Part shown: piece by piece, positions 1 through 64,000 of the stretch | Layout: the number at the start of each line of letters is the position of its first letter | Numbering within the stretch: the stretch's first letter is position 1 | NCBI RefSeq assembly: GCF_963675165.1 | Contig: NC_087377.1 | Coordinates: 9,689,122 to 9,753,121, forward strand | DNA: 64,000 nucleotides | DNA from: Halichondria panicea | Taxonomy: Eukaryota > Porifera > Demospongiae > Suberitida > Halichondriidae | Direction: 5' to 3' | Translations under genes and position numbers: made by a program | Notes under the pieces: model-generated | Seen by the model: the letters and a program-made list of their open reading frames with translations, nothing else | Told to the model about the DNA's origin: nothing | Databases searched by the model: none

Positions 1-1137
1 TCGAGTGCTATACTTCTCTAGGCAACACCATCGGTGAGGACAGCAACGTCCAACCTCTTTTCAAGTGCCGTGTATCTACACTTGTATAGGAATTTCAAAC
101 CGGCAAGTTGGAATGTGTCTCTCTCATAGCCACTTCGTAAACGATCAAGAAACAGTTTATCGTGTACTATAAATTAATACTCTGACTATTATAAAATTCT
201 ATTATCATAATCGTACAGATTATCAACAATTTTCACCCGTTTGCTTATCTCATGCTAGTGTTATGAGTCAGCCACACTTCTTTTGATCTACATGCATGCT
301 ACCAACATTGAGTGACTTGCTTTTGGATATAATTACATGGGTACAGGGGTAGATCTACTATAAAATAATAATTAAATAGACTTAATAGTTAACATCTTGC
401 ACTGGACTGTACTTCCTCTACTCATTCTACCTCCTCACAGTCACTACTACTGTCTTAATATTCGCTTAATACACTTGCAGCATCAATATCCTCTCTGTTA
501 ATGCATAGATTCTCTTTTATCTATATCTGTCTCTGGCCAGTTCTGCCAACTCACTTACACAGCTGCTTGGTATAACCTCGATAATTCCCTAGGCGTTTAT
601 TTGGAACAAATTGCCTAATTTACGGAAACTAGTAAATTACCTCGGATATCCCCGTTACTATGATAGCTTCAAGCAGAATACTGGAATCCGGAAACGTTTC
701 ACATCCACGTCAGTACTGTATCATCTATGCTTGCACGTATACAATATATATTTGCATCTTCTTTATTGTTATTGCATCCTCTTAACAACAACATGTATCT
801 CACAATTTTAACACTGAGTCTTGCTTTACACAAGAGCTTTTTGCAGCCACCAAATCTTGCGGTTTTGACCTACCTGCACATTAGCCGATGTAAAAAACGG
901 TTCCGCACTCCCCACCAACTCCAAAGTTTGCATATCAATAGTTCAAAGGCTGATGCGAATTATGTCCAAAAATTGGGCTGTTCTATTGACGTATATTCAT
1001 CACTTTACAGCATGTCAAAGTGGGCATAGTTTACACAGCACACATGGTTTACAAGAGTTGACCACTTGTCCAAGTTATGGTAAGCTATGAAAACAATGCA
1101 CACAAAATTGTCAACACAACAAATTTAATACAGAATA
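1..1137. other. AT-rich stretch without recognisable gene
   Basis: No reading frame with family features, no RNA gene and no long inverted repeat was seen. Two small open frames (611-811, 727-1029) have low-complexity composition and no motif, so they are treated as chance. The downstream boundary is the first in-frame codon of the decayed CXC gene. Confidence 0.5.
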
Positions 1138-2067
1138 ATGAGATCTGCTAGAGATACTGGAAGAGAGTCGCGTCATGTAACTTCAGCAGTACATCCAGGC
1201 CGATCATGCGAAGAATGTGCTCTATGTAAGAAGAAAGACCTATCCAAGTATTCCCATCCCAAATCCTGGAAAGATCCTTCACTGCTGCAGCAACTCCAAG
1301 CCGCTGAGCCTTCTCTCAATGTACAGCCAGAAAGCTGCATCTGCTTGCTTTGTAGGAGGGATGTAAGCGATGTCAATGATATTAGCTTCTCACCTAGATG
1401 GAGAAAGAATACAGGTATCATAAAACTGATCTGTTATATTCCTAATTGTACGAACACTGACATTAAAGCCAAGTCAATCGATGCACAACAATTATCAAAA
1501 TTTTTCCCAGCGGGGCACAATGATGCTACCTTTTCTAACGAAAATGGAACTAACAATGTACCAATTTGCTCATATCACTACATGCAATGGTACAGGCATG
1601 CACACGCAACACATAGTGACTGCAAAACATGTGGAAAACATATTCGTAACTACAGCAGAAGCCGTCCTGTGCCAGAGCCAGTAGTACTCCAACATTTCCT
1701 AAATACTAATACTGAATTCAAAGGCACCTTTCAACCAGATGATCGTGTGTGTTATGCTTGCTATAAGTCTCATCTTATTGCTGTAAAGCACGTTAATAAT
1801 TTAGTTACGAGCACAGATGCAGACCTGACAGATCTACTTTCGGAGATAAAACAGAATCTTCCTAGATTGTCAGATGTTCGTACTTGGGAGAATGTAATAG
1901 ACTACGCTGTTCACATACTAGCTATTACAGTTGGTGAAGGCCTTCTAAAACAGACCGCATTTCTACTACCACAAGTGTATTTGAAATTTAAACTCGAACT
2001 AGATTCCATTGCTACAAAATCGGATATACAAAGGAAGACAAAGATCTTCACAGTCATACTTGGCTAA
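1138..2067 (+). pseudogene. N-terminal segment of the CXC gene, cysteine/histidine-rich
   Basis: 309 codons open. Visible metal-ligand pairs include CEECALC near residue 25, CICLLC near residue 68, an NC/IC..H pair around residues 100-145, CKTC near residue 162 and CYAC near residue 204. The spacing suggests several small zinc-binding modules but matches no single finger class I can name. It ends at a TAA where the neighbouring frame continues plausible protein, so the stop reflects a frame lesion rather than a natural C terminus. The start ATG follows an in-frame gap and was taken as the first available; the true start could lie further upstream. Confidence 0.6.
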
Positions 2068-2228
2068 GAAGCTCTCTTTCATCACTGCTACAGCATCACA
2101 TGGCTTACAGGTGTGCAATTCCAAAATATGTACACTAATATACCGCTATGGGGTGATCTTGTACATGCGCTTACCGTAGCTCTCGGGCAAGGAAACACAA
2201 ATGTACATGCTAACGAAGAAGATGCTAC

Positions 2229-4040
2229 ATGTACGCTTACACAAGTATTAATAGCAAGCTACATGCTCACGCTAACAAACTGATAACAGCTGACTCTGTT
2301 GAGCCACACACAATTGAACATTTTGATGTAGATGCATTTGTTGATAATCTTGACCTGGCAATATGGAAGGCTGCATGTCTAATAACACAACCGTCCAACA
2401 AGAAATTAACTTATGTCCGAAAAGTCAGAACAGTGTTTACTCTATGCCAGATACTGTTTACCATCAATCGCCAATGCTCTTTCCCCATGCACACACTCAT
2501 AACTGACGCTATTGACATTTGTGGAGGATCAATTAGATTAAAAACCATGCTAAATTGCTTAGGTGTTTGTGCAAGTAGTGAAACACATGCTAGGTATATG
2601 CAATACAGAGTCGAGATGAGGCAAAGGGAGGGACCACTAAATGGACACACACTGGATTGTCCTATCATTGTCTCAGCTGATAATTTAGACTACCAGCAGA
2701 GTTTCGCTCGTGTTTACAGTGGTAACCAAAGTATTGGCTGGCATGGTACAACTGTACAAATTTGCTTGTCAAGCTCCGAAGAACCCACACCAATAGAGAC
2801 AAATGTAGATCTCCCTCAGCCTACATGTAGCTACATGTGTAATTACGACGCTACTAGTCTTGTAAAAAGGCCATACTCAACACGTTCTCCACATAAAAAC
2901 CAAATTCTAAACTCTCCTAAACCGAAGAAAGCTAGACGAAGTAGAACTGGTGTTGAGAACCAAGCAATTGCTGCTGCTACCATCCCTACACAAGTACCAC
3001 AGATGCAAGAACTACAGCAAACTGATAAGCCAACCATGACAATGGAAAATTTTGAGCTACGAAAGGAAGAGAAAATGTCATTGGACATATTAGGTGAAAT
3101 CTGTGAGCAGTACATTGTGCTAAAATTGGCTAATGAAGAGAGCTCAAACTATCTAATCAGTATGCAAATGTACTATTGTCTCTCACAGAATGTACCTTCA
3201 CCCAATAAAACCTCAATAGTGTACTTCAAAGTTCTAGATGAGAAATGTGACGACAAAGAGACCCTACTTAGTATCATCAATGATCTCTACACAGAATTTA
3301 TACTGTCTGGTAAGAAGACACACGTAATACTTGAGGGCGACCAAGCTACCTACGAGAGATTACATTCAATCAGAGTAGAATATGGGAACGAAAGCAAATG
3401 GCTCATCTTATTCCCTGGGGATTGGCACTTCTTAAAGAATCACCAGGAGGTATTGCTTAAGATATACTTTGATGCAGGTCTGAGTGACCTAGCAAGATCT
3501 AGTGGCTACCTGCCAAGGTCATTAGGTACGAATTTCAAACGTACCCACCGGTTTCTTCTTGAATCATGGGAGGCCCTATACAGAGTACTGATGAGATACT
3601 TTCTCTCCAAACAAGCTCCCAGTGACTTCCTACAACAAGTATCTGCACTCTTGCAGAATGTTCCTCCATCAGAAAAGCAAGCGAACGCTCACAGAAACCT
3701 AAAAGAATTGATTGACACAATTAAAGAGATAGGTAGTGGTGCGTCTGACTTTAAAAGCTATATGAGCAATGAAGCAGAACAGAATCCCACCCTCAAGTTT
3801 TGGCTGCAATTCTTGCTCAGTGATTTTTTGGCATATCTTGCACTATACTTAGCAATGCGAAGTGGTAACTGGGAGTTAAGAATGGCAGCTATAAAACTGA
3901 TGGGACCTCTTTTTACAGCATTTGACAGGCCAAAGTACTCGAAGCTCATACCTCTTCATATAAAAGAAATGTTGTCTGTCCCTGCTGATATTCTCTCTTA
4001 CCTGAAAAAAAGCATGTTCACTGTTAGCATCCTCGGTTGA
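2229..4040 (+). pseudogene. Central segment of the CXC gene, ends at a nonsense codon
   Basis: 603 codons open. No catalytic motif recognised. Around residues 140-165 a stretch reads like a conserved core (DNLDYQQSF, then GWHGTTVQ), followed by a low-complexity basic linker at residues 215-240. The closing TGA replaces a sense codon: the same frame continues for 39 more codons with an IDEAHEMCINKDCKEYI-like stretch before the next stop at 4158-4160. It is therefore an internal piece of a larger protein, not an independent gene. Confidence 0.6.
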
Positions 4041-4609
4041 GCCTGTCATTCCATCGGTATTGATGAGGCACACGAAATGTGCATCAACAAGGACTGCAAA
4101 GAGTACATCACCAGACCATCAGCAGAAAACATGAGTCGCTTGCTTCATTTTTACCTGTAAGAGCAAAAGCGCTAAAAAATTTGGAATCACAAATTTTTGT
4201 GGGTAGCAAAGCAAAGCAGCCCGACAATCAAGTCACCAGTTTACATTAAATCCCCGACCAGAACAAGCTAATGACCTTTCTAACTTCAGAGAGATAGGTC
4301 TTATTACTCTCAAACAATACATTGACTACTACATTATAAGAACACCAAGTGTAAAGCCACCAAAACACAGAAAGGGGTTACTAACTTTCACCGAAAAACG
4401 TACTAGACAAAAGAAAGGCTCTCAAGTTGAAAGGGAACGAAAGCTTCAGCTTGAGGTGTGGAAAAAACGTGTTTCATTCACCGTCACAACAGGGATTAAA
4501 GACAACATGTCATACAAACAGTGCATTGAAATCCCAAGAGCAATAGCAACTACTGAACAAGGGTGCAAAGGCGAATATAACCAAGGTATATGAGAAGCGA
4601 TACAAGCAC

Positions 4610-6218
4610 GTGACACCCCCAATTATTACAACAGCACTAAAAGATGGGTGGTCACCAGATGCTGTCATTACTGAAGGCATGTTCCTAATAAACATCACCC
4701 CTTGGAGTTCCCACAGGACAATGGGGGACTATGCTGACTTCTTACTAAAACAGCACATCCTACCGCACTTCAGAAATTCATCAACAACTGAAGTTCACTT
4801 ACTGTTTGACGATCCAAACTGCCAACAGGACAGCCCGAAGTACTTTGAACGACTTCATAGAGATGAGATCAATCAGATTCCAGATGATCACAGCTGCAGT
4901 GGCTTCTCAGCAGACATGATAATACCTCCCAAGTGGAGACAGAATGTCATTAACTGCAGAAAATGCAAGCGACAACTAGTATGCTTTCTTTCTGAATACA
5001 CTCTTCAGAAAATCAGAAACAGACTTAAGCCTACACAACGATTTATAACAGCTGGAGGTTTTGACGGAGATATGGCAGAGAAGGCAATGTTTGTTACACA
5101 TCAAACACAACCCATGGTTGATGAGAGGCTAACAAGCAACGCTGAGGAGAGTGACACTAGAATATGGCTACATGTTCTCCATTCAGCAGGGACAAAAAAA
5201 AAAGCTTGTTCTAAGCCCTGATACTGATGTGTACCACATAGGACTGACGATCATTGCGGAAACACAGCTAGATGTTATTGTACGACTAAGCCCATTCAAT
5301 TCTATAGAACAAAGATTACTAGACTTACCAGCTCTTTTGACGAGCTTCAAGAACGACCCAGACTTGGCTGCAGTTGAAGAAAGCAAGATAGCACCAATTA
5401 TTCAAACATTATTTATTGTCACAGGTTGCGACTACATTTCTTTTTTCACTGGACTAGGAAAAACCACTTTTCTAAACACATTGCTTGAGTACGCCGAATT
5501 TATAACATCAAACACAACCAGCACACCTGGTACACTCACAAATGAGCACAATGGGTACTTATCTTTCTTGCGGCTAGTAGGGTGTGCTTATTTTAAGAAG
5601 CACAAGTCAGCATTCTTACCTTCATTTCCAACCCCAATGACCTTGTTCAACTCAGTCCAGTCAGCTAGCAATCACCAACGACATGAGCAATGGCTTGACC
5701 TTATACGAGACAGGATATGGGCGAGAATTCAGTACGAGGAGGACATGACACCCTCGCATGAAACATTACTTCGACATTGGAAGAGGAGTAGCTGGGTTTC
5801 ATCTGTATGGAACCAAGCAGCATCAAACCACATTGTACATCCACCACTAGAAGACTTCGGCTGGAAAAAGCCTGATCCAAACACCCTCATGATAGATTGG
5901 GACAGTGAAAGTAATGTGTCTAGAATCAGAGAACAAGTGGCGCTCGTTCGGAAAGGCTGTGGCTGTAAAACAGGATGCTCCTCATCACGCTGTAACTGCA
6001 AGAAACGTAACGGTTACTGTGGTCCTGGCTGCAAATGTACAGGATGCACTAACCTCCCTGTTGAAGCTCTAGCAGCAGAGCAAGAAGACATTGACAGTGC
6101 GAGTGATGAACAGTCGGACGTCAGCAGTGATATCGATGGTAGTCACTTGGACGTTGAAGTCAACCAACTCACGTGTGACATCTTTGGAGACTCTGAAGGT
6201 GAAGATTCTATAGCATAG
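4610..6218 (+). pseudogene. C-terminal part of the CXC gene: FEN/XPG-like nuclease region and CXC domain
   Basis: Two overlapping frames (4610-5221 and 5151-6218) joined by a slip in the A10 run at 5197-5206. Acidic motifs occur in the order LLFDDP (about 4803), EESD (about 5147), LSPDTDV (about 5213) and TGCDY..FFTGLGK (about 5428). The E..D, SPDTDV and GCDY..GxG order is what PIN-like/FEN-XPG nucleases show; the assignment is by motif only. At 5958-6047 nine cysteines in CxC and CxxxC spacing form a single tesmin/TSO1-type CXC unit, a known DNA-binding zinc cluster. The protein ends in an acidic tail rich in D, E and S. Confidence 0.7.
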
Positions 6219-6652
6219 GAGTAAGTTTCTGATTTAAACATAAACTGAGACACTAACTCTCATTAGTCAATGATTTTTATGATCTATATTACACACTTAC
6301 ATGCTGAAAACCACATGACACTTTCAAGTAGCATAAAATCTAGACCAACAATGGGAACAGCTAGATAGCTATTTTAAAATAGACCTACTTGAACAACATT
6401 AGCCAACTATAAAGTTGTGATCAGTTGCGGAACCAAAGTTACAGAAGCAGGAGGAAAGGCACCTACAACACACTTGTTCCACATACTGGCTTGTAGCTTC
6501 GCTCCAGCACAATTGCACACCTCAATCAGTAGCATGCAGCATAGCCTCGAGACCAGGTACCTATTGCATGTAATTAATTATAGGCGTGGCCGTCCACGCC
6601 CATGTACTATCTACTATTATATGAAGCTTTTTATAGCCTAGCTAGCTAGCTA
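6219..6652. other. Non-coding spacer after the CXC pseudogene
   Basis: No gene seen. A short GC-rich palindrome (ggcgtggccgtccacgcc, near 6583-6600) and a run of TAGC repeats (6639-6652) are the only structures. Confidence 0.4.
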
Positions 6653-7078
6653 GCTGTGGCCTTCTCTATGGTGTTGTGTTGAGAAGGCTTGCACATGAAG
6701 CCAGAAGAGGCTCTCATCTACCTCTATGATGGTTGGATGGTCGTGATGTTTTGAACTGGGTTTCTGACAGACTATGGCAAGTCTTTGACTTTGTGCTTCC
6801 AACTGCAACCATAGGGTCATCGTAGAGGTAGATGTGAGCCTCTTCTGGTTTCATAATAGTGTGCAAACCTTCTCGACAACACAATAGAGAATATAAGCCA
6901 CAGCTTCACAAGAGAGAGAGTTTAAAGACTTAAAAGGGTTTCTGACAGACTATGGCAAGTCTTTGACTTTGTGCTTCCAACTGCAACCATAGGACCATCG
7001 TAGAGAGCCTCTTCTGGCTTTAGACAAGTGTGTAAGCCTTCTTGACAACACAATAGAGGGCATAAAGCCACAGGAGAC
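6653..7078. repeat. Inverted repeat with a partial direct duplication
   Basis: The segment at about 6653-6735 is the reverse complement of about 6810-6905, giving arms of about 85 bp around a short spacer. The right half (about 6757-6905) is repeated directly at about 6938-7078 with small differences (loss of the GGTAGATGT stretch). Looks like a hairpin element that suffered a secondary duplication. No target duplication identified. Confidence 0.75.
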
Positions 7079-7218
7079 AAGTATTTGTTAAAAATAATAC
7101 GGAAAGAAACTAGTAAACAAACTAGTTTACGGTATAATTTTACAAAGGTTTACTAACGTGAACGAATCCCCATATTCTGGGAGACTCAGTTTGCGCATGT
7201 GCACTATCACCCATGCAA

Positions 7219-7260
7219 TAGAGACCAGGCCGTATTTTAATCGGCCTGGTCTCGAGGCTA
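7219..7260. mobile_element. 42-bp palindromic remnant with GAGGCTA end
   Basis: A 12-bp arm GAGACCAGGCCG is followed after 9 bp by its complement and then by CGAGGCTA. The composition matches the termini of the TAGCCTCGA family elsewhere in the window. Flanks CATGCAA and CATGCAG resemble each other but do not form a clean 9-bp duplication, so this is listed as a probable degraded member. Confidence 0.45.
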
Positions 7261-7409
7261 CATGCAGCACAGACGATACTCTCCATGTTTCTACAGTCAT
7301 TTCCTATCATGTGACTACTGACTGCTGATTCAAGCCCTCCAAAGTCATAGTGTTTACTCCCCAACATGACGTAATTGGAAATGCATATTTAAGTAACTAC
7401 CTTAGTTTT

Positions 7410-7447
7410 ACCATAGATAGTAAAGGGTTACCTTTACTATCTATGGT
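7410..7447. repeat. Near-perfect hairpin
   Basis: Arms of 17 bp (ACCATAGATAGTAAAGG and its complement) around a GTTA loop. It could be an isolated hairpin or the core of a small element; no conserved flank was found. Confidence 0.7.
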
Positions 7448-7826
7448 TTTACATGCAACTTCCGGTCTTTGGCCATTCGACTGGTACGTCTGTATATTAG
7501 TTGAGATCTGGTTGAGCTGTGTGGTGATCTACTAAGCTAAAGATGCAAGTGACATTAAGCCCTACAGTAAGTGTAGATACGCAATTAGATCATAATACTG
7601 ATTAATGCTGCTTTTCATTTTACAGATCCTCTGTTTGTTGGGGTGTCTTGCCTATTCTAGTAAGTCGTATTCATTTAATCACACCTAATTGCTAGTTAGA
7701 ACAGATAAAGTTAGTTCATACGGTACTGTGCTTCTAGCTAAATAAGGCCACACCAAATTAATCTTATGTTTCACGAATTTTCGGGGATTTTAACCGGCCT
7801 TGAATCGAGGCTATCCATGCACGTGA

Positions 7827-8056
7827 TACCGTATAGCGCGAAATTTTCGAGGCACTTATATTTCGTGGATTGGCCTCTAAAAGCCATTTCGTTGCACAAT
7901 GTTCGCAGAATGACTGCTTACCGGAAGCCACGCCTTTAGATCTTGCACGTTATAGCAGGTAAAGAACGATTTTTGTGGACTTAATTTTCGTGTAGGATTG
8001 CTAACCCACGAAATCCACGAAAATTAAGCCCCTCGAAAATTTCGCGCTATACGGTA
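7827..8056. mobile_element. 230-bp MITE, TIR TACCGTATAGCGCGAAATTT
   Basis: Terminal inverted repeats of about 26 bp begin TACCGTATAGCGCG and end CGCGCTATACGGTA. The interior has a further inverted pair (CCACGAAA around 8010-8025 against TTTCGTGG at 7859-7866). No coding capacity. A related terminus CTATACGGTA occurs alone at about 20672-20681. The outermost TA pairs are compatible with a TA target duplication but cannot be separated from the repeat itself. Confidence 0.8.
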
Positions 8057-8065
8057 TGTTGTACC

Positions 8066-8140
8066 TCCTCTGGGGGGGAGGCCAGTGCAGCTCAACTCAG
8101 CAAAAACGTATGACGTGGGCGGATAATTATTGCTCAATCA
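8066..8140. mobile_element. Partial copy of the 123-bp element at 9477
   Basis: Begins CCTCCTCTG, continues with a GTGCAGCT and CTCAGCAAAAACGTATGACG stretch and a GTGGGCGGATAA stretch that match the reverse complement of the element at 9477-9599. The distal arm is lost or diverged. Confidence 0.6.
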
Positions 8141-8606
8141 AAGTGTAATTAGGGTCTGTGACATCATAATTACTAAAGTCTATTTGCGTTGAGTTCGGCC
8201 CCGGTAGTTATGTGGTCAATTATGGCTTCATTTTATGCTTTATGTGGTTGACAGTCCATGCCAGGGACTCTTACATGGAAAATGCTAACTTTTAGCTGGT
8301 TGGAGCTAATCAGCTCTACAGCATAGAGATAGAAGCGCTTTCAAGGAATTCAATGGTATATGAAACTGAATTTCAGTGAAGTATGACAAAGTTATGCCAA
8401 CTTTATGACGGTCAAACTCAACACAAATATACTTTACCTCCGTAGTAAAAATGTGTTGAGCTGGCATGCTGTTTACTATGAAGTCAATGTAAACTAATGC
8501 GTTTTTGCAGCCTCTGCATTCTGCAATACAAGCGCTGTTATTCTAAAGAAAAGAAGTTTGTGAAATATTGAAATAAGAGCTACACAATGGTTTTTGTCCC
8601 AGAGCA
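8141..8606. other. Non-coding spacer
   Basis: No gene or strong repeat. A loosely inverted GTTGAGTTCGGC / TCAAACTCAAC pair (about 8188 and 8412) hints at an old hairpin element but could be chance. Confidence 0.35.
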
Positions 8607-8615
8607 TGCCGAGAG

Positions 8616-8893
8616 TAGATGGGCGTGCTCGTCCAGCCATAAAAGGTGGGGACGGGGTTTCAGCCTTATCTAGCATTCGTTCTGCTGTATCCCGTACTAA
8701 CTATGCCGCGCCTCTAACCACAGAGCTCAGCTTGCTGCAGAGAAGGGGAGGAGCTGGGATTCCAAGGAATGCATTACGTATAAGCAGTCTGCAATTTGAT
8801 TGGTGCTGCATGATTTTCTGCAGCAGAACGAATGCTAGATAGGGCTGAAACCCGTCCCCCCATTTTATGGCTTGGGACGGGCACGCCCATCTA
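8616..8893. mobile_element. 278-bp TAG..CTA element with near-perfect 9-bp duplication
   Basis: Ends are TAGATGGGCGTGCTCGTCC and GGACGGGCACGCCCATCTA; arms extend about 75 bp inward. Flanks TGCCGAGAG (8607-8615) and TGCAGAGAG (8894-8902) agree at 8 of 9 positions. Just inside the right arm lies GCAATTTGATTGG followed by a TGCTGCA/TGCAGCA hairpin (8804-8825), 68 bp from the right end. This module recurs at 25.9, 36.7 and 61.6 kb. No coding capacity. Confidence 0.8.
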
Positions 8894-8902
8894 TGCAGAG
8901 AG

Positions 8903-9467
8903 TGACTGTCAGTGAGCTAGCTATACCTACTATATACACAGTAAGTGCAGTATAGAGCAGTAGTAGTAGAAGGTAAACTACTACTCAAGGATGTACCACC
9001 AGTTGTCTGTCACTATAGTATTCTGTAAAGTTCTCTAGTATCCAGTCCAGTTGTCCCAGCATAGATAGAGGAGAAGGGGATTGGCAATGGAAGTGGTTCA
9101 CGTGATACTTCTACAATGAAGTCTATGTAGAGCTCAGAAACAATCCGTTTTCAGAGGAATGAACGACTCCCTGGTGGGAGTGACCCCCCGGTCATTCATG
9201 TGAGGGACTCCCCCAGGAGTGAATGACTCCCTATGCGCATGTTTGTTTGTTCTTGCCAATGTGATCCATTTCCAACAGGCCTCTCACAGATATCAGCCTT
9301 GAACTTGGTTGTATAATTATAGTGTAGTCACTACATAGTGCAGTCTTTTGAGGATGTACTTAGTAGCCGTCCGCTGAAATCTCTCAAAGTTAAATTTGGT
9401 GGGGAGTCATTCGTAACTAGTAGTCAGTGACCGGGAGAGTTTCCCGGGAAACTTATTGAGTCTAGTC
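8903..9467. other. Non-coding spacer with a GAATGACTCCC repeat cluster
   Basis: At about 9160-9235 the motif GAATGA(A/C)(C/G)ACTCCC and its complement alternate four times. At about 9066-9090 a fragment (GAGGAGAAGGGGATTGG) resembles the termini of the elements at 26434 and 47809. No gene seen. Confidence 0.4.
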
Positions 9468-9476
9468 ATAGTCAAT

Positions 9477-9599
9477 CAGAGGAGGCACGACAGGCGCGGT
9501 GCAGCTTAAGCAATAGTTATCCGCCCACGTCGTATGTTTTTGCTGAGAGTAATCAAGGCTAATTACTTCAGCTGCACCGCGCCTGTCGGACCTCCTCTG
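9477..9599. mobile_element. 123-bp hairpin MITE with perfect 9-bp duplication
   Basis: Arms of about 30 bp begin CAGAGGAGGCACGACAGGCG and end with the near complement. The flanks ATAGTCAAT at 9468-9476 and 9600-9608 are identical, which fixes the borders. It has no open frame. The 9-bp duplication would fit a Mutator-like transposase acting in trans; no source element is in the window. Confidence 0.85.
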
Positions 9600-9655
9600 A
9601 TAGTCAATGCATACTCAACTTTTCAAGGTATAATTATTGTCCGGATATTTATATG

Positions 9656-10175
9656 CCTCGAGGCGTAGCCGCACGAGGGATACGGTAAAGCTGACTGTGT
9701 GCCTGTGTGTCTATTCCAGCTGTAACTGCTCAACGGTTGTAATGCGACGAAAACTAACAGCTTCTATAGGCTTCAAGCCACATTCTCTTGGATTTTCATT
9801 CGTGGATTAGCAAACTAAATCTTCTTTCTCGAATTATGGCTAGTGGCTAGTTTGACTTACATCATTGAAGGCTGTTGCAGTCTCTTCAGAATCTTTCGTA
9901 GCATCATCTGTTCGCACAAACTTTCCATTCAACTTATGAGTTAGCCTTGCACTGAAGGGCCAGCTTTTTGTTAGCTACAAGAGTCAGAAAGAGCTGCTGA
10001 AGAAGCTAGCTTTTTTAGTAGCCATTATTAATTTTTGTGAACTTGCAGACATGCACACCCCTTATTCCTGGATGTAATGCGCATGCACGCTCAATACCAC
10101 GTGTAAGAAAATTCATTTTGAACCCCAGATTGTGGCAGAATCAATTTTCTTTTTTGTTGAGGTCTACAAACCAAC
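9656..10175. repeat. Interspersed repeat family A, copy 1
   Basis: Aligns over about 500 bp with 46146-46700 in the same orientation: shared landmarks are CGTAGCCGCACGAGGGATAC, CAACGGTT.AATGCGACGAA, GGATTAGCAAACTAAA, GTTGCAGTCTCTTCAGAATC and GATGTAATGCGCATG. A third, interrupted copy flanks the element at 26434. A short part recurs at about 23280-23330. No ends or coding capacity recognised. Confidence 0.8.
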
Positions 10176-10196
10176 CGTTTCTGATGCATGTAACTC

Positions 10197-10304
10197 TTTT
10201 TAGACTGCTTGTTATAGATACTACTTTCTGTGATTGAATTCTGTGATTAAACTCTTTTTAGACTGCTTGTTATATAGATACTACTTTCTGTGATTGAATT
10301 CTGT
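10197..10304. repeat. Tandem duplication of about 55 bp
   Basis: CTTTTTAGACTGCTTGTTAT and the 30 bases after it occur twice in direct succession with a 2-bp difference. Confidence 0.85.
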
Positions 10305-11139
10305 CTTTAATACTTATCTCACAGACTACTGACTATGCCTTTGACAAAGGTTTGCTCCCACTGTTTGGCTATACAGGCCATTTAAGACGATCAGTATGCA
10401 CTACAGTGCCTTTAGTCTATAGAGTAAATAAACGCAATTTGGTCTGTATTGGTACATATATAAATGTAAATATTTTGAGATTGGAGCATTTCTAAGAAAA
10501 TATGACGATACTATTGTGTTGGTGAACAAATTATCTAAAACTCATCCAAAAAGATTTCCATGGCAACCAAAGGTGGTGGGTATGTGGTGGTTTATATAAC
10601 ACCAACATTTTCTATAGTGGACAATCGCTTAGCGATGGCAATCGTTTTTGGCTAAGGTATGGAACTTTGGCACAACATTCCTGAATAGACATTATGCATG
10701 GTAACATATAGCTTACGTAAGTACAAGTACTGAATTATGGGGTATTTTGGGTGCCCTTTCGCTTAGCGATGGAACTCAAGCAAATTTGTCGGCTAAGGTC
10801 TAATTGTTTTTGCACTTTAATTGTTAATAAAATTTCTATCTTTTGATACAAAAAATGTGTCCAGAAATACTTTAGTTCCGGAGATATTTGATGTTACACA
10901 TCCCATTTTCACCTACAATAATTTCCCACTACAACAATTTTTGGGGAAATATTTTTGAATAATGTTGTAGCTTATTCATTCACTGCAATGGTATCAGCAC
11001 AATTTCTTAGAATGTTCCAGTCTTGAGATACATTTAAGTTGCAACTACTCACCCTATTGTGGTTTTACTCTCAAAGCTGAAGGCACTGTATTAACTGTGG
11101 ACACCCCTTTCTTGTGAAACAATCAAAGCACATTGCAAA
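10305..11139. other. Non-coding spacer
   Basis: No gene. A short phrase CGCTTAGCGATGG is found twice (about 10627 and 10759), both followed at about 25-30 bp by GGCTAAGGT, suggesting a weak old duplication. Confidence 0.4.
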
Positions 11140-11335
11140 TTATTTCCCTCTTCTATAACACTCTAATACTTTTAAACGAAAGCAAAAACATGGCGAGAGG
11201 CAGTAGCAAGCACACGCTTGCAACACTCGTTATTAAAGCACTGGAGTGTCCGTTGTAATTAGAACAACAAAAATTTCCCAAAAGAATGTCCGGGGTAATT
11301 AGAAGTGTCCAATAAATTAGAAGATATACGGTACC
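11140..11335. mobile_element. Right-end fragment of the CCGTATATCTTCTAA MITE family
   Basis: Matches the right half of the complete element at 29064-29463, including TTAAAGCACTGGA.TGTCCG, GTGTCC.ATAAATTAGAAG and the terminal ATATACGGTA. The left terminus is missing here. A further fragment (CTAATACTTTTGAGCGAAAG) lies at about 46945-47010. Confidence 0.75.
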
Positions 11336-11477
11336 TTAAGATTATCATGGCACAACAAAACTGTTGTTGTGCCATGCTGAGCTAGATCTGCTAGACTAAT
11401 ATAACTTAGTCATAATTATCATCTAGCAGGTATAATATTATAGCTACTAAGCTACCAGCTATCAGAGCTGCACACAA

Positions 11478-11560
11478 AAACAGACCCTCTAAAAAATACC
11501 TGTGCACAAAAACAGACTCTCCAAAAATAATACCTGTGCACAAAAATCAGAACCCCCCCC
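11478..11560. repeat. Short degenerate tandem repeat
   Basis: Three units of about 35 bp built on TACCTGTGCACAAAAACAGA, the last followed by a run of nine C. Confidence 0.7.
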
Positions 11561-11747
11561 CACAACACGTGCATATATAGAAGAGGAAGAGGGATTGGTA
11601 ACGGAAGCAGGGTCAAGATGGTCGTTCTTGTTCTTGGTTCTTGACCTTGGCTGAATATAACAGCTAGCGCTTGTGTTGTTCATTTGCTTGCTTGGAAAGT
11701 ATAAATATAATAGTGCAGCCAGCCAGTACATCAACCTATATAGTCGC

Positions 11748-11950
11748 AAAAGGCTAATTTATGGTTTCAAAGAATGCAATAAAAGGTCAAAGGTTGCAAC
11801 TAAATCCTGAATCTACGGTGGCTCTGGAGGTCGCGTCATGCGCCAATGTTTGTGACCTTTGACCTCAATATGTGCGCCAATTGTCTTGACATTTAACCTC
11901 CAGATATGCGCCATAGGCCGGTTGCATCTTGAACTTTGACCCATGTGTAA
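11748..11950. repeat. Interspersed repeat with GCGCCAATG and AGGTCA motifs, copy 1
   Basis: Shares GCGCCAATG.TTGTGAC, GACCTC, GGTCGCGTC and GGCTAATTTATG with the segment at 15395-15600, which lies in the opposite orientation. No ends or open frame recognised. It carries several AGGTCA half-sites. Confidence 0.65.
11853..11865 (-). promoter_or_regulatory. Perfect DR1 sequence (AGGTCA A AGGTCA)
   Basis: On the minus strand the 13 bases are two AGGTCA half-sites separated by one A, the sequence bound by HNF4/RXR-type nuclear receptors in animals. A second, imperfect DR1 (AGGTCAAAGGTTG) lies at about 11785-11800 on the plus strand. It lies in a repeat, with no nearby gene, so function is speculative. 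Confidence 0.4.
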
Positions 11951-12061
11951 TCTAAGACTGCTGTCTCTGAGCTGAGACTGTCTTTAGTAGTCTCGAATAC
12001 CAGCCGTTTCTCATTGTAGCGTGGGAGGATGATCATCCTGTTAATCACGTGGATAATAACC

Positions 12062-12664
12062 TAGCCTCGATTCCAGGCCGCTCTCAGTTGAGAAAGACGG
12101 CCTGGTATACACTGTCTGCGCATGCGTCAGTTGCCCCAAGATTCTTGGGGATCGAGATATCTTAGTAAATTAGTTAGTATATTGTATATTTTACAATGAT
12201 GTCATTGCACAAATCACAGCAGTTTTAATAAAATAACACAGCTACTTACAACATTTACGACCTAGACTAGTGACTAGTTTTGTTGTGATGGCTTCTACTT
12301 CTGTTCTGCTCTTGCTCAAGCTCTCTCCAGTGTTGAAAAGTCAGATTTTGTCTTCTTTTGTACTGTGGTAGAGTGGTAGGCGTTTTTCTGTCAGTACCGA
12401 CCGGCTCTGGCAAATCTACTTGCTTCCAGACACTTGTTTGATGCCATCTCAGTAAGATCAGTGCTCCTCGTATGAGCCTAGAGTTGTGATGGCGATTTCT
12501 CTCTCTTGACACTAAATAGTTTAATCAACCACGTGGGTGACCATAGTACAAAAGGTTAATTGATAAATTACAAAGAGTTTTACTAACAAATTTACTATTG
12601 AATCCACCCACGCGCAAACAGTGGTTACCAGGCCCTCTAGTGAGAGGGGCTGGGATCGAGGCTA
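12062..12664. mobile_element. 603-bp TAGCCTCGA-family element, perfect 9-bp duplication
   Basis: Starts TAGCCTCGATTCCAGGCC and ends GGGATCGAGGCTA. ATAATAACC flanks both sides (12053-12061, 12665-12673). A nearly identical copy sits inverted at 56479-57061, lacking about 20 bp. The minus strand holds an 81-codon open frame (12267-12512) with natural-looking codon order that may be a captured exon; no family recognised. Confidence 0.9.
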
Positions 12665-12709
12665 ATAATAACCCACAATTTAGTGCACACTAAATAAAAT
12701 TGAAAATTG

Positions 12710-14099
12710 TTATATGTGACAGGGCCTAGGAAAACCCCCCTTAACGCGGCACTAATTAAATTAAGCTATAGGTCAATTTAGTAGAAATGAAAAACATGGG
12801 CAAAAAATTTTTTTTTCACAGGTGCTAACTTCAACCCTTCCTCTACCTATCTGTAAAAATTTGGGTCTCTACAAAGCTTTAAACAGGTCTAGCGCGGACT
12901 TTGAAGAAACTCACCGAAAGTTCATTTTTTATAATGAAATTTACTGTCTACGTGAGGGGAAATACCCTGGGAATTTCCCTATTATTGTTAATTATTTTTA
13001 ACAAATAAAAGATGACAACTTGTACAGGACTATTTCATCAGCCCAGTCTTACAATCATCAAGAGGAGCCAGGTATATTATAGCTCCACTTCTTAACAAAC
13101 ATAATTTAGCAACAGAAATAGATTAGAAAGAGCAGCTATCTAGCTAGCTAGCTTGGCGTAGATCCACTCTTGTTTCTTTAGATGTACGTATCCCGTGCCA
13201 CTTGTCCTCATAAACACTCCATAACAACCTACAGATAAGTAGTAAGTTAAGATAGACACAATATCAATGTCACTTACATTCTAGCCAATAGACTAGCGTT
13301 TCTCAGGCCTCTGACACTTACCACCACCTGGGGGAACCATCAATATAAATGTTATACGACAATTCCACGCAGTTTCCTGGGCCCTCCATGATGTGATCAC
13401 CCATCCCATCAGGCCTGTTACTACTAAGCACAATGGCAGTGATACCAGTACTAAATTAAAGGAGGAAAGCTTCTTATAAGGCTACTAATAAGTTGGATCA
13501 AGCCTTAGATCGATACGGACGAATACTAAGTGAAAGACTACCTACAATAGATCACTTAGGCTTCCTTTAAGCTGTATGAAGGACAGAGACACTTTCTGTA
13601 GGCTCCATACAAGTGAGGGATCTTTTATAAGACTGATACATTACACAGATAATAAGTACAAGCTTATAACAAGACATGAGAGCTTACCATTTGAGCGACG
13701 GGAGTCTTTGCCTCTTTAATTCTTCGAAGATCCTTCCTAGGTGCCAAGCAATTCAGCTACATAGCTATACTAGCTAGCTAGAGAGTCCTAGAACGCCTAG
13801 CCTTCATCTAACTAACTTGTCTTCTCCAGAACATCTTTTACGAAGCTTTATGAGTATACGGAAGTGCCCGGAAGGCAATAATTGAACTTCAATTATTCAT
13901 GACGTTTGAGCGTTTTACTCAAGAGGGCGTTGCAATACCTTGGTAGCGTTCCCTCGAACATATCTCCGGATAGAAAATAGCTAGGAGGTCGATCTTGGTA
14001 TCATTTTGAAGCTTAGAGAACGCTTTATCCGATTCAACAATAAAAATAAACTCGGGTACACCCGCGTTAAGGGGTGTTTTCCTAGGCCCTGTCACATAT
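12710..14099. mobile_element. About 1.4-kb TIR element, termini ATATGTGACAGGGCCTAGG
   Basis: Arms of about 37 bp (ATATGTGACAGGGCCTAGG... and its complement ending GGCCCTGTCACATAT), differing by one CCCC/ACACCCC indel. The interior has no transposase frame; only short open frames without motif. Superfamily unknown; no clear target duplication. Confidence 0.75.
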
Positions 14100-14121
14100 T
14101 CTTGAAAGCTATATATCTTAC

Positions 14122-14186
14122 ATTCTTGTGGGTAAGGCTCCAATGAATATACTCTTCTTGCGGGTAAGGCTCCAATGAATATACTC
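14122..14186. repeat. Two tandem 32-bp units
   Basis: TTCTTG(T/C)GGGTAAGGCTCC and the following ATGAATATACTC are duplicated in direct succession. Adjacent sequence at about 14225-14280 resembles 11985-12030 in reverse complement (GAATACCAGCCG.TTCTCATTGTA), a short dispersed repeat. Confidence 0.75.
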
Positions 14187-14556
14187 TACCAACATTCCGT
14201 CCGAGGACAGAAAAGTATGCCCAGAGTAACCAGACGGTTCTCTCCCTCCCACGCTTACAATGAGAACCGGCTGGTATTCAAGACTATGTCTTAGCACACT
14301 GTATAGGTCCCTAGGTTTATGATACCATAATATAGGCATAATATAGGAAGCAGCTATATTTGTACTCTCCTCCTTGTCAAGATCAGTGAATTTGAATATA
14401 TTTGAGTACAAGTTGTGCTTTTTCTTCAAGGAATGCATTATAGTTTAAATACAAGTTGCGATTGAGGTACATACATTCATATGTGGTTCTTTAAATCTAC
14501 AGGCGGGTTTACTATGTATAATTATTTCACAGAAGAGTTACATGGATGTAAAAGTA

Positions 14557-14973
14557 CAGTAGAACCTCGCTAATCCGAATAGAGTGGGACCAGACCCCAT
14601 CCAAATACATGAAATTTCCGGATGAACAGATGTCATTAATATTATTGACTATGAATATCATTAACGAAGACACTTTTGTACGTGTATTATGATATTACTG
14701 TGGCCAGAAGGGAAGCTGCTAGCTAGAATAGTCTTTATCTCAACTTTCTCTCCAATACAGTGAGTCTTGTGAGCTCTCTTTTCGTTTTCTTTGCAGTGGC
14801 CATTGTCTTGAGCAGTTTATCAATAAAATTATTGCTGATTCAGCTAAGCAATTTACATTGCGCATGCGCAGTACTCTATTCTACTGACAGCCCCTCCTCT
14901 TTTTCAGTTTGCCATTTTGTCCGGATTTGCGAGGTTTCGGATTAAAGGGGTCCAGATTAGCGAGGTTCTACTG
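14557..14973. mobile_element. 417-bp pogo/Tigger-type MITE
   Basis: Ends are CAGTAGAACCTCGCTAATCC and GATTAGCGAGGTTCTACTG, flanked by TA on both sides (14555-14556, 14974-14975). A TA duplication and CAGT.GAACCTCG ends are typical of pogo-group Tc1/mariner elements. No transposase frame; it would depend on one in trans. Confidence 0.85.
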
Positions 14974-14989
14974 TATAGCTATCGACAGG

Positions 14990-15394
14990 ATGTAGGCTGT
15001 ACGTGTGGGGCAAGTATCTCCATTTTGTGTTAGCATTTTCAGAATCCATTGACTAGCAGTGGGCTGGATGCCCACCCGGGGTACCAGATCAGATGACCTT
15101 TATCAACTCCTGGAACTGACTACAATCTACAGAAACAAGATCGTACAAGCAGCCATTAGATTATTTGTTGTAGTCACTTGGCTATGGCCATTGTCACAGA
15201 CTAACATAGCTCTTATCTTTATATGTATTATATCACACTAGGCAAAATTATTGTATAAGTTTGGAATTGAGAATAGATAAGTGATGCCCATACTATGGGC
15301 CATAAAAGAGTTTGATGTCCCTGATGAAGCAGCTGCATGATTAGCCACAAAAACCAGGCATCAAAAATTAATATTTCACCTTAGTCAAAGATCA
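14990..15394. other. Non-coding spacer
   Basis: No gene or repeat recognised. Confidence 0.35.
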
Positions 15395-15600
15395 ATAGAG
15401 CGGCGATTGGCACATAGAACATTAGACATTGGCGCTTGCCAAGAGGTCAAAAGTCACAACATTGGCGCTGTATCATTGGCGCAAGACGCGACTTCCAGGG
15501 CCACTCTTCTTTCAAGCTGATTAGTAGCGTTAAATACAGAATGTTATAGCCGAGGTCGAAGTTCGCGAATTGACTCAATTCTCTCATAAATTAGCCGCCC
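15395..15600. repeat. Interspersed repeat with GCGCCAATG motif, copy 2 (inverted)
   Basis: Reverse-complement relative of 11748-11950, sharing GAGGTCAAAAGTCACAA, CATTGGCGC (three times) and GACGCGACTTCC. The half-site pair here is AGGTCAAAAGTCA, an eroded DR1. Confidence 0.65.
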
Positions 15601-16266
15601 TTCTAGGATAGTGCAGTGGTAGCCTCGACAAGGCCGTATTTTAATACCGTAGTGCAGTTGGACTATGGTTGTACGTACATTGATTGTAATGATGAGCCAC
15701 TTAGCCTGAGCTAAAGAAGAAGTTCCTTATTATAATTGTCCCTTCAGGATTCTGCAAATAACTGCTATGCTATGTGTACGTGTATCAGTGCTGAATCATT
15801 TCTTGACGTACAAGTAGCTGCAATAATGTAATGCGGAACACAATACAGAATTGTTCTCATGAAGGCAAATTTGTAACTATAACAGAGATAATTAAAGGTT
15901 ATACATGCAGGGTGTGTGGTGATAGAAACAGTAAACTGTCAGATGAGGGGGTTTAATTAATGTCCGACGGTATCCACTGACTCCACCATTATCATAGAGT
16001 CCCTGCAATAAAGAATTACACCTAACATAATTGTTTTGACTTAACAAAGATGCGCACAAGTTCTACCGCCATATCTCATCGATCATTTAATAACTAAAAC
16101 AAATCAAGAGTGCGTGCGTACTTTAATACGGTAGTACAAAGGTGAATAAGCCCTCACCTCAATAGAGCCAAAGGTATGTGCCTCTCATTTGAAAGAAGAC
16201 AATCTGTCACGTCAACAAAACTGTATTATTGAGTGGATATCTATGTAAGCATGGCTACAATACTCC
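15601..16266. other. Non-coding spacer
   Basis: Contains a TAGCCTCGACAAGGCCGTATTTTAATACCG-like end at about 15620-15648, a likely remnant of the TAGCCTCGA family, and otherwise nothing recognised. Confidence 0.4.
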
Positions 16267-16322
16267 TAGCCTCCTCACAGGCCTTGAGAAAAGTACATGC
16301 AGCCTGCATGGGATCGAGGCTA
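16267..16322. mobile_element. 56-bp miniature TAGCCTC-family element
   Basis: Begins TAGCCTCCTCACAGGCC and ends GGGATCGAGGCTA. Flanks CAATACTCC (16258-16266) and CAATACCTC (16323-16331) differ only in the order of two bases, so a 9-bp duplication is probable. The interior contains a GCATGCAGCCTGCATG-like palindrome. Confidence 0.65.
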
Positions 16323-16331
16323 CAATACCTC

Positions 16332-16960
16332 TAGGTACTAGAGAATCATAAATACTCTATAACAGACTCAGCTTCTTGGCAGAAAATGATAACGCCACAG
16401 CCCATCTTGAAAGTAAACTCTGACCCCAGCTAACCTTCTGTCTTTAATTAGCGAGTCCAAACAAAAAATCTAACTTTATCTCTAAGCTACAGTGTCTGTA
16501 ATATATGACCATCAGAAAGAGCTCACTTTCAGCTACAAAATGATATGCAACACTTGTGTTTACCTTCAAATTTGACTTCAGGACATCATGCTAAAACACG
16601 GAGGTAACGTACCCACTTTTTTATGGGAGGCGTGGCATATTTAAAATTAACCATTATCATATCTTTTAACCTAGAGCACCTACAAACATGCTGCAAAAAC
16701 TAAAATGAAGCTAAATTTACGTGCTATAAGTACATTATATTGAACTTGACATCAATGAAAGATAGTAAAAAGAGCAGATGATACAAAAAGGACTTCTAAG
16801 TCTCCTTTCGTATGTAAATCAAACTGGTATACTGCCGGCCCGTAGACGAGAATCAGTCGATTCGAAATACAGCCATTCTTCACTTGAGGTAGTAGTTAGT
16901 AGTAAGTTTGAGGTGTTTACCAAACTTTCCAGGTATGTGGACCTACATTGTATAGTTCAC
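16332..16960. other. Non-coding spacer
   Basis: No gene seen; the open frame at 16778-17107 overlaps repeat family B and has no motif. Confidence 0.4.
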
Positions 16961-17222
16961 AGTTACATTAGTAAAACCAGTAGGTTTTACATAGGATTGG
17001 CAGTGGGTTTGCCCGTGTTTAGCAATATTTCAATTATTTTGACTCATGTTCAAACTGTTCTATCTCTGCAGGGAAAGGCCACATCAAGGAACTGGCTAGA
17101 CAGATAGTTTATTTAGCCTTTTCTCTCTTTGTATCTCTCATTTCATAATCCATGAACATTTTAATGAATGAATATTGTCATTTTAAAAATTGCACTATTT
17201 CGACGTTTCACCGCTCTTTGTC

Positions 17223-17516
17223 TAGACTCGCAAGCCGTCACTGTTGCAGGCGAACAGTAGACTGGTCAAACTCCGTGTTGAGACTCGTGTTGCACAGTCA
17301 GCATATCAGAAAATATTTTAAGTGGCTGCGGTTTTCGTGACGTCAGTATACTGCATGTGATACGTAGAGTTTTCTAGTGAAACGTTACTATCATTGATCT
17401 TGTGGTAACCGCATGCGGTTAGTTACCACAAATATCGTGGCAAACGTTACACGAGTCTCAACACAGAGTTTGATCAGTCTACTGTTCGCCTGCAACAGTG
17501 ACGGCTTGAGAGTCTA
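17223..17516. mobile_element. 294-bp foldback element, 8-bp duplication
   Basis: Arms of about 68 bp begin TAGACTCGCAAGCCGTCACT and end with the near complement ..GAGAGTCTA. TCTTTGTC is repeated at 17215-17222 and 17517-17524. The second repeat copy at about 47636-47650 (TTTTGTCTGACTG) shows the empty site. Ends read TAG..CTA like the 9-bp family, but the duplication is 8 bp with these borders. Confidence 0.85.
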
Positions 17517-18100
17517 TCTTTGTCTGACTGACTAAGTAAGTAAGTAAGTGAGTAAGTAAGTAAGTTTCTTGCCCAGCATTTGCTCCAAGTACAGCCATCT
17601 CCAGGACATTCTGCACAGGGTTTCCAAACAACTACAACCTGGATTACAAAGCGCTTCTTCAGATTTGCGATTGCTTCCACGAGGTAGATGATCTCTCAGT
17701 CTCTATTTCTCTTACCTAGACAATTCCGCCATCTTTAATGACTAGCAATTGCCTTGTGGCCAAATAATAGATAGGCGTGGCTAAGAAACCGTGCGCCTAA
17801 AATCAGCTTTTCCAGAGTCTGCTTTTCTTCACACTGTTCAGCTCTAGCTCCCTTTCTCTGACAGGCATGCTATATGCACTGGCTAGATATCATGCTCTTA
17901 AAATGGCTGTCATTTAATACTGATTCACAAATTCAACATATCAAGCAATGATTACTCATTACTATAATTATTAGTCCAGAGATATTCGAGAAGATATCTG
18001 ATTAGTCTTGTCTTCTCTTCTTGAACTTCTGTACTGCCTCTTGACGTTCCACTTATGCATGTCATGATACGTAAACTGTACTGACTGAAAAAGAAAGGGA

Positions 18101-18681
18101 ATCCGACTAGAAAAACATTTGCAATGTGAAAAATTGCTAGGATTGGCCAGGGGAACCACCAAAAAGCGTGGAAACAAGAAATCAGACGAGAGCATAACTC
18201 CAATCCGTTACAACGTCATGAACATGTACATTATAGTGTGTTCCAGATCCATCTACCAGCTTCCATCCACCACATCATTCCATGCAGGTCACCAGTACGG
18301 TCCGTGCATGTCCCTATGCATGCATGGATGGACTTAGCCTCGAGACGAGGCCGGATTCGAGGCTAGGATGGACTGTGTATACGTGTACATACCTGTGCTC
18401 AACACTGCATGTATTAGGAACATAAATTCATCACAAATCATCATGATTATATGCCCGCACATTCCAAAATGGATGTATAAATATATAGGGATCGGTCATC
18501 ACCCCACCAGTAAAAATTGCGTGGATTGGCTGGGAAAACATGGAAACTACCAATACATGTGAATGACGTTGTAACGGATTGGAGTTATGCTCTCGTCTGA
18601 TTTCTTGTTTCCACGCTTTTTGGTGGTTCCCCTGGCCAATCCTAGCAATTTTTCACATTGCAAATGTTTTTCTAGTCGGAT
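18101..18681. repeat. Hairpin segment with about 120-bp arms, copy 1
   Basis: Left arm begins ATCCGACTAGAAAAACATTT, right arm is its complement. The arms are almost perfectly paired over 120 bp, yet differ at many positions from the arms of the related segment at 51922-52464. The interior holds the 31-bp insertion at 18335. Confidence 0.85.
18335..18365. mobile_element. 31-bp TAGCCTCGA-family insertion, perfect 9-bp duplication
   Basis: TAGCCTCGAGACGAGGCC is followed by GGATTCGAGGCTA, so the element is only two termini back to back. GGATGGACT flanks it on both sides (18326-18334, 18366-18374). It resembles the 30-bp insertion at 45183. Confidence 0.9.
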
Positions 18682-18760
18682 GTATACTATACTAGTATAC
18701 ATGTATGCTATAGTATATAGCATAGTTTCGTTTTCTTCTGTTCTAGATCTAGTGTTGTTC

Positions 18761-19813
18761 TAGCCTCGATCCCAGGCCGAGTTTTCGCTTTTATAACGGT
18801 TAGGCGAACAACTAGGCCTGGTACTAGTTGTCTGCGCATGCGTCAAATTTTCATTGTATTTGTGGTCGGCAAAAATATTTAATAAATCAATAATCGAAAT
18901 TTGTACACAGAAAATGCAGAGTGAGTACACAAAAGATGCACATAGGGAGCTGCTTCACAAGGGCCTGGGGAGTTGCCAGTTGTGCTGCAGCACGATTGCA
19001 GTGACCCAGGGCAACTTCAAGATGATTGAATGCCTTCAAATTACGTTTCAAAATGATTTAGCAGGCTGCTGGACTTCTCTGATTCTAGGCCCCAACTCGT
19101 AATTCAGTTAAACTTTGCTTGAGAAAACGTAGATTCTCTTGATGCCTCTGAGCTACCCAGCAACGCTCGAACGAGCAGGTCATACTCCAGTCCTGTAAGT
19201 ATAGGACAATATTAAAAGAAACCAAACACGGTTAAACCCTTACCTCAAACTGTCCAGTCTCGACCGTTAGTACAGCCAAGAGGAACAATGTTGGGATAGC
19301 TGGATAGTAGCCATTGCTCCTGTACAGAGAAGTAGACATTCTAAATACGTGTAGATCTAAATTTCTCGTATTAAACAGGTTATAGTGTCGTTGTCGACGA
19401 GCTGATTGATGGCAGCACCAAGTTCTCTAGCTCACACTCTTCACTTGATCCACCATATTAATGATGATACTATAGTCTACCTAGATCTTACCAAACATGA
19501 ACAAGACTTGATAGAATATCTGACCTTAACAAGCTTGACAAAGCTTTATACCTCTTCCCTTGTTGTTCAGTCTTCAGAATAATGTTTTCTAAGCTTGAGA
19601 AGCTTCAGCTAAGAGCCATTCCAATCGATTCCAATAATGATAAAACGGGAACTGACTTCTATAGTACACGAATATAAATGTCACGAAAGTGAACGAGAAT
19701 ATCCATTCGTCAGAATCTGACGAACGACTGACGCATGCGCAGACAACTAGTACCAGGCCTAGTTGTTCGCCTAACCGTTATAAAAGCGAAAACTCGGCCT
19801 GGGATCGAGGCTA
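18761..19813. mobile_element. 1,053-bp TAGCCTCGA-family element, perfect 9-bp duplication
   Basis: Arms of about 90 bp start TAGCCTCGATCCCAGGCC and contain a sub-hairpin ACAACTA..TAGTTGT. GTGTTGTTC flanks both ends (18752-18760, 19814-19822). The interior has an 82-codon open frame (18854-19102) without motif and possible splice-like borders; captured host sequence is possible but not shown. Confidence 0.9.
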
Positions 19814-19822
19814 GTGTTGTTC

Positions 19823-20371
19823 AGGCACTGCAAATAATCACTAACTAGATTCAAAATCAGCACAAAGCTAGTAGGCTTGTATTTAATGTGGGTATGTAGA
19901 CAAGTAGCTTCAAAAATACATGCAAACTATCACCAGTGTTGGTAATAAAAAGGAAGCGCTATGTATAGCAGTAAGACAAGAAACACAATAAATTTCACAG
20001 CACTCGCACATTTATATCAAAAGAAATTTTCACTTTAAACAGCACAGTAGTTTCTGCCACACCTACAACTGTACTTTTGAATGAAAAAGTGGTGATGTAA
20101 TTTAATGACCTTTGGACTCGCTACTTTAATGGCTAGTAAGCTTATTCGTCTGGGGCGCGATAGCTCATGTTTATGGAGAGGATCAAGCTATTGGTGGTGT
20201 ATAAACCCAGGGGGAACTCAGTTTTACATGTAAAACATGGGCCACGTGGTGTTTTAATTATTGACCCTGCACAGAGGAGGGAGGACACGATTAACCTTAG
20301 CTAATAATTAGCTAATTATCGCAACCTTTTATTTGAACGATTTATCTTTTATTCTTTATAACCTCTACATA
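19823..20371. other. Non-coding spacer
   Basis: No gene or repeat recognised. Confidence 0.35.
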
Positions 20372-20600
20372 TTACACAAGAGCTAGAGCAAAGTAAGCCT
20401 TTTCTCCTACTGGAGATACCCCTATAGCCAAGTTGTCAGGACCTGAAGGTAATAGGACCCCTATCAGAAGCACCTCAAGTACTCCTATCTCCAAGATCCC
20501 TGTGAGAAGCATCACAGGCACTCCGATCTTGTCTCTGTGAGAAGCACTCTTGATCCTGTCTCCAGGATCCCTATGAGGAAGCACCCCTAGTGGGAGTATC
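20372..20600. repeat. Degenerate minisatellite with about 30-40 bp units
   Basis: Four to five imperfect units built around TATCTCCAAGATCCCTGTGA and GAGAAGCAC. The 70-codon minus-strand open frame over it only reflects the repeat. Confidence 0.6.
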
Positions 20601-21429
20601 CCGGTTTTAATTTTCGTGTTACTTCTCTGCCCTCGAAAAACGTGACATTTTGCACCTCACGAAAATCTCCCTCTATACGGTATGCACAGACAGAGCATAA
20701 TTATATGCTTGTGGCCCATTAGCTTGGCTAGCCTGTGCAAATTGTTCACCTATTATCAAATTATTTATTCAAACACTTGATCAGTGTATTATTCAACTTC
20801 ATCAGCCTATTATTCAAATTGATTACATCTATTATTCAAAATAATTATTCAACTTACACAGCAGCAAAATAAAATTATTAATTAAGTCATTATTTTAGGT
20901 TTTGTACTATAATTATAGTTATTGCCCAGCACTCAGGCATTATGTTGCTCTAGTGCAATTAGCTTCCTTCAGGAGAAAGAAGGCCTGCTATTCTAATTCA
21001 TGCTACTAAATTCTTGGGTTTTCTTCCCACAACTAGTGGAAAAGGTATATAGTACCCGGGACCAAATGAGTTATTGGGTGGGAGGGTAGGGCATAAATCC
21101 AAAAGCAGATTTCATCCACTGCATTTACACACAGTGCAACATGCCGTACAAATGCATGTATTACATTGCGCTACATTACTAGGCATGCATAATGCAGTGC
21201 AATATATACATAACAATATCGATATAATTATGTATGTAGAATTTTCTGGTGGATATTATTGTTCTGATAACATTCCACATTTTTATAGCCTCGCACTTAT
21301 AATAGGCCACAATAATACTTTCTCACTTACCCCACAGGATGCGGGTGGAACACATGTGCATGCACAAATCTACTTCATAGTTTTTGTGGCCTTATACACG
21401 GCCATCATGTTATACTATGCTACATGTAG
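20601..21429. other. AT-rich spacer upstream of the receptor gene
   Basis: Contains a lone CTATACGGTA terminus (about 20672-20681) of the MITE family at 7827, and TATTCAA repeats at about 20755-20850. The first exon(s) and promoter of the receptor gene, including a signal peptide, should lie here or further upstream but could not be recognised. Confidence 0.4.
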
Positions 21430-24400
21430 GAACTGCTGTTGGGAGTCTGACCTCGACCTCCATGCCCCTCTCAGCCAATGGAGTCCTAACATTATGTCCA
21501 GATGTTCCCCTCTCCATCACCTGCTCACACAACAACACTGCTAGTGGTTCCACTCGCTGGAGGATTACCGGAACCACCACACAAAACTGTAATGCTCTTC
21601 TGAGTCACGATCCCCCTGACAACGAGGCTTGTGGTCCATTCATAATCACCTCAACCAGTAACATGGACTCTGTACTGAGCTCCACTGCTGAATTAGTTGC
21701 TGTCCCTGAGACACTGGATGGAGCTATGGTTGAGTGTTTGGACGGCGCTGGTAGTGTTGCTGAGTCCTTGGGGATCATCACTATTCAAGTTGTAGGTGAG
21801 TCAAGACTGGCTTTTATTGGTACGGCATGCATGTCTTTCTCTTTCAGATCCCACCCCTACTCCTACTTTTGTGTTGTACTCTGTTGATTCTGAAATATTA
21901 GGTAGCTTGACAATTAATGTGACCAGTATCGGTGCTTATGGTACTGGTGTTACTTATTCTGGTACTGTGGTGAGAGGAAATGGCTCAGTTCACACGGGTG
22001 GTAATATGCTCAATGTGTCGGGTCTGGACTACACTTATAATCACAGTATACATATTATGGGTGCCAGTAATGTGTGTTCTGGACTGCAGAGAAACAATCA
22101 GTTCAGCTTTTCCTTCAACATATCAGGTAATTAAACTATATATATAGAGACATGCTGGATGCTATAGTTACTTGCATGCAGAAATTTCCATCATTAAACT
22201 GTCTCACTTCATCACATGCTCCAACCCCGCTCTTCCTATCACCTTAACTTGGGACGTTGATCAAGGAGTGAGTTATGCCTGATCTGTTTGAGTGTTGTAT
22301 ACTATCATATATATATAATTATTTATACAGAAGCGATTTTCCACTGATTTAGCAGATCCACTCCAACCTCCTGTGGTTGGTATACCAATCATAAGCTTTG
22401 TGGGGGGTACTGTTAGCTCAGCTTCACCCTATACCCTCTCCAACCCAATTGTGGGCGACATGTACAATTTAACTGTGGCTGTTCGTAATGCTGCTGGAGT
22501 GGCGACACGAACAAATCTTATTAAAGGTATATATAATATTATATATTCATTGATCGTTGCGCATGTGCTCTAATGTCGGTGCATTCGGCCTTATATAGTT
22601 TCTGCAATTGACATTGATGTTGGCACAGTTGCCAGTCAACGTTGCTTGAGTGTCATCGTCAGATCAGAATGCTCCGAGGTTGTTACCTCAGGGGACTTCA
22701 GTGTGATTCTTACATATTTGGTTGAGGCATGTCAAACTGTAACCGACTTTGCCAACTCCCAAAGTGTGACTAGAGTAATTACTACACCGGCTGGTGTGTG
22801 TATCCCTGTGGAAACTAGATCAATCAAAGAACTTTGTTACACTGCCACTCTCAAGTATCAAAGTACAACCATTACGATTCAAACAAACATGGAATTGCAA
22901 AGTTGTCTGGTATTTGCTCTGACAGCTCAGTTGGGGTCAGGGGTCACCTTCACACTCAACCGTGCAGCCGACAACAGTGGAGCAGTAACTCACACCACTG
23001 TTGCCACACTGGGATGTGCTAATAGTGCTTTTATACTCTCTAGAGATGAGAATGTGCTTTGTCGTGACGGTGTCTGGGAAATAAATGGAAATATCTCATG
23101 TTCTGGTAAAGTTCTGATAAATTAGCATAATAGGTACTAGAGTATTGGAAATAATACTATTAGGCCATAAATGTCCATTTTTGCCGTTACATTGAGTTTT
23201 GTGTTCTCAAGGTGAGTATTATGGTCTTGAATCATAATACAGTGGCTTACAGAACAGTCGTCACGGTAAACTTGGCTGTCGACTGTGTGTGTGTCTGTTC
23301 CAGCTGTAACTGCTCAACAGTTGCAATGCACATGTATTATTATACATGGTATTCATGTCATGTACGTAACAAGATTGAATTCTGGTAACCAATTTTTCTC
23401 CAATAGAGCCTATTTAATTTTGTTAAACTCACCTATATAGGAAGGAAGGCTTTGACTTCATATAATACAGGGAAGCTACAATCCTTTCTCTGAATAACTA
23501 GTAACAACAAGTTGACAAGTAATTTAGTGATACATTTTGAGAACTCAATGATTGCCTCACTCAGCAATATTTAGGCTCACGTGATGTTGTCTGGCTTTAA
23601 TATCACGTGACAGGTAACTTCCACTTTAGACATCGAGTTGCAAGAACTCTGAAAACGTAGTCTCGCGCAGCCAGCCCCGGATGTTTTCTATTTGAACGCT
23701 AGGTCGATAACATGGGTCTGGTGAACTTCCTATGTAGAAGTTGTGTCGACACGCCAAAGATTTCTTGGTGTGTTAACTGCTGCGGTCAATTGGAGGCAAA
23801 AAGAAAGAAAAGAAGTTATGCAAAGCAGCCTCTTGTTTCCCAACTTGCTACAGTTTCCAGCTAGATCAACTGACAATAACGGCTTATTTATGCTGTAAGT
23901 CAGAAGATCACAGAAAGAGAGAGAAGTTTCATGGGTAATTGCACAAAAGCAAGAGCCGTATGAGTTGTAGGTATTTAGCTTCAAGGATGTCTCCTACTAG
24001 ACCTAAAACTATATAGTGGCAGTACTGCAAATAAGATTTGATTTGATCTTTTGCTCTGAGAACTTCCCCCAAAAGTTCATTATTCACTATTTTTGGGGTG
24101 TGGCCTAAATTAATGGCCACACCCATTGTCAGTGGAGTTGTCTTACTGTACAGTAATGACTTGTTATTCACTCAGTCAGTTCCTGTGTTGTATTGTTTAC
24201 TGTTTAATTATACATGCATGAGTTCTTATTACTAGTTAACACTTCTTTTGTATAGGTCTATCTTATTGCTTTGTGCTCTAGCTCGACGGCCAGCTCCCTA
24301 TAGCGGCGCCCTTTGTGTATGGGAGCCTCTGCTCCACTGTCTTTGTTGTCTTAGTATTTACCGTCTATTTACCGTCTATGTTTTGTGCATACTGTCAGTT

Positions 24401-27400
24401 GTTGATCTATGGTTGAATGTTATTAATTTTAATCTTGAACTGCTGCTCGGTGCACGAACTCAACATCTACAATTAATGCACCTATAGTATAATTATAGAA
24501 ACCACTGGTGATAGTAAATAGTGGTCACAAATAATATTATTCATGGTTGATGACCGCAGTGTGGTTACAATAATTGTGAAAACCACAGTTCTACAAATAA
24601 ATTATGTACATGTAGTCCTGGTGCTTAGTGCTCAAATCTGTATGGATCTACACATGCAAGAAGGAGAGAAGCTATAGCAACGAGTCACTAGAAAGATCCA
24701 GACTGAGCTTAAACCAGGCATGTTATGTTTCAAGGTTCTCAATGGATTCAGTTCTCAGAGCAAAAGATCAAATCAAATCTTATTTGGGGAAAGTGATGAG
24801 GGGTAGCCTCGATCCAATTGAATGCTAGGTCGCCTCCTCGGCCTGGTATTGATTGTATCTGGGCGTGTATCTGGGCATGTGCTGTGGTTGCTGTGGTTGC
24901 TCAGGTATTCGCTCAAAACAAGTGAATAGAAACACTAATAGTGTATGTAAGCATACTTACTCCGTAAAATCAATTAAATCATAGATATAGGCTTAGCTAG
25001 AGTGTGAGGAGCTGTCTTGTGCGAAGGAAGAAGGAGCATCACTCTTGTGAAAGAACAGACCTAGGTTCTCAAGTTTCTGCTATCAGTTGGCTACCTTTGT
25101 CTTTGATTGACTACACAATTTAATACTAGCACTTGATTAGACCATTGATTGCCAGATACACTTGGTAGAGTCTATCCTCAGACTCTGGCCATCGATCTCT
25201 TGTATACTATGCTCAGGGGTGTCCACAAGTGGCTGGGCCTGGGATGTATTGTCAAATCGAGCAGAAACTTGAGAACCTAGGTCTGTTCTAGTTGGGCGGA
25301 GTCCAACCAACGCTGCGCTCTGGGTTGGGTATCAGTACATGTAGCAGTTTTGTTCCACCGGTACTTGAGACAGAGTATGAATATTGTTTAATCTTTAAGT
25401 GGCTGACAACCGCGCGCATGGCTCAGGGGTGCGATATAAAGAAATCAATTAACTATTTGGATGGCTATTCTAGCTGACTGGATCTAGCTATAGTTGTTTT
25501 GGAATTCAAGAAAGACCTCAGACTCTTAGAGAAAGTAGAAGAATACTGTAGCCTGTAATATAAGATTTAGTACAGGCAGAAATAAACTTTTTCATAATAG
25601 TTAGACATCTAGCACAAGGAGAGGTACAGCCAGCTATAAGACTACCCCAAGGCTTCTGAGAAGCTTTTCGAAGACCAAAGAAGGCATACATAACACAGGT
25701 TTTGTCCAAACTAATGATCTAATCTTATTGGTAGCACAACAAAACTTAAAACAAAGACAAGTCCTTTTAATTAATTAATACATACTGTTCAAGCTTCATT
25801 CATAGATGCTAAGATAGACTATGCTTCTTTTCTAGTAGCCTAGATATCCAGCAGGAGCTGTTTCTGCATTCTCCAGAGAAATACAGTGTCCCAGCTCGCC
25901 TTGTCAGCTAAATTGAGCTGTAAGGTTTCCCACTTGAACGCAGCAATCTGATTGGGCTGCAAATTTCTTGCAGTGGGAACAAAACTGCTACATGTACTGA
26001 TACCCAACCATGAGCGAAGCGTTGGTTGGACTCCGCCCAACTAGGTCTGTTCTTTCACAAGAGTGATGCTCTTTCTTTCTTCGCACAAGACAGCTCCTCA
26101 CACTCTAGCTAGCTAATCTATGACAAACTAAACTTGCAAAGAATAGACCTATGACACGGAGTTCTTTGTGATTTAACGGTGATTTTACAGAGTAAGTATG
26201 CTTATACATACACTATTAGTGTTCCTATTCGCTTCACCTTGCTCAGGTATTCGCTCGTTTTGAGCAAATACCTGAGCAGCTACAGCACATGCCCAGATAT
26301 ACAATCAATACCAGGCCGAGGAGGCGACCTAGCGTTCAATTGGAGACGGATCGGCCTGCGATCGAGGCTAGATGAGGGGCTGATGAGAAAGTACTAATCT
26401 ATAGTTTGCCTGTGGAATTATGGCTAGTTTGACCATTGATAGTAGAGGAAGAGGGATTGGAAACGCCTGTGATTACAGTAAACAACTGCATTGCTCTTGC
26501 TCCGTAAATTATCGTATAATACTACACTCACAATAAATAACAAATGGCAGTCAAAGCAGTTAGAGCAGCTATTAGCAGTTATTCTGGAGGACGAGGAATT
26601 CCTATAGTCTTCCTATTGGACACTCCAACGTTTAAAGATTGAAAGAAACTGAGGAGAAGATTAAGAAAACAATATAGATACTATAGTTTAGCTGTTTTTA
26701 TGTGCAATGTTTTTATACTAATCATCTATATTCAGTTCATACTTCACATACATGACATACATGTAAATCAGATGATATGGCCAACAGATATATAAACTGA
26801 AAATAAATCTATCTATAGTGTCTTGGGTGAGATTAAGAAGGGGTTTTCTGTCTTCGTTCTTACTTAATCTTCGAGGTCGAAACTTTGCGGCATCTACACA
26901 TGTGCAAAAAGGAAGTTGAGATGGTGGAAAGTAGTTCAAGCCACAATATAAACCCTAAGTAATGAGTACCACTAACAATTAAATGCACATATTCATCCAA
27001 CACCATGAAATAATTACACAAAATGTGCGCATAATCGTAAAAAAGGATACATTTCTCCATCAATAACCAATAAATTACATTGTTCAAGCCATTCAGATGA
27101 ACGAGTAGGCCTAGAATTAGCTTAACTTGGTCTAAGGAAAGATTCATGAAAGCCTGGAAAATTACACAAAGTAATTTTTTAACGTAGTAAAAAAAATTGT
27201 TTTTATTCCTTACTTTTACTGCATCTTTATCACCAGTAAGTATCACTTAAGCTTCCTACGACTTAGATATGGCTACTGTGTCGACTAAGCAGAGTTTCAC
27301 TAAGAAGTGTACTGTTCACATTTATCAACAACAATTATTGGCAGTAGATCTAGATACACATGGTTCAGCGGAAGTGACGTTTTTACTAGCAACATGTAAG

Positions 27401-29832
27401 CGTTTCCAATCCCTCCTCCTCTACTATCAATGGTTCATGGTTTGACTCACAGTGAAGGCCTCTTCAGAATCTTTCATAACATCCACTAAAGTACTAGCTG
27501 TTTGTTAGCTGTAAGAGCCAGAAAGAGCTGCAAAGCTGTACTGCATGCTATAGCCGTCAACCTATCGTTATTTTAGAGAAATGGGCCTGGGGGAACCCTT
27601 GATCCCACCCCTTTTGTTGACAGGAAATGCAATAATGATCCAGAGGGGAGGCCGGACATCATTTGAACTTTCACTAATTAATGACATTCCAGGCCAAATT
27701 GCTTTTCGTTTTTTGCTGACTCAGCAGTAAAACACGACTGCATGGATCTAGCTAGCCTCGGTCCCAGGCCGATTTTTTTTTAATAGAACGAAGTTGAAAA
27801 ATACTGCCTGGTATTGATTGTATCTGGGCGTGGCAGGAACCGGAAACAAAAGCAGAGATTCTTTACATTTTGTTTCCTGCTTTTTTTCTGTAATACTAAA
27901 GGTGTACGTAGGGCATTTTACTCCCGTAAAAGTTACAGTAATTTAGCTCCGTGTCATGTTCTCAATTTATAGCTAGCTAGCTATGGCATGCAACGCGTTG
28001 TCTTGTTTGAAGCAAGATGGCCTCACTCTCATGGCAGAACAGGCCCAGGCTCTCAAGCTCCTGTTTAAGGGAAGGGACGTGTTTATCTGGTTCCCAACGG
28101 GGTATGGCAAGTCTCTCTGCTATATCAGTTGCTACCCTTTTTAATGGACTACAAGCTAGGTAGGACCAAGGCTCCTCCTGTTGACAAAAGTGTTGTTCTT
28201 GTTAATTGTCTCTTCCCTTGTATCTCTCATCATGAGACTCACGATTGACCAGATCAGGAGTCTGAACAATAGAGGTGTTTCTGCTGCCATCCTCAGTAGC
28301 AATAAAGGAATTGACAAAGATTTGGTTGCTACTGCCAAAGAAGTGTCTTCTGGGAAGTATTTCCTGCTGTATACTGCCCCAGAGGCTGTTGTTGAAGACC
28401 ACTGTTGGAGGATTCATTTTTTGTTGTACCACGAGTCAATGTATTAAAAAACCACGCCCAGATCACGCCCAAATACAATCAATACCAGGCCTAGTAGGCG
28501 ACCTAGCGTTCAATTGGAGACGGATCGGCCTGGGGTCGAGGCTAGGATCTAGCTTGTATGGCTATTATGTGCTGATAGGGTTAGGTCCAGTAACCATCAC
28601 AGACACCAAACACAGATGCAGCGACAGAAACCATGCAGAAACATTGTTAGTTGCCCTCTATAACATGTACTCGTGATTATAGGCCGCCCAACTTTTAGAG
28701 GGCGTCTGAAATATAAGACTAGCAGAAGTACAGTAGACGCTACTGCTGAGTCAGCAAACACGAAAAGCAATTTGGCCTTGAATGTCATAATTAGTGAAAG
28801 TTCAAGTGAAGTCTGACCTCCTCTGTAATGCATCAGTTTTATTATTCTACATCTGATCAGATAGTGTTTTAATAACTGTGTCAACAATAATTGCATAACA
28901 TTATATTACTTCTTCTATATAATATTATACCGAAAGAAAAACATGGCGAGAGCATTAGCACAGTGCAGCTTGTAACACTCGTTATGTCTTGTGTCAATGC
29001 ATGATGGTCAGTTGTGCTGTGTTTTGTCTACATCTTAATGTAACCTTTTTTGGAGAATACATGCACCGTATATCTTCTAATTTATCGGACAGCAAAAAAT
29101 AATTATTTTGGAAATTATCTGGGTATAATTGGAACAGATTTTTATAGAGCATGCAAAGTGTCCGGAATAATTAGAACAAGCAAGCAGCTGCATGCGAGCT
29201 AGCTAAGTTTAATAGAACAAGGTACGACTGAATAGTTGCAATAGCTATCTAAAACTAGCTCTCAAAGCTATCTAACTGCAGCACTCTTAAGTCTTACTTG
29301 CCGTCTATGAATGAAACTCAACTTTTCAAGGGTATTGTCCGGATATTTAGAACAAATGTAATATTAAAGCACTGGATTGTCCGTTGTATTAGAACAACGA
29401 AAATTGCCCAAAAGAGTGTCCGGGGTAATTAGAAGTGTCCGATAAATTAGAAGATATACGGTAATCGGATTTTTTTACGAGAATATACAATTAAAGAATT
29501 TCTTGAAAAAATTATATTTTATCAGGCTAAAAACATCACCGATGCTCATGCTTCATTTTCTACTTTTCGCAGAATTATCGTTTGATGTGAAGTTGATACT
29601 AGCCCTTATCCTAACGTTCCTGGTGACCCTGGTTGTTGGAGTTTCCATTGGTGTCGTCATTGTACTTGCAGTGATCAAATATAGGAGGTCTAAGAAGATA
29701 ACTCCGCAACTGACTGAAACGGAGATGATACCACCACAGCCTGTGATATATGAAGAAATTAAACCAGACCCACACACTTGCAGGAACCTCGCTTATGAGA
29801 CATTTAAACGTCATGTGTCTGCAAATCAGTAA
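21430..29832 (+). CDS. Single-pass receptor-like membrane protein, gene 1 (5' end not found)
   Basis: Exons read in phase: 21430-21795, 21848-22126, 22182-22267, 22331-22526, 22599-23105, 29573-29832; all introns are GT..AG, four short (52-72 bp) and the last 6.5 kb. Together they give 563 residues plus stop. Exon 1 is Ig-like (ITCSHN, then RWRITG). Exons 2-4 look like beta-sandwich (fibronectin-III-like) modules with several N-glycosylation sites. Exon 5 has paired cysteines and a sushi-like end (C..LCRDGVWEINGNISC). The last exon supplies a hydrophobic helix of about 23 residues, a KYRRSKK stop-transfer and a 45-residue tail with YEEI and YETF. It is a paralogue of the minus-strand gene at 62448, with identical exon phases. 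The protein probably sits in the plasma membrane; ligand and function are unknown. The joining of exon 5 to the distant last exon rests on phase and on the paralogue's order. Confidence 0.75.
24029..24786. mobile_element. 758-bp TIR element in the receptor intron
   Basis: Arms of about 36 bp (AAATAAGATTTGATTTGATC... and complement) with TTGCTCTGAGAACT. The interior at about 24060-24490 is homologous, in reverse orientation, to 30640-30915. No transposase. Confidence 0.75.
25010..25105 (+). pseudogene. RecQ-like helicase remnant, internally deleted
   Basis: The nucleotides align with the RecQ-like stretch at 28008-28155 in the sister element (GAACAG.CC.AGG.TCTCAAG, then TCTGCTAT..CAGTTG.CTACC and GA.TGACTAC), with the Walker A part missing. 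Too short to function. Confidence 0.6.
25289..26043. mobile_element. 755-bp nested TAGTTGGG..CCCAACTA element, perfect 9-bp duplication
   Basis: Arms of about 70 bp begin TAGTTGGGCGGAGTCCAACC. GGTCTGTTC is repeated at 25280-25288 and 26044-26052, and those 9 bp lie inside an arm of the host element, so this insertion is younger. GCAATCTGATTGG plus a CTGCAA/TTGCAG hairpin lies at 25944-25973, 70 bp from the right end. No transposase frame. Confidence 0.9.
26434..27433. mobile_element. About 1.0-kb element with GATTGGAAACG subterminal motif
   Basis: Arms CATTGATAGTAGAGGAAGAG.. and complement, containing GGGATTGGAAACG. Inserted in a copy of family A: AGTTTGAC precedes it and GGTTTGACTCACAGTGAAGGC follows, the exact continuation seen at 46372. 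Related to the element at 47809; solo ends occur at about 9066 and 11577. The 128-codon minus frame inside (26860-27246) has no motif. Confidence 0.75.
27434..27560. repeat. Family A fragment, copy 3 (right part)
   Basis: Continues the family A sequence interrupted by the preceding element (CTCTTCAGAATCTTTCATA, TTTGTTAGCTGTAAGAG, CAGAAAGAGCTG). Its left part is about 26415-26433. Confidence 0.65.
27753..28544. mobile_element. 792-bp TAGCCTCG-family element carrying a RecQ-like fragment, perfect 9-bp duplication
   Basis: GGATCTAGC flanks both ends (27744-27752, 28545-28553). Left end TAGCCTCGGTCCCAGGCC and right end GGGGTCGAGGCTA. Most of the interior is a RecQ-like helicase fragment. Its two ends, fused, make up the 81-bp element at 60735. 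Confidence 0.9.
27984..28437 (+). pseudogene. RecQ-like DNA helicase fragment inside a transposable element
   Basis: From an ATG at 27984 the frame gives an N-terminal helix, a Q-motif-like EQAQALKLLFKGRDV, and an intact-looking Walker A (FPTGYGKSLCY). One missing T in the run at about 28137-28142 ends it with TAA. After the lesion, in other frames, follow motif Ia-like SLVSLI..DQIRSLNNRG, SAAILSSNKG, and FLLYTAPEAVV (motif near Ic). These are RecQ-family superfamily-2 features; motifs II (DEAH) to VI are absent. At most about 150 residues of a normal 500-600-residue core are present, so it cannot be a working helicase. Whether it was captured from a host gene or descends from an autonomous element's own gene is open; the sister remnant at 25010 shows it predates the split of the two elements. 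Confidence 0.75.
29064..29463. mobile_element. 400-bp MITE, TIR ACCGTATATCTTCTAATTTA
   Basis: Left ACCGTATATCTTCTAATTTA and right TAAATTAGAAGATATACGGT. Subterminal GTGTCCGG.ATAATTAGAA motifs are repeated several times inside. Lies in the last intron of receptor gene 1, about 110 bp upstream of its final exon. Partial relatives at 11140 and about 46945. Confidence 0.85.
29573..29832 (+). CDS. Terminal exon of receptor gene 1: TM helix and tyrosine tail
   Basis: Preceded by a pyrimidine-rich TTTTCGCAG acceptor in the phase required by the donor at 23106. Encodes a short ectodomain link, a strongly hydrophobic helix (ILALILTFLVTLVVGVSIGV onward), basic residues, then the tail. PVIYEEI matches the optimal Src-family SH2 ligand pYEEI, and NLAYETF follows after 11 residues, an arrangement close to an ITAM (YxxI/L x6-12 YxxI/L) but with F at the last position. 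Stop TAA at 29830-29832. Confidence 0.75.
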
Positions 29833-30470
29833 CCTGTATAAGCATGCAGCCTTATATACAGCTAGAACTCTAAGCTTTTTATGTGTTTGTAACAAAGGCT
29901 ATCTGGCCTGCTATTTAGTTAGATTCAACTAGATTACTTTCACAGTAAATATTGACATTAACATGTGTGTTCTTATCACTATCATGTGTCAATCACATGA
30001 CACTTACATAATACATAAATTAAATGAATAAGATTACAATGAATAACATAACTAGAATAGGCTATCATCACATGTTGTAAACTATGTACATGATTCACAG
30101 TTTTCAGTATCAATCACTTTGCTTTGTTCAGTTGTCAAATGCAACTCCTGTTTTAAACGGCTGTCTCATATTTGGTTCCGTCTCACAATACCCTCTTCTA
30201 CCTTATATGAGCATGCGCAAGAAGAGCAAAAATTGCAGCATGTGTAATTGTCACATCATGTTGAAAGCATAAATCACAATTCTCTCCTTATAATTAATAG
30301 AGTATATACTGATTCATTATCTTTGGTATCGAAAAGTTAGTCATTAGATTCAAGGTAAGCTTATGGTCACTTTTTAGCCACAGCTATTTCTTAAACGCAG
30401 CTATAGCTAGCTAGCCATTTTGCTACCGTAGAAACAGGGTTATTAGCACATGGGGTCAATAGCAGAGCTC
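29833..30470. other. Downstream region of receptor gene 1
   Basis: No canonical AATAAA was seen in the first 200 bp. No other gene or repeat recognised. Confidence 0.35.
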
Positions 30471-30476
30471 TATATA

Positions 30477-30620
30477 CAGTAGACTCTCGTTAATCCAGTC
30501 ACCCTTGGGACAGTGCAGCTTGGCCGGAATAGCGAGGTGGCTGTATTTCAGGAAATAGCCACGGCTTAAAAACGACCTTACCTCGAATCTAATGACTAAT
30601 TTTAGATTTTTTTATTTTGG
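30477..30620. mobile_element. Left-end fragment of pogo-like family (CAGTAGACTCTCG)
   Basis: Begins CAGTAGACTCTCGTTAATCC after TA and continues CACCCTTGGGA, GCAGCTTGGCCGGAATAGCG, matching the complement of the right end of the full element at 56105-57107. The rest is missing. Confidence 0.75.
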
Positions 30621-30639
30621 GTTAGAGTCTATACAATTA

Positions 30640-30915
30640 TAGGGCAGCCCTTCGCTACCTATTTCCTGCTTAATATTTTTTGAGTTCGTGCACCGAGCAG
30701 CGTGCGGCATGCAGTTCAAGATTAAGATTAATACATTCAACCATAGATCAACTGACGGTATGCACAAAACATAGACGGTAAATAGACAGTAAATACAAAG
30801 ACGGTGGAGCAGAGGCTCCCACACACACAAAGGGTGCCGCTAGGAGCAGGCCGCTGGGCTAGAGCACAAAGCAATAGGATAGACCTATACAAAAGAAGTG
30901 TTAACTAGTAAATAA
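30640..30915. repeat. Interspersed repeat family D, inverted copy
   Basis: Reverse complement of about 24240-24490 (AGACGGTAAATAGACAGTAA, GGTGGAGCAGAGGCTCCCA, ACAAAGCAATA.GATAGACC). The 72-codon open frame over it is incidental. Confidence 0.7.
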
Positions 30916-31294
30916 GAACTCATGCGCATGTTGTGCCATAAATCCGAAAATCCGAAATGCCTAAAAAATAGGAAATGAAGAAAAAAAGGTGTGGCCATTA
31001 TTAAAGGTAAATGAATGCGTACTTGCATGGATCTAGCTATATAGCTACTGGCTAATTGAAGCTCTAGAGTCGAGATGAGTCAATGCCATGGGCAATCATT
31101 GAATGGAGTAGTCAAAATCATCTAGTAGATGTATAGCCTAGCTAGTGTGCTGTGCCACAGCCTGTGGCTTGCTGTATCCATTCATCCTCAACCTGATAGT
31201 TTCGGTAGTGGGATATACACATATTTTTTCAGTGACACCTATATAAGATCTACTACCCAAGTTTGTGCTCTCTCTATTATCACAATGCATTCTA

Positions 31295-32590
31295 TTTCCA
31301 GGTATATAATCAAGGTGTGTACAGAGTGACTGGGCCAGCTTACTGTGGCTCGCTGTTATCCCGTAGATGAAGTTTCAGGATTTGCAAATCCTGAAACAAA
31401 TTTTGTACACTTTCTGTTAAATTTACAGTCCTTCTATTTCTAGCCATATCTTTAGGGTATGTATAGAGTGACTGAGCCAGCTTACTGTGGCTCAATGTGT
31501 TGCTAGCTGTTATCCCGTGGATGAAGTTTCAAGATTTGCGTTAACGCAAATCCTGAAACAAACTTTGCACACATTCTGTTAAATTTACAGTCCTTCTATT
31601 TCTAGCATTGCTTCAAGGTGTGTATAGAGTGACTGAGCCAGCTTACAGTGGCTCAATGTGTTGCTGTTATCCCGTGGATGAAGTTTCAGGATTTGTGTTG
31701 ACACAACTGAAATTAGTTCGTAGCTCTTGGTATCCCGTATAGAGTCTAATTAGACTATCAGTAAAGTTTCAGGATTTGTGTTAACGCAAATCCTGAAACT
31801 ACATTGTGCAGTCTCCTTTATATTTACAGTCTTTATATTTCCAGCCATATCTTCAGGGTATGTATAGAGTGCATGGCTGAACCAGCTTACTGTGGTTCAA
31901 TGTGTTGCTGTTATCCCGTGGATGAAGTTTCAGGATTTGTGTTAACGCAAATCCTGAAACTACATTGTGCAGTCTCCTTTCAGTAAACTTACAGCCCGTC
32001 TCTTTCCAGCTATAGCTTCAGGGTATGTATAGAGTGAATGTTGCTGTTATCCCGTGGATGAAGTTTCAGGATTTGCGTTAACGCAAATTAAACACTTACA
32101 CTTTTGTTTTTTAATTTATGATCCTTCTATAGTTCTATAACCATGGCTTCAGGGTATGTATAGAGTGACTGAGCCAGCTTACTGTGGCTCAATGTTTTGC
32201 TGTTATCCCGTGGATGAAGTTTCAGGATTTGCGTTAAAACAAATTTTGTACACTTTCTGTTAAATTTACAGTTCTTCTATTTCTAGCCATTGCTTCAGGG
32301 TATGTATATAGAGTGACTGAGCCAGCTTACTGTGGCTCAATGTGTTGCTGTTATCCGTGGATGAAGTTTCAGGATTTACGTTAAAGCAAATTTTGTACAC
32401 ATAAATTTACAGTCCTTCTATTTCTAGCCATTGCTTCAGGGTATGTATATAGAGTGACTGAGCCAGCTTATACTGTGGCTCAATATGTTGCTGTTATCCC
32501 GTGGATGAAGTTTCAGAATTTGTGTTAACGCAACCCCTGAAATGACTTTGTGCAGTCTCTTTTAAATTTACAGTCCCTCCATCAGCCATG
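31295..32590. repeat. Satellite with about 145-bp units containing a 34-bp palindrome
   Basis: About nine units, periods roughly 130-165 bp (one longer). Each has GTATGTATAGAGTGACTGAG, CCAGCTTACTGTGGCTCAAT, TGTTATCCCGTGGATGAAG, then GTTTCAGGATTTGCGTTAAC running into its complement (best at about 31526-31559 and 31767-31800), and a TTTACAGTCCTTCTATTTCT tail. In several units only the left half of the palindrome remains. Confidence 0.9.
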
Positions 32591-32921
32591 CTTTAATGCT
32601 TTGTGCATGCATTTAATTATGTCATGAAGACAATTAAACATATGCATGCACTAATTAATATGCATGAACGTCACACACATAATTATATGCATGGTAATTC
32701 CGCCCCAGGTCACAATCTTCACAAACATAAGACACTACTGCATCTCTGTATTGGAGCTTGTAAACCTATATTATTATTAGAGAGATCATTAATTTATAGA
32801 AATACAAAATATACCTCTGGGATGAGGTAATTTGTGCAGATTGTGACATGTATTTGCCTAGCCTGTTGAATTTGGCAATAGGTTGCAATCTTAAAAACAC
32901 AATAGTGAGCTTATTAGAGGT

Positions 32922-33200
32922 TTGCAAGACCCAACAGGATACAATGCACATGCACTGCTTCCTCAGCTGCTCCTCCGTCATTTTGATCATTCGTGCTGTA
33001 GCTATACCCAAGTACTTTGATTTGCATCACTGACAGAACGCAACATTATCAAGCTTTACAGTCACAGTGTGAGGTGATGATATAAAAGAAATGGCTTGAA
33101 AAATTGTGACTGACAGACGTGCAGGCATCACTAACACATCAAGTTTGTTTGCATTGTTTGCATTGTTTGCATTGTTGCATTGCATCCTGTTGGGTCTTGC
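32922..33200. repeat. Foldback pair with TTTGCATTG microsatellite
   Basis: GCAAGACCCAACAGGATACA at about 32922 is inverted at about 33180-33200 (TGTTGGGTCTTGC). Next to the right arm TTTGCATTG is tandemly repeated about four times (33148-33183). Confidence 0.75.
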
Positions 33201-33615
33201 AAGCCTTTTATGGATAAATTGATAACACTATAGCTATAGTTCTGGTAAGTTCTTATGCAGTTCGCGATACATCTGTTACAGGGACTGAATTTGATGACCG
33301 AAGTGGTTTTCTGTGAAGTACATGAGTTAGGTGATACAAAGTAGGTAGATCTAGGTAGTGGGAAGATCGAGCATTCCAAAGCCTTACTATATGGTTGAAA
33401 CAGAAGTGACGGGTGGTATTGTAGTGCAATACATTGTGTACAAGTTTGTTAAGTTATCGAACAAGTTTTTCTACTTGAAGCATTATTGGTGACAAACTTG
33501 ATGTGCTTGGTTATGTCAAAGTTGTCAGCTGACTGTTGTATATCACAAAGAACATGTAATTCGAGCCAGTATACATTACGTATCGGATTGTTCACCCGCT
33601 ATTAGGGAATATGCA

Positions 33616-33659
<44 letters not shown>

Positions 33660-33824
33660 TACTGATGAAACGTTGTTGCAATAGTAATGCAACTCAGTTT
33701 GAGCACATGATAAGTCTATCTTTGTAGTTCATATCCCAGTTTTGTAGTATATATTTGGTGGCTTTACGTTGGGTTTTTTCGAGGCGAGTTATATGTCTTG
33801 CGTTGTAGCAAGGGCATATGAATA
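33201..33824. other. Non-coding spacer
   Basis: No gene or repeat recognised. Confidence 0.35.
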
Positions 33825-34735
33825 TGTATTAGTTAATGTACAGTGTAGAGGGGTTTATGACAGGGGAGGTGTGGTTTATATTCATACGCCCTCCTTCCAC
33901 TTACTGTGCAGCAACCAGCCAGAAGAAACAACACAGCTAGCTCTAGACGGTGTCTAGACCAGCTCTCTTCAGCTATGCCAGGCTAGTAGGCAAGCAAAGG
34001 TAAGCTTAAATAGCCACTCCTTTATTATTATTAAACTGGCTTTTTTTTTCATTGAATACAGAAGCTGAACAGGCCTAGTGCAGTGCGTGCAGTACTAGTG
34101 CTAGTGAGCAAGTCTGCCTGAGCCACCTAGTCTCCCGGATTGTCTCTAAAGCAACTCCTTCTGCAAGCACACAGCAGAATTTTTGATAAACTAGTCTTAC
34201 AGACTACACCCGACTCTATGTGTTTCATTTATGACATTTTGTTTCTCTTGCAAGACATTTCATTCATCTTCATTCATCGAAAACACCATTATTTTAATTT
34301 TAGTTGCATATGCTTGAGGTGCCAATTTATGAGCCATATTTTCCCTTGTAGCCCTGAGGTGCCAATTTATGACAGTTAAACCCCACTAGACTACATGGCA
34401 AAAGTGTAGTAGGTGGGAAATATGTATTAGTTAATGTATTAGTGTCATAAACCCCGAGGCACTGTGCATTAATTGATATATGTCCCATCTGATTGGCTGA
34501 CTGGTTGCTATGCATCAAGCTGCATGACTACCACATAGCAACACTATTCAAACAAGAAGACAACTATAGGAAAAGATAGCTCGTTCACACCAGGGCTGCT
34601 GTCCACACTCAAATCCTTGCGCAGCCTGGACAGAATATGAGCAGCCAGCCCCTCCCTCAAAGCGAACGGTACAGAGCCACTCCCCCTCTCTGTTCAATTA
34701 GTCAGCCCCTCCCTCCACTTACCATAAGTGTGCAG
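33825..34735. repeat. Interspersed repeat family E, copy 1
   Basis: Aligns with 40017-40371 plus 44964-45545 and with 45690-46145. Starts with a half hairpin GTATTAGTTAATGTACAGTG, later inverted as CACTGTGCATTAATTGATA. Contains a conserved intron-like segment (AAAG|GTAAGCTTAAA...AATACAG|AAGCTGAACAG, about 34000-34062). Ends near CCCCTCCCTCCACTTACC. No protein seen. Confidence 0.75.
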
Positions 34736-35200
34736 GATTGGTTATTTATGCATGTTATATTGACAATAGCATGACATTATATGTATAAAACATGCCCACA
34801 TTATATATGTAACATATAATGTTGATATAAAAATGTATAATGTGCATAATGTCAAGTTCATACAAATGATGTAATAATTATGATATTATGCATTTTATAC
34901 TTGATGTATAATTGTTATATGCATATTGTGCATAATGTCACATTTTAGTAAGTGGTGTATAATTATTATGCATAATAATATTATGCATAACGTCAAATTT
35001 TATATTTGATGTATAATTGAGCTGCATAATGTGCATAATGTCAAATAATTTTTTTAATTGTGTATAATATGCATAATATGCATAATGTCAAATTTGTGAG
35101 ATCCCAGTTGGGATGTGTTGGTGTTACGGATATAGAATTTGGCTACAGGTACACTTAATTGTGTATGTATATTACGCGTATAATGTGCATAATGTCAGGA
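34736..35200. repeat. AT-rich minisatellite, TGCATAATGTCAAAT units
   Basis: About seven irregular units of 50-70 bp containing ATAATGTGCATAATGTCA and TTGATGTATAATT. Confidence 0.75.
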
Positions 35201-35428
35201 TTATATGGGTGGTTATAGGGGTATATAAGAGGTTAGGTAACGGTATGCATGGGTAAGGGTTATTTATACTCTATTCATATTTTATGAATATAGTTAATTT
35301 AATCGTATGTTCGTTTATTATGTTCTAGAATATAGTATTTTAGAATTAGTTTTGTATATAAGTAAGTATTTTACTTACTTTATTCACTTATTATTGGATA
35401 TTCTATAACAAATTATTTCAGTTATAGT

Positions 35429-35972
35429 TAAACAAGTGCAAAAAACATTTTGTGAAAAAATGGGAAAGAGTAGGGTTGGAAGAGCATGTGCACTAAAATA
35501 ACAAAAAGTTCGAAAACAAGATTGTGGGTTGGTATAGTCTTGCATGCTCCAACTAGTTGGGGGTGGGGCACGATCTTTAACAGTTGGGTCCAGCACTACT
35601 TCTCGTTACACCTTTCTTTATTTGAGACGCTCGATCACCTATTTTACCATCAACTTGTATGTGTTTCTACATAATGACGTTTTGAATGAGGCTTTTTCAA
35701 ATTAACGTTTCTTTTTGTTACAGCACCGAAACACTAGGTGTAAAATTAATATTAAATTTGAGACTCTACAGATGAGCCCTGCCCACCCAAAACTCGAAGT
35801 AGTGCTGGACCCAACTGTTAAAGATCGTGCCCCATGCACCCTCAACTAGTTGGAGCATGCAAGACTATACCAACCCACAATCTTGTTTTCGAACTTTTTG
35901 TTATTTCAGTGCACATGCTCTTCCAACCCTACTCTTTCCCATTTTTTCACAAAATGTTTTTTGCACTTGTTT
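35429..35972. mobile_element. 544-bp foldback element with about 170-bp arms
   Basis: Left arm AAACAAGTGCAAAAAACATT through GGTCCAGCACTACTTC is nearly perfectly complementary to the right arm ending GCACTTGTTT; loop about 190 bp. No clear target duplication and no coding. Confidence 0.85.
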
Positions 35973-36306
35973 GTAAAATTTTTTCACTGCATGCATGTGT
36001 TATTTTATAAATAGTCCTGGGAAACCACGTACGTAATTACGTTTTGTTGTTAATTATGTTTTGTTGTGTCTATTCTAATGGGCGTTCCTTTTAGGGTTAC
36101 CCATCTTGTTCACATCCTTTTGAGCGGCTCATCCAACATGCAACCCTACTTCTCACCATTATTTTTTTCACAAATGTTTTTTTACACTTGTTTGTATCTA
36201 CACTTTTTTCTTCACAGGTACCATTTATCTATGGTGCTAGCTAGATCAAATATCTTCAGAAGGTGGCAATCCACCTTTACTATGATAAAAAGAGCTAGAT
36301 CTAGCT

Positions 36307-36771
36307 TAGTCTCATGAATCAGCCGCCGTTCTTTTGGAACCGTCTGAGCACTCTTGTCATAAAGTCATTTCAAAATGGAATGTTGATTGCTCACAAAACC
36401 AATGGAATGTAATTAAATCGTGATCTTACGCCCACACATATTTCCTAATTGTTATACAAATCGCCAAGCGAAGGCATCTCTCTCCACTTGTGTTTTGCTG
36501 TGGTGCTAATCTGTGCCCAAGGACCCCTGCTTGCCTTGCTTATGCTTCGTAGCAGCTTCTATGTATGAAGTATTTACCATGCGTAATGCATGCGTAATGA
36601 TTATCCAAATGCGTTGAGCAAAGTGCAGTTCTTTGCTGCCTCCAAGTTCATCACCTGACTGGACTTCTGCAATTTGATTGGTCAAGACGGAATTCCGTCT
36701 TGGCACATAAAACGATGACAAGAGTGCTCAGACGGTGGTTCCAAAAGAACGGCGGCTGATTCATGAGACTA
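36307..36771. mobile_element. 465-bp TAGTCTCATG..CATGAGACTA element, perfect 9-bp duplication
   Basis: Arms of about 55 bp. GATCTAGCT is repeated at 36298-36306 and 36772-36780. GCAATTTGATTGG followed by a perfect 20-bp palindrome (36683-36702, centre GGAATTCC) lies 69 bp from the right end. No coding capacity. Confidence 0.9.
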
Positions 36772-36780
36772 GATCTAGCT

Positions 36781-37440
36781 AACTGTACTGAATTTTTATT
36801 TGCACTGTTGCAGTTTGTGTCTGTTATGATAATTTTCATGAAGTTTTTTGGTCTTATGCATGCAATAATTTATTATCACAAGCTAGCTCAGAGCAGGCGC
36901 GCTCAGAATGCAATGAAGAGCTTTACTTGCGAGCATTAACTGGAGCGGTAAGAATCGACAGTGCAAAACACTACTGTTGCTATAGACCTCAAGGGTTGCT
37001 AAGATAAGAGGGGTGTGGCCATGCTGTCTGCTATGTCTGAGCATGCTCAGTAGGAAAACAATGGCGAACTGACCTCTGCACCTAATAAAGAAGCCATATC
37101 ATACACCCTAGCAAATTTAACTTCGAAGGAAAGCGATTAGTTCGGGACGTACCCAAGGCGACAGAGGACACTAATATGTGTCTAGTTTGTGCTGTGGAGC
37201 TACAGTTCTCTAGATTATCTCGCGGAAGAACGTGAGGAGAAGAATGACAAAAAGTTGTTGTTTTTTTACTTTTGCTGTTTTTATAACTTTTTCATACAAT
37301 GTTCAATTCAGTTCATATTTCACACAAATGTCACAAATGATATTGGCAACAGATATATAAACTCAAAATAACTTTGTCTTGCTTCTTGGGTGACATCCAG
37401 AGGGGGCCTTTTTGTTGTTTTCGACCCAACCCTACTATTA
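36781..37440. other. Non-coding spacer with short similarity to 26690-26860
   Basis: About 37290-37420 resembles about 26690-26860 (TTCAGTTCATA.TTCACA, GGCAACAGATATATAAACT, CTTGGGTGA), so a dispersed repeat is present. No gene. Confidence 0.5.
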
Positions 37441-37494
37441 GCACTACCGTGCTAATGATTATATGTGTTATATAGGGTATAACGTTAGTGCATG

Positions 37495-37876
37495 TTAGCA
37501 TAAGGGGTTAGGGGATATAGGGTTATGGTTAGGGGATATAGGGTTATAGGGTAAGGTTAGGGTTAAAGGTAACAGGTTAGGGGGTCATGCAGGGTCGGGG
37601 TAAGAGGTTAGAGTTAGGGTAAAGGGGGTAGTTAGGGTATATAGGGTTAGAGTTAGGGTAAAGGGGTTAGGTGGGTAAGGTGATGGGGTCAGGATTAAGG
37701 TAAAGGGTTATAGGGTTAGGGTAAGATGTTAGGGTATATAAGGGGTTAGAGTTATAGGGTAAAGGGGTTAGGTGTTAGGTTATAATAGGGTTATAGGGGT
37801 AAGAGGTTAGAGTTAGGGTAAAGGGGTTAGGGTTATAGGGGTAAGGTTGGGGTTAGGGTTAGGGTAAGGGATTAAT
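37495..37876. repeat. Degenerate telomere-like (GGGTTA)n block
   Basis: Dense GGGTTAG, GGGTTATAGGGT and GGTTAGGGTAA phrases on the plus strand over about 380 bp, interspersed with AAAGGGG and GATATA. TTAGGG is the usual animal telomere repeat; here it is too irregular to be a working telomere. Confidence 0.8.
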
Positions 37877-38765
37877 AGGTGTTATGCACATTACACTGGC
37901 ACATGCAGTTGTGCATATAAGTATGACATTATACACATTGACTTTATAATGTATATAATAATTATAATTATGTCTAACATGTATATAACACTGTGTATAA
38001 CATGTGTATAACGTGGTATAATTATGCATGTTATGCACATTATACTGATATTTTGAGTCACAGTTGTGCGGAAGTGTGACATTATACAAGTTGACGTTAT
38101 ACTGTATAATGTCTAACATGTATATAACACTGTGTATAACATGTGTATAACGTGGTATAATTATGCATGTTATGCACATTATACTACTATTTGAGTGTAC
38201 AGTTGTGCGGAAGTGTGACATTATATACATGTTGACTTTATACTGTATAATGTCTAACATGTATATAATACTGTGTATAAAATGCTTATAACATGGTATA
38301 ATTATGCATGTTATGCACATTATACTATACTATTTTGAGTGTACAGTTGTGCGGAAGTGTGACATTATACTGTATAATGTCTAACATGTATATAACAGTG
38401 TATATAACATGCGTATAATGTGGTATAATTATGCATGTTATGCACATTATACTACTATTTTGAGTGTACAGTTGTGCGGAAGTGTGACATTATACAAGTT
38501 GACGTTATACTGTATAATGTCTAACATGTATATAATACTGTGTATACATGCGTATAATGTGGTATAATTATGCATGTTATGCACATTATGCATAATTATT
38601 ATACTGGTATTTTGAGTGTACAGTTGTGCATAAGTGTGATATTATATATTATGTTGATCGTATACTGTTTAATGTATAATGTCTAACATGTGTATAACAC
38701 TGTGTATAGCATGTGTATAACGTGGTATAATTATGCATGTTATGCACATTATACTGGTATTGAAT
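37877..38765. repeat. AT-rich satellite, about 130-150 bp units
   Basis: Six to seven units with ATGCATGTTATGCACATTAT (about 38025, 38165, 38305, 38432, 38572, 38726), CAGTTGTGCGGAAGTGTGAC and TAATGTCTAACATGTATATA. The 153-codon minus frame over it is repeat-derived. Confidence 0.9.
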
Positions 38766-38824
38766 GAATGCTGACTATCAAAACAATGACATCATAACTG
38801 AAATAGTAGACAATACATAATAGT

Positions 38825-38957
38825 TAGATACTGTTTAGGAGGTATCTATGGGAATTATAAGCCCAAAGGCCTGCTGTAGTATCCCGAGCGAAGCGAGGGT
38901 ACTACGAGTGCCTGCGGGCTTATAATTCCCATAGATACCGACTAAACAGTATCTAAC
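38825..38957. repeat. Foldback hairpin upstream of the Crypton-like remnant
   Basis: TTAGATACTGTTTAG..GGTATCTATGGGAATTATA is complementary to 38917-38957, around a GC-rich loop containing a smaller palindrome (CGAGCGAAGCGAGGGTACTACGAG region). Confidence 0.8.
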
Positions 38958-38974
38958 GAGTTTAGTTGCTAGGT

Positions 38975-39756
38975 TCATTTCTAAAACTAACCGAAAGAAT
39001 GGACACGGACGAAGACCTAGGCCTAGCGCCTAGACAAGCTCTTTTCTGAAGAAGTACTTGGCATAATAATGACCGAGCCCATAGACCCCGCCCTCTAAAT
39101 GTGGAGGCGGAGCTGGCTACTCTTTCTACAGAACAAAGAAAGGAGGAGGAGCTGGACAAGCCAACAGAACCTGCACAATCTTCTCTACCTAACTCAAAGC
39201 GAATGAAGCAAAGTGTCTGCAGGCCTCTATTATCACGGCAGGTGCAGTGTACAGTTTGGATAGTGATATCTGCATAAGGTGAATAATTAGAATGGAAATC
39301 CCGGGATTGACCTGTTCGATGTTCTTCATGTTCAAGGATGCTTGTTTTGCTGACTTTCGAGTGTGCCTAGACTCCGAAATGAAGCGCTTGCAGAGAGCTG
39401 GATTAGGGTCACAAAAGAAGGCTGAACCTCTAATACATACTCCGTGCAACTGCTGCTACTAGACTCTACAACGCTGGAGTGGACGAACAAATGATAATGG
39501 AAACAACTGGACACCGAAGCTTGGAAGGAGTTCGCAGCTACAAGAGAACTTCTGAGTGTCAAAAGAAGTCAGTTTCAGACATCCTCAACGTAAAGCCAAT
39601 TAACATACTGGCACACACTGATCACTCACAGATGGCAGTGCAACAAAACTCACAAACCAACTGCTGTCAATTTATGCCTCCAAACTTTAACTTTAGTGCC
39701 TGCAACGTTATACCATCAATCTCTCTATATGCCTACATCCAACAACCAACGTATTA
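38975..39756 (+). pseudogene. Crypton-type tyrosine recombinase remnant
   Basis: The C-terminal frame (about 39470-39757) has GVDEQMIMETTGHRSLEGVR followed by SYKRTS: the HR box and probable catalytic tyrosine of tyrosine recombinases as found in Crypton elements and in domesticated animal relatives. Upstream, at about 39325-39435, a separate frame gives LDSEMKRLQRAGLGSQKKAEPL, which looks like the middle of the same protein. Between them the catalytic core is deleted, and the N-terminal part (from an ATG at 39000) is interrupted by stops. It is therefore a dead, internally deleted copy. Cryptons integrate by recombination and have no inverted repeats, so borders are not visible. Confidence 0.65.
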
Positions 39757-40016
39757 ACAGCGACTGAACATTATAATTTTTTGTCATTACCAAAACAAAA
39801 CAGTTACTTCTCATTGTTTTTTATAATACAATATACAAAAAACATGTTTGAAAAACACAAAAAAATAAGTAATGAATGGTTGTTGTGAACATGAAAATTA
39901 CAGGTTTATATGAGAATTTACAGGTTAATATGGGAAATATAAACCCTGTACTGACCAATCAGATTGCTGGATTCTGGGCTACTAGTAACTAAAAGAAACT
40001 AAGTCATAATTATTAT

Positions 40017-40367
40017 GTATTAGTTAATGTACAGTGTAGAGGGGTTTATGACAGTAAACCTCCTGACTACGAGGGCGTAGGCCTGAGGGAGAGGTGTGGT
40101 TTACTGTCATAAACCCCGAGGCACTGTGCATTAACTGATATATGTCTCATCTGATTGGCTGACTGGTTGCTATGCATCCAGCTATATAAGCTTGCATGGC
40201 TACCACATAGTAACACTATTCAAACAAGAAGACAACTAGGAAAAAGAGAGCTCGTCCACACCACGTACTATGCAGGGCTCCAGTCCACACAGTCACTCAA
40301 AGCCTTGCGATAGAATAATATTATGAGCAGCCGCGGCCAGCCCCTCCCTCCAAGCGACCGGTGTCAT
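40017..40367. repeat. Interspersed repeat family E, copy 2 (left part)
   Basis: Starts GTATTAGTTAATGTACAGTG; a hairpin unit at 40017-40142 (arms of about 35 bp including GGGGTTTATGACAGTAAACC) is more complete than in copy 1. Continues to CCCCTCCCTCCAAGCGA where the Ginger-type insertions interrupt it; the rest is at 44964-45545. Confidence 0.75.
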
Positions 40368-40371
40368 AAAA

Positions 40372-41720
40372 TTTTAGGCCCCCCATGAGATTGGGCCCCC
40401 CCGGGCCTAGAATTTTAACATTTTAGGCCCCCTCTTAAAATTTTAGGCCCCCCATTAACAGCGTAACAGCGGTAACATTATGTGACAGTGCATTCTCAAA
40501 ATACACCAATACAGTCTTCTATGGTCTTCACAGTCTATGCATGCAGTGCCAGTTACTGAATATTCAGCTCTCCTCACACACACACATTTCATGCATGTAC
40601 AGTAGTACCACTAGTCTCACAGCCATCACACTGCACCATGTCATATGCAGCACGAAGCACATAGGTGCCAACTGTCCCGAATTGGTCAGGACTGTCCAAG
40701 ATTACCCTTGTCCCGAAAGGAAACTGCTATTTACCTCAGATATCCCGGATTTTAAGGTTGCTGCTTCTGAGCTGGGTTACTAAGCTCCAAAAGGCTTATC
40801 AAGCCTGACACTACTGCATGCTATAATCTTCAAACAATGAACAAAAACAGCTTTACACAAGAAACTTAGTTTATATAGCAAGGGCATATGAGAGAAGCGC
40901 CCTTGTAATAAGTGGGCGGGCTCACTTGTTTGCATGTACATGTACTGTGATTCCACTATAGATACAACAGTTTCTCTCTTGACTTTTATATCTATGATTC
41001 CACATTACTTGAAAGCTGACCCAGTGATGCTATTGGAGCATCCCCACAACAATTTACATTTTCTATGTAGGAAAACATGGAGGAAGATATGTATTGTTGT
41101 CTTTGCACTGAAAATTGTGTGCTTTATACTTTATAATTATTGTGAATTCACAAAATTTTGCCTCCTTTGGCGACCAGCCGCTTGGGGATAATGCCGCCAT
41201 GTTTTGTCTTGAAATTTGGCTGAGAAAGTAAGCACAAAAAAGTTGCAAATATGGCGATAGCTATGCACAACATCGATTGTCTTACAGGCAGATCCAACAT
41301 TGCAGAGCTGCATCAAAGCTCTTATAGGTATGAGTAACTCGAGGCTAGAGTAACTTGAAAGATAAATCTTCCTTCACTTTGAATTCCATGATAGAATAAT
41401 AATGCAAACAATTTTGCTACTTTGATACAGAGTCTTTGCATGCATGCAGTCTCTTTGATGCTTTGTAACTAATAGAGCTAACCTTACCATAATTCTTTGA
41501 CTTCGTTCTATCATAGATAAAGATTTCTGTTCGTTTATCTATGGTTCTATCGTGCAGAAAAGAGGGGGGCCTAATCTCACAGTGGGAGGCCTAGAATTTT
41601 AACAGATTGGACCCCCTGGGGGGCCTAAAATGTTAACATTCTAGGCCCGGGGGGCCCAAAATTTTAAAATTCTAGGCCCGGGGGGGCCTAAACATGGGGG
41701 GGGCCCAAAATTTTATGACA
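40372..41720. mobile_element. 1.35-kb non-autonomous Ginger-like element, CCGG duplication
   Basis: Ends TGTCATAAAATTTTAGGCCC and GGGCCCAAAATTTTATGACA. CCGG stands on both sides (40368-40371, 41721-41724). TG..CA-type ends and a 4-bp duplication agree with Ginger elements. Both subterminal regions consist of repeated TTTTAGGCCCCCC units (four or more on each side), probably transposase binding sites. The interior has only short open frames without motif. Confidence 0.8.
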
Positions 41721-41938
41721 CCGGTGTCATAGGATAGAACCTCCGGGCGACAGTTTCTCCCCCGGAGCCTGCGGTCTTAGGACAATGCCTCCCCCCGCGG
41801 TGGTTTCGTCCTAGGACAGAATCCCCGCCCCCAGGATATATCATCCGGGTACATGTACCCTGTCAAAACCTGTCAAGGCTTTAGTATAATAAGCGTGCGC
41901 GTGCATGCGAAACAGTGTATAGACTGTTAGCAATCAGA

Positions 41939-44642
41939 ATGGCTACTCAACAAGAGTATGAGGACATACTGCTGTACAAGACTGCTGCCAGCAATGCTGG
42001 CCAGAAGAAATACAGAGACGGGCTTTCCACTAATGACAAGAGAAGTATAAGAGACAAAGTTCAAAGATATGCTCTGCAGCAACAATGCTTATACCTGCCT
42101 GAGAAGGACAGCACTGGCATGCATAGAATGAGAAGAGTTGTGGTGAAGCAAGAGGAGAAAAGCAGGATACTAAACATGTGCCACGATGGACTGGATGGGA
42201 TGCATTTTGGGAGAGACAAGACCTATGGAAAGGTATATTTATCATTATAATTATCTTATAAAGTATAATTATATCTGTTTCATGCATGTAGGTTGCTCAG
42301 GATTTCTACTGGAAAGGCCTACATGCTGACGTCATACAGCTCTGCAAGCACTGCGACAAATGCCAACAAACGAATCACCAACTGCAGAAGCCCAGAGCAG
42401 AACTACATCCCATCCCTGTGACAAAGGTCTGGTACAGAGTTGGTATTGACTTGGTAGGACCTCTACCTGAAACAAGCTCTGGAAACAAGTACATTATCAC
42501 GCTCTCAGACTATTTCTCTAAGTGGCCTGAGGCTGCCCCACTCCCATCAAAATCAGCAGAAGGTGTAGCAAAATTTCTGTTTGACACATTTTGCAGGTAT
42601 GGGTGGCCAAAAGTGATTCAATCAGACCAAGGAAGAGAGTTTGTCAACGAAATCAACACCCGAATTTTTCGGTTGACTGACATACAGCACTGCGTATCAA
42701 GTGCTTACCACCCACAAACAAATGGCCTTGATGAACGCTTCAACCAGACTCTAGTGAACACTCTCAAGAAGGTAATCGATTCTAGTACTGATGACTGGGA
42801 TCAGCATCTCTCTGCTGCTCTTTATGCCTATCGCATATCAAAACAGGTGAAATTTTAATTATTATATCATGCATGCATATATTATTTTTTGATTGTAGGC
42901 GTCATCAAAGTACACACCCTTTTTCCTAATGTTCAATCACCACCCGCGGAAAGCTGTTACTTTTGATATGGATCAACGAGATGGTGCTGACGCTATAGAA
43001 GATAGAGGAGATGCTGACCAATTGAGTGGAGAGGAGACTAAAAATGAAGAAGACGGAGAAGACATGGATGGAATTCTCCGAAAATTGATGGAAATTCGTG
43101 ACCGCTGTCACCTCAATTCCAAGGAGAACATTGCTGCTGCACAACAAAAACAGAAGCAGCAGTATGACAACAAGCATAACTCTTTGAAGGTATTATTTTA
43201 TATAGCAAACTTTAGCTTATTTTTTGCCATTTTTGTCGTAGAGTTATCCAGTTGGCAGCAGTGTCATGCTAAAGAATATGGCCAATTCTCATCGAATGGG
43301 AGGGAAAATGGACTGCACCTGGAAAGGTCCATATATTGTCCATAAAATCCTTGACAAGGGTAGATACGAGTTGCAGTCTGGGAGCGGCAAAGTATTGAAA
43401 AAGTGTTACAATGGGGTACTGCTAAAGGAATACTACTCTCCAGGTAAAGTGTGGCTAGCAATAACCTCCTTCTGTCGTGTTCCTTGCTATATAATTATGC
43501 TTAAAACATTTTACAGAAACCAACGATGAAGAAAACACTCTTCCTGGCTCTGAAGACAACCACTTTTCTCCAGTCAAATCACCTCCTAAGAATAAACGAA
43601 TGCCTGACGTACCCTCTCAAAAGTCTGATGTACCCTCTCAAAATCCTGACCTACCCTCTCAAAAGCCTGATGTACCCTCTCAAAAGCCTAACATACCCTC
43701 TCAAAAGCCTGACCTACCCTCTCAAAAGCCTGACCTACCCTCTCAAAAGCAAGATAAGCGTGATAAGCGTCCTCTTGACACAAAAGATCCTTGCAAGTCA
43801 CCTCCTAGGAAGAAACAAAAGAGTCTGGTAATAATATTATATCATAACATGTCTATTTTCTTGGTAGAATAGCTGTGTATAATCTTGTACAATTCTTAGA
43901 CTTCTGTGTATATGATTATAGGGAACGATGTGGCTGTTGCGTGCAGCCCACCAGTTATTATCGATGCAATTCCTTAAGTTTGAAGGCTGCTATAATACTC
44001 TCTTGGCCCAATTAAAGGCATTTCCACCAGTTTCCAATAATCAAGGCCCAGGTAAGACAACGTTTATGTAATTATGATAATTTTACTTGTACACGTGCAG
44101 CTGTGCAAATCTTCTTTGTTGAAGAACGACAGCACTGGATTGCCACTTCTCTGTTTAAGGGTGAACTGTATTTATACGACAGGTGCTTCAATGGAACGCT
44201 TTCCCCAAGTACTGAGCTCCAGATAGCACAAGTGTATAGCCCATTAATTCAATGCAATGGGCTGTTGATTTCTGTGGTGGCTCTCCAGCAGCAAGAGGGT
44301 GCTAACAACTGCGGACTATTTAGCATTGCTGCTGCATATCACGCTGCTATGAACGATAATGTGGATTCTCTAGTGTTTGATGAGGCCAAAATGAGAGCAC
44401 ATCTCATTAAGTGCTTTGAGAAGGGCAAACTCTCACGGTTCCCTCGCACAAAGAAAGCGATGCCCAAAAGACCAACACCACAAACCATTGCCATTACAAT
44501 ATACTGCATGTGCAAGAGACCGGACTCTTTTGAGGATATGGTCATGTGTGACAAATCTAGTGAGTGGTATCACTATCGCTGTGCCAAAATTCGCAAAGAA
44601 CCAGTAGGTAATTGGTTTTGTTCTGGTTGCATCACTTTATGA
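41939..44642 (+). CDS. Ginger-type transposase: integrase, Ulp1-like protease, PHD finger
   Basis: Exons 41939-42232, 42292-42846, 42899-43189, 43242-43443, 43517-43827, 43922-44051, 44101-44642, all GT..AG and in phase, give 774 residues. Residues about 85-125: H2C2 zinc-binding domain (HFGRDKT.. LCKHCDKC). About 150-280: integrase core with D in GIDLVGP, D in QSDQGREF and E in NGLDERFNQ. About 400-445: GPY-like module (WKGPYIVHKI). About 465-530: seven to eight copies of a (D/N)xPSQKP unit encoded by a 21-bp tandem repeat. About 600-700: cysteine-protease region with H in QHWIATSL, D in LYLYDR and C in NNCGLF, as in Ulp1/C48 peptidases. About 730-772: C4HC3 PHD finger (CMCKRP..CDKSSEWYHYRC..WFCSGC). 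This combination is known for Ginger1-type elements. No stop or shift interrupts the exons, so it may be active. The start ATG at 41939 is the first in frame; cut-and-paste integration in the nucleus is the inferred role. Confidence 0.85.
43600..43755 (+). repeat. Tandem 21-bp repeat encoding xPSQKPD
   Basis: Seven to eight units of TACCCTCTCAAAAGCCTGA inside exon 5 of the Ginger gene, between the integrase and the protease. The near-identity of units suggests recent expansion. Confidence 0.85.
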
Positions 44643-44963
44643 TTTGTGCACTTTTGGTTATATTTATTGTACTTCTTTCTCTTGCATTGTTGTATATATT
44701 GAGTATTGAGATCTATAACATAATAGATACAGCATCTATTGCATCTAGTTAGGCTTTGTCTATGGCTGTTTACTTCGTAGCCTAGACTAGTCCTCTCAGA
44801 TTACCTGTGGACTGACTTTCACCTGCACCGCAGAATGGGGGAGCTCTGGTCCTGGGGTAGGAGCTTTTGTCCTAGGACAGAAACTCCGGGGGGAGGAATT
44901 ATCCCAAGGACGGAACCCCCCCTGAGATCCTGTCCTGGGGGAGGCCGTGTCCTGTGACACCAG

Positions 44964-45545
44964 TACAGAGCCACTCCCCCTCTCTGTGCAATTAGTCAGC
45001 CCCTCCCTCCACCGTACTGAACCAGCCAGAAAAAAACAACACAGCTAGCTCTCTTTGGCTATGCCAGGCTAGTAAGCAAGCAAAGGTAAGCTTAAAATAG
45101 CCACTCCTATATTATTATTAAACTGGCTTTTTTTTCTTTGAATACAGAAGCTGAACAGAACCTAGTGCAGTGTGTGCAGTACTAGCCTCGATTCGGCCTG
45201 GAATCGAGGCTAGTGCAGTACTAGTACTAGTGCTAGTGAGCAAGTCTGCCTGAGCCAGCTAGTCTCCCAGAGTGTCTCTATAAAGCAGCTCCTTCTGCAA
45301 GCACACAGCAGAATTTTTGATGAACTAGTCTTACAGACTACACCCGACTCTATGTGTTTCATTTATGACATTTTGTTTCTCTTGCAAGACATTTCATTCA
45401 TCTTCATTCATCGAAAACACCATTATTTTAATTTTAGTTGCATATGCTTGAGGTGCCAATTTATGAGCCATATTTTCCCTTGTAGCCCTGAGGTGCCAAT
45501 TTATGACAGTTAAACCCCACTAGACTACATGGCAAAAGTGTAGTA
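44964..45545. repeat. Interspersed repeat family E, copy 2 (right part)
   Basis: Resumes with TACAGAGCCACTCCCCCTCT exactly where copy 1 continues at 34667. Carries the same intron-like GTAAGCTTAAAA..TACAG segment and the 30-bp insertion at 45183. Confidence 0.8.
45183..45212. mobile_element. 30-bp TAGCCTCGA-family insertion, perfect 9-bp duplication
   Basis: TAGCCTCGATTCGGCC is followed by TGGAATCGAGGCTA, nothing more. GTGCAGTAC is repeated on both sides (45174-45182, 45213-45221); copies of the host repeat at 34100 and 45900 show the site with a single GTGCAGTAC and no insert. Confidence 0.92.
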
Positions 45546-45689
45546 GATGGGAAATATACTAGATTATGGTGGTAATTTGTGACTTTATACATCACTCTAT
45601 GCAATATAACATGTGTATAATGTGTATAGAACCATGTAAAACCTCTGTATGTATATAACATCCTAAAGTATAAATAGTATAAATAGCCA

Positions 45690-46145
45690 ATCCTGCACTG
45701 CTCTCCCACTTACTGCGCAGCAACCAGCCAGAAGAAACAACACAGCTAGCTCTAGACGGTGTCTAGACCAGCTCTCTTAAGCTATGCCAGGCTAGTAGGC
45801 AAGCAAAGGTAAGCTTAAAATAGCCACTCCTACATTATTACTAAACTGGCTTCTTTTTATTTAAATACAGAAGCTGAACAGGCCTAGTGCAGTGCAGTGC
45901 GTGCAGTACTAGTGCTAGTGAGCAAGGCTCAGCCTGAGCCCTAGCCCTCTCCCAGAGTGTCTCTAAAGCAGCTCCATCTGCAAGCACACAGCAGAATTTT
46001 TGATGAACTATAGTCTACAGACTACACCCTCTGTCTCTATGTTTTCATTTATGACATTTTGTTTCTCATGCAAGCATTTTCATTCATCAAAAACACAGTT
46101 AATTTATTTTTACTGCATATGCTTGAGGTGCCAATTTATGAGCCA
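45690..46145. repeat. Interspersed repeat family E, copy 3
   Basis: Same order of landmarks as copies 1 and 2 from GCAACCAGCCAGAAGAAACA to GAGGTGCCAATTTATGAGCC, then joined to family A. Splice-like borders are conserved. Confidence 0.8.
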
Positions 46146-46700
46146 TATTTATGCCTCTCGAGGCGTAGCCGCACGAGGGATACGGTAAAGCTGACTGTGT
46201 GTGTGTCTGTGTCTGTCTGTCTGTCTGTGTGTGTGTGTATTCCAGCTATAACTGCTCAACGGTTACAATGCGACGAAAACTAACAGCTTCTATAGGCTTC
46301 TAGCCACGTTCTCTTGGATTTTGATTCGTGGATTAGCAAACTAAAGCTTCTTTCTCGAGTTATGGCTAGTTTGACTCACATTGAAGGCTGTTGCAGTCTC
46401 TTCAGAATCTTTCATAGCATCATCTGTCCGCACAAACTTTCTATTCAACATATGAGTTAGCCTTGCACTAAAGCGCTAGCTTTTTGTTAGCTACAATACT
46501 CAGAAAATATCTGTTAATTAAAACAGCTAGCTAGCATGCAGTAGCCATTTGTGAAATTGATCTCTTTGGACACACCCTTTAATTATTCCTGTGGATGTAA
46601 TGCGCATGCGCGCTCATTCCCCATGTGTGAGAAAATAATATCCAAGATCCAGATCCAGATCCTCCTGGCAGAATCATCTTTGTCTTGAGGGCCTGGTAAG
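46146..46700. repeat. Interspersed repeat family A, copy 2
   Basis: Matches 9656-10175. Includes a TGTGTCTG/TCTG microsatellite at about 46195-46240. Its 3' end is partly duplicated at about 46775-46840 (CCTGG.AGAATCA.TTT.TTC and CTGGTAAGCCACA). Confidence 0.8.
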
Positions 46701-46939
46701 CCACAAAACACTACCATATAACAATATAGATAACAATATGCATGTACACAGGTCTTTTCTTCTTAGATATTATATACACTGAACTACAGATCCTGGAAGA
46801 ATCAATTTTCTTCTTTCTTGATGTCCTGGTAAGCCACATAATACAATAAATAACAACTTACAATAGATGCATGTAAATAAGTCTTTTCTTCTCAGTGACT
46901 TTATATAGATAAGCTAACTTTAATATAAAATTCATTATA

Positions 46940-47100
46940 GATAACACTCTAATACTTTTGAGCGAAAGCAAAAACATGGCGAGAGGCATTAGCACAGCGC
47001 CAGCTTGAACACTAGTTTCCCTTGTAGCCCTAAGGTGCCAATTTATGACAGTTAAACCCCACTAGACTACATGGCAAAAGTGTAGTAGGTGGGAAATATC
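46940..47100. repeat. Fragments of the ATATCTTCTAA MITE family and of family E
   Basis: CACTCTAATACTTTTGAGCG to GCGAGAGGCATTAGCA matches 11150-11220. TTTCCCTTGTAGCCCTAAGG to GTAGGTGGGAAATAT matches the 3' end of family E (34335-34425). Confidence 0.7.
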
Positions 47101-47808
47101 TCTTTATACACCCTTGGTTGTAGTATAATTATATAGGTTTGGATGCCACACCACTTGAGAAAAATATAAGAAGTGAGATAATGATAATTATAACCAACGT
47201 TAAGTATAGAGAAGTCTTTTGGTGGGGACAGGTGGGCTGCCACAAATGCATTAAATTTTTTTTATCATCATCATTTTTATTTTATCAAGTTTCCAGGTCA
47301 TCATGAATCATCAGAATGCACAAACTTTACAATGTCTTTGTTCAAACATGTTGCAGCGAGCAGGGACGAAGGCTGTACGCATGTATGTGTGTGTATTATG
47401 TATAATTATTAGTATAGGTTGTACATACAGTGCAGTTGTGTGTGTTTTCAATTATTGCACAAATTTTGACTCGTGTTTAGACTGCTCTATTTCTGCAGGG
47501 AAAGGCCACAGCAAGAAACTGAGTTGACATATAGCTTAGTTAGCCTTTTATCTGTATAAATGTGTGAAATTATAGTCAATGAATATTCTCATGCATTACT
47601 ACTGATATTTGAAAAATTGCACTATTTCACTGTGTTTTGTCTGACTGACTAGTAAGTAAGTTAGTAAGTAACTTTCTTGGAAAGAATTTCCTCCTTGTAC
47701 AAACATGTTCAGAAGATTCAGAAGATTCTGGATACAGCCTCTAGTCAACTAGAACCCGGACCATGGGCGTTTTTTTTGCGTCCGCTTCCAAGAGGCAGGT
47801 GACTTCTC

Positions 47809-49382
47809 CATAGATAGAAAAGGGAGGGATTGGAAACGAACGACAATTTCAATGATATCCGTTGAAACACTCCTTGTCTTGTTACGTAATCACGTTCTGG
47901 AGGGATTGTAACAAAGATTTTCTCTGACTCAGTTCTTGCAGACGTTGTTAGAGTCTAACTTAGACTTCTGGGTTAGGCCAGATGTCCGTGACTTAACTGT
48001 ATTCATACCTGGTAAGTTAGAAACTCACTTCAGTAGAGTTGAAGCAGAATAATAGGCCAGTTTTGTAGGGTAAGGTGATAGTCAAAATTATGTCTCCCTC
48101 TAGCACATATGTAAAGCTGATTTGCAGTTTGTACTTGTGTCAAACTGTATACTTGGGTCCTAGTGCTTTGTGTAAGTATTACTTTTTGAATGATACAAGT
48201 GAAACTTTCATACTATATCAATAAATAAAGTATTTCAGGAGTGTTTTTTGTCTCCTTTTTTCATCTCTAAAAAGGGCTAGTTGAATATATTCTGCTAATA
48301 TACTGTTAGAGGAGTATTTGAAGTTTTGCATTGTCTTTGTTTGCACTTACAGAAATGCTGTGAAAATTTTGAATCATCATTCACAAAAGAATGAATTTAG
48401 GATTACTGGTAAGCATGCTATACTGATTATTGCCCACACTATACTTTTATAACAATACCTGCAGAGAGGTCATTTGTGGACGAGATGGTTAGATATCTGT
48501 TCACAATACGTACCTGGAGTCATCAGCAACAGGTTGTGTCAGGACCCCGTTAAATTGGCCAACAAAGACAGAGGGGTAAATCCAACGAGAACCCGAATGT
48601 TAGTGAGTTTGCTAAGAACACAGGCTCTTCGGGTGATCAACAGCACATGCATGTGCAACAATTAGAGGCAACTGCTGAAAGACAATAGAAGACGACCATT
48701 GCAGCTAGGTGATGAGAATAACACCTTCCCAAAAGAAGGCAGCATAATATTGTATAGAGAAATCAATTGTTCACATGTTCAATCACATTCACATGTTCAA
48801 TTCTTAACTGTGATAAATAATTGTTCAATTCTATAAATTTAACTGTGCATGATAATTAAATGATGCTGCGGAGTGTCACGACTTCAATTCTGAGTAGAAT
48901 TTCACAGTAAAAGCCCGAACCATCACACTGTGTTCAGAACCCTCCAACGAAACTATCAATGCAGAAGCTGTGTTGAAGGCAACTGCTTCCTCTGGTGATG
49001 AAGCTTTGAATCTATGTACTCTCTGTCAAAACAGTCTTAAAAGCTTCCTTAAACCTACCTGCATGCATTTACATGAAAAGGAAAGAAAGTAAATGGAAAG
49101 TAATTAATTATTATTTATTATTAACAAACAGTTCAACATCACTTACTCTGAAATGGAGCCGGAGCACTACTTTCCATTGTACAGTGCAAATGTAGACCTG
49201 AGCTAGAAAGCCATTCTTGAGAACTAGAAAGCCATATACTCGAAATCAGCTGGCTGGAACACAATTTTTATTTTGAGGAAGTATAAGTATAGTGATCACT
49301 TCCCTCTTCGATCTATGCTTCCGGCAGACAAGGAGTGTTTGGCACACGTGATTCGTTTCCAATCCCTTCCTCTTCTATCTAT
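47809..49382. mobile_element. 1.57-kb element, CATAGATAG..CTATCTAT, 8-bp duplication
   Basis: GACTTCTC flanks both ends (47801-47808, 49383-49390) and appears once as the continuous equivalent in the other family B copy (about 17685). Subterminal GGGATTGGAAACG and ACACTCCTTGTCT are inverted at the other end. Related to the element at 26434. The interior has splice-like borders (TTACAG at 48352, GGTAAGC at 48410, CTGCAG at 48466) and a 63-codon frame but no recognised transposase; an 8-bp duplication would fit hAT. Confidence 0.85.
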
Positions 49383-49846
49383 GACTTCTCAGGCTCCACT
49401 TTTCTTACCTACGCAATTCCGCCATCTTTAAATGACTGCCACAGCAACGCACATGGCAACTTATGAGGTGGGCGTGGCTTTGATATTTACATAAATATTA
49501 CACAGCCAAAAATCCACGGGCCGTTTCATGCCTGTTACGGGCCCGTTACAGGCATGAAACCACATGGTGTATTCAACTGTTTGGTTAGATACTGCTTAGC
49601 AGCCTGTGGATTTCAGCATGTAATCAGCCGTGGAACGGGCTGTAAGCAGTCTGAGCACGGCCTGTAAGCAGCCCTGTGTTCTCAGTTAGTTCTGGTTTGC
49701 TTTTATACAGTTAAAAGCTGAGTTTGGCATGAATAATTCCACAAAGTGTTAACATTTTTAAGAAACAAACATAGCCAGACAGTTTGACAGTTTACAACAC
49801 TAATAAGAATGTTTCTTCTAGTGCTTGTGCTGCTCGAGTGTGTCAC

Positions 49847-50150
49847 TGTGTGTATAAAGAAGACACGTGAATAATGGTTGCAAAGAAAATAATGTCTTAC
49901 CATTATAATGTGTTGTTCGACTGTTCGTACTGTCCACAGACCAGCCATGTCCTCTGTCACTGTGTGTATAAAGAAGACACGTGAATAATGGTTGCAAAGA
50001 AAATGTTTCTTATCATTATAATGTGTTGTTCGACTGTTCGTACTCCAGCCATGTCCTCTGTCACTGTGTGTATATAGTGAATATAGTCTTACCATTTATA
50101 CCTTTTTTGTTCGACTGTTTGTACTGTCACAGACCAGCCATGTCCAGAGC
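49847..50150. repeat. Three tandem units of about 105 bp
   Basis: Each reads GTCACTGTGTGTATAAAGAA .. CATTATAATGTGTTGTTCGA .. CCAGCCATGTCC; the third is shortened. They lie inside the element at 49501 and produce the 130-codon minus frame there. Confidence 0.9.
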
Positions 50151-50230
50151 CAGTAACTTAACTAAAGCAAAACACAAACAAAGTTTTTATAATTATTATG
50201 AATGATTGCTTACCTGCCAAATTCTAAAGT

Positions 50231-50298
50231 ATAGGTGTGTCCACGATATAGGTGTGTCCACGATATAGGTGTGTCCACGATATAGGTGTGTCCACGAT
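50231..50298. repeat. Four perfect 17-bp tandem units
   Basis: ATAGGTGTGTCCACGAT repeated four times head to tail. Confidence 0.95.
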
Positions 50299-51921
50299 GC
50301 TGTAATTAGACCAACCAATGTAAACGACAATAATTATTATTGTAAAATACCTTCTGGTCATGATGGGTTGAAATCATTGATGGCATGAGCATTCCAATTT
50401 ATATATGTACATCTGTATGTGTGCATCAGTACACGAGTTTAAAGTGAGTTAAATAATTATTAATTGGCTCACATTCTCAAGTAGTGTGAATAGGAACCTC
50501 AATCTCGAGCTCAATCAGTACAGTAATGATGACATAGACACAGGTACATCTGTATGTGTGCATACGTAAACGAGTTCGAGTAAGTGAGTCAATAATAGAA
50601 CCTGAATCTCGAGCTCGTAAAGTAATGATGACACAGACAACTGTAGATAATATCATAGGTATACGCATTTTATATACCTCGTACTCACCTATTTAGTAGC
50701 CGTTGTAGAGGTGCATATTCTTCTTTTTAGATGTGTATTCCTATACATAAGCAGCATATGGACCAACATTTTAAAAACCAGCTGAACACTCACTTATAAC
50801 ATTGTATTAGAAGTCAACAACCTGCGTCAGAGTCAACCAGATCTGCAATACGAAATAACTCCGTCAACATAATTATTTATACATGACCACATAAGCACAC
50901 CTTGTAGCCTATAGAGCTGGACTCCTAGAGACAGTGAGAGAAGAATTACAGAGACATCTAGCAGCTGATCACAGTAAATGGACAGAAGTGAGTATTAATT
51001 AATTAGACCTACTATACTAGCTCCTCTACTTACTTCCTCTCTCTCTCTTTTTCTTGCTAGCTGGCCTTGGCAGTCAGCTCCATAAATAATATAATTACTC
51101 CATCCATCCTTTAAAGCTGCAACTGAAGGAGAAGATCAAACTGAAGCACCTTTTCAGTCTCTTAGTGGATTTGGTAGCTAAGCAACTTTCTCTCTGCGCA
51201 TGCGCATACACTAGCTGCACAGGCTGTAAGCAGGACGTGGGTGGTACAGGCTGAAACAGGTCCGTTATTTACGGGCTGTATTCAGGACAGGATGTACGTG
51301 CTGTAACGGGCCTGTGGTTCCAGGATGTAAGCAGGCCGTGGGCGATTACATCTGCATACAGGCCCGTATTCCGGCCTGTATTCAGCTGATTTTCCCCACT
51401 GGCCTGAAACGTTCCCGTGGATTTTTGGCTGTGTACATAAACACAAAACCTCCTTTCTTCAGCTCAGCTCTCCATTCTCTCACTTCAGGTATGCTATTTA
51501 TGCTAGACGTATGCACTGACTGGATCTACCATAGGCCTCCATGCTTTTGCACTTGGAAGTACATCTACAGTATAAACATGGCTGCCATTATTTTTATCAT
51601 AGATAAATGACTGAATAAAATACTGAATAATGTTTATTCCAGTCCTGTCTTCTCTTCTTGAACTTCTCTTGCTTCTTGATGTTCCTCATAGGTATTTCAC
51701 TTTCATTATTGAGAAAAGAAGGCCGGTGAAGGAGGCTAACTCCTCAATTCCCTGAGTGAAGTGCGGCCTGGGATCGAGACTATTGAGGAATATAATATAA
51801 TTCTGTCCAACGACCACTTATATATTATCTTCAACAAGATTACAGGACGATGACAAATTAATCAACGTCACATTAATTTTATCTTATCATTAATGTACTA
51901 CTGTATGAAAAAAGAAAGGGA

Positions 51922-52464
51922 ATCAAAACTAAAAAACATTTGCAATGTGAACGTTGCTAGGATTGCCAGGAAAAGAAAAGCGCGAAAAAGCGAAGAAACA
52001 AGAAATTCGGCGAGTGCATAACTCCAATCCGTTACAACGTCATGAATATGTACAGTCGAGTGGCCTACTGTTGATAAGGAATTTTAAAATCGAAATACAG
52101 GTTGGGTAAATACCGTGGCACAGTCATTGGTCTCTATCTGCTGGTCATGAATAACTTGGAATACTTCCACCCACACATCCAACACTTGCGTGTTTGCTCA
52201 ACACTGTAAGGGAGTCATAAACACATAACTATATAGCCTGCAAATAATGCACATAATTAACATCACTATAATTATTACTTGCAATGTGAGAGGATTGGCC
52301 AGGAAAAATACCAAAACAAAAATAATAATTATTGAAACAGTACATGTGTTGTAGCGGATTGGAGTTATGCACTCGCCGAATTTCTTGTTTCTTCGCTTTT
52401 TCGCGCTTTTCTTTTCCTGGCAATCCTAGCAACGTTCACATTGCAAATGTTTTTTAGTTTTGAT
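51922..52464. repeat. Hairpin segment with about 120-bp arms, copy 2
   Basis: Left arm ATCAAAACTAAAAAACATTT, right arm its complement. Family relative of 18101-18681, but where the two copies differ (for example CCGACTAG against CAAAACTA at the tips), both arms of each copy have changed together. Confidence 0.85.
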
Positions 52465-52880
52465 ATATTATTATTATAGTTCAGGGTTAGAGTCATGCTA
52501 AGGAAAATTAATTTTATCCATGAACCGATTCATTGTGCTCAATAGATGTATACACTACTATACAGCCGACTCAGCACTGTATACTGCATTTCTACAGCTG
52601 CTTTTTTTGTTCTCATAAAGATTTGCATGCCATTATACTCACATGCAGTCACACAAAAAAAGTTCGCCCAATATGCTATTATGCGCATAATGTGCAAGTA
52701 TACAAATCGACAACCTATAGTTAGAAACGATGCAGTGTAATTATGAATGTGGAACATCTTTTTACTGATTTCCATGTTGCTGGCCGTTGCACTGATCGCT
52801 GATATGTAAATACAGGATGGTGAAAGATTGATCATCATAATTATTTACAAATACAATTAAATAATTATACCCTGTATATA

Positions 52881-53300
52881 CAGTTAATCCGGTCACCCTT
52901 GGGACCATGCAGCTTGGCGGGAATAGCGAGGTGGCTGTAGCTCAGGAAATAGCCGCGGCTTAAAAACGACCTTACCTTGAACCAAATGACTACTTTTGCA
53001 GTTCTTGTCTCGAGGATAATGTAGGATAATGAATCATTCTGTTCTCTATTTAAGTGTAATCTAATTTTATTTGCTAAACAACACCCAAAACGTCATATCC
53101 GGCCATAATATACATATAAAATTACATTGAAAACCTTGTTTGGGACAGCCAGCACTGGCCGGTAAACGGAACAGCGAGTGGCCGTACTTCAGGGTGAGTT
53201 TTGTGCAGTAAACATATAGCTAGCATTCTGTGCCAAGTCAAATGGCCGGTATATCGAGGTGGCCGTACTTTATAGATTTTTACGGGGAAATTAAAACCGA
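52881..53300. mobile_element. Eroded copy of the pogo-like CAGTAGACTCTCG family
   Basis: CAGTTAATCCGGTCACCCTT to GGCCGGTATATCGAGGTGGC follows the complement of 56105-56478 closely, but both extreme ends are lost. Confidence 0.75.
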
Positions 53301-53379
53301 CATAAACTCCCACACACTGGTATTTTACATTGGTGGGTGGCATTCAACCGCGAATATTAGAACCCACGAGCAATTCTGC

Positions 53380-54778
53380 TAGCCTCCTTCACAGCCTCTC
53401 CTTTTTCTGTTCTTTGTCACACGGTCAATAAGATAAAATACGGTAAGAATTGGAGGAACAAAGAAAGAAAGAACGAACCGTCTAAGAAAAAGGAGAGCCT
53501 GTCTCGCTAAGTCGCGTGACGGTGGCACAGTGGTGGCACAGTGAAAATGAGCGTGGGCTTTCAGTAGATGGGCGGAGCCTGACAGGCAACAAAGCCACAG
53601 GATGCCTACGCATTGTAGACTTACTTCATATGCAAGTCTGGAGATAATTATTATCATAGACGATGGCTTTAATACCTAGCATAGTGAAGTCTGAAGACTA
53701 AAGGTCTATCTTTGAGCCTATCCTCAAGCCTCAAATTGAGGCTTGAGTTATTATTGAGCAGTCTAGTCTAGAAACAGTGTAAAATGACATGACAATGTTG
53801 CAAGGTTGTGATCTCATGAGTACTGACAGAGTGACTAAACTATACTAATTTGTGTGCATGAGACAGTTTTCACAGGGGCACGAGCACCAATGTCGAATTT
53901 TCCCTTAGTTTAATACATGTAATAGATTGAAGATCGATAGGGTCCTGTTAATTCCATAGTCGTGTAATCCTATTGTAGTAGTATTAGAGGTTCTGCTCCT
54001 TTTGGAAACTTTCTGGCAGTAGAACCAGCTCTATAGTGGATACGGAAATAATACCTGCAGATAAGCACTCAGGTCTACATTGTCTGCTGTAATTTGAAAC
54101 ACTCGACTGGGTCGAACGTGAGGTCTTGAGAGTGGGAGCACATTGAGTTTGATAAGGCGAGTCTTGTAGTCTGTAGTTCTGCTGTAGTTCTACTGTAATT
54201 ATCCGAGGATAAAATTGGTTGCCCTTGCCCTTCTAGTTTGGATAGTGTGATTGTTCCAGGGCAATCTTCTTCTTCTTATTATTATGACTTGGACTAAAAC
54301 ATTCCTTCTGATGACATGAAGGGATCTGTCAATTTTGGCATGTCAGAAGTATTGCTGTGAGTTGTCCAGGATCTGGGATAGGTTCCTTCTTTGCCCAGGT
54401 CCTTTTGACAAGTGCTATTATCAGATACAGTAGTACTCTAGCCTTTCATGCTTCATCTTGTAGAGCTAACTTCTACATACTGTGTTCTGTAGCTTCACAC
54501 ACTCTTTGCCTCTAGTTCCTGGTAAATACGCTTAAGTACTGTGTCACAGTGTGTGGGAGGACAGATATTGCGGTTTACTCTTGCCCACGCTCAATTAAAT
54601 TTGGCTACGTCAGTAGCAGATCACAAGACTTAGCGGGGCAGGCCTTCCTTTTTCTTAGTGGCTTCCTTTTTTCTTTCTTTGCTCCCTCCAATTATTCCCG
54701 TACGGTGTTAATAAATTATTGTGACAAACAACAGAAACAAAATTATAACTGAAAAAGGAAGGCCTGCGAAGGAGGCTA
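53380..54778. mobile_element. 1.4-kb TAGCCTCCTT element, perfect 9-bp duplication
   Basis: Ends TAGCCTCCTTCACAGCCTCT and AGGCCTGCGAAGGAGGCTA; CAATTCTGC on both sides (53371-53379, 54779-54787). Inner arms (AAGAAAGAACGAACCG..., CTAAGTCGCGTGA..., against TTCTTTGCTCCC.., CACAAGACTTAG) extend about 130 bp. The middle shows no coding motif. Confidence 0.88.
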
Positions 54779-54787
54779 CAATTCTGC

Positions 54788-55224
54788 TGAGGGCTCTGAA
54801 GTCAAATAGTGAAAATTTGCACACGCGAACATTTTTCGCTATATAAGGTACCTATAGTCTGTGTAAGTGTGTGTGCATGTAGACACAAAAATGAGCTGTT
54901 TAAGCAAACTATAATTATACATGCACTTTAATCATGAACTGCTTTAACTGCTGATGATTGAGACTGTCCATACTTATTATTGAAACTTGTAGGCGATCTT
55001 TTACGGCGACAAAAAACAACTATAATCGTTGCTTTATAGATTCACAATCGTTCCCAATTCACGATCATTCCCCTTAATCATAAAGACATTACGATAAGTA
55101 TCCGTTTTTCCGCTTTGAAGCTCAACCAACGCACGGGGTGAATGATCTATGAGCATCTTGTTTGTGCATGGTCTCATTCTCAGTATAAACTCTCACTATT
55201 TCAGCTCTCTGACTGAGTAGGGCC
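54788..55224. other. Non-coding spacer
   Basis: No gene or repeat recognised. Confidence 0.35.
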
Positions 55225-55558
55225 ACCTCAATAATTATATACCGGCCATTTAGTTTAGCACAGATTGCTAGCTAGATTTTTACTGCACAAAACTCGCCAT
55301 GAAATGCGGCCACTCGCTATTCCATATATATACTGGCCATGCAGTATTGACTGTTCCAAACTAGGTTCTTAATGTTTATTACGGCCGGATATGACGTTTG
55401 GGTGTGGTTTAGCAGGATTACACTTAAAGAAACCGCAAAATTAGTCATTAGATCTGAGGTAGGGTTGCTTTTTTAGCCACGACTATTTTATGAAATGCGG
55501 CCACCTCGATATTCCGGCAAAGCTGTACAAGGTGGCTGGATTAACGAGAGTCTAGTAT
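55225..55558. mobile_element. Diverged copy of the pogo-like CAGTAGACTCTCG family
   Basis: From TATATACCGGCCATTTAGTT to GGCTGGATTAACGAGAGTCT, same orientation as 56105-57107 but with many changes and a lost left end. Confidence 0.7.
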
Positions 55559-56100
55559 TACTGTATGCATGCCTCTGCATAAAGATGTCTACATTGCTTA
55601 TACAGTATTGTTTAATGCATGGACAGACCTATTGACAAACCAGTGTTGTATGATTTGGTATATAGACAGGGAGATGCTTCTATATACCCATGCAGTTGTA
55701 TTCAACCTCCTCATTATCAACTGCACACTCTGTCCTCATTTTGACTTTATCTTGTCTCAAAGAGTGCGATGAGATCTTTCATCATGGATGTACATGAAAG
55801 CCATTATATATACTGAGCCAGAAGAGGAACCGAATATATGCATCTCTTAAGAAGTACATATTATAATTGTACATGCATTGCATGCGTATAATAGTTATAA
55901 TTCTTATACTTTTATGCATGCATGGTTGCCATTATAAGTATACTGCCCTTTGCAGCTCACTTGGAAGTTTTGGGCAACGAGTAAATTACAAAAAAACCAC
56001 TTGAGATAAGTGTAACATGCAGTTTATATACATTTGTAAGTAAACCATAATACTATTAATATATTATAGAGCAAGGAACAAAGTTAAAATTTTAATTTGT
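55559..56100. other. Non-coding spacer
   Basis: AT-rich, TGCATGCAT-type phrases; no gene or defined repeat. Confidence 0.35.
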
Positions 56101-56104
56101 TATA

Positions 56105-57107
56105 CAGTAGACTCTCGCTATTCCGGCTCCCTGAAGTACGGCCACCTCGATATACCGGCCATTTGGCTTGGCACGGAATGCTAGCTATATGTTTACTGCA
56201 CAAAACTCACCCTGAAGTACGGCCACTCGCTATTCCGGTTACCGGCCAGTGCTGGCTGTCCCAAACAGGGTTTTCAATGTAATTTGATACGTGTATTACG
56301 GCCGGATATGACGTTTTGGGTGTGGTTTAGCAAATAAAATTGAATTACACTTAAATAGAGAACAAAATGATTCATTATCCTCGAGACAAGAACCGCAAAA
56401 GTAGTCATTAGATTCGAGGTAAGGTCGTTTTTAAGCCGCGGCTATTTCCTGAGCTGCAGCCACCTCGCTATTCCGGCCTAGCCTCGATCCCAGCCCCTCT
56501 CACTAGAGGGCCTGGTAACCACTGTTTGCGCGTGGGTGGATTCAATAGTAAATTTGTTAGTAAAACTCTTTTTAATTTATCAATTAACCTTTTGTACTAT
56601 GGTCACCCACGTGGTTGATGAGAGAGAAATCGCCATCACAACTCTAGGCTCATACGAGGAGCACTGATCTTACTGAGATGGCATCAAACAAGTGTCTGGA
56701 AGCAAGTAGATTTGCCAGAGTCGATCGGTACTGACAGAAAAACGCCTACCACTCTACCACAGTACAAAAGAAGACAAAATCTGACTTTTCAACACTGGAG
56801 AGCTTGAGCAAGAGCAGAACAGAAGTAGAAGCCATCACAACAAAACTAGTCACTAGTCTAGGTCGTAAATGTTGTAAGTAGCTGTGTTATTTTATTAAAA
56901 CTGCTGTGATTTGTGCAATGACATCATTGTAAAATATACAATATACTAACTAATTTACTAAGATATCTCGATCCCCAAGAATCTTGGGGCAACTGACGCA
57001 TGCGCAGACAGTGTATACCAGGCCGTCTTTCTCAACTGAGAGCGGCCTGGAATCGAGGCTAATTCCGGCCAAGCTGCATGGTCCCAAGGGTGACCGAGAG
57101 TCTACTG
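56105..57107. mobile_element. Complete pogo-like element (about 420 bp) carrying a nested insertion
   Basis: Ends CAGTAGACTCTCGCTATTCC and CCGAGAGTCTACTG, with TA on both sides (56103-56104, 57108-57109). The body contains four variants of CCACCTCG(A/C)TAT(A/T)CCGGC on alternating strands. Without the insertion at 56479-57061 it is about 420 bp and non-coding. Confidence 0.88.
56479..57061. mobile_element. 583-bp TAGCCTCGA-family element, nested, perfect 9-bp duplication
   Basis: Inverted, nearly identical copy of 12062-12664. ATTCCGGCC is duplicated (56470-56478, 57062-57070); removing element and one repeat restores the CTATTCCGGCCAAGCTG sequence seen in other copies of the host family. 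About 20 bp near the CACGTGG site are missing relative to the first copy. Confidence 0.92.
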
Positions 57108-57108
57108 T

Positions 57109-57167
57109 AGTTATAACACGGGCACGAGGGATATATGCCATGCAGCCCGAGTGCACGTGTTATAACT
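57109..57167. repeat. Palindrome AGTTATAACACG..CGTGTTATAACT
   Basis: 12-bp perfect arms around a 35-bp spacer with CACGAGGGATATA and CCCGAG phrases, directly after the pogo-like element. Confidence 0.75.
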
Positions 57168-57274
57168 AGTTTATATCCCGAGGGCATAGCAACATAACAC
57201 TGTCATAACACAATATAAACAGCACAAAAAAAAAGACAGAGACAACTCACAGCTCTATCTCTTCTCTCTTCTAG

Positions 57275-57445
57275 ACGCCAGTATCTGCAGCATATAAGAT
57301 TGGCATGACCGACGAATGGCTTGACACAAAATTGTTGGAGTTCCAACTGAAATCTGTAAAACAGCCCCACCCCACTTCTGGTGCTGCAAAACAGCCCCGT
57401 CCACTTACTGCTGCAAAGAAACAGCCCCACCCCACTACTCAGTGA
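57275..57445 (+). CDS. Possible terminal exon, basic low-complexity protein
   Basis: A TCTTCTCTCTTCTAG acceptor-like tract is followed by 56 open codons and a TGA. The peptide has TDEWLDTKLLEFQL, then a repeated (A)AKKQPHP/AAKQPRP pattern. After the stop, another frame (about 57482-57580) gives a further AAKQLMPPAKRA stretch ending in TGA, so the gene may be frameshifted. No family recognised, no upstream exon found. Confidence 0.25.
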   Translation, partial: TPVSAAYKIGMTDEWLDTKLLEFQLKSVKQPHPTSGAAKQPRPLTAAKKQPHPTTQ

Positions 57446-57599
57446 ATACGTGTATTAGCTGCTGGTCTACGCTCGGCCTCATAACCAAGCCAAGAAAGCT
57501 CGCTTCTACACTGCTGCAAAACAGCTCATGCCCCCAGCAAAAAGAGCCACTCCTAGTGCTACGGTGAAGCAGAATTGACATGCATCACAAGGTCGAGGA

Positions 57600-59237
57600 C
57601 TAGGTCAATCTAGGAACACAGAATCTTCCACAAAATGAATCTTGGACAATTTTAAAACCTGCATGGTTGCAAAAAGAAACTCCAGCAGTGCTGAACATTC
57701 ATTCCTACATGGCTGGACATACTTTGATACTTGTTATTTCTCATGCGTATTAATTTAATTTTAATTTAATTGTCTGTCTAATTGCCAGAGGGGCGTTTTG
57801 TGGTTAGTGCATTATGACTTTGCGGTCAGTGCATTATGACTTTCAGCAGTGCATTATGCTGCATATTGCACTTGGCAACAACGTAGCAACGGGATATAAT
57901 AGATTTTATAGACCAGATCTTTATGCTTTTGTTGTTGTAGTTTTTTACGCTATTTGGTTAATTTTAGCTTACGTCAGCTCACGTGAAGTTTTAGCAATAG
58001 TATATTATTACACTTAAGGTAAGCGTATAACAGTTTACAGCTAAATCACAACTTGGCCTATCTCTATCTGTAGGTACAAAGTTCAAATTTTAAAGCCCCA
58101 ATTCAGTCCATTCATGCTGTCTCGATCATACGGAGTATAGCTTTAATGTAGATTCTGTAGTAATTACCCCAGTGAGCTTCTTTCTGATTTCACTGAGGTG
58201 CAAGCATGGACTAGTATAGATATTCGTCATGTTTGTGGAACGTATGGGCTCTAGGGGTAGCTTGATTACGACATACACTGCCTGGTCGTTTAAAACGATA
58301 TAATTATATAAAATTGTTGACCGAGAAACAGCCTAATGCTGAACCAGTCTCCAACTCTCTGCCACATAATACGCCACTTAACTCCTCTTGATAAGGAGTA
58401 GTTTTTACCAGCCATGCACCCTTTCTACCACCCCCATAAACTCGGAACCCATATATATCACTTATCACTTTGAATGACAGATGACGTACCAAGGTCAGAG
58501 AATATGTGGAGTAACTGCTCAGACACAACAGCTATATCTTTAGAATACAGCGAGCAAAACTACATTCAAGTACAAGTAACGTGAGCATACATCGATACAT
58601 GTATAAGAGATAGCATCCACTAGTGGTACTTCTTGCCATCAACAGGATCGGTGCATCTATCACGCTCATCAAATTGATCTGGAGTTTCTCCTAAGATGTA
58701 ACGTGTTTGAGAGGAGCTTTGTAATCAAAATTGGCTTTGGTGGCCTATATAGCTGATACTTAAACAATATTGTTTTTATGTCTCTTTCTGCATGCATGAG
58801 CTTTCATGTGCCATCTCCTTTTGAGCGATCGAAAAAGCAACTTCTCTTTATTCATTAGTACAAGTGTTAATTGGCAATAAAAATTATCCTCTTTTCGGAG
58901 ACAGATGTGAGAGGGAGGATTCTCTACTTTGGTACAGTAAGATTTGTTTGGTGTGTGTACAGGTATATAAGTACATTGATATGTTCAATCAAAGACATCA
59001 AAGCCTTATAAGCATTTTTCGGGAAGGGAAGATATATACAGTCAAGTCTCTTCTTTTCAAACGTTGTTTCCTATAATTAATTTTTACAGCCTGTAATTGT
59101 ATCTGAATGTCTTGACATGCATGCGTGTATAATTATTATGTTATGGGCACTGTTATAGTTGCATATAATGATGCGCGCCTGTGTATAATCTAGTATTCTC
59201 CAGTTAATTGTTGATATTGGTACATTTTGCTGTGGGC
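57600..59237. other. Non-coding region
   Basis: GTGCATTATGACTTT is repeated three times (about 57808-57855). Otherwise no gene or repeat recognised. Confidence 0.35.
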
Positions 59238-59246
59238 CAGCTTCAG

Positions 59247-59483
59247 TATAGCCTCAAGACCATGCCGTTCGTTATTTGAAAGAACGGGCCTATAGTCAAG
59301 TTCCAATGTAGCATGCACTCGTTTTAGTGGTCCAGGAATTTCTTGGACCGATAATTGCCCGCACAAGGTGTATTACCCATAAATATCATTATGATGCTGT
59401 AAAACGCTGACTCAGCTAGACAAGTTGCACATTGGAACTTGACCAGGTGTTCTTTCAGATACAAACGGCTGGTCTCGAGGCTA
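59247..59483. mobile_element. 237-bp TAGCCTC-family element, 9-bp duplication
   Basis: CAGCTTCAG flanks both ends (59238-59246, 59484-59492). Left end reads TATAGCCTCAAGACC, right end GGTCTCGAGGCTA, so two extra bases lie at the left. An inner inverted pair CAAGTTCCAATGT / ACATTGGAACTTG is present. Confidence 0.8.
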
Positions 59484-59492
59484 CAGCTTCAG

Positions 59493-60010
59493 ATTCAGAA
59501 AATCCGGTAATAAAATTATAATGACTCATGCATCTCTGCAGATCTACAGCTGCAAGGTTGTGAAGAGTGCTGCTAAAGTATAAATCAATGTGCATGGACT
59601 TACATGGGCCTCCTCTTCAGCCAGCATTGACAGCAGGCTGAAATGGATTATGCAGCTCCATTGGCCGATAATGAAAAACCAGGCTGACAGCTCATCAACT
59701 ATATACTCAGTGGTAGATCTAGGTTGGGGCAGCATATACAAGAACAGGAAATGACTAAGTAAATAACTAGCTAGCAAAGTCATTACAATATTCTTGGATT
59801 CAGTATACACACAACCATTGTTTCCAATGAAAAACTTAATTCAATGAAAGCACCGCGGGTGCTGATGCCTCGGTGGAGATGCCAAAGCTATACATAACAT
59901 AATATTTATATAAAGCTACTATTAAATAGCTTTTATACACAGTCATGCATTGCTACGTGCAAACTCGAAGAGTGGGTAACGATTGATGCCAAAAGTTCAA
60001 GTCTAAAATT
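59493..60010. other. Non-coding spacer
   Basis: No gene or repeat recognised. Confidence 0.35.
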
Positions 60011-60014
60011 ATTG

Positions 60015-60585
60015 AGTGGCATTTGTGTCAAAAATAAAAATTGATCTGCTTGGTAAAATCGATTGGAAAATGCATAGTCAGCTGAATTGATCTGCAAAAT
60101 GCAAATCAAAACTGCTGTGTCAGCAAATCGATCTGCAAAAATGCAAGCAGCGTGCAATAACGCAAATTAAAATTAAAGAAGTGTTAAGACACACCCCTAT
60201 ACTTCAAAGCTTTCTTTGGTGTAACATATAGCTTTGAGGTTTGTTAACACTGTATTTAGTGACCTCTTGCGACCCTACAAAAAAGCAAATCTGATTGTTG
60301 TGTTGAGAATGCACTGAGTGCAGATCGATTTGTTTTGCGTGCAGATCAATTTGCTGACTCTGCAGTTTTGATTTGCATTTTTTGCAGATCGATTCAACTG
60401 ACCATGCAATTTTTGATCTGCATTTTACAGATCGATTTGTTGACTCTGCAGTTTTGCAGATCAATTCAGCTGACTATGCAATTTTTGATCTGCATTTTGC
60501 AGATCCATTCAGCTGACTATGCGTTTTTCCAATTGATTTTGCCAAGCAGATCGATTTTTATTTTTGACACAAATGCCGCTCCATA
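60015..60585. mobile_element. Foldback element built of GATCTGCATTTTGCAGATC units
   Basis: Arms begin TGGCATTTGTGTCAAAAATA and end with the near complement. The right half contains four to five tandem copies of a module (GCAGATCGATTCAGCTGACTATGCAATTTT) each with its own small palindrome. TAAAATTAT(T)G and TAAAATTAATG flank it, a probable 9-bp duplication with one change. Confidence 0.75.
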
Positions 60586-60734
60586 TAAAATTAATGGCTG
60601 CCATCAGCAGGGCCTTGCAGCCCTCTTATCACTCTTGCAGCTACCAATAGCTAGGGTTCTAGTGCAGAGCTAACTACTAAGTAGAGTAGCAACACTCTGT
60701 AAACAAGTTTGGCTACAATGCTCCTCTGAAAAGG

Positions 60735-60815
60735 TAGCCTCGGTCCCAGGCCGATTTTTTTTTAATAGGCGACCTAGCGTTCAATTGGAGACGGATCGGC
60801 CGGGGGTCGAGGCTA
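60735..60815. mobile_element. 81-bp TAGCCTCG-family deletion derivative, perfect 9-bp duplication
   Basis: The first about 33 bp equal the left end of the RecQ-bearing element at 27753 (TAGCCTCGGTCCCAGGCC plus the T run), and the last about 49 bp equal its right end (GGCGACCTAGCGTTCAATTG ... GTCGAGGCTA). CTGAAAAGG is repeated on both sides (60726-60734, 60816-60824). Confidence 0.92.
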
Positions 60816-60966
60816 CTGAAAAGGCTGCAATGGCATTCCAAGTAAGCAAAACTAGGCATAACTCGAGAACGAAGCATTATTTTGCAAATCCACGAATGAA
60901 AACATGAGTAGAAGCCTATATAATTATACTTGCACTTGATTCATCCTTGAGCAGCTGTAGCAGTCT

Positions 60967-60970
60967 ACAT

Positions 60971-61002
<32 letters not shown>

Positions 61003-61073
61003 CGCACGCACGCACGCACGCACGCACACACGCACGCACACACACACACACGCACACACACACACAAACACAC
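60967..61073. repeat. (CA)n/(GCAC)n microsatellite
   Basis: About 100 bp of CA repeats with a GCAC-rich middle. The minus-strand cysteine/valine frames over it are artefacts. Confidence 0.97.
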
Positions 61074-61236
61074 TACCGTATATACCACGCTTGCGCATGC
61101 GCACCGAGGCATAATTAAAAATTTTTATGACAGAATCCATTCCAGTCCAGTCCAGTCCAGTGATTGTAGGCTGCCAAAAATTAATGGCTATATATATAGA
61201 GGGATTCAAGAAGCTGCATTTACATCTCTATATGGA

Positions 61237-61445
61237 TTACCAATAGCCTACCTGATCTTCTAGGATTGCCAAAAAGGGAGTGACAACAATCACAATAGAA
61301 TAACCAGGCTCTTTCTGTAACAAGCTATCAAAAGCTGATGGCAAACATGCAGGCATAACAGAGTCTTTTATCAAATCCAGTGGGTAAGATAGCAAACACA
61401 TCTCTTCCCTGAAGCATGCATGGCCACAACGACATCTACCTGCAT
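61237..61445 (-). pseudogene. RecQ-like helicase fragment
   Basis: Minus-strand reading gives GRDVFAILPTGFDKRLCYAC (a Walker A with G-K-S changed to D-K-R), then, after one frame change near 61345, CLPSAFDSLL, a SIVIVVTPFLAILEDQV motif Ia-like stretch. This order is that of RecQ-family helicases. The damaged P-loop and frame change indicate a dead copy. It is not identical to the fragments at 25 and 28 kb and has no recognisable element ends. Confidence 0.6.
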
Positions 61446-61644
61446 GTTCTGGCTTCATTGATGGATATAGTCCAGTCCTTTTCCAGCCTCAACTGCAACG
61501 CTTTTCAACTTGGCTTCTTCCATGATAGCAAATAAAACTTGCTATGTCATGTTTGCAATAACAACACTGCGCAGTGGGTTGCAGGCTTGCAGCACACGTG
61601 GTACAGTTAAGTGGGTGTGATCAATCCACTTGAAATACTGCAAT

Positions 61645-61746
61645 CTGATTGGAGCCGGTGGAATTCCACCGGCAGAACAAAACTGTAGATAAGCTTGGGT
61701 CCCGTCCTCCTTCCGTGCAACGGTCGAGGGCAGCGACGCCCGTCTA
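61645..61746. mobile_element. Right end of a TAG..CTA element with the hairpin module
   Basis: GCAATCTGATTGG is followed by a perfect 20-bp palindrome (61654-61673, arms GCCGGT around GGAATTCC), then GAACAAAACTG as in the element at 25289, and a GCGACGCCCGTCTA end 73 bp further. No matching left end was found. Confidence 0.55.
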
Positions 61747-61906
61747 CGTGAAAACCTGGCTGTAGCTTGTCTCTACAGCCTTTTTAAAGCTTGTATGAGC
61801 TAAAGAAGCAGTTAGCAAAGCCCCAAGATTCATTTGCAGCAAGAAATGACTCATATAGAAAATACATAGCTGGCAATTAAAACCTCCCAAGGAGAAGACC
61901 ACCCAG

Positions 61907-61966
61907 CTCTCTATAACGGCCAAAAGGCTGTTCCCCAACGGTGTCCGTTTTATGGAGGTTCCACTG
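61907..61966. mobile_element. Solo terminus of a pogo/Tigger-type element
   Basis: Reads outwards as CAGTGGAACCTCCATAAAAC on the minus strand, next to TA. Such CAGT.GAACCTC ends are typical for the pogo group. The other end is not in view. Confidence 0.6.
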
Positions 61967-62086
61967 TACCTTGTTGTGTTAGAGCTATCCACAGTACAAA
62001 CACACATCGATATCGCATCCAGGTGAGCAGAATCAGAATTAGGGTTGGTAGATTATGCTGGTATAATTTTGAGCATAATATATATA

Positions 62087-62170
62087 CAGTAGACTCTCGT
62101 TAATCCGGTCACCCTTGGGACCATGCAGCTTGGCCGGAATAGCGAGGTGGCTGTAGTTCAGGAAATAGCG
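62087..62170. mobile_element. End fragment of the pogo-like CAGTAGACTCTCG family
   Basis: CAGTAGACTCTCGTTAATCC, CACCCTTGGGACCATGCAGC and AGCGAGGTGGCTGTA, same as at 30477 and 52881; truncated after about 84 bp. Confidence 0.75.
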
Positions 62171-62447
62171 TTAACATTCGTAGCTAATGTTAATAATTAA
62201 ACACAAATGGAAGCAAGTTTTCAATCTCCAAACAAGAACCTTTAACTCAACATTAACATTAAAACTACATGTACTAAGCCTGCATGGTCGTATATCAAGT
62301 ATACTTAATTACTATTATATTAACACGCAGACTGACTCACTGCTTGAAACTAAGTAAACTGTAAATGTCCATAAGCAAGGTTCCCCTGAGTGAGGATACC
62401 TGGTTTAATATCCTCTGGTTCTTTGTATATTGGTCCTCTCAGTTCAT

Positions 62448-64000
62448 TTAGAGGATATGACCGCTGCTGAAAATGGCCATAGGCAATATTGTCTGAGTGT
62501 GAGGGACTGATTTAATTTCATCTGGATCCTCTATATCAATGGAGTTGGGGTCAGCATAGATGGAGTAAGGAGGTGGGGGAGTTTTCCTGTAGAAAAACCA
62601 AGCAACAGCGTTAACAAATAGCTTATAATGATGTTAACAGTCGTTAATAGCAAACTTACGTTAGTCCATCAATTTCAACATCTACTGGCCTTGATGAACC
62701 CTCTATCATGAAGAAAGTATGCAACTATACAATTACAAAAGATATACACAAAGTCTTACCTTTATTTTTTAGCTTCTGATAAAGAACCAATACGACAATA
62801 GTAACAACAACAGCAAAAATAACCAGGAGTGGCACAATGATAAAAACTACCATAAACGAGACAGCAACTGCAAAAGATATACATATATAAAGTACACACA
62901 TATTAAATAGAGCTTTTGAAGACCTACTTGAACAAGAGTTGTTTTCTACCATCCATTCACTATCCACACAAATAGCCTGAGAGTCTCCAGAGAAAGTCAT
63001 TACTACACTGCCACATTCCAGAGTAGCGATAGTGGTGTGAGGCACTGTTTCACTGCTGTCAGGTGCACGGTTGAATGTGAAGGTGACCCCTGACCCCAAC
63101 TGAGCTTGCAGAGTAGATACTACACACCTTCGAAAGTCTAGATTAGTCTGAGACATTACAGCAGTGTTCTGATACATCAAAGTTGCAGTGTAACAGAGTT
63201 CAACAATCGACACGGTTTCCACGGGAATACAAACACCAGCTGCCGAAGTAATGGCTGCTGTCATGCTCGTAGGATTAGGGAAGTCTGTCACTGACTGACA
63301 CGGCCCAACACCGTATGACAGAAGTATAGCAAAGTTTCCCAACCTGATGTCGTTAGCACAGTCTTCCCTGACTGTGAAAGTGAGGCAGGTAGTAATAGTG
63401 CTTGTGTCAACAGAGAATGCTGATACTGTAAGGGGATAGAGGAATTATATACAGGCTTTCATTGCGTTTTGCTAACTGCATGTGTACACTAGAGCACATG
63501 TAAAATCTATTCCATACAGGGTAGACATGTAATATCAAACCTCACCTCGGAAATCAGATGCATCTTGTAGTGTTTCTCCAGCAACATTTCTGACAGACAC
63601 AGTGAAATTGTAGATATCGTTTTTCCTTGGAATGGACAGGATGTACGGTGAGTTCGAAATAGCAGTATCAACTTGGCCACCGACTGGACTAAAGCGGATA
63701 TTTGGTGTGCGATTCATGGGGGGGTCGAGTGGGAAGACAGCTGGATCAGTGGAGGAGAGAGTCTGTGAGATAGAGGAATAATGCCAATTTCAATCGTGTA
63801 AAGCTCACCCCTTCCTCAACAGTCCATGTTAGGGTGACAGGAAGAAGGGAGTCAGAACATTCGATGGAAAGAGCTAGTTCACTGATGGCCAGTTCTGTGA
63901 TATAAAATCATTATAGCATTAATTTACAAGTTTTCAAAGAACATACTTGCTATTTTGAAGGTATAATTGAACTGACGGCTTCTCTCTGCTCCAGAGCACG
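62448..64000 (-). CDS. Single-pass receptor-like membrane protein, gene 2 (3' part; runs off window)
   Basis: Minus-strand exons: 64000-63947 (partial), 63894-63809, 63762-63546, 63425-62928, 62867-62760, 62702-62660, 62586-62448; all GT..AG and in phase, 380 residues plus stop. The first three match exons 2-4 of gene 1 in order, phase and sequence (for example SPYILS..NDIYNFTVSVRN against SPYTLS..GDMYNLTVAVRN). The 498-bp exon carries the same cysteine-rich module (AAGVCIPVET, ELCYTATL, LGSGVTF) and sushi-like end. The TM helix (FMVVFIIVPLLVIFAVVVTI onward) is in its own exon, unlike gene 1. The tail has no YEEI; it has TPPPPYSIYADP, a PPxY motif that WW domains bind, and an acidic stretch. 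Probably a plasma-membrane protein; ligand unknown. The N-terminal exons, including the Ig-like one, lie beyond the window. Confidence 0.8.

Follow-up and report, generated by a model that had tools for sequence, protein, structure and literature searches.

TAG-ended elements and a DUF6589 gene in the window

The window analysed here, a 64-kb stretch of the 131-Mb Halichondria panicea genome (39 contigs), contains a gene with a DUF6589 domain and a series of segments bounded by TAG...CTA ends. The gene, at 1138–6218 on the forward strand, is AcademX-like and is not a TAG element. It has a cysteine-rich N-terminus, the DUF6589 domain, a CXC cysteine cluster and a nuclease region of predicted FEN1/XPG fold, as judged from the model of the homologue P0129. 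No convincing pair of terminal inverted repeats was found for this gene when positions 1–6541 were scanned. The first-pass annotation had held that no transposase lies in the window, which this DUF6589 gene contradicts.

Three non-autonomous TAG elements retain helicase remnants. The element of 792 bp at 27753–28544 (target site duplication GGATCTAGC) carries a RecQ-like remnant at 27995–28411 (tblastn E 2e-35), and those of 603 bp at 12062–12664 (ATAATAACC; tblastn E 3e-5) and 583 bp at 56479–57061 (ATTCCGGCC; tblastn E 4e-5) are 96% identical to each other in inverted orientation. The other window elements are tied to the family by their ends and duplications only. They include the non-autonomous elements of 719 bp at 6542–7260, with an exact 9-bp duplication CATGCAGCA that had been missed earlier, and of 1053 bp at 18761–19813 (GTGTTGTTC), the outer 75 bp of which are the same at both ends. 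An element of 1567 bp at 24804–26370 (GATGAGGGG) includes a nested one of 755 bp at 25289–26043 with variant ends TAGTTGGGCGGAGTCC and the duplication GGTCTGTTC. Variant ends were also found on the elements of 465 bp at 36307–36771 (ends TAGTCTCATGAATCAGCC, duplication GATCTAGCT) and 1399 bp at 53380–54778 (ends TAGCCTCCTTC, duplication CAATTCTGC). The smaller elements are those of 81 bp at 60735–60815 (CTGAAAAGG) and 56 bp at 16267–16322, together with two of less than 56 bp, namely the ultra-short elements of 31 bp at 18335–18365 (GGATGGACT) and 30 bp at 45183–45212 (GTGCAGTAC). Finally, a variant TAGACTC-ended element of 294 bp lies at 17223–17516 with an 8-bp repeat TCTTTGTC, and the element at 59247–59483 has the left end TATAGCC and the duplication CAGCTTCAG, read by eye. 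Together the elements, including those at 16267, 17223 and 59249, occupy 7908 of the 64,000 bases. Scans of the window with Rfam (gathering threshold) and for tRNA genes gave no match.

The TAG ends are associated with 9-bp duplications

When an end was defined strictly, as TAG followed by at most two mismatches to TAGCCTCGA, the window contained 46 left and 47 right ends. An exact 9-bp direct repeat flanked 10 of the 336 properly oriented pairs less than 10 kb apart and none of the 327 pairs in the wrong orientation. These oriented pairs had no exact repeats of 5–8 or 10–14 bp, and showed shorter ones in eight cases at 3 bp and two at 4 bp. Under a looser definition, in which any TAG-anchored pair with at least 7 of 12 positions agreeing between its ends was accepted, the window gave 13 pairs with 9-bp repeats, along with 32 at 5, 14 at 6 and 6 at 7 bp, one each at 8, 10 and 11 bp, and none at 12 bp. 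The short repeats under the looser definition look like chance, and the strict definition alone is free of them. The widest listing, which accepted ends agreeing at as few as 3 of 12 positions, contained 16 exact 9-bp pairs, of which 12 were kept; those at 21303, 29682, 33955 and 34096 were dropped because their ends are unrelated. The window total is thus 12 elements with an exact 9-bp duplication found by scanning and the one at 59247 read by eye.

These results bear out the proposal of a single transposon-like family that has TAG...CTA ends and duplicates 9 bp of its target. The scan recovered all the perfect duplications listed earlier at 12062, 18335, 18761, 24804, 25289, 27753, 36307, 45183, 53380, 56479 and 60735, and it agreed with the near-perfect case at 16267 (flanks identical at 7 of 9 positions) and with the 8-bp case at 17223. 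At 59247 a perfect duplication requires TATAGCC as the left end, which makes that end 2 bp longer than in the other elements. At 8616, also listed as near-perfect, the scan for exact repeats found no 9-bp pair.

Genome-wide, the 18-mer TAGCCTCGATCCCAGGCC occurs exactly 1122 and 1130 times in its two orientations and the reversed pattern not once; when up to three mismatches are allowed, the window contains it 18 times, compared with 0.01 in shuffled sequence. The genome search with the 18-bp ends, suggested in the first-pass annotation, therefore yielded 2,252 exact ends, and not every copy proved to be perfect. Among the first 100 places of this search, element sizes judged by eye cluster near 100 bp and 1.08 kb. 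The first eight genome places viewed (L001–L008, 3 kb each) represent six distinct copies. Of these, one is flanked by an exact 9-bp repeat, two deviate from it by a single base or position, two lack a repeat and one shows a single end within its 3 kb. The absence of a clean duplication from some copies is expected for old ones. The window and the collected loci, which were mostly retrieved by searches and not at random, together gave 147 end pairs (repeated loci kept), in which the repeat was 9 bp in 29 distinct cases, 5 bp in five and 10 bp in one; none of 97 wrong-orientation pairs in the collected sequences had a match.

The common ends have the form TAGCCTCGATCC-CAGGCC...GGCCTGG, and many carry, directly inward of the outer 11 bp, a small inverted repeat whose spacer varies. 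The length of the duplication is unchanged with the variant ends TAGTCTCATGAATC, TAGTTGGGCGGAG and TAGCCTCCTTC, and is 8 bp in the TAGACTC-ended element. Within the duplicated 9 bp, G or C is favoured at the two outermost positions (1 and 9), and positions 3, 4, 6 and 7 favour A or T, shared insertions having been counted repeatedly. Such a symmetric target preference would fit a dimeric transposase.

Insert-free sites mark the TAG segments as insertions

Empty sites were modelled by joining the flanks of an element with one repeat copy removed, and the product was matched against the collected sequences. The site of the 1093-bp insert in L040 matched L041 without interruption over 160 of 160 bases, that of 36307–36771 matched the insert-free L061 over 155 of 155 bases, and that of L042 matched L039 at 99.4%. 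The element at 60735–60815 has insert-free counterparts in L050 (95.5%) and L049 (91.1%), and that at 45183–45212 has insert-free paralogues at 34016 (88.8%) and 45826 (86.1%), both gapped. Among 31 insertions tested against the collected sequences, a junction-spanning match was found for 14 and none for 17; within the 14, weak, short or self-similar matches were discounted (25289 and L064 match adjoining sequence). Furthermore, a 36-bp insert common to the MULE-type copies L009, L011 and L014 has an empty counterpart at C6:572346, adjoining the copy L013; this match has a single mismatch, and the reversed control gave 0 matches. The existence of insert-free target copies shows that the TAG segments are insertions. 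Empty alleles containing the supposed insert had been named beforehand as evidence against this, and the opposite was seen, as the insert-free copies match across the junction.

Full-length elements encode a DUF6589 protein and a RecQ-type helicase

The inner sequences of the TAG elements resemble RecQ Walker-A regions. A fragment of the 2455-bp element L062 used as query gave 152 matches in the genome. Of 12 loci retrieved, eight had TAG ends on both sides inside the retrieved stretch, and one more such case lies in the longer L062. L071 and L072 had one TAG end each and a match without stops, and their extension gave L075 and L076. L075 is a 5643-bp element outside the window with TAG-type ends and a perfect 9-bp duplication, and L076 is a near-identical second copy (97–99% over the main pieces) that carries a nested insert and has its own duplication. 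Both contain zf-AD and DUF6589 exons on one strand (exon borders approximate) and a RecQ-type helicase on the opposite strand, in convergent order. The expectation that the family has a long form outside the window was thereby borne out, and the search for a transposase-encoding member ended in L075, with its zf-AD/DUF6589 protein and helicase. A TAGTCTC-ended element of 4123 bp (L061) had also been considered as autonomous and was rejected, its ORFs being short and the single one scanned giving a weak match below the cut-off.

Ten shorter relatives, all found through the helicase, have no DDE-bearing part, and nine of them retain zf-AD. A helicase match was found near 8 or 9 of 61 DUF6589 loci, a comparison that used 50 of the 152 helicase matches and missed divergent helicases; the remaining DUF6589 loci may be nuclease-type, decayed or partnerless.

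For one homologue with the DUF6589 domain, structure prediction gave a fold like that of DDE transposases, and the triad, numbered D47, D192 and E443, is conserved in homologues. Searching the PDB by sequence with the profile of the transposase gave no match. The solved folds nearest to the predicted model are hAT (Hermes) and the P element, which share with it the RNase-H core and an all-helical insertion; they differ in their ends, and aligned sequence identity is 7–9%. In addition, hAT and P elements are not known to carry a helicase, and they make 8-bp duplications. The C/DxxH motif found between the second D and the last E in the hAT/P/MuDR/Kolobok/Dada group is replaced in the DUF6589 homologues by EDWH, that is, D-x-H.

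Probable placement of the family in the AcademH lineage

AcademH elements, reported from animals and fungi according to the title of the original paper (Kojima 2020, Mob DNA 11:15), are described as encoding a DDD/E transposase and a helicase and making 9- or 10-bp duplications (Kojima 2020, as summarised in PMC10045372). AcademX is described there with a nuclease instead of the helicase and with 3- or 4-bp duplications. The TAG elements agree with the AcademH description in the RecQ-type helicase that L075 and L076 encode between their TAG ends and in the 9-bp duplication. The DUF6589 homologues have a predicted DDE fold and a conserved triad, and their transposase may or may not be of the Academ type. 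With this combination of a putative DDE transposase, a helicase and 9-bp duplications, the full-length TAG family is most likely a new branch of this known group, a placement drawn from features. Very probably, the TAG...CTA elements belong, as non-autonomous copies shortened by internal deletion, to a cut-and-paste family whose best assignment within the Academ superfamily is to the AcademH lineage. The first-pass annotation could match the ends to no family, and this correspondence of features supplies one. AcademH may, but need not, have in common with the TAG family the zf-AD N-terminus, the convergent helicase gene and the TAGCCTCG ends with their hairpins. The scan of six L075 ORFs revealed no nuclease; in this and in their 9-bp duplications the TAG elements differ from AcademX as described in PMC10045372 (3- or 4-bp duplications, nuclease for helicase); it is the window gene at 1138–6218, with the same transposase domain and a predicted FEN1/XPG-fold nuclease, that resembles AcademX.

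The link to Academ is one of features, and the available descriptions of Academ give no counterpart of the zf-AD N-terminus. A literature search for "DUF6589" found no paper among open-licence papers, which is a weak negative. These points would also suit a separate DDE superfamily that came independently to combine DUF6589 with a RecQ helicase and with duplications of 9 bp, which we regard as distinctly unlikely. Against it, the split within Academ between helicase with 9–10 bp and nuclease with 3–4 bp (as outlined in PMC10045372) is mirrored by the two DUF6589 gene types found here, the nuclease-type side being represented by its genes.

A KolobokH-like origin, with a Kolobok transposase and a RecQ helicase, is very improbable. 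KolobokH does encode a RecQ helicase, on the complementary strand in a red-algal Kolobok (PMC9587614), but according to the same description Kolobok has TTAA duplications, 5'-RR ends and, in KolobokH, the helicase downstream of the transposase, whereas the TAG elements have variable 9-bp duplications and TAG ends; the D-x-H in the DUF6589 homologues also stands in place of the C/DxxH motif.

Duplications of 9 bp are typical of MULEs, and the genome has 31 MULE, 26 Mutator (PF20700) and 24 Merlin matches, yet the Mutator-like (MULE/Phantom) or Merlin-like origin proposed earlier is hardly tenable and was set aside: of the 31 MULE matches, 30 were retrieved as 3-kb loci and four of these were extended to 9–10 kb, and in none of them was the match spanned by a TAG pair flanked by 9-bp repeats, no such pair was found within 9 kb at L050–L052, one MULE family hosts TAG inserts and has different ends of its own, Merlin showed other ends and 8-bp repeats in 5 of 10 retrieved loci, eight PF20700 loci (about 1.5 kb of flank each) had no TAG-ended pair, and the six L075 ORFs scanned matched neither MULE (PF10551) nor the Merlin transposase (DDE_Tnp_IS1595). 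The full-length TAG element is not a MULE, Merlin or Kolobok.

Possible mechanism and implications

For the AcademH-like elements, the DUF6589 protein would bind the TAG ends, excise them and join them to the target with a 9-bp stagger, the helicase might open the element ends or the hairpins within them, and short copies could be mobilised by borrowing both proteins. A further reading, which we consider fairly unlikely, is that the DUF6589 transposases constitute a separate group, where the helicase or nuclease partner sets the stagger and the action of the helicase on end hairpins lets copies of 30–36 bp move. If this is true, such copies, hardly longer than two 12-bp ends, would be among the smallest substrates of eukaryotic cut-and-paste transposition. 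This sponge genome with its many copies offers a test ground for the proposed link between the helicase partner and the 9-bp stagger. The Pfam family DUF6589, "of unknown function", can now be regarded as a likely DDE transposase, which occurs with two different partner enzymes. The TAG family also explains the exact 18-bp repeat ends scattered through the genome, which give rise to indels and to errors in gene models.

The TAG elements, transposon copies with TAG...CTA ends and a 9-bp target duplication, were found back to back at three genome loci (L014:231-332, L070:669-3047 and L062:87-2650). In each abutting pair, one target-repeat copy serves both members (GCAACTTCC, CTAGCTAGC and CTAGCTAAG-like), as if the later copy had gone into the duplicated site of the earlier one. 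At L049, a foldback element (6299-7149) with TACGGTGGCC ends and an apparent 6-bp repeat (ATCCCA) is inserted within a TAG element and itself contains a 103-bp TAG element, making three levels of nesting. The Merlin elements at L039, L042 and L048 are ~1.4-1.5 kb long with 8-bp duplications, and a 52-bp TAG insert present in L042 is absent from L039.

The window also contains a separate 123-bp element (9477-9599) with CAGAGGAGG inverted ends, which are not TAG, and an exact flanking 9-bp repeat (ATAGTCAAT). The plus-strand gene at 1138-6218, encoding DUF6589, a FEN1/XPG-fold nuclease and a CXC cysteine cluster, is AcademX-like, and its family is widespread in animals (homologues P0094-P0176). 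An inverted-repeat scan of 1-6541 found no clear terminal repeats flanking this gene.

The MULE genes at L051 and L052 have C-termini that look PHD-like by eye and are adjoined by tandem short repeats, a combination resembling Rehavkus-type elements.
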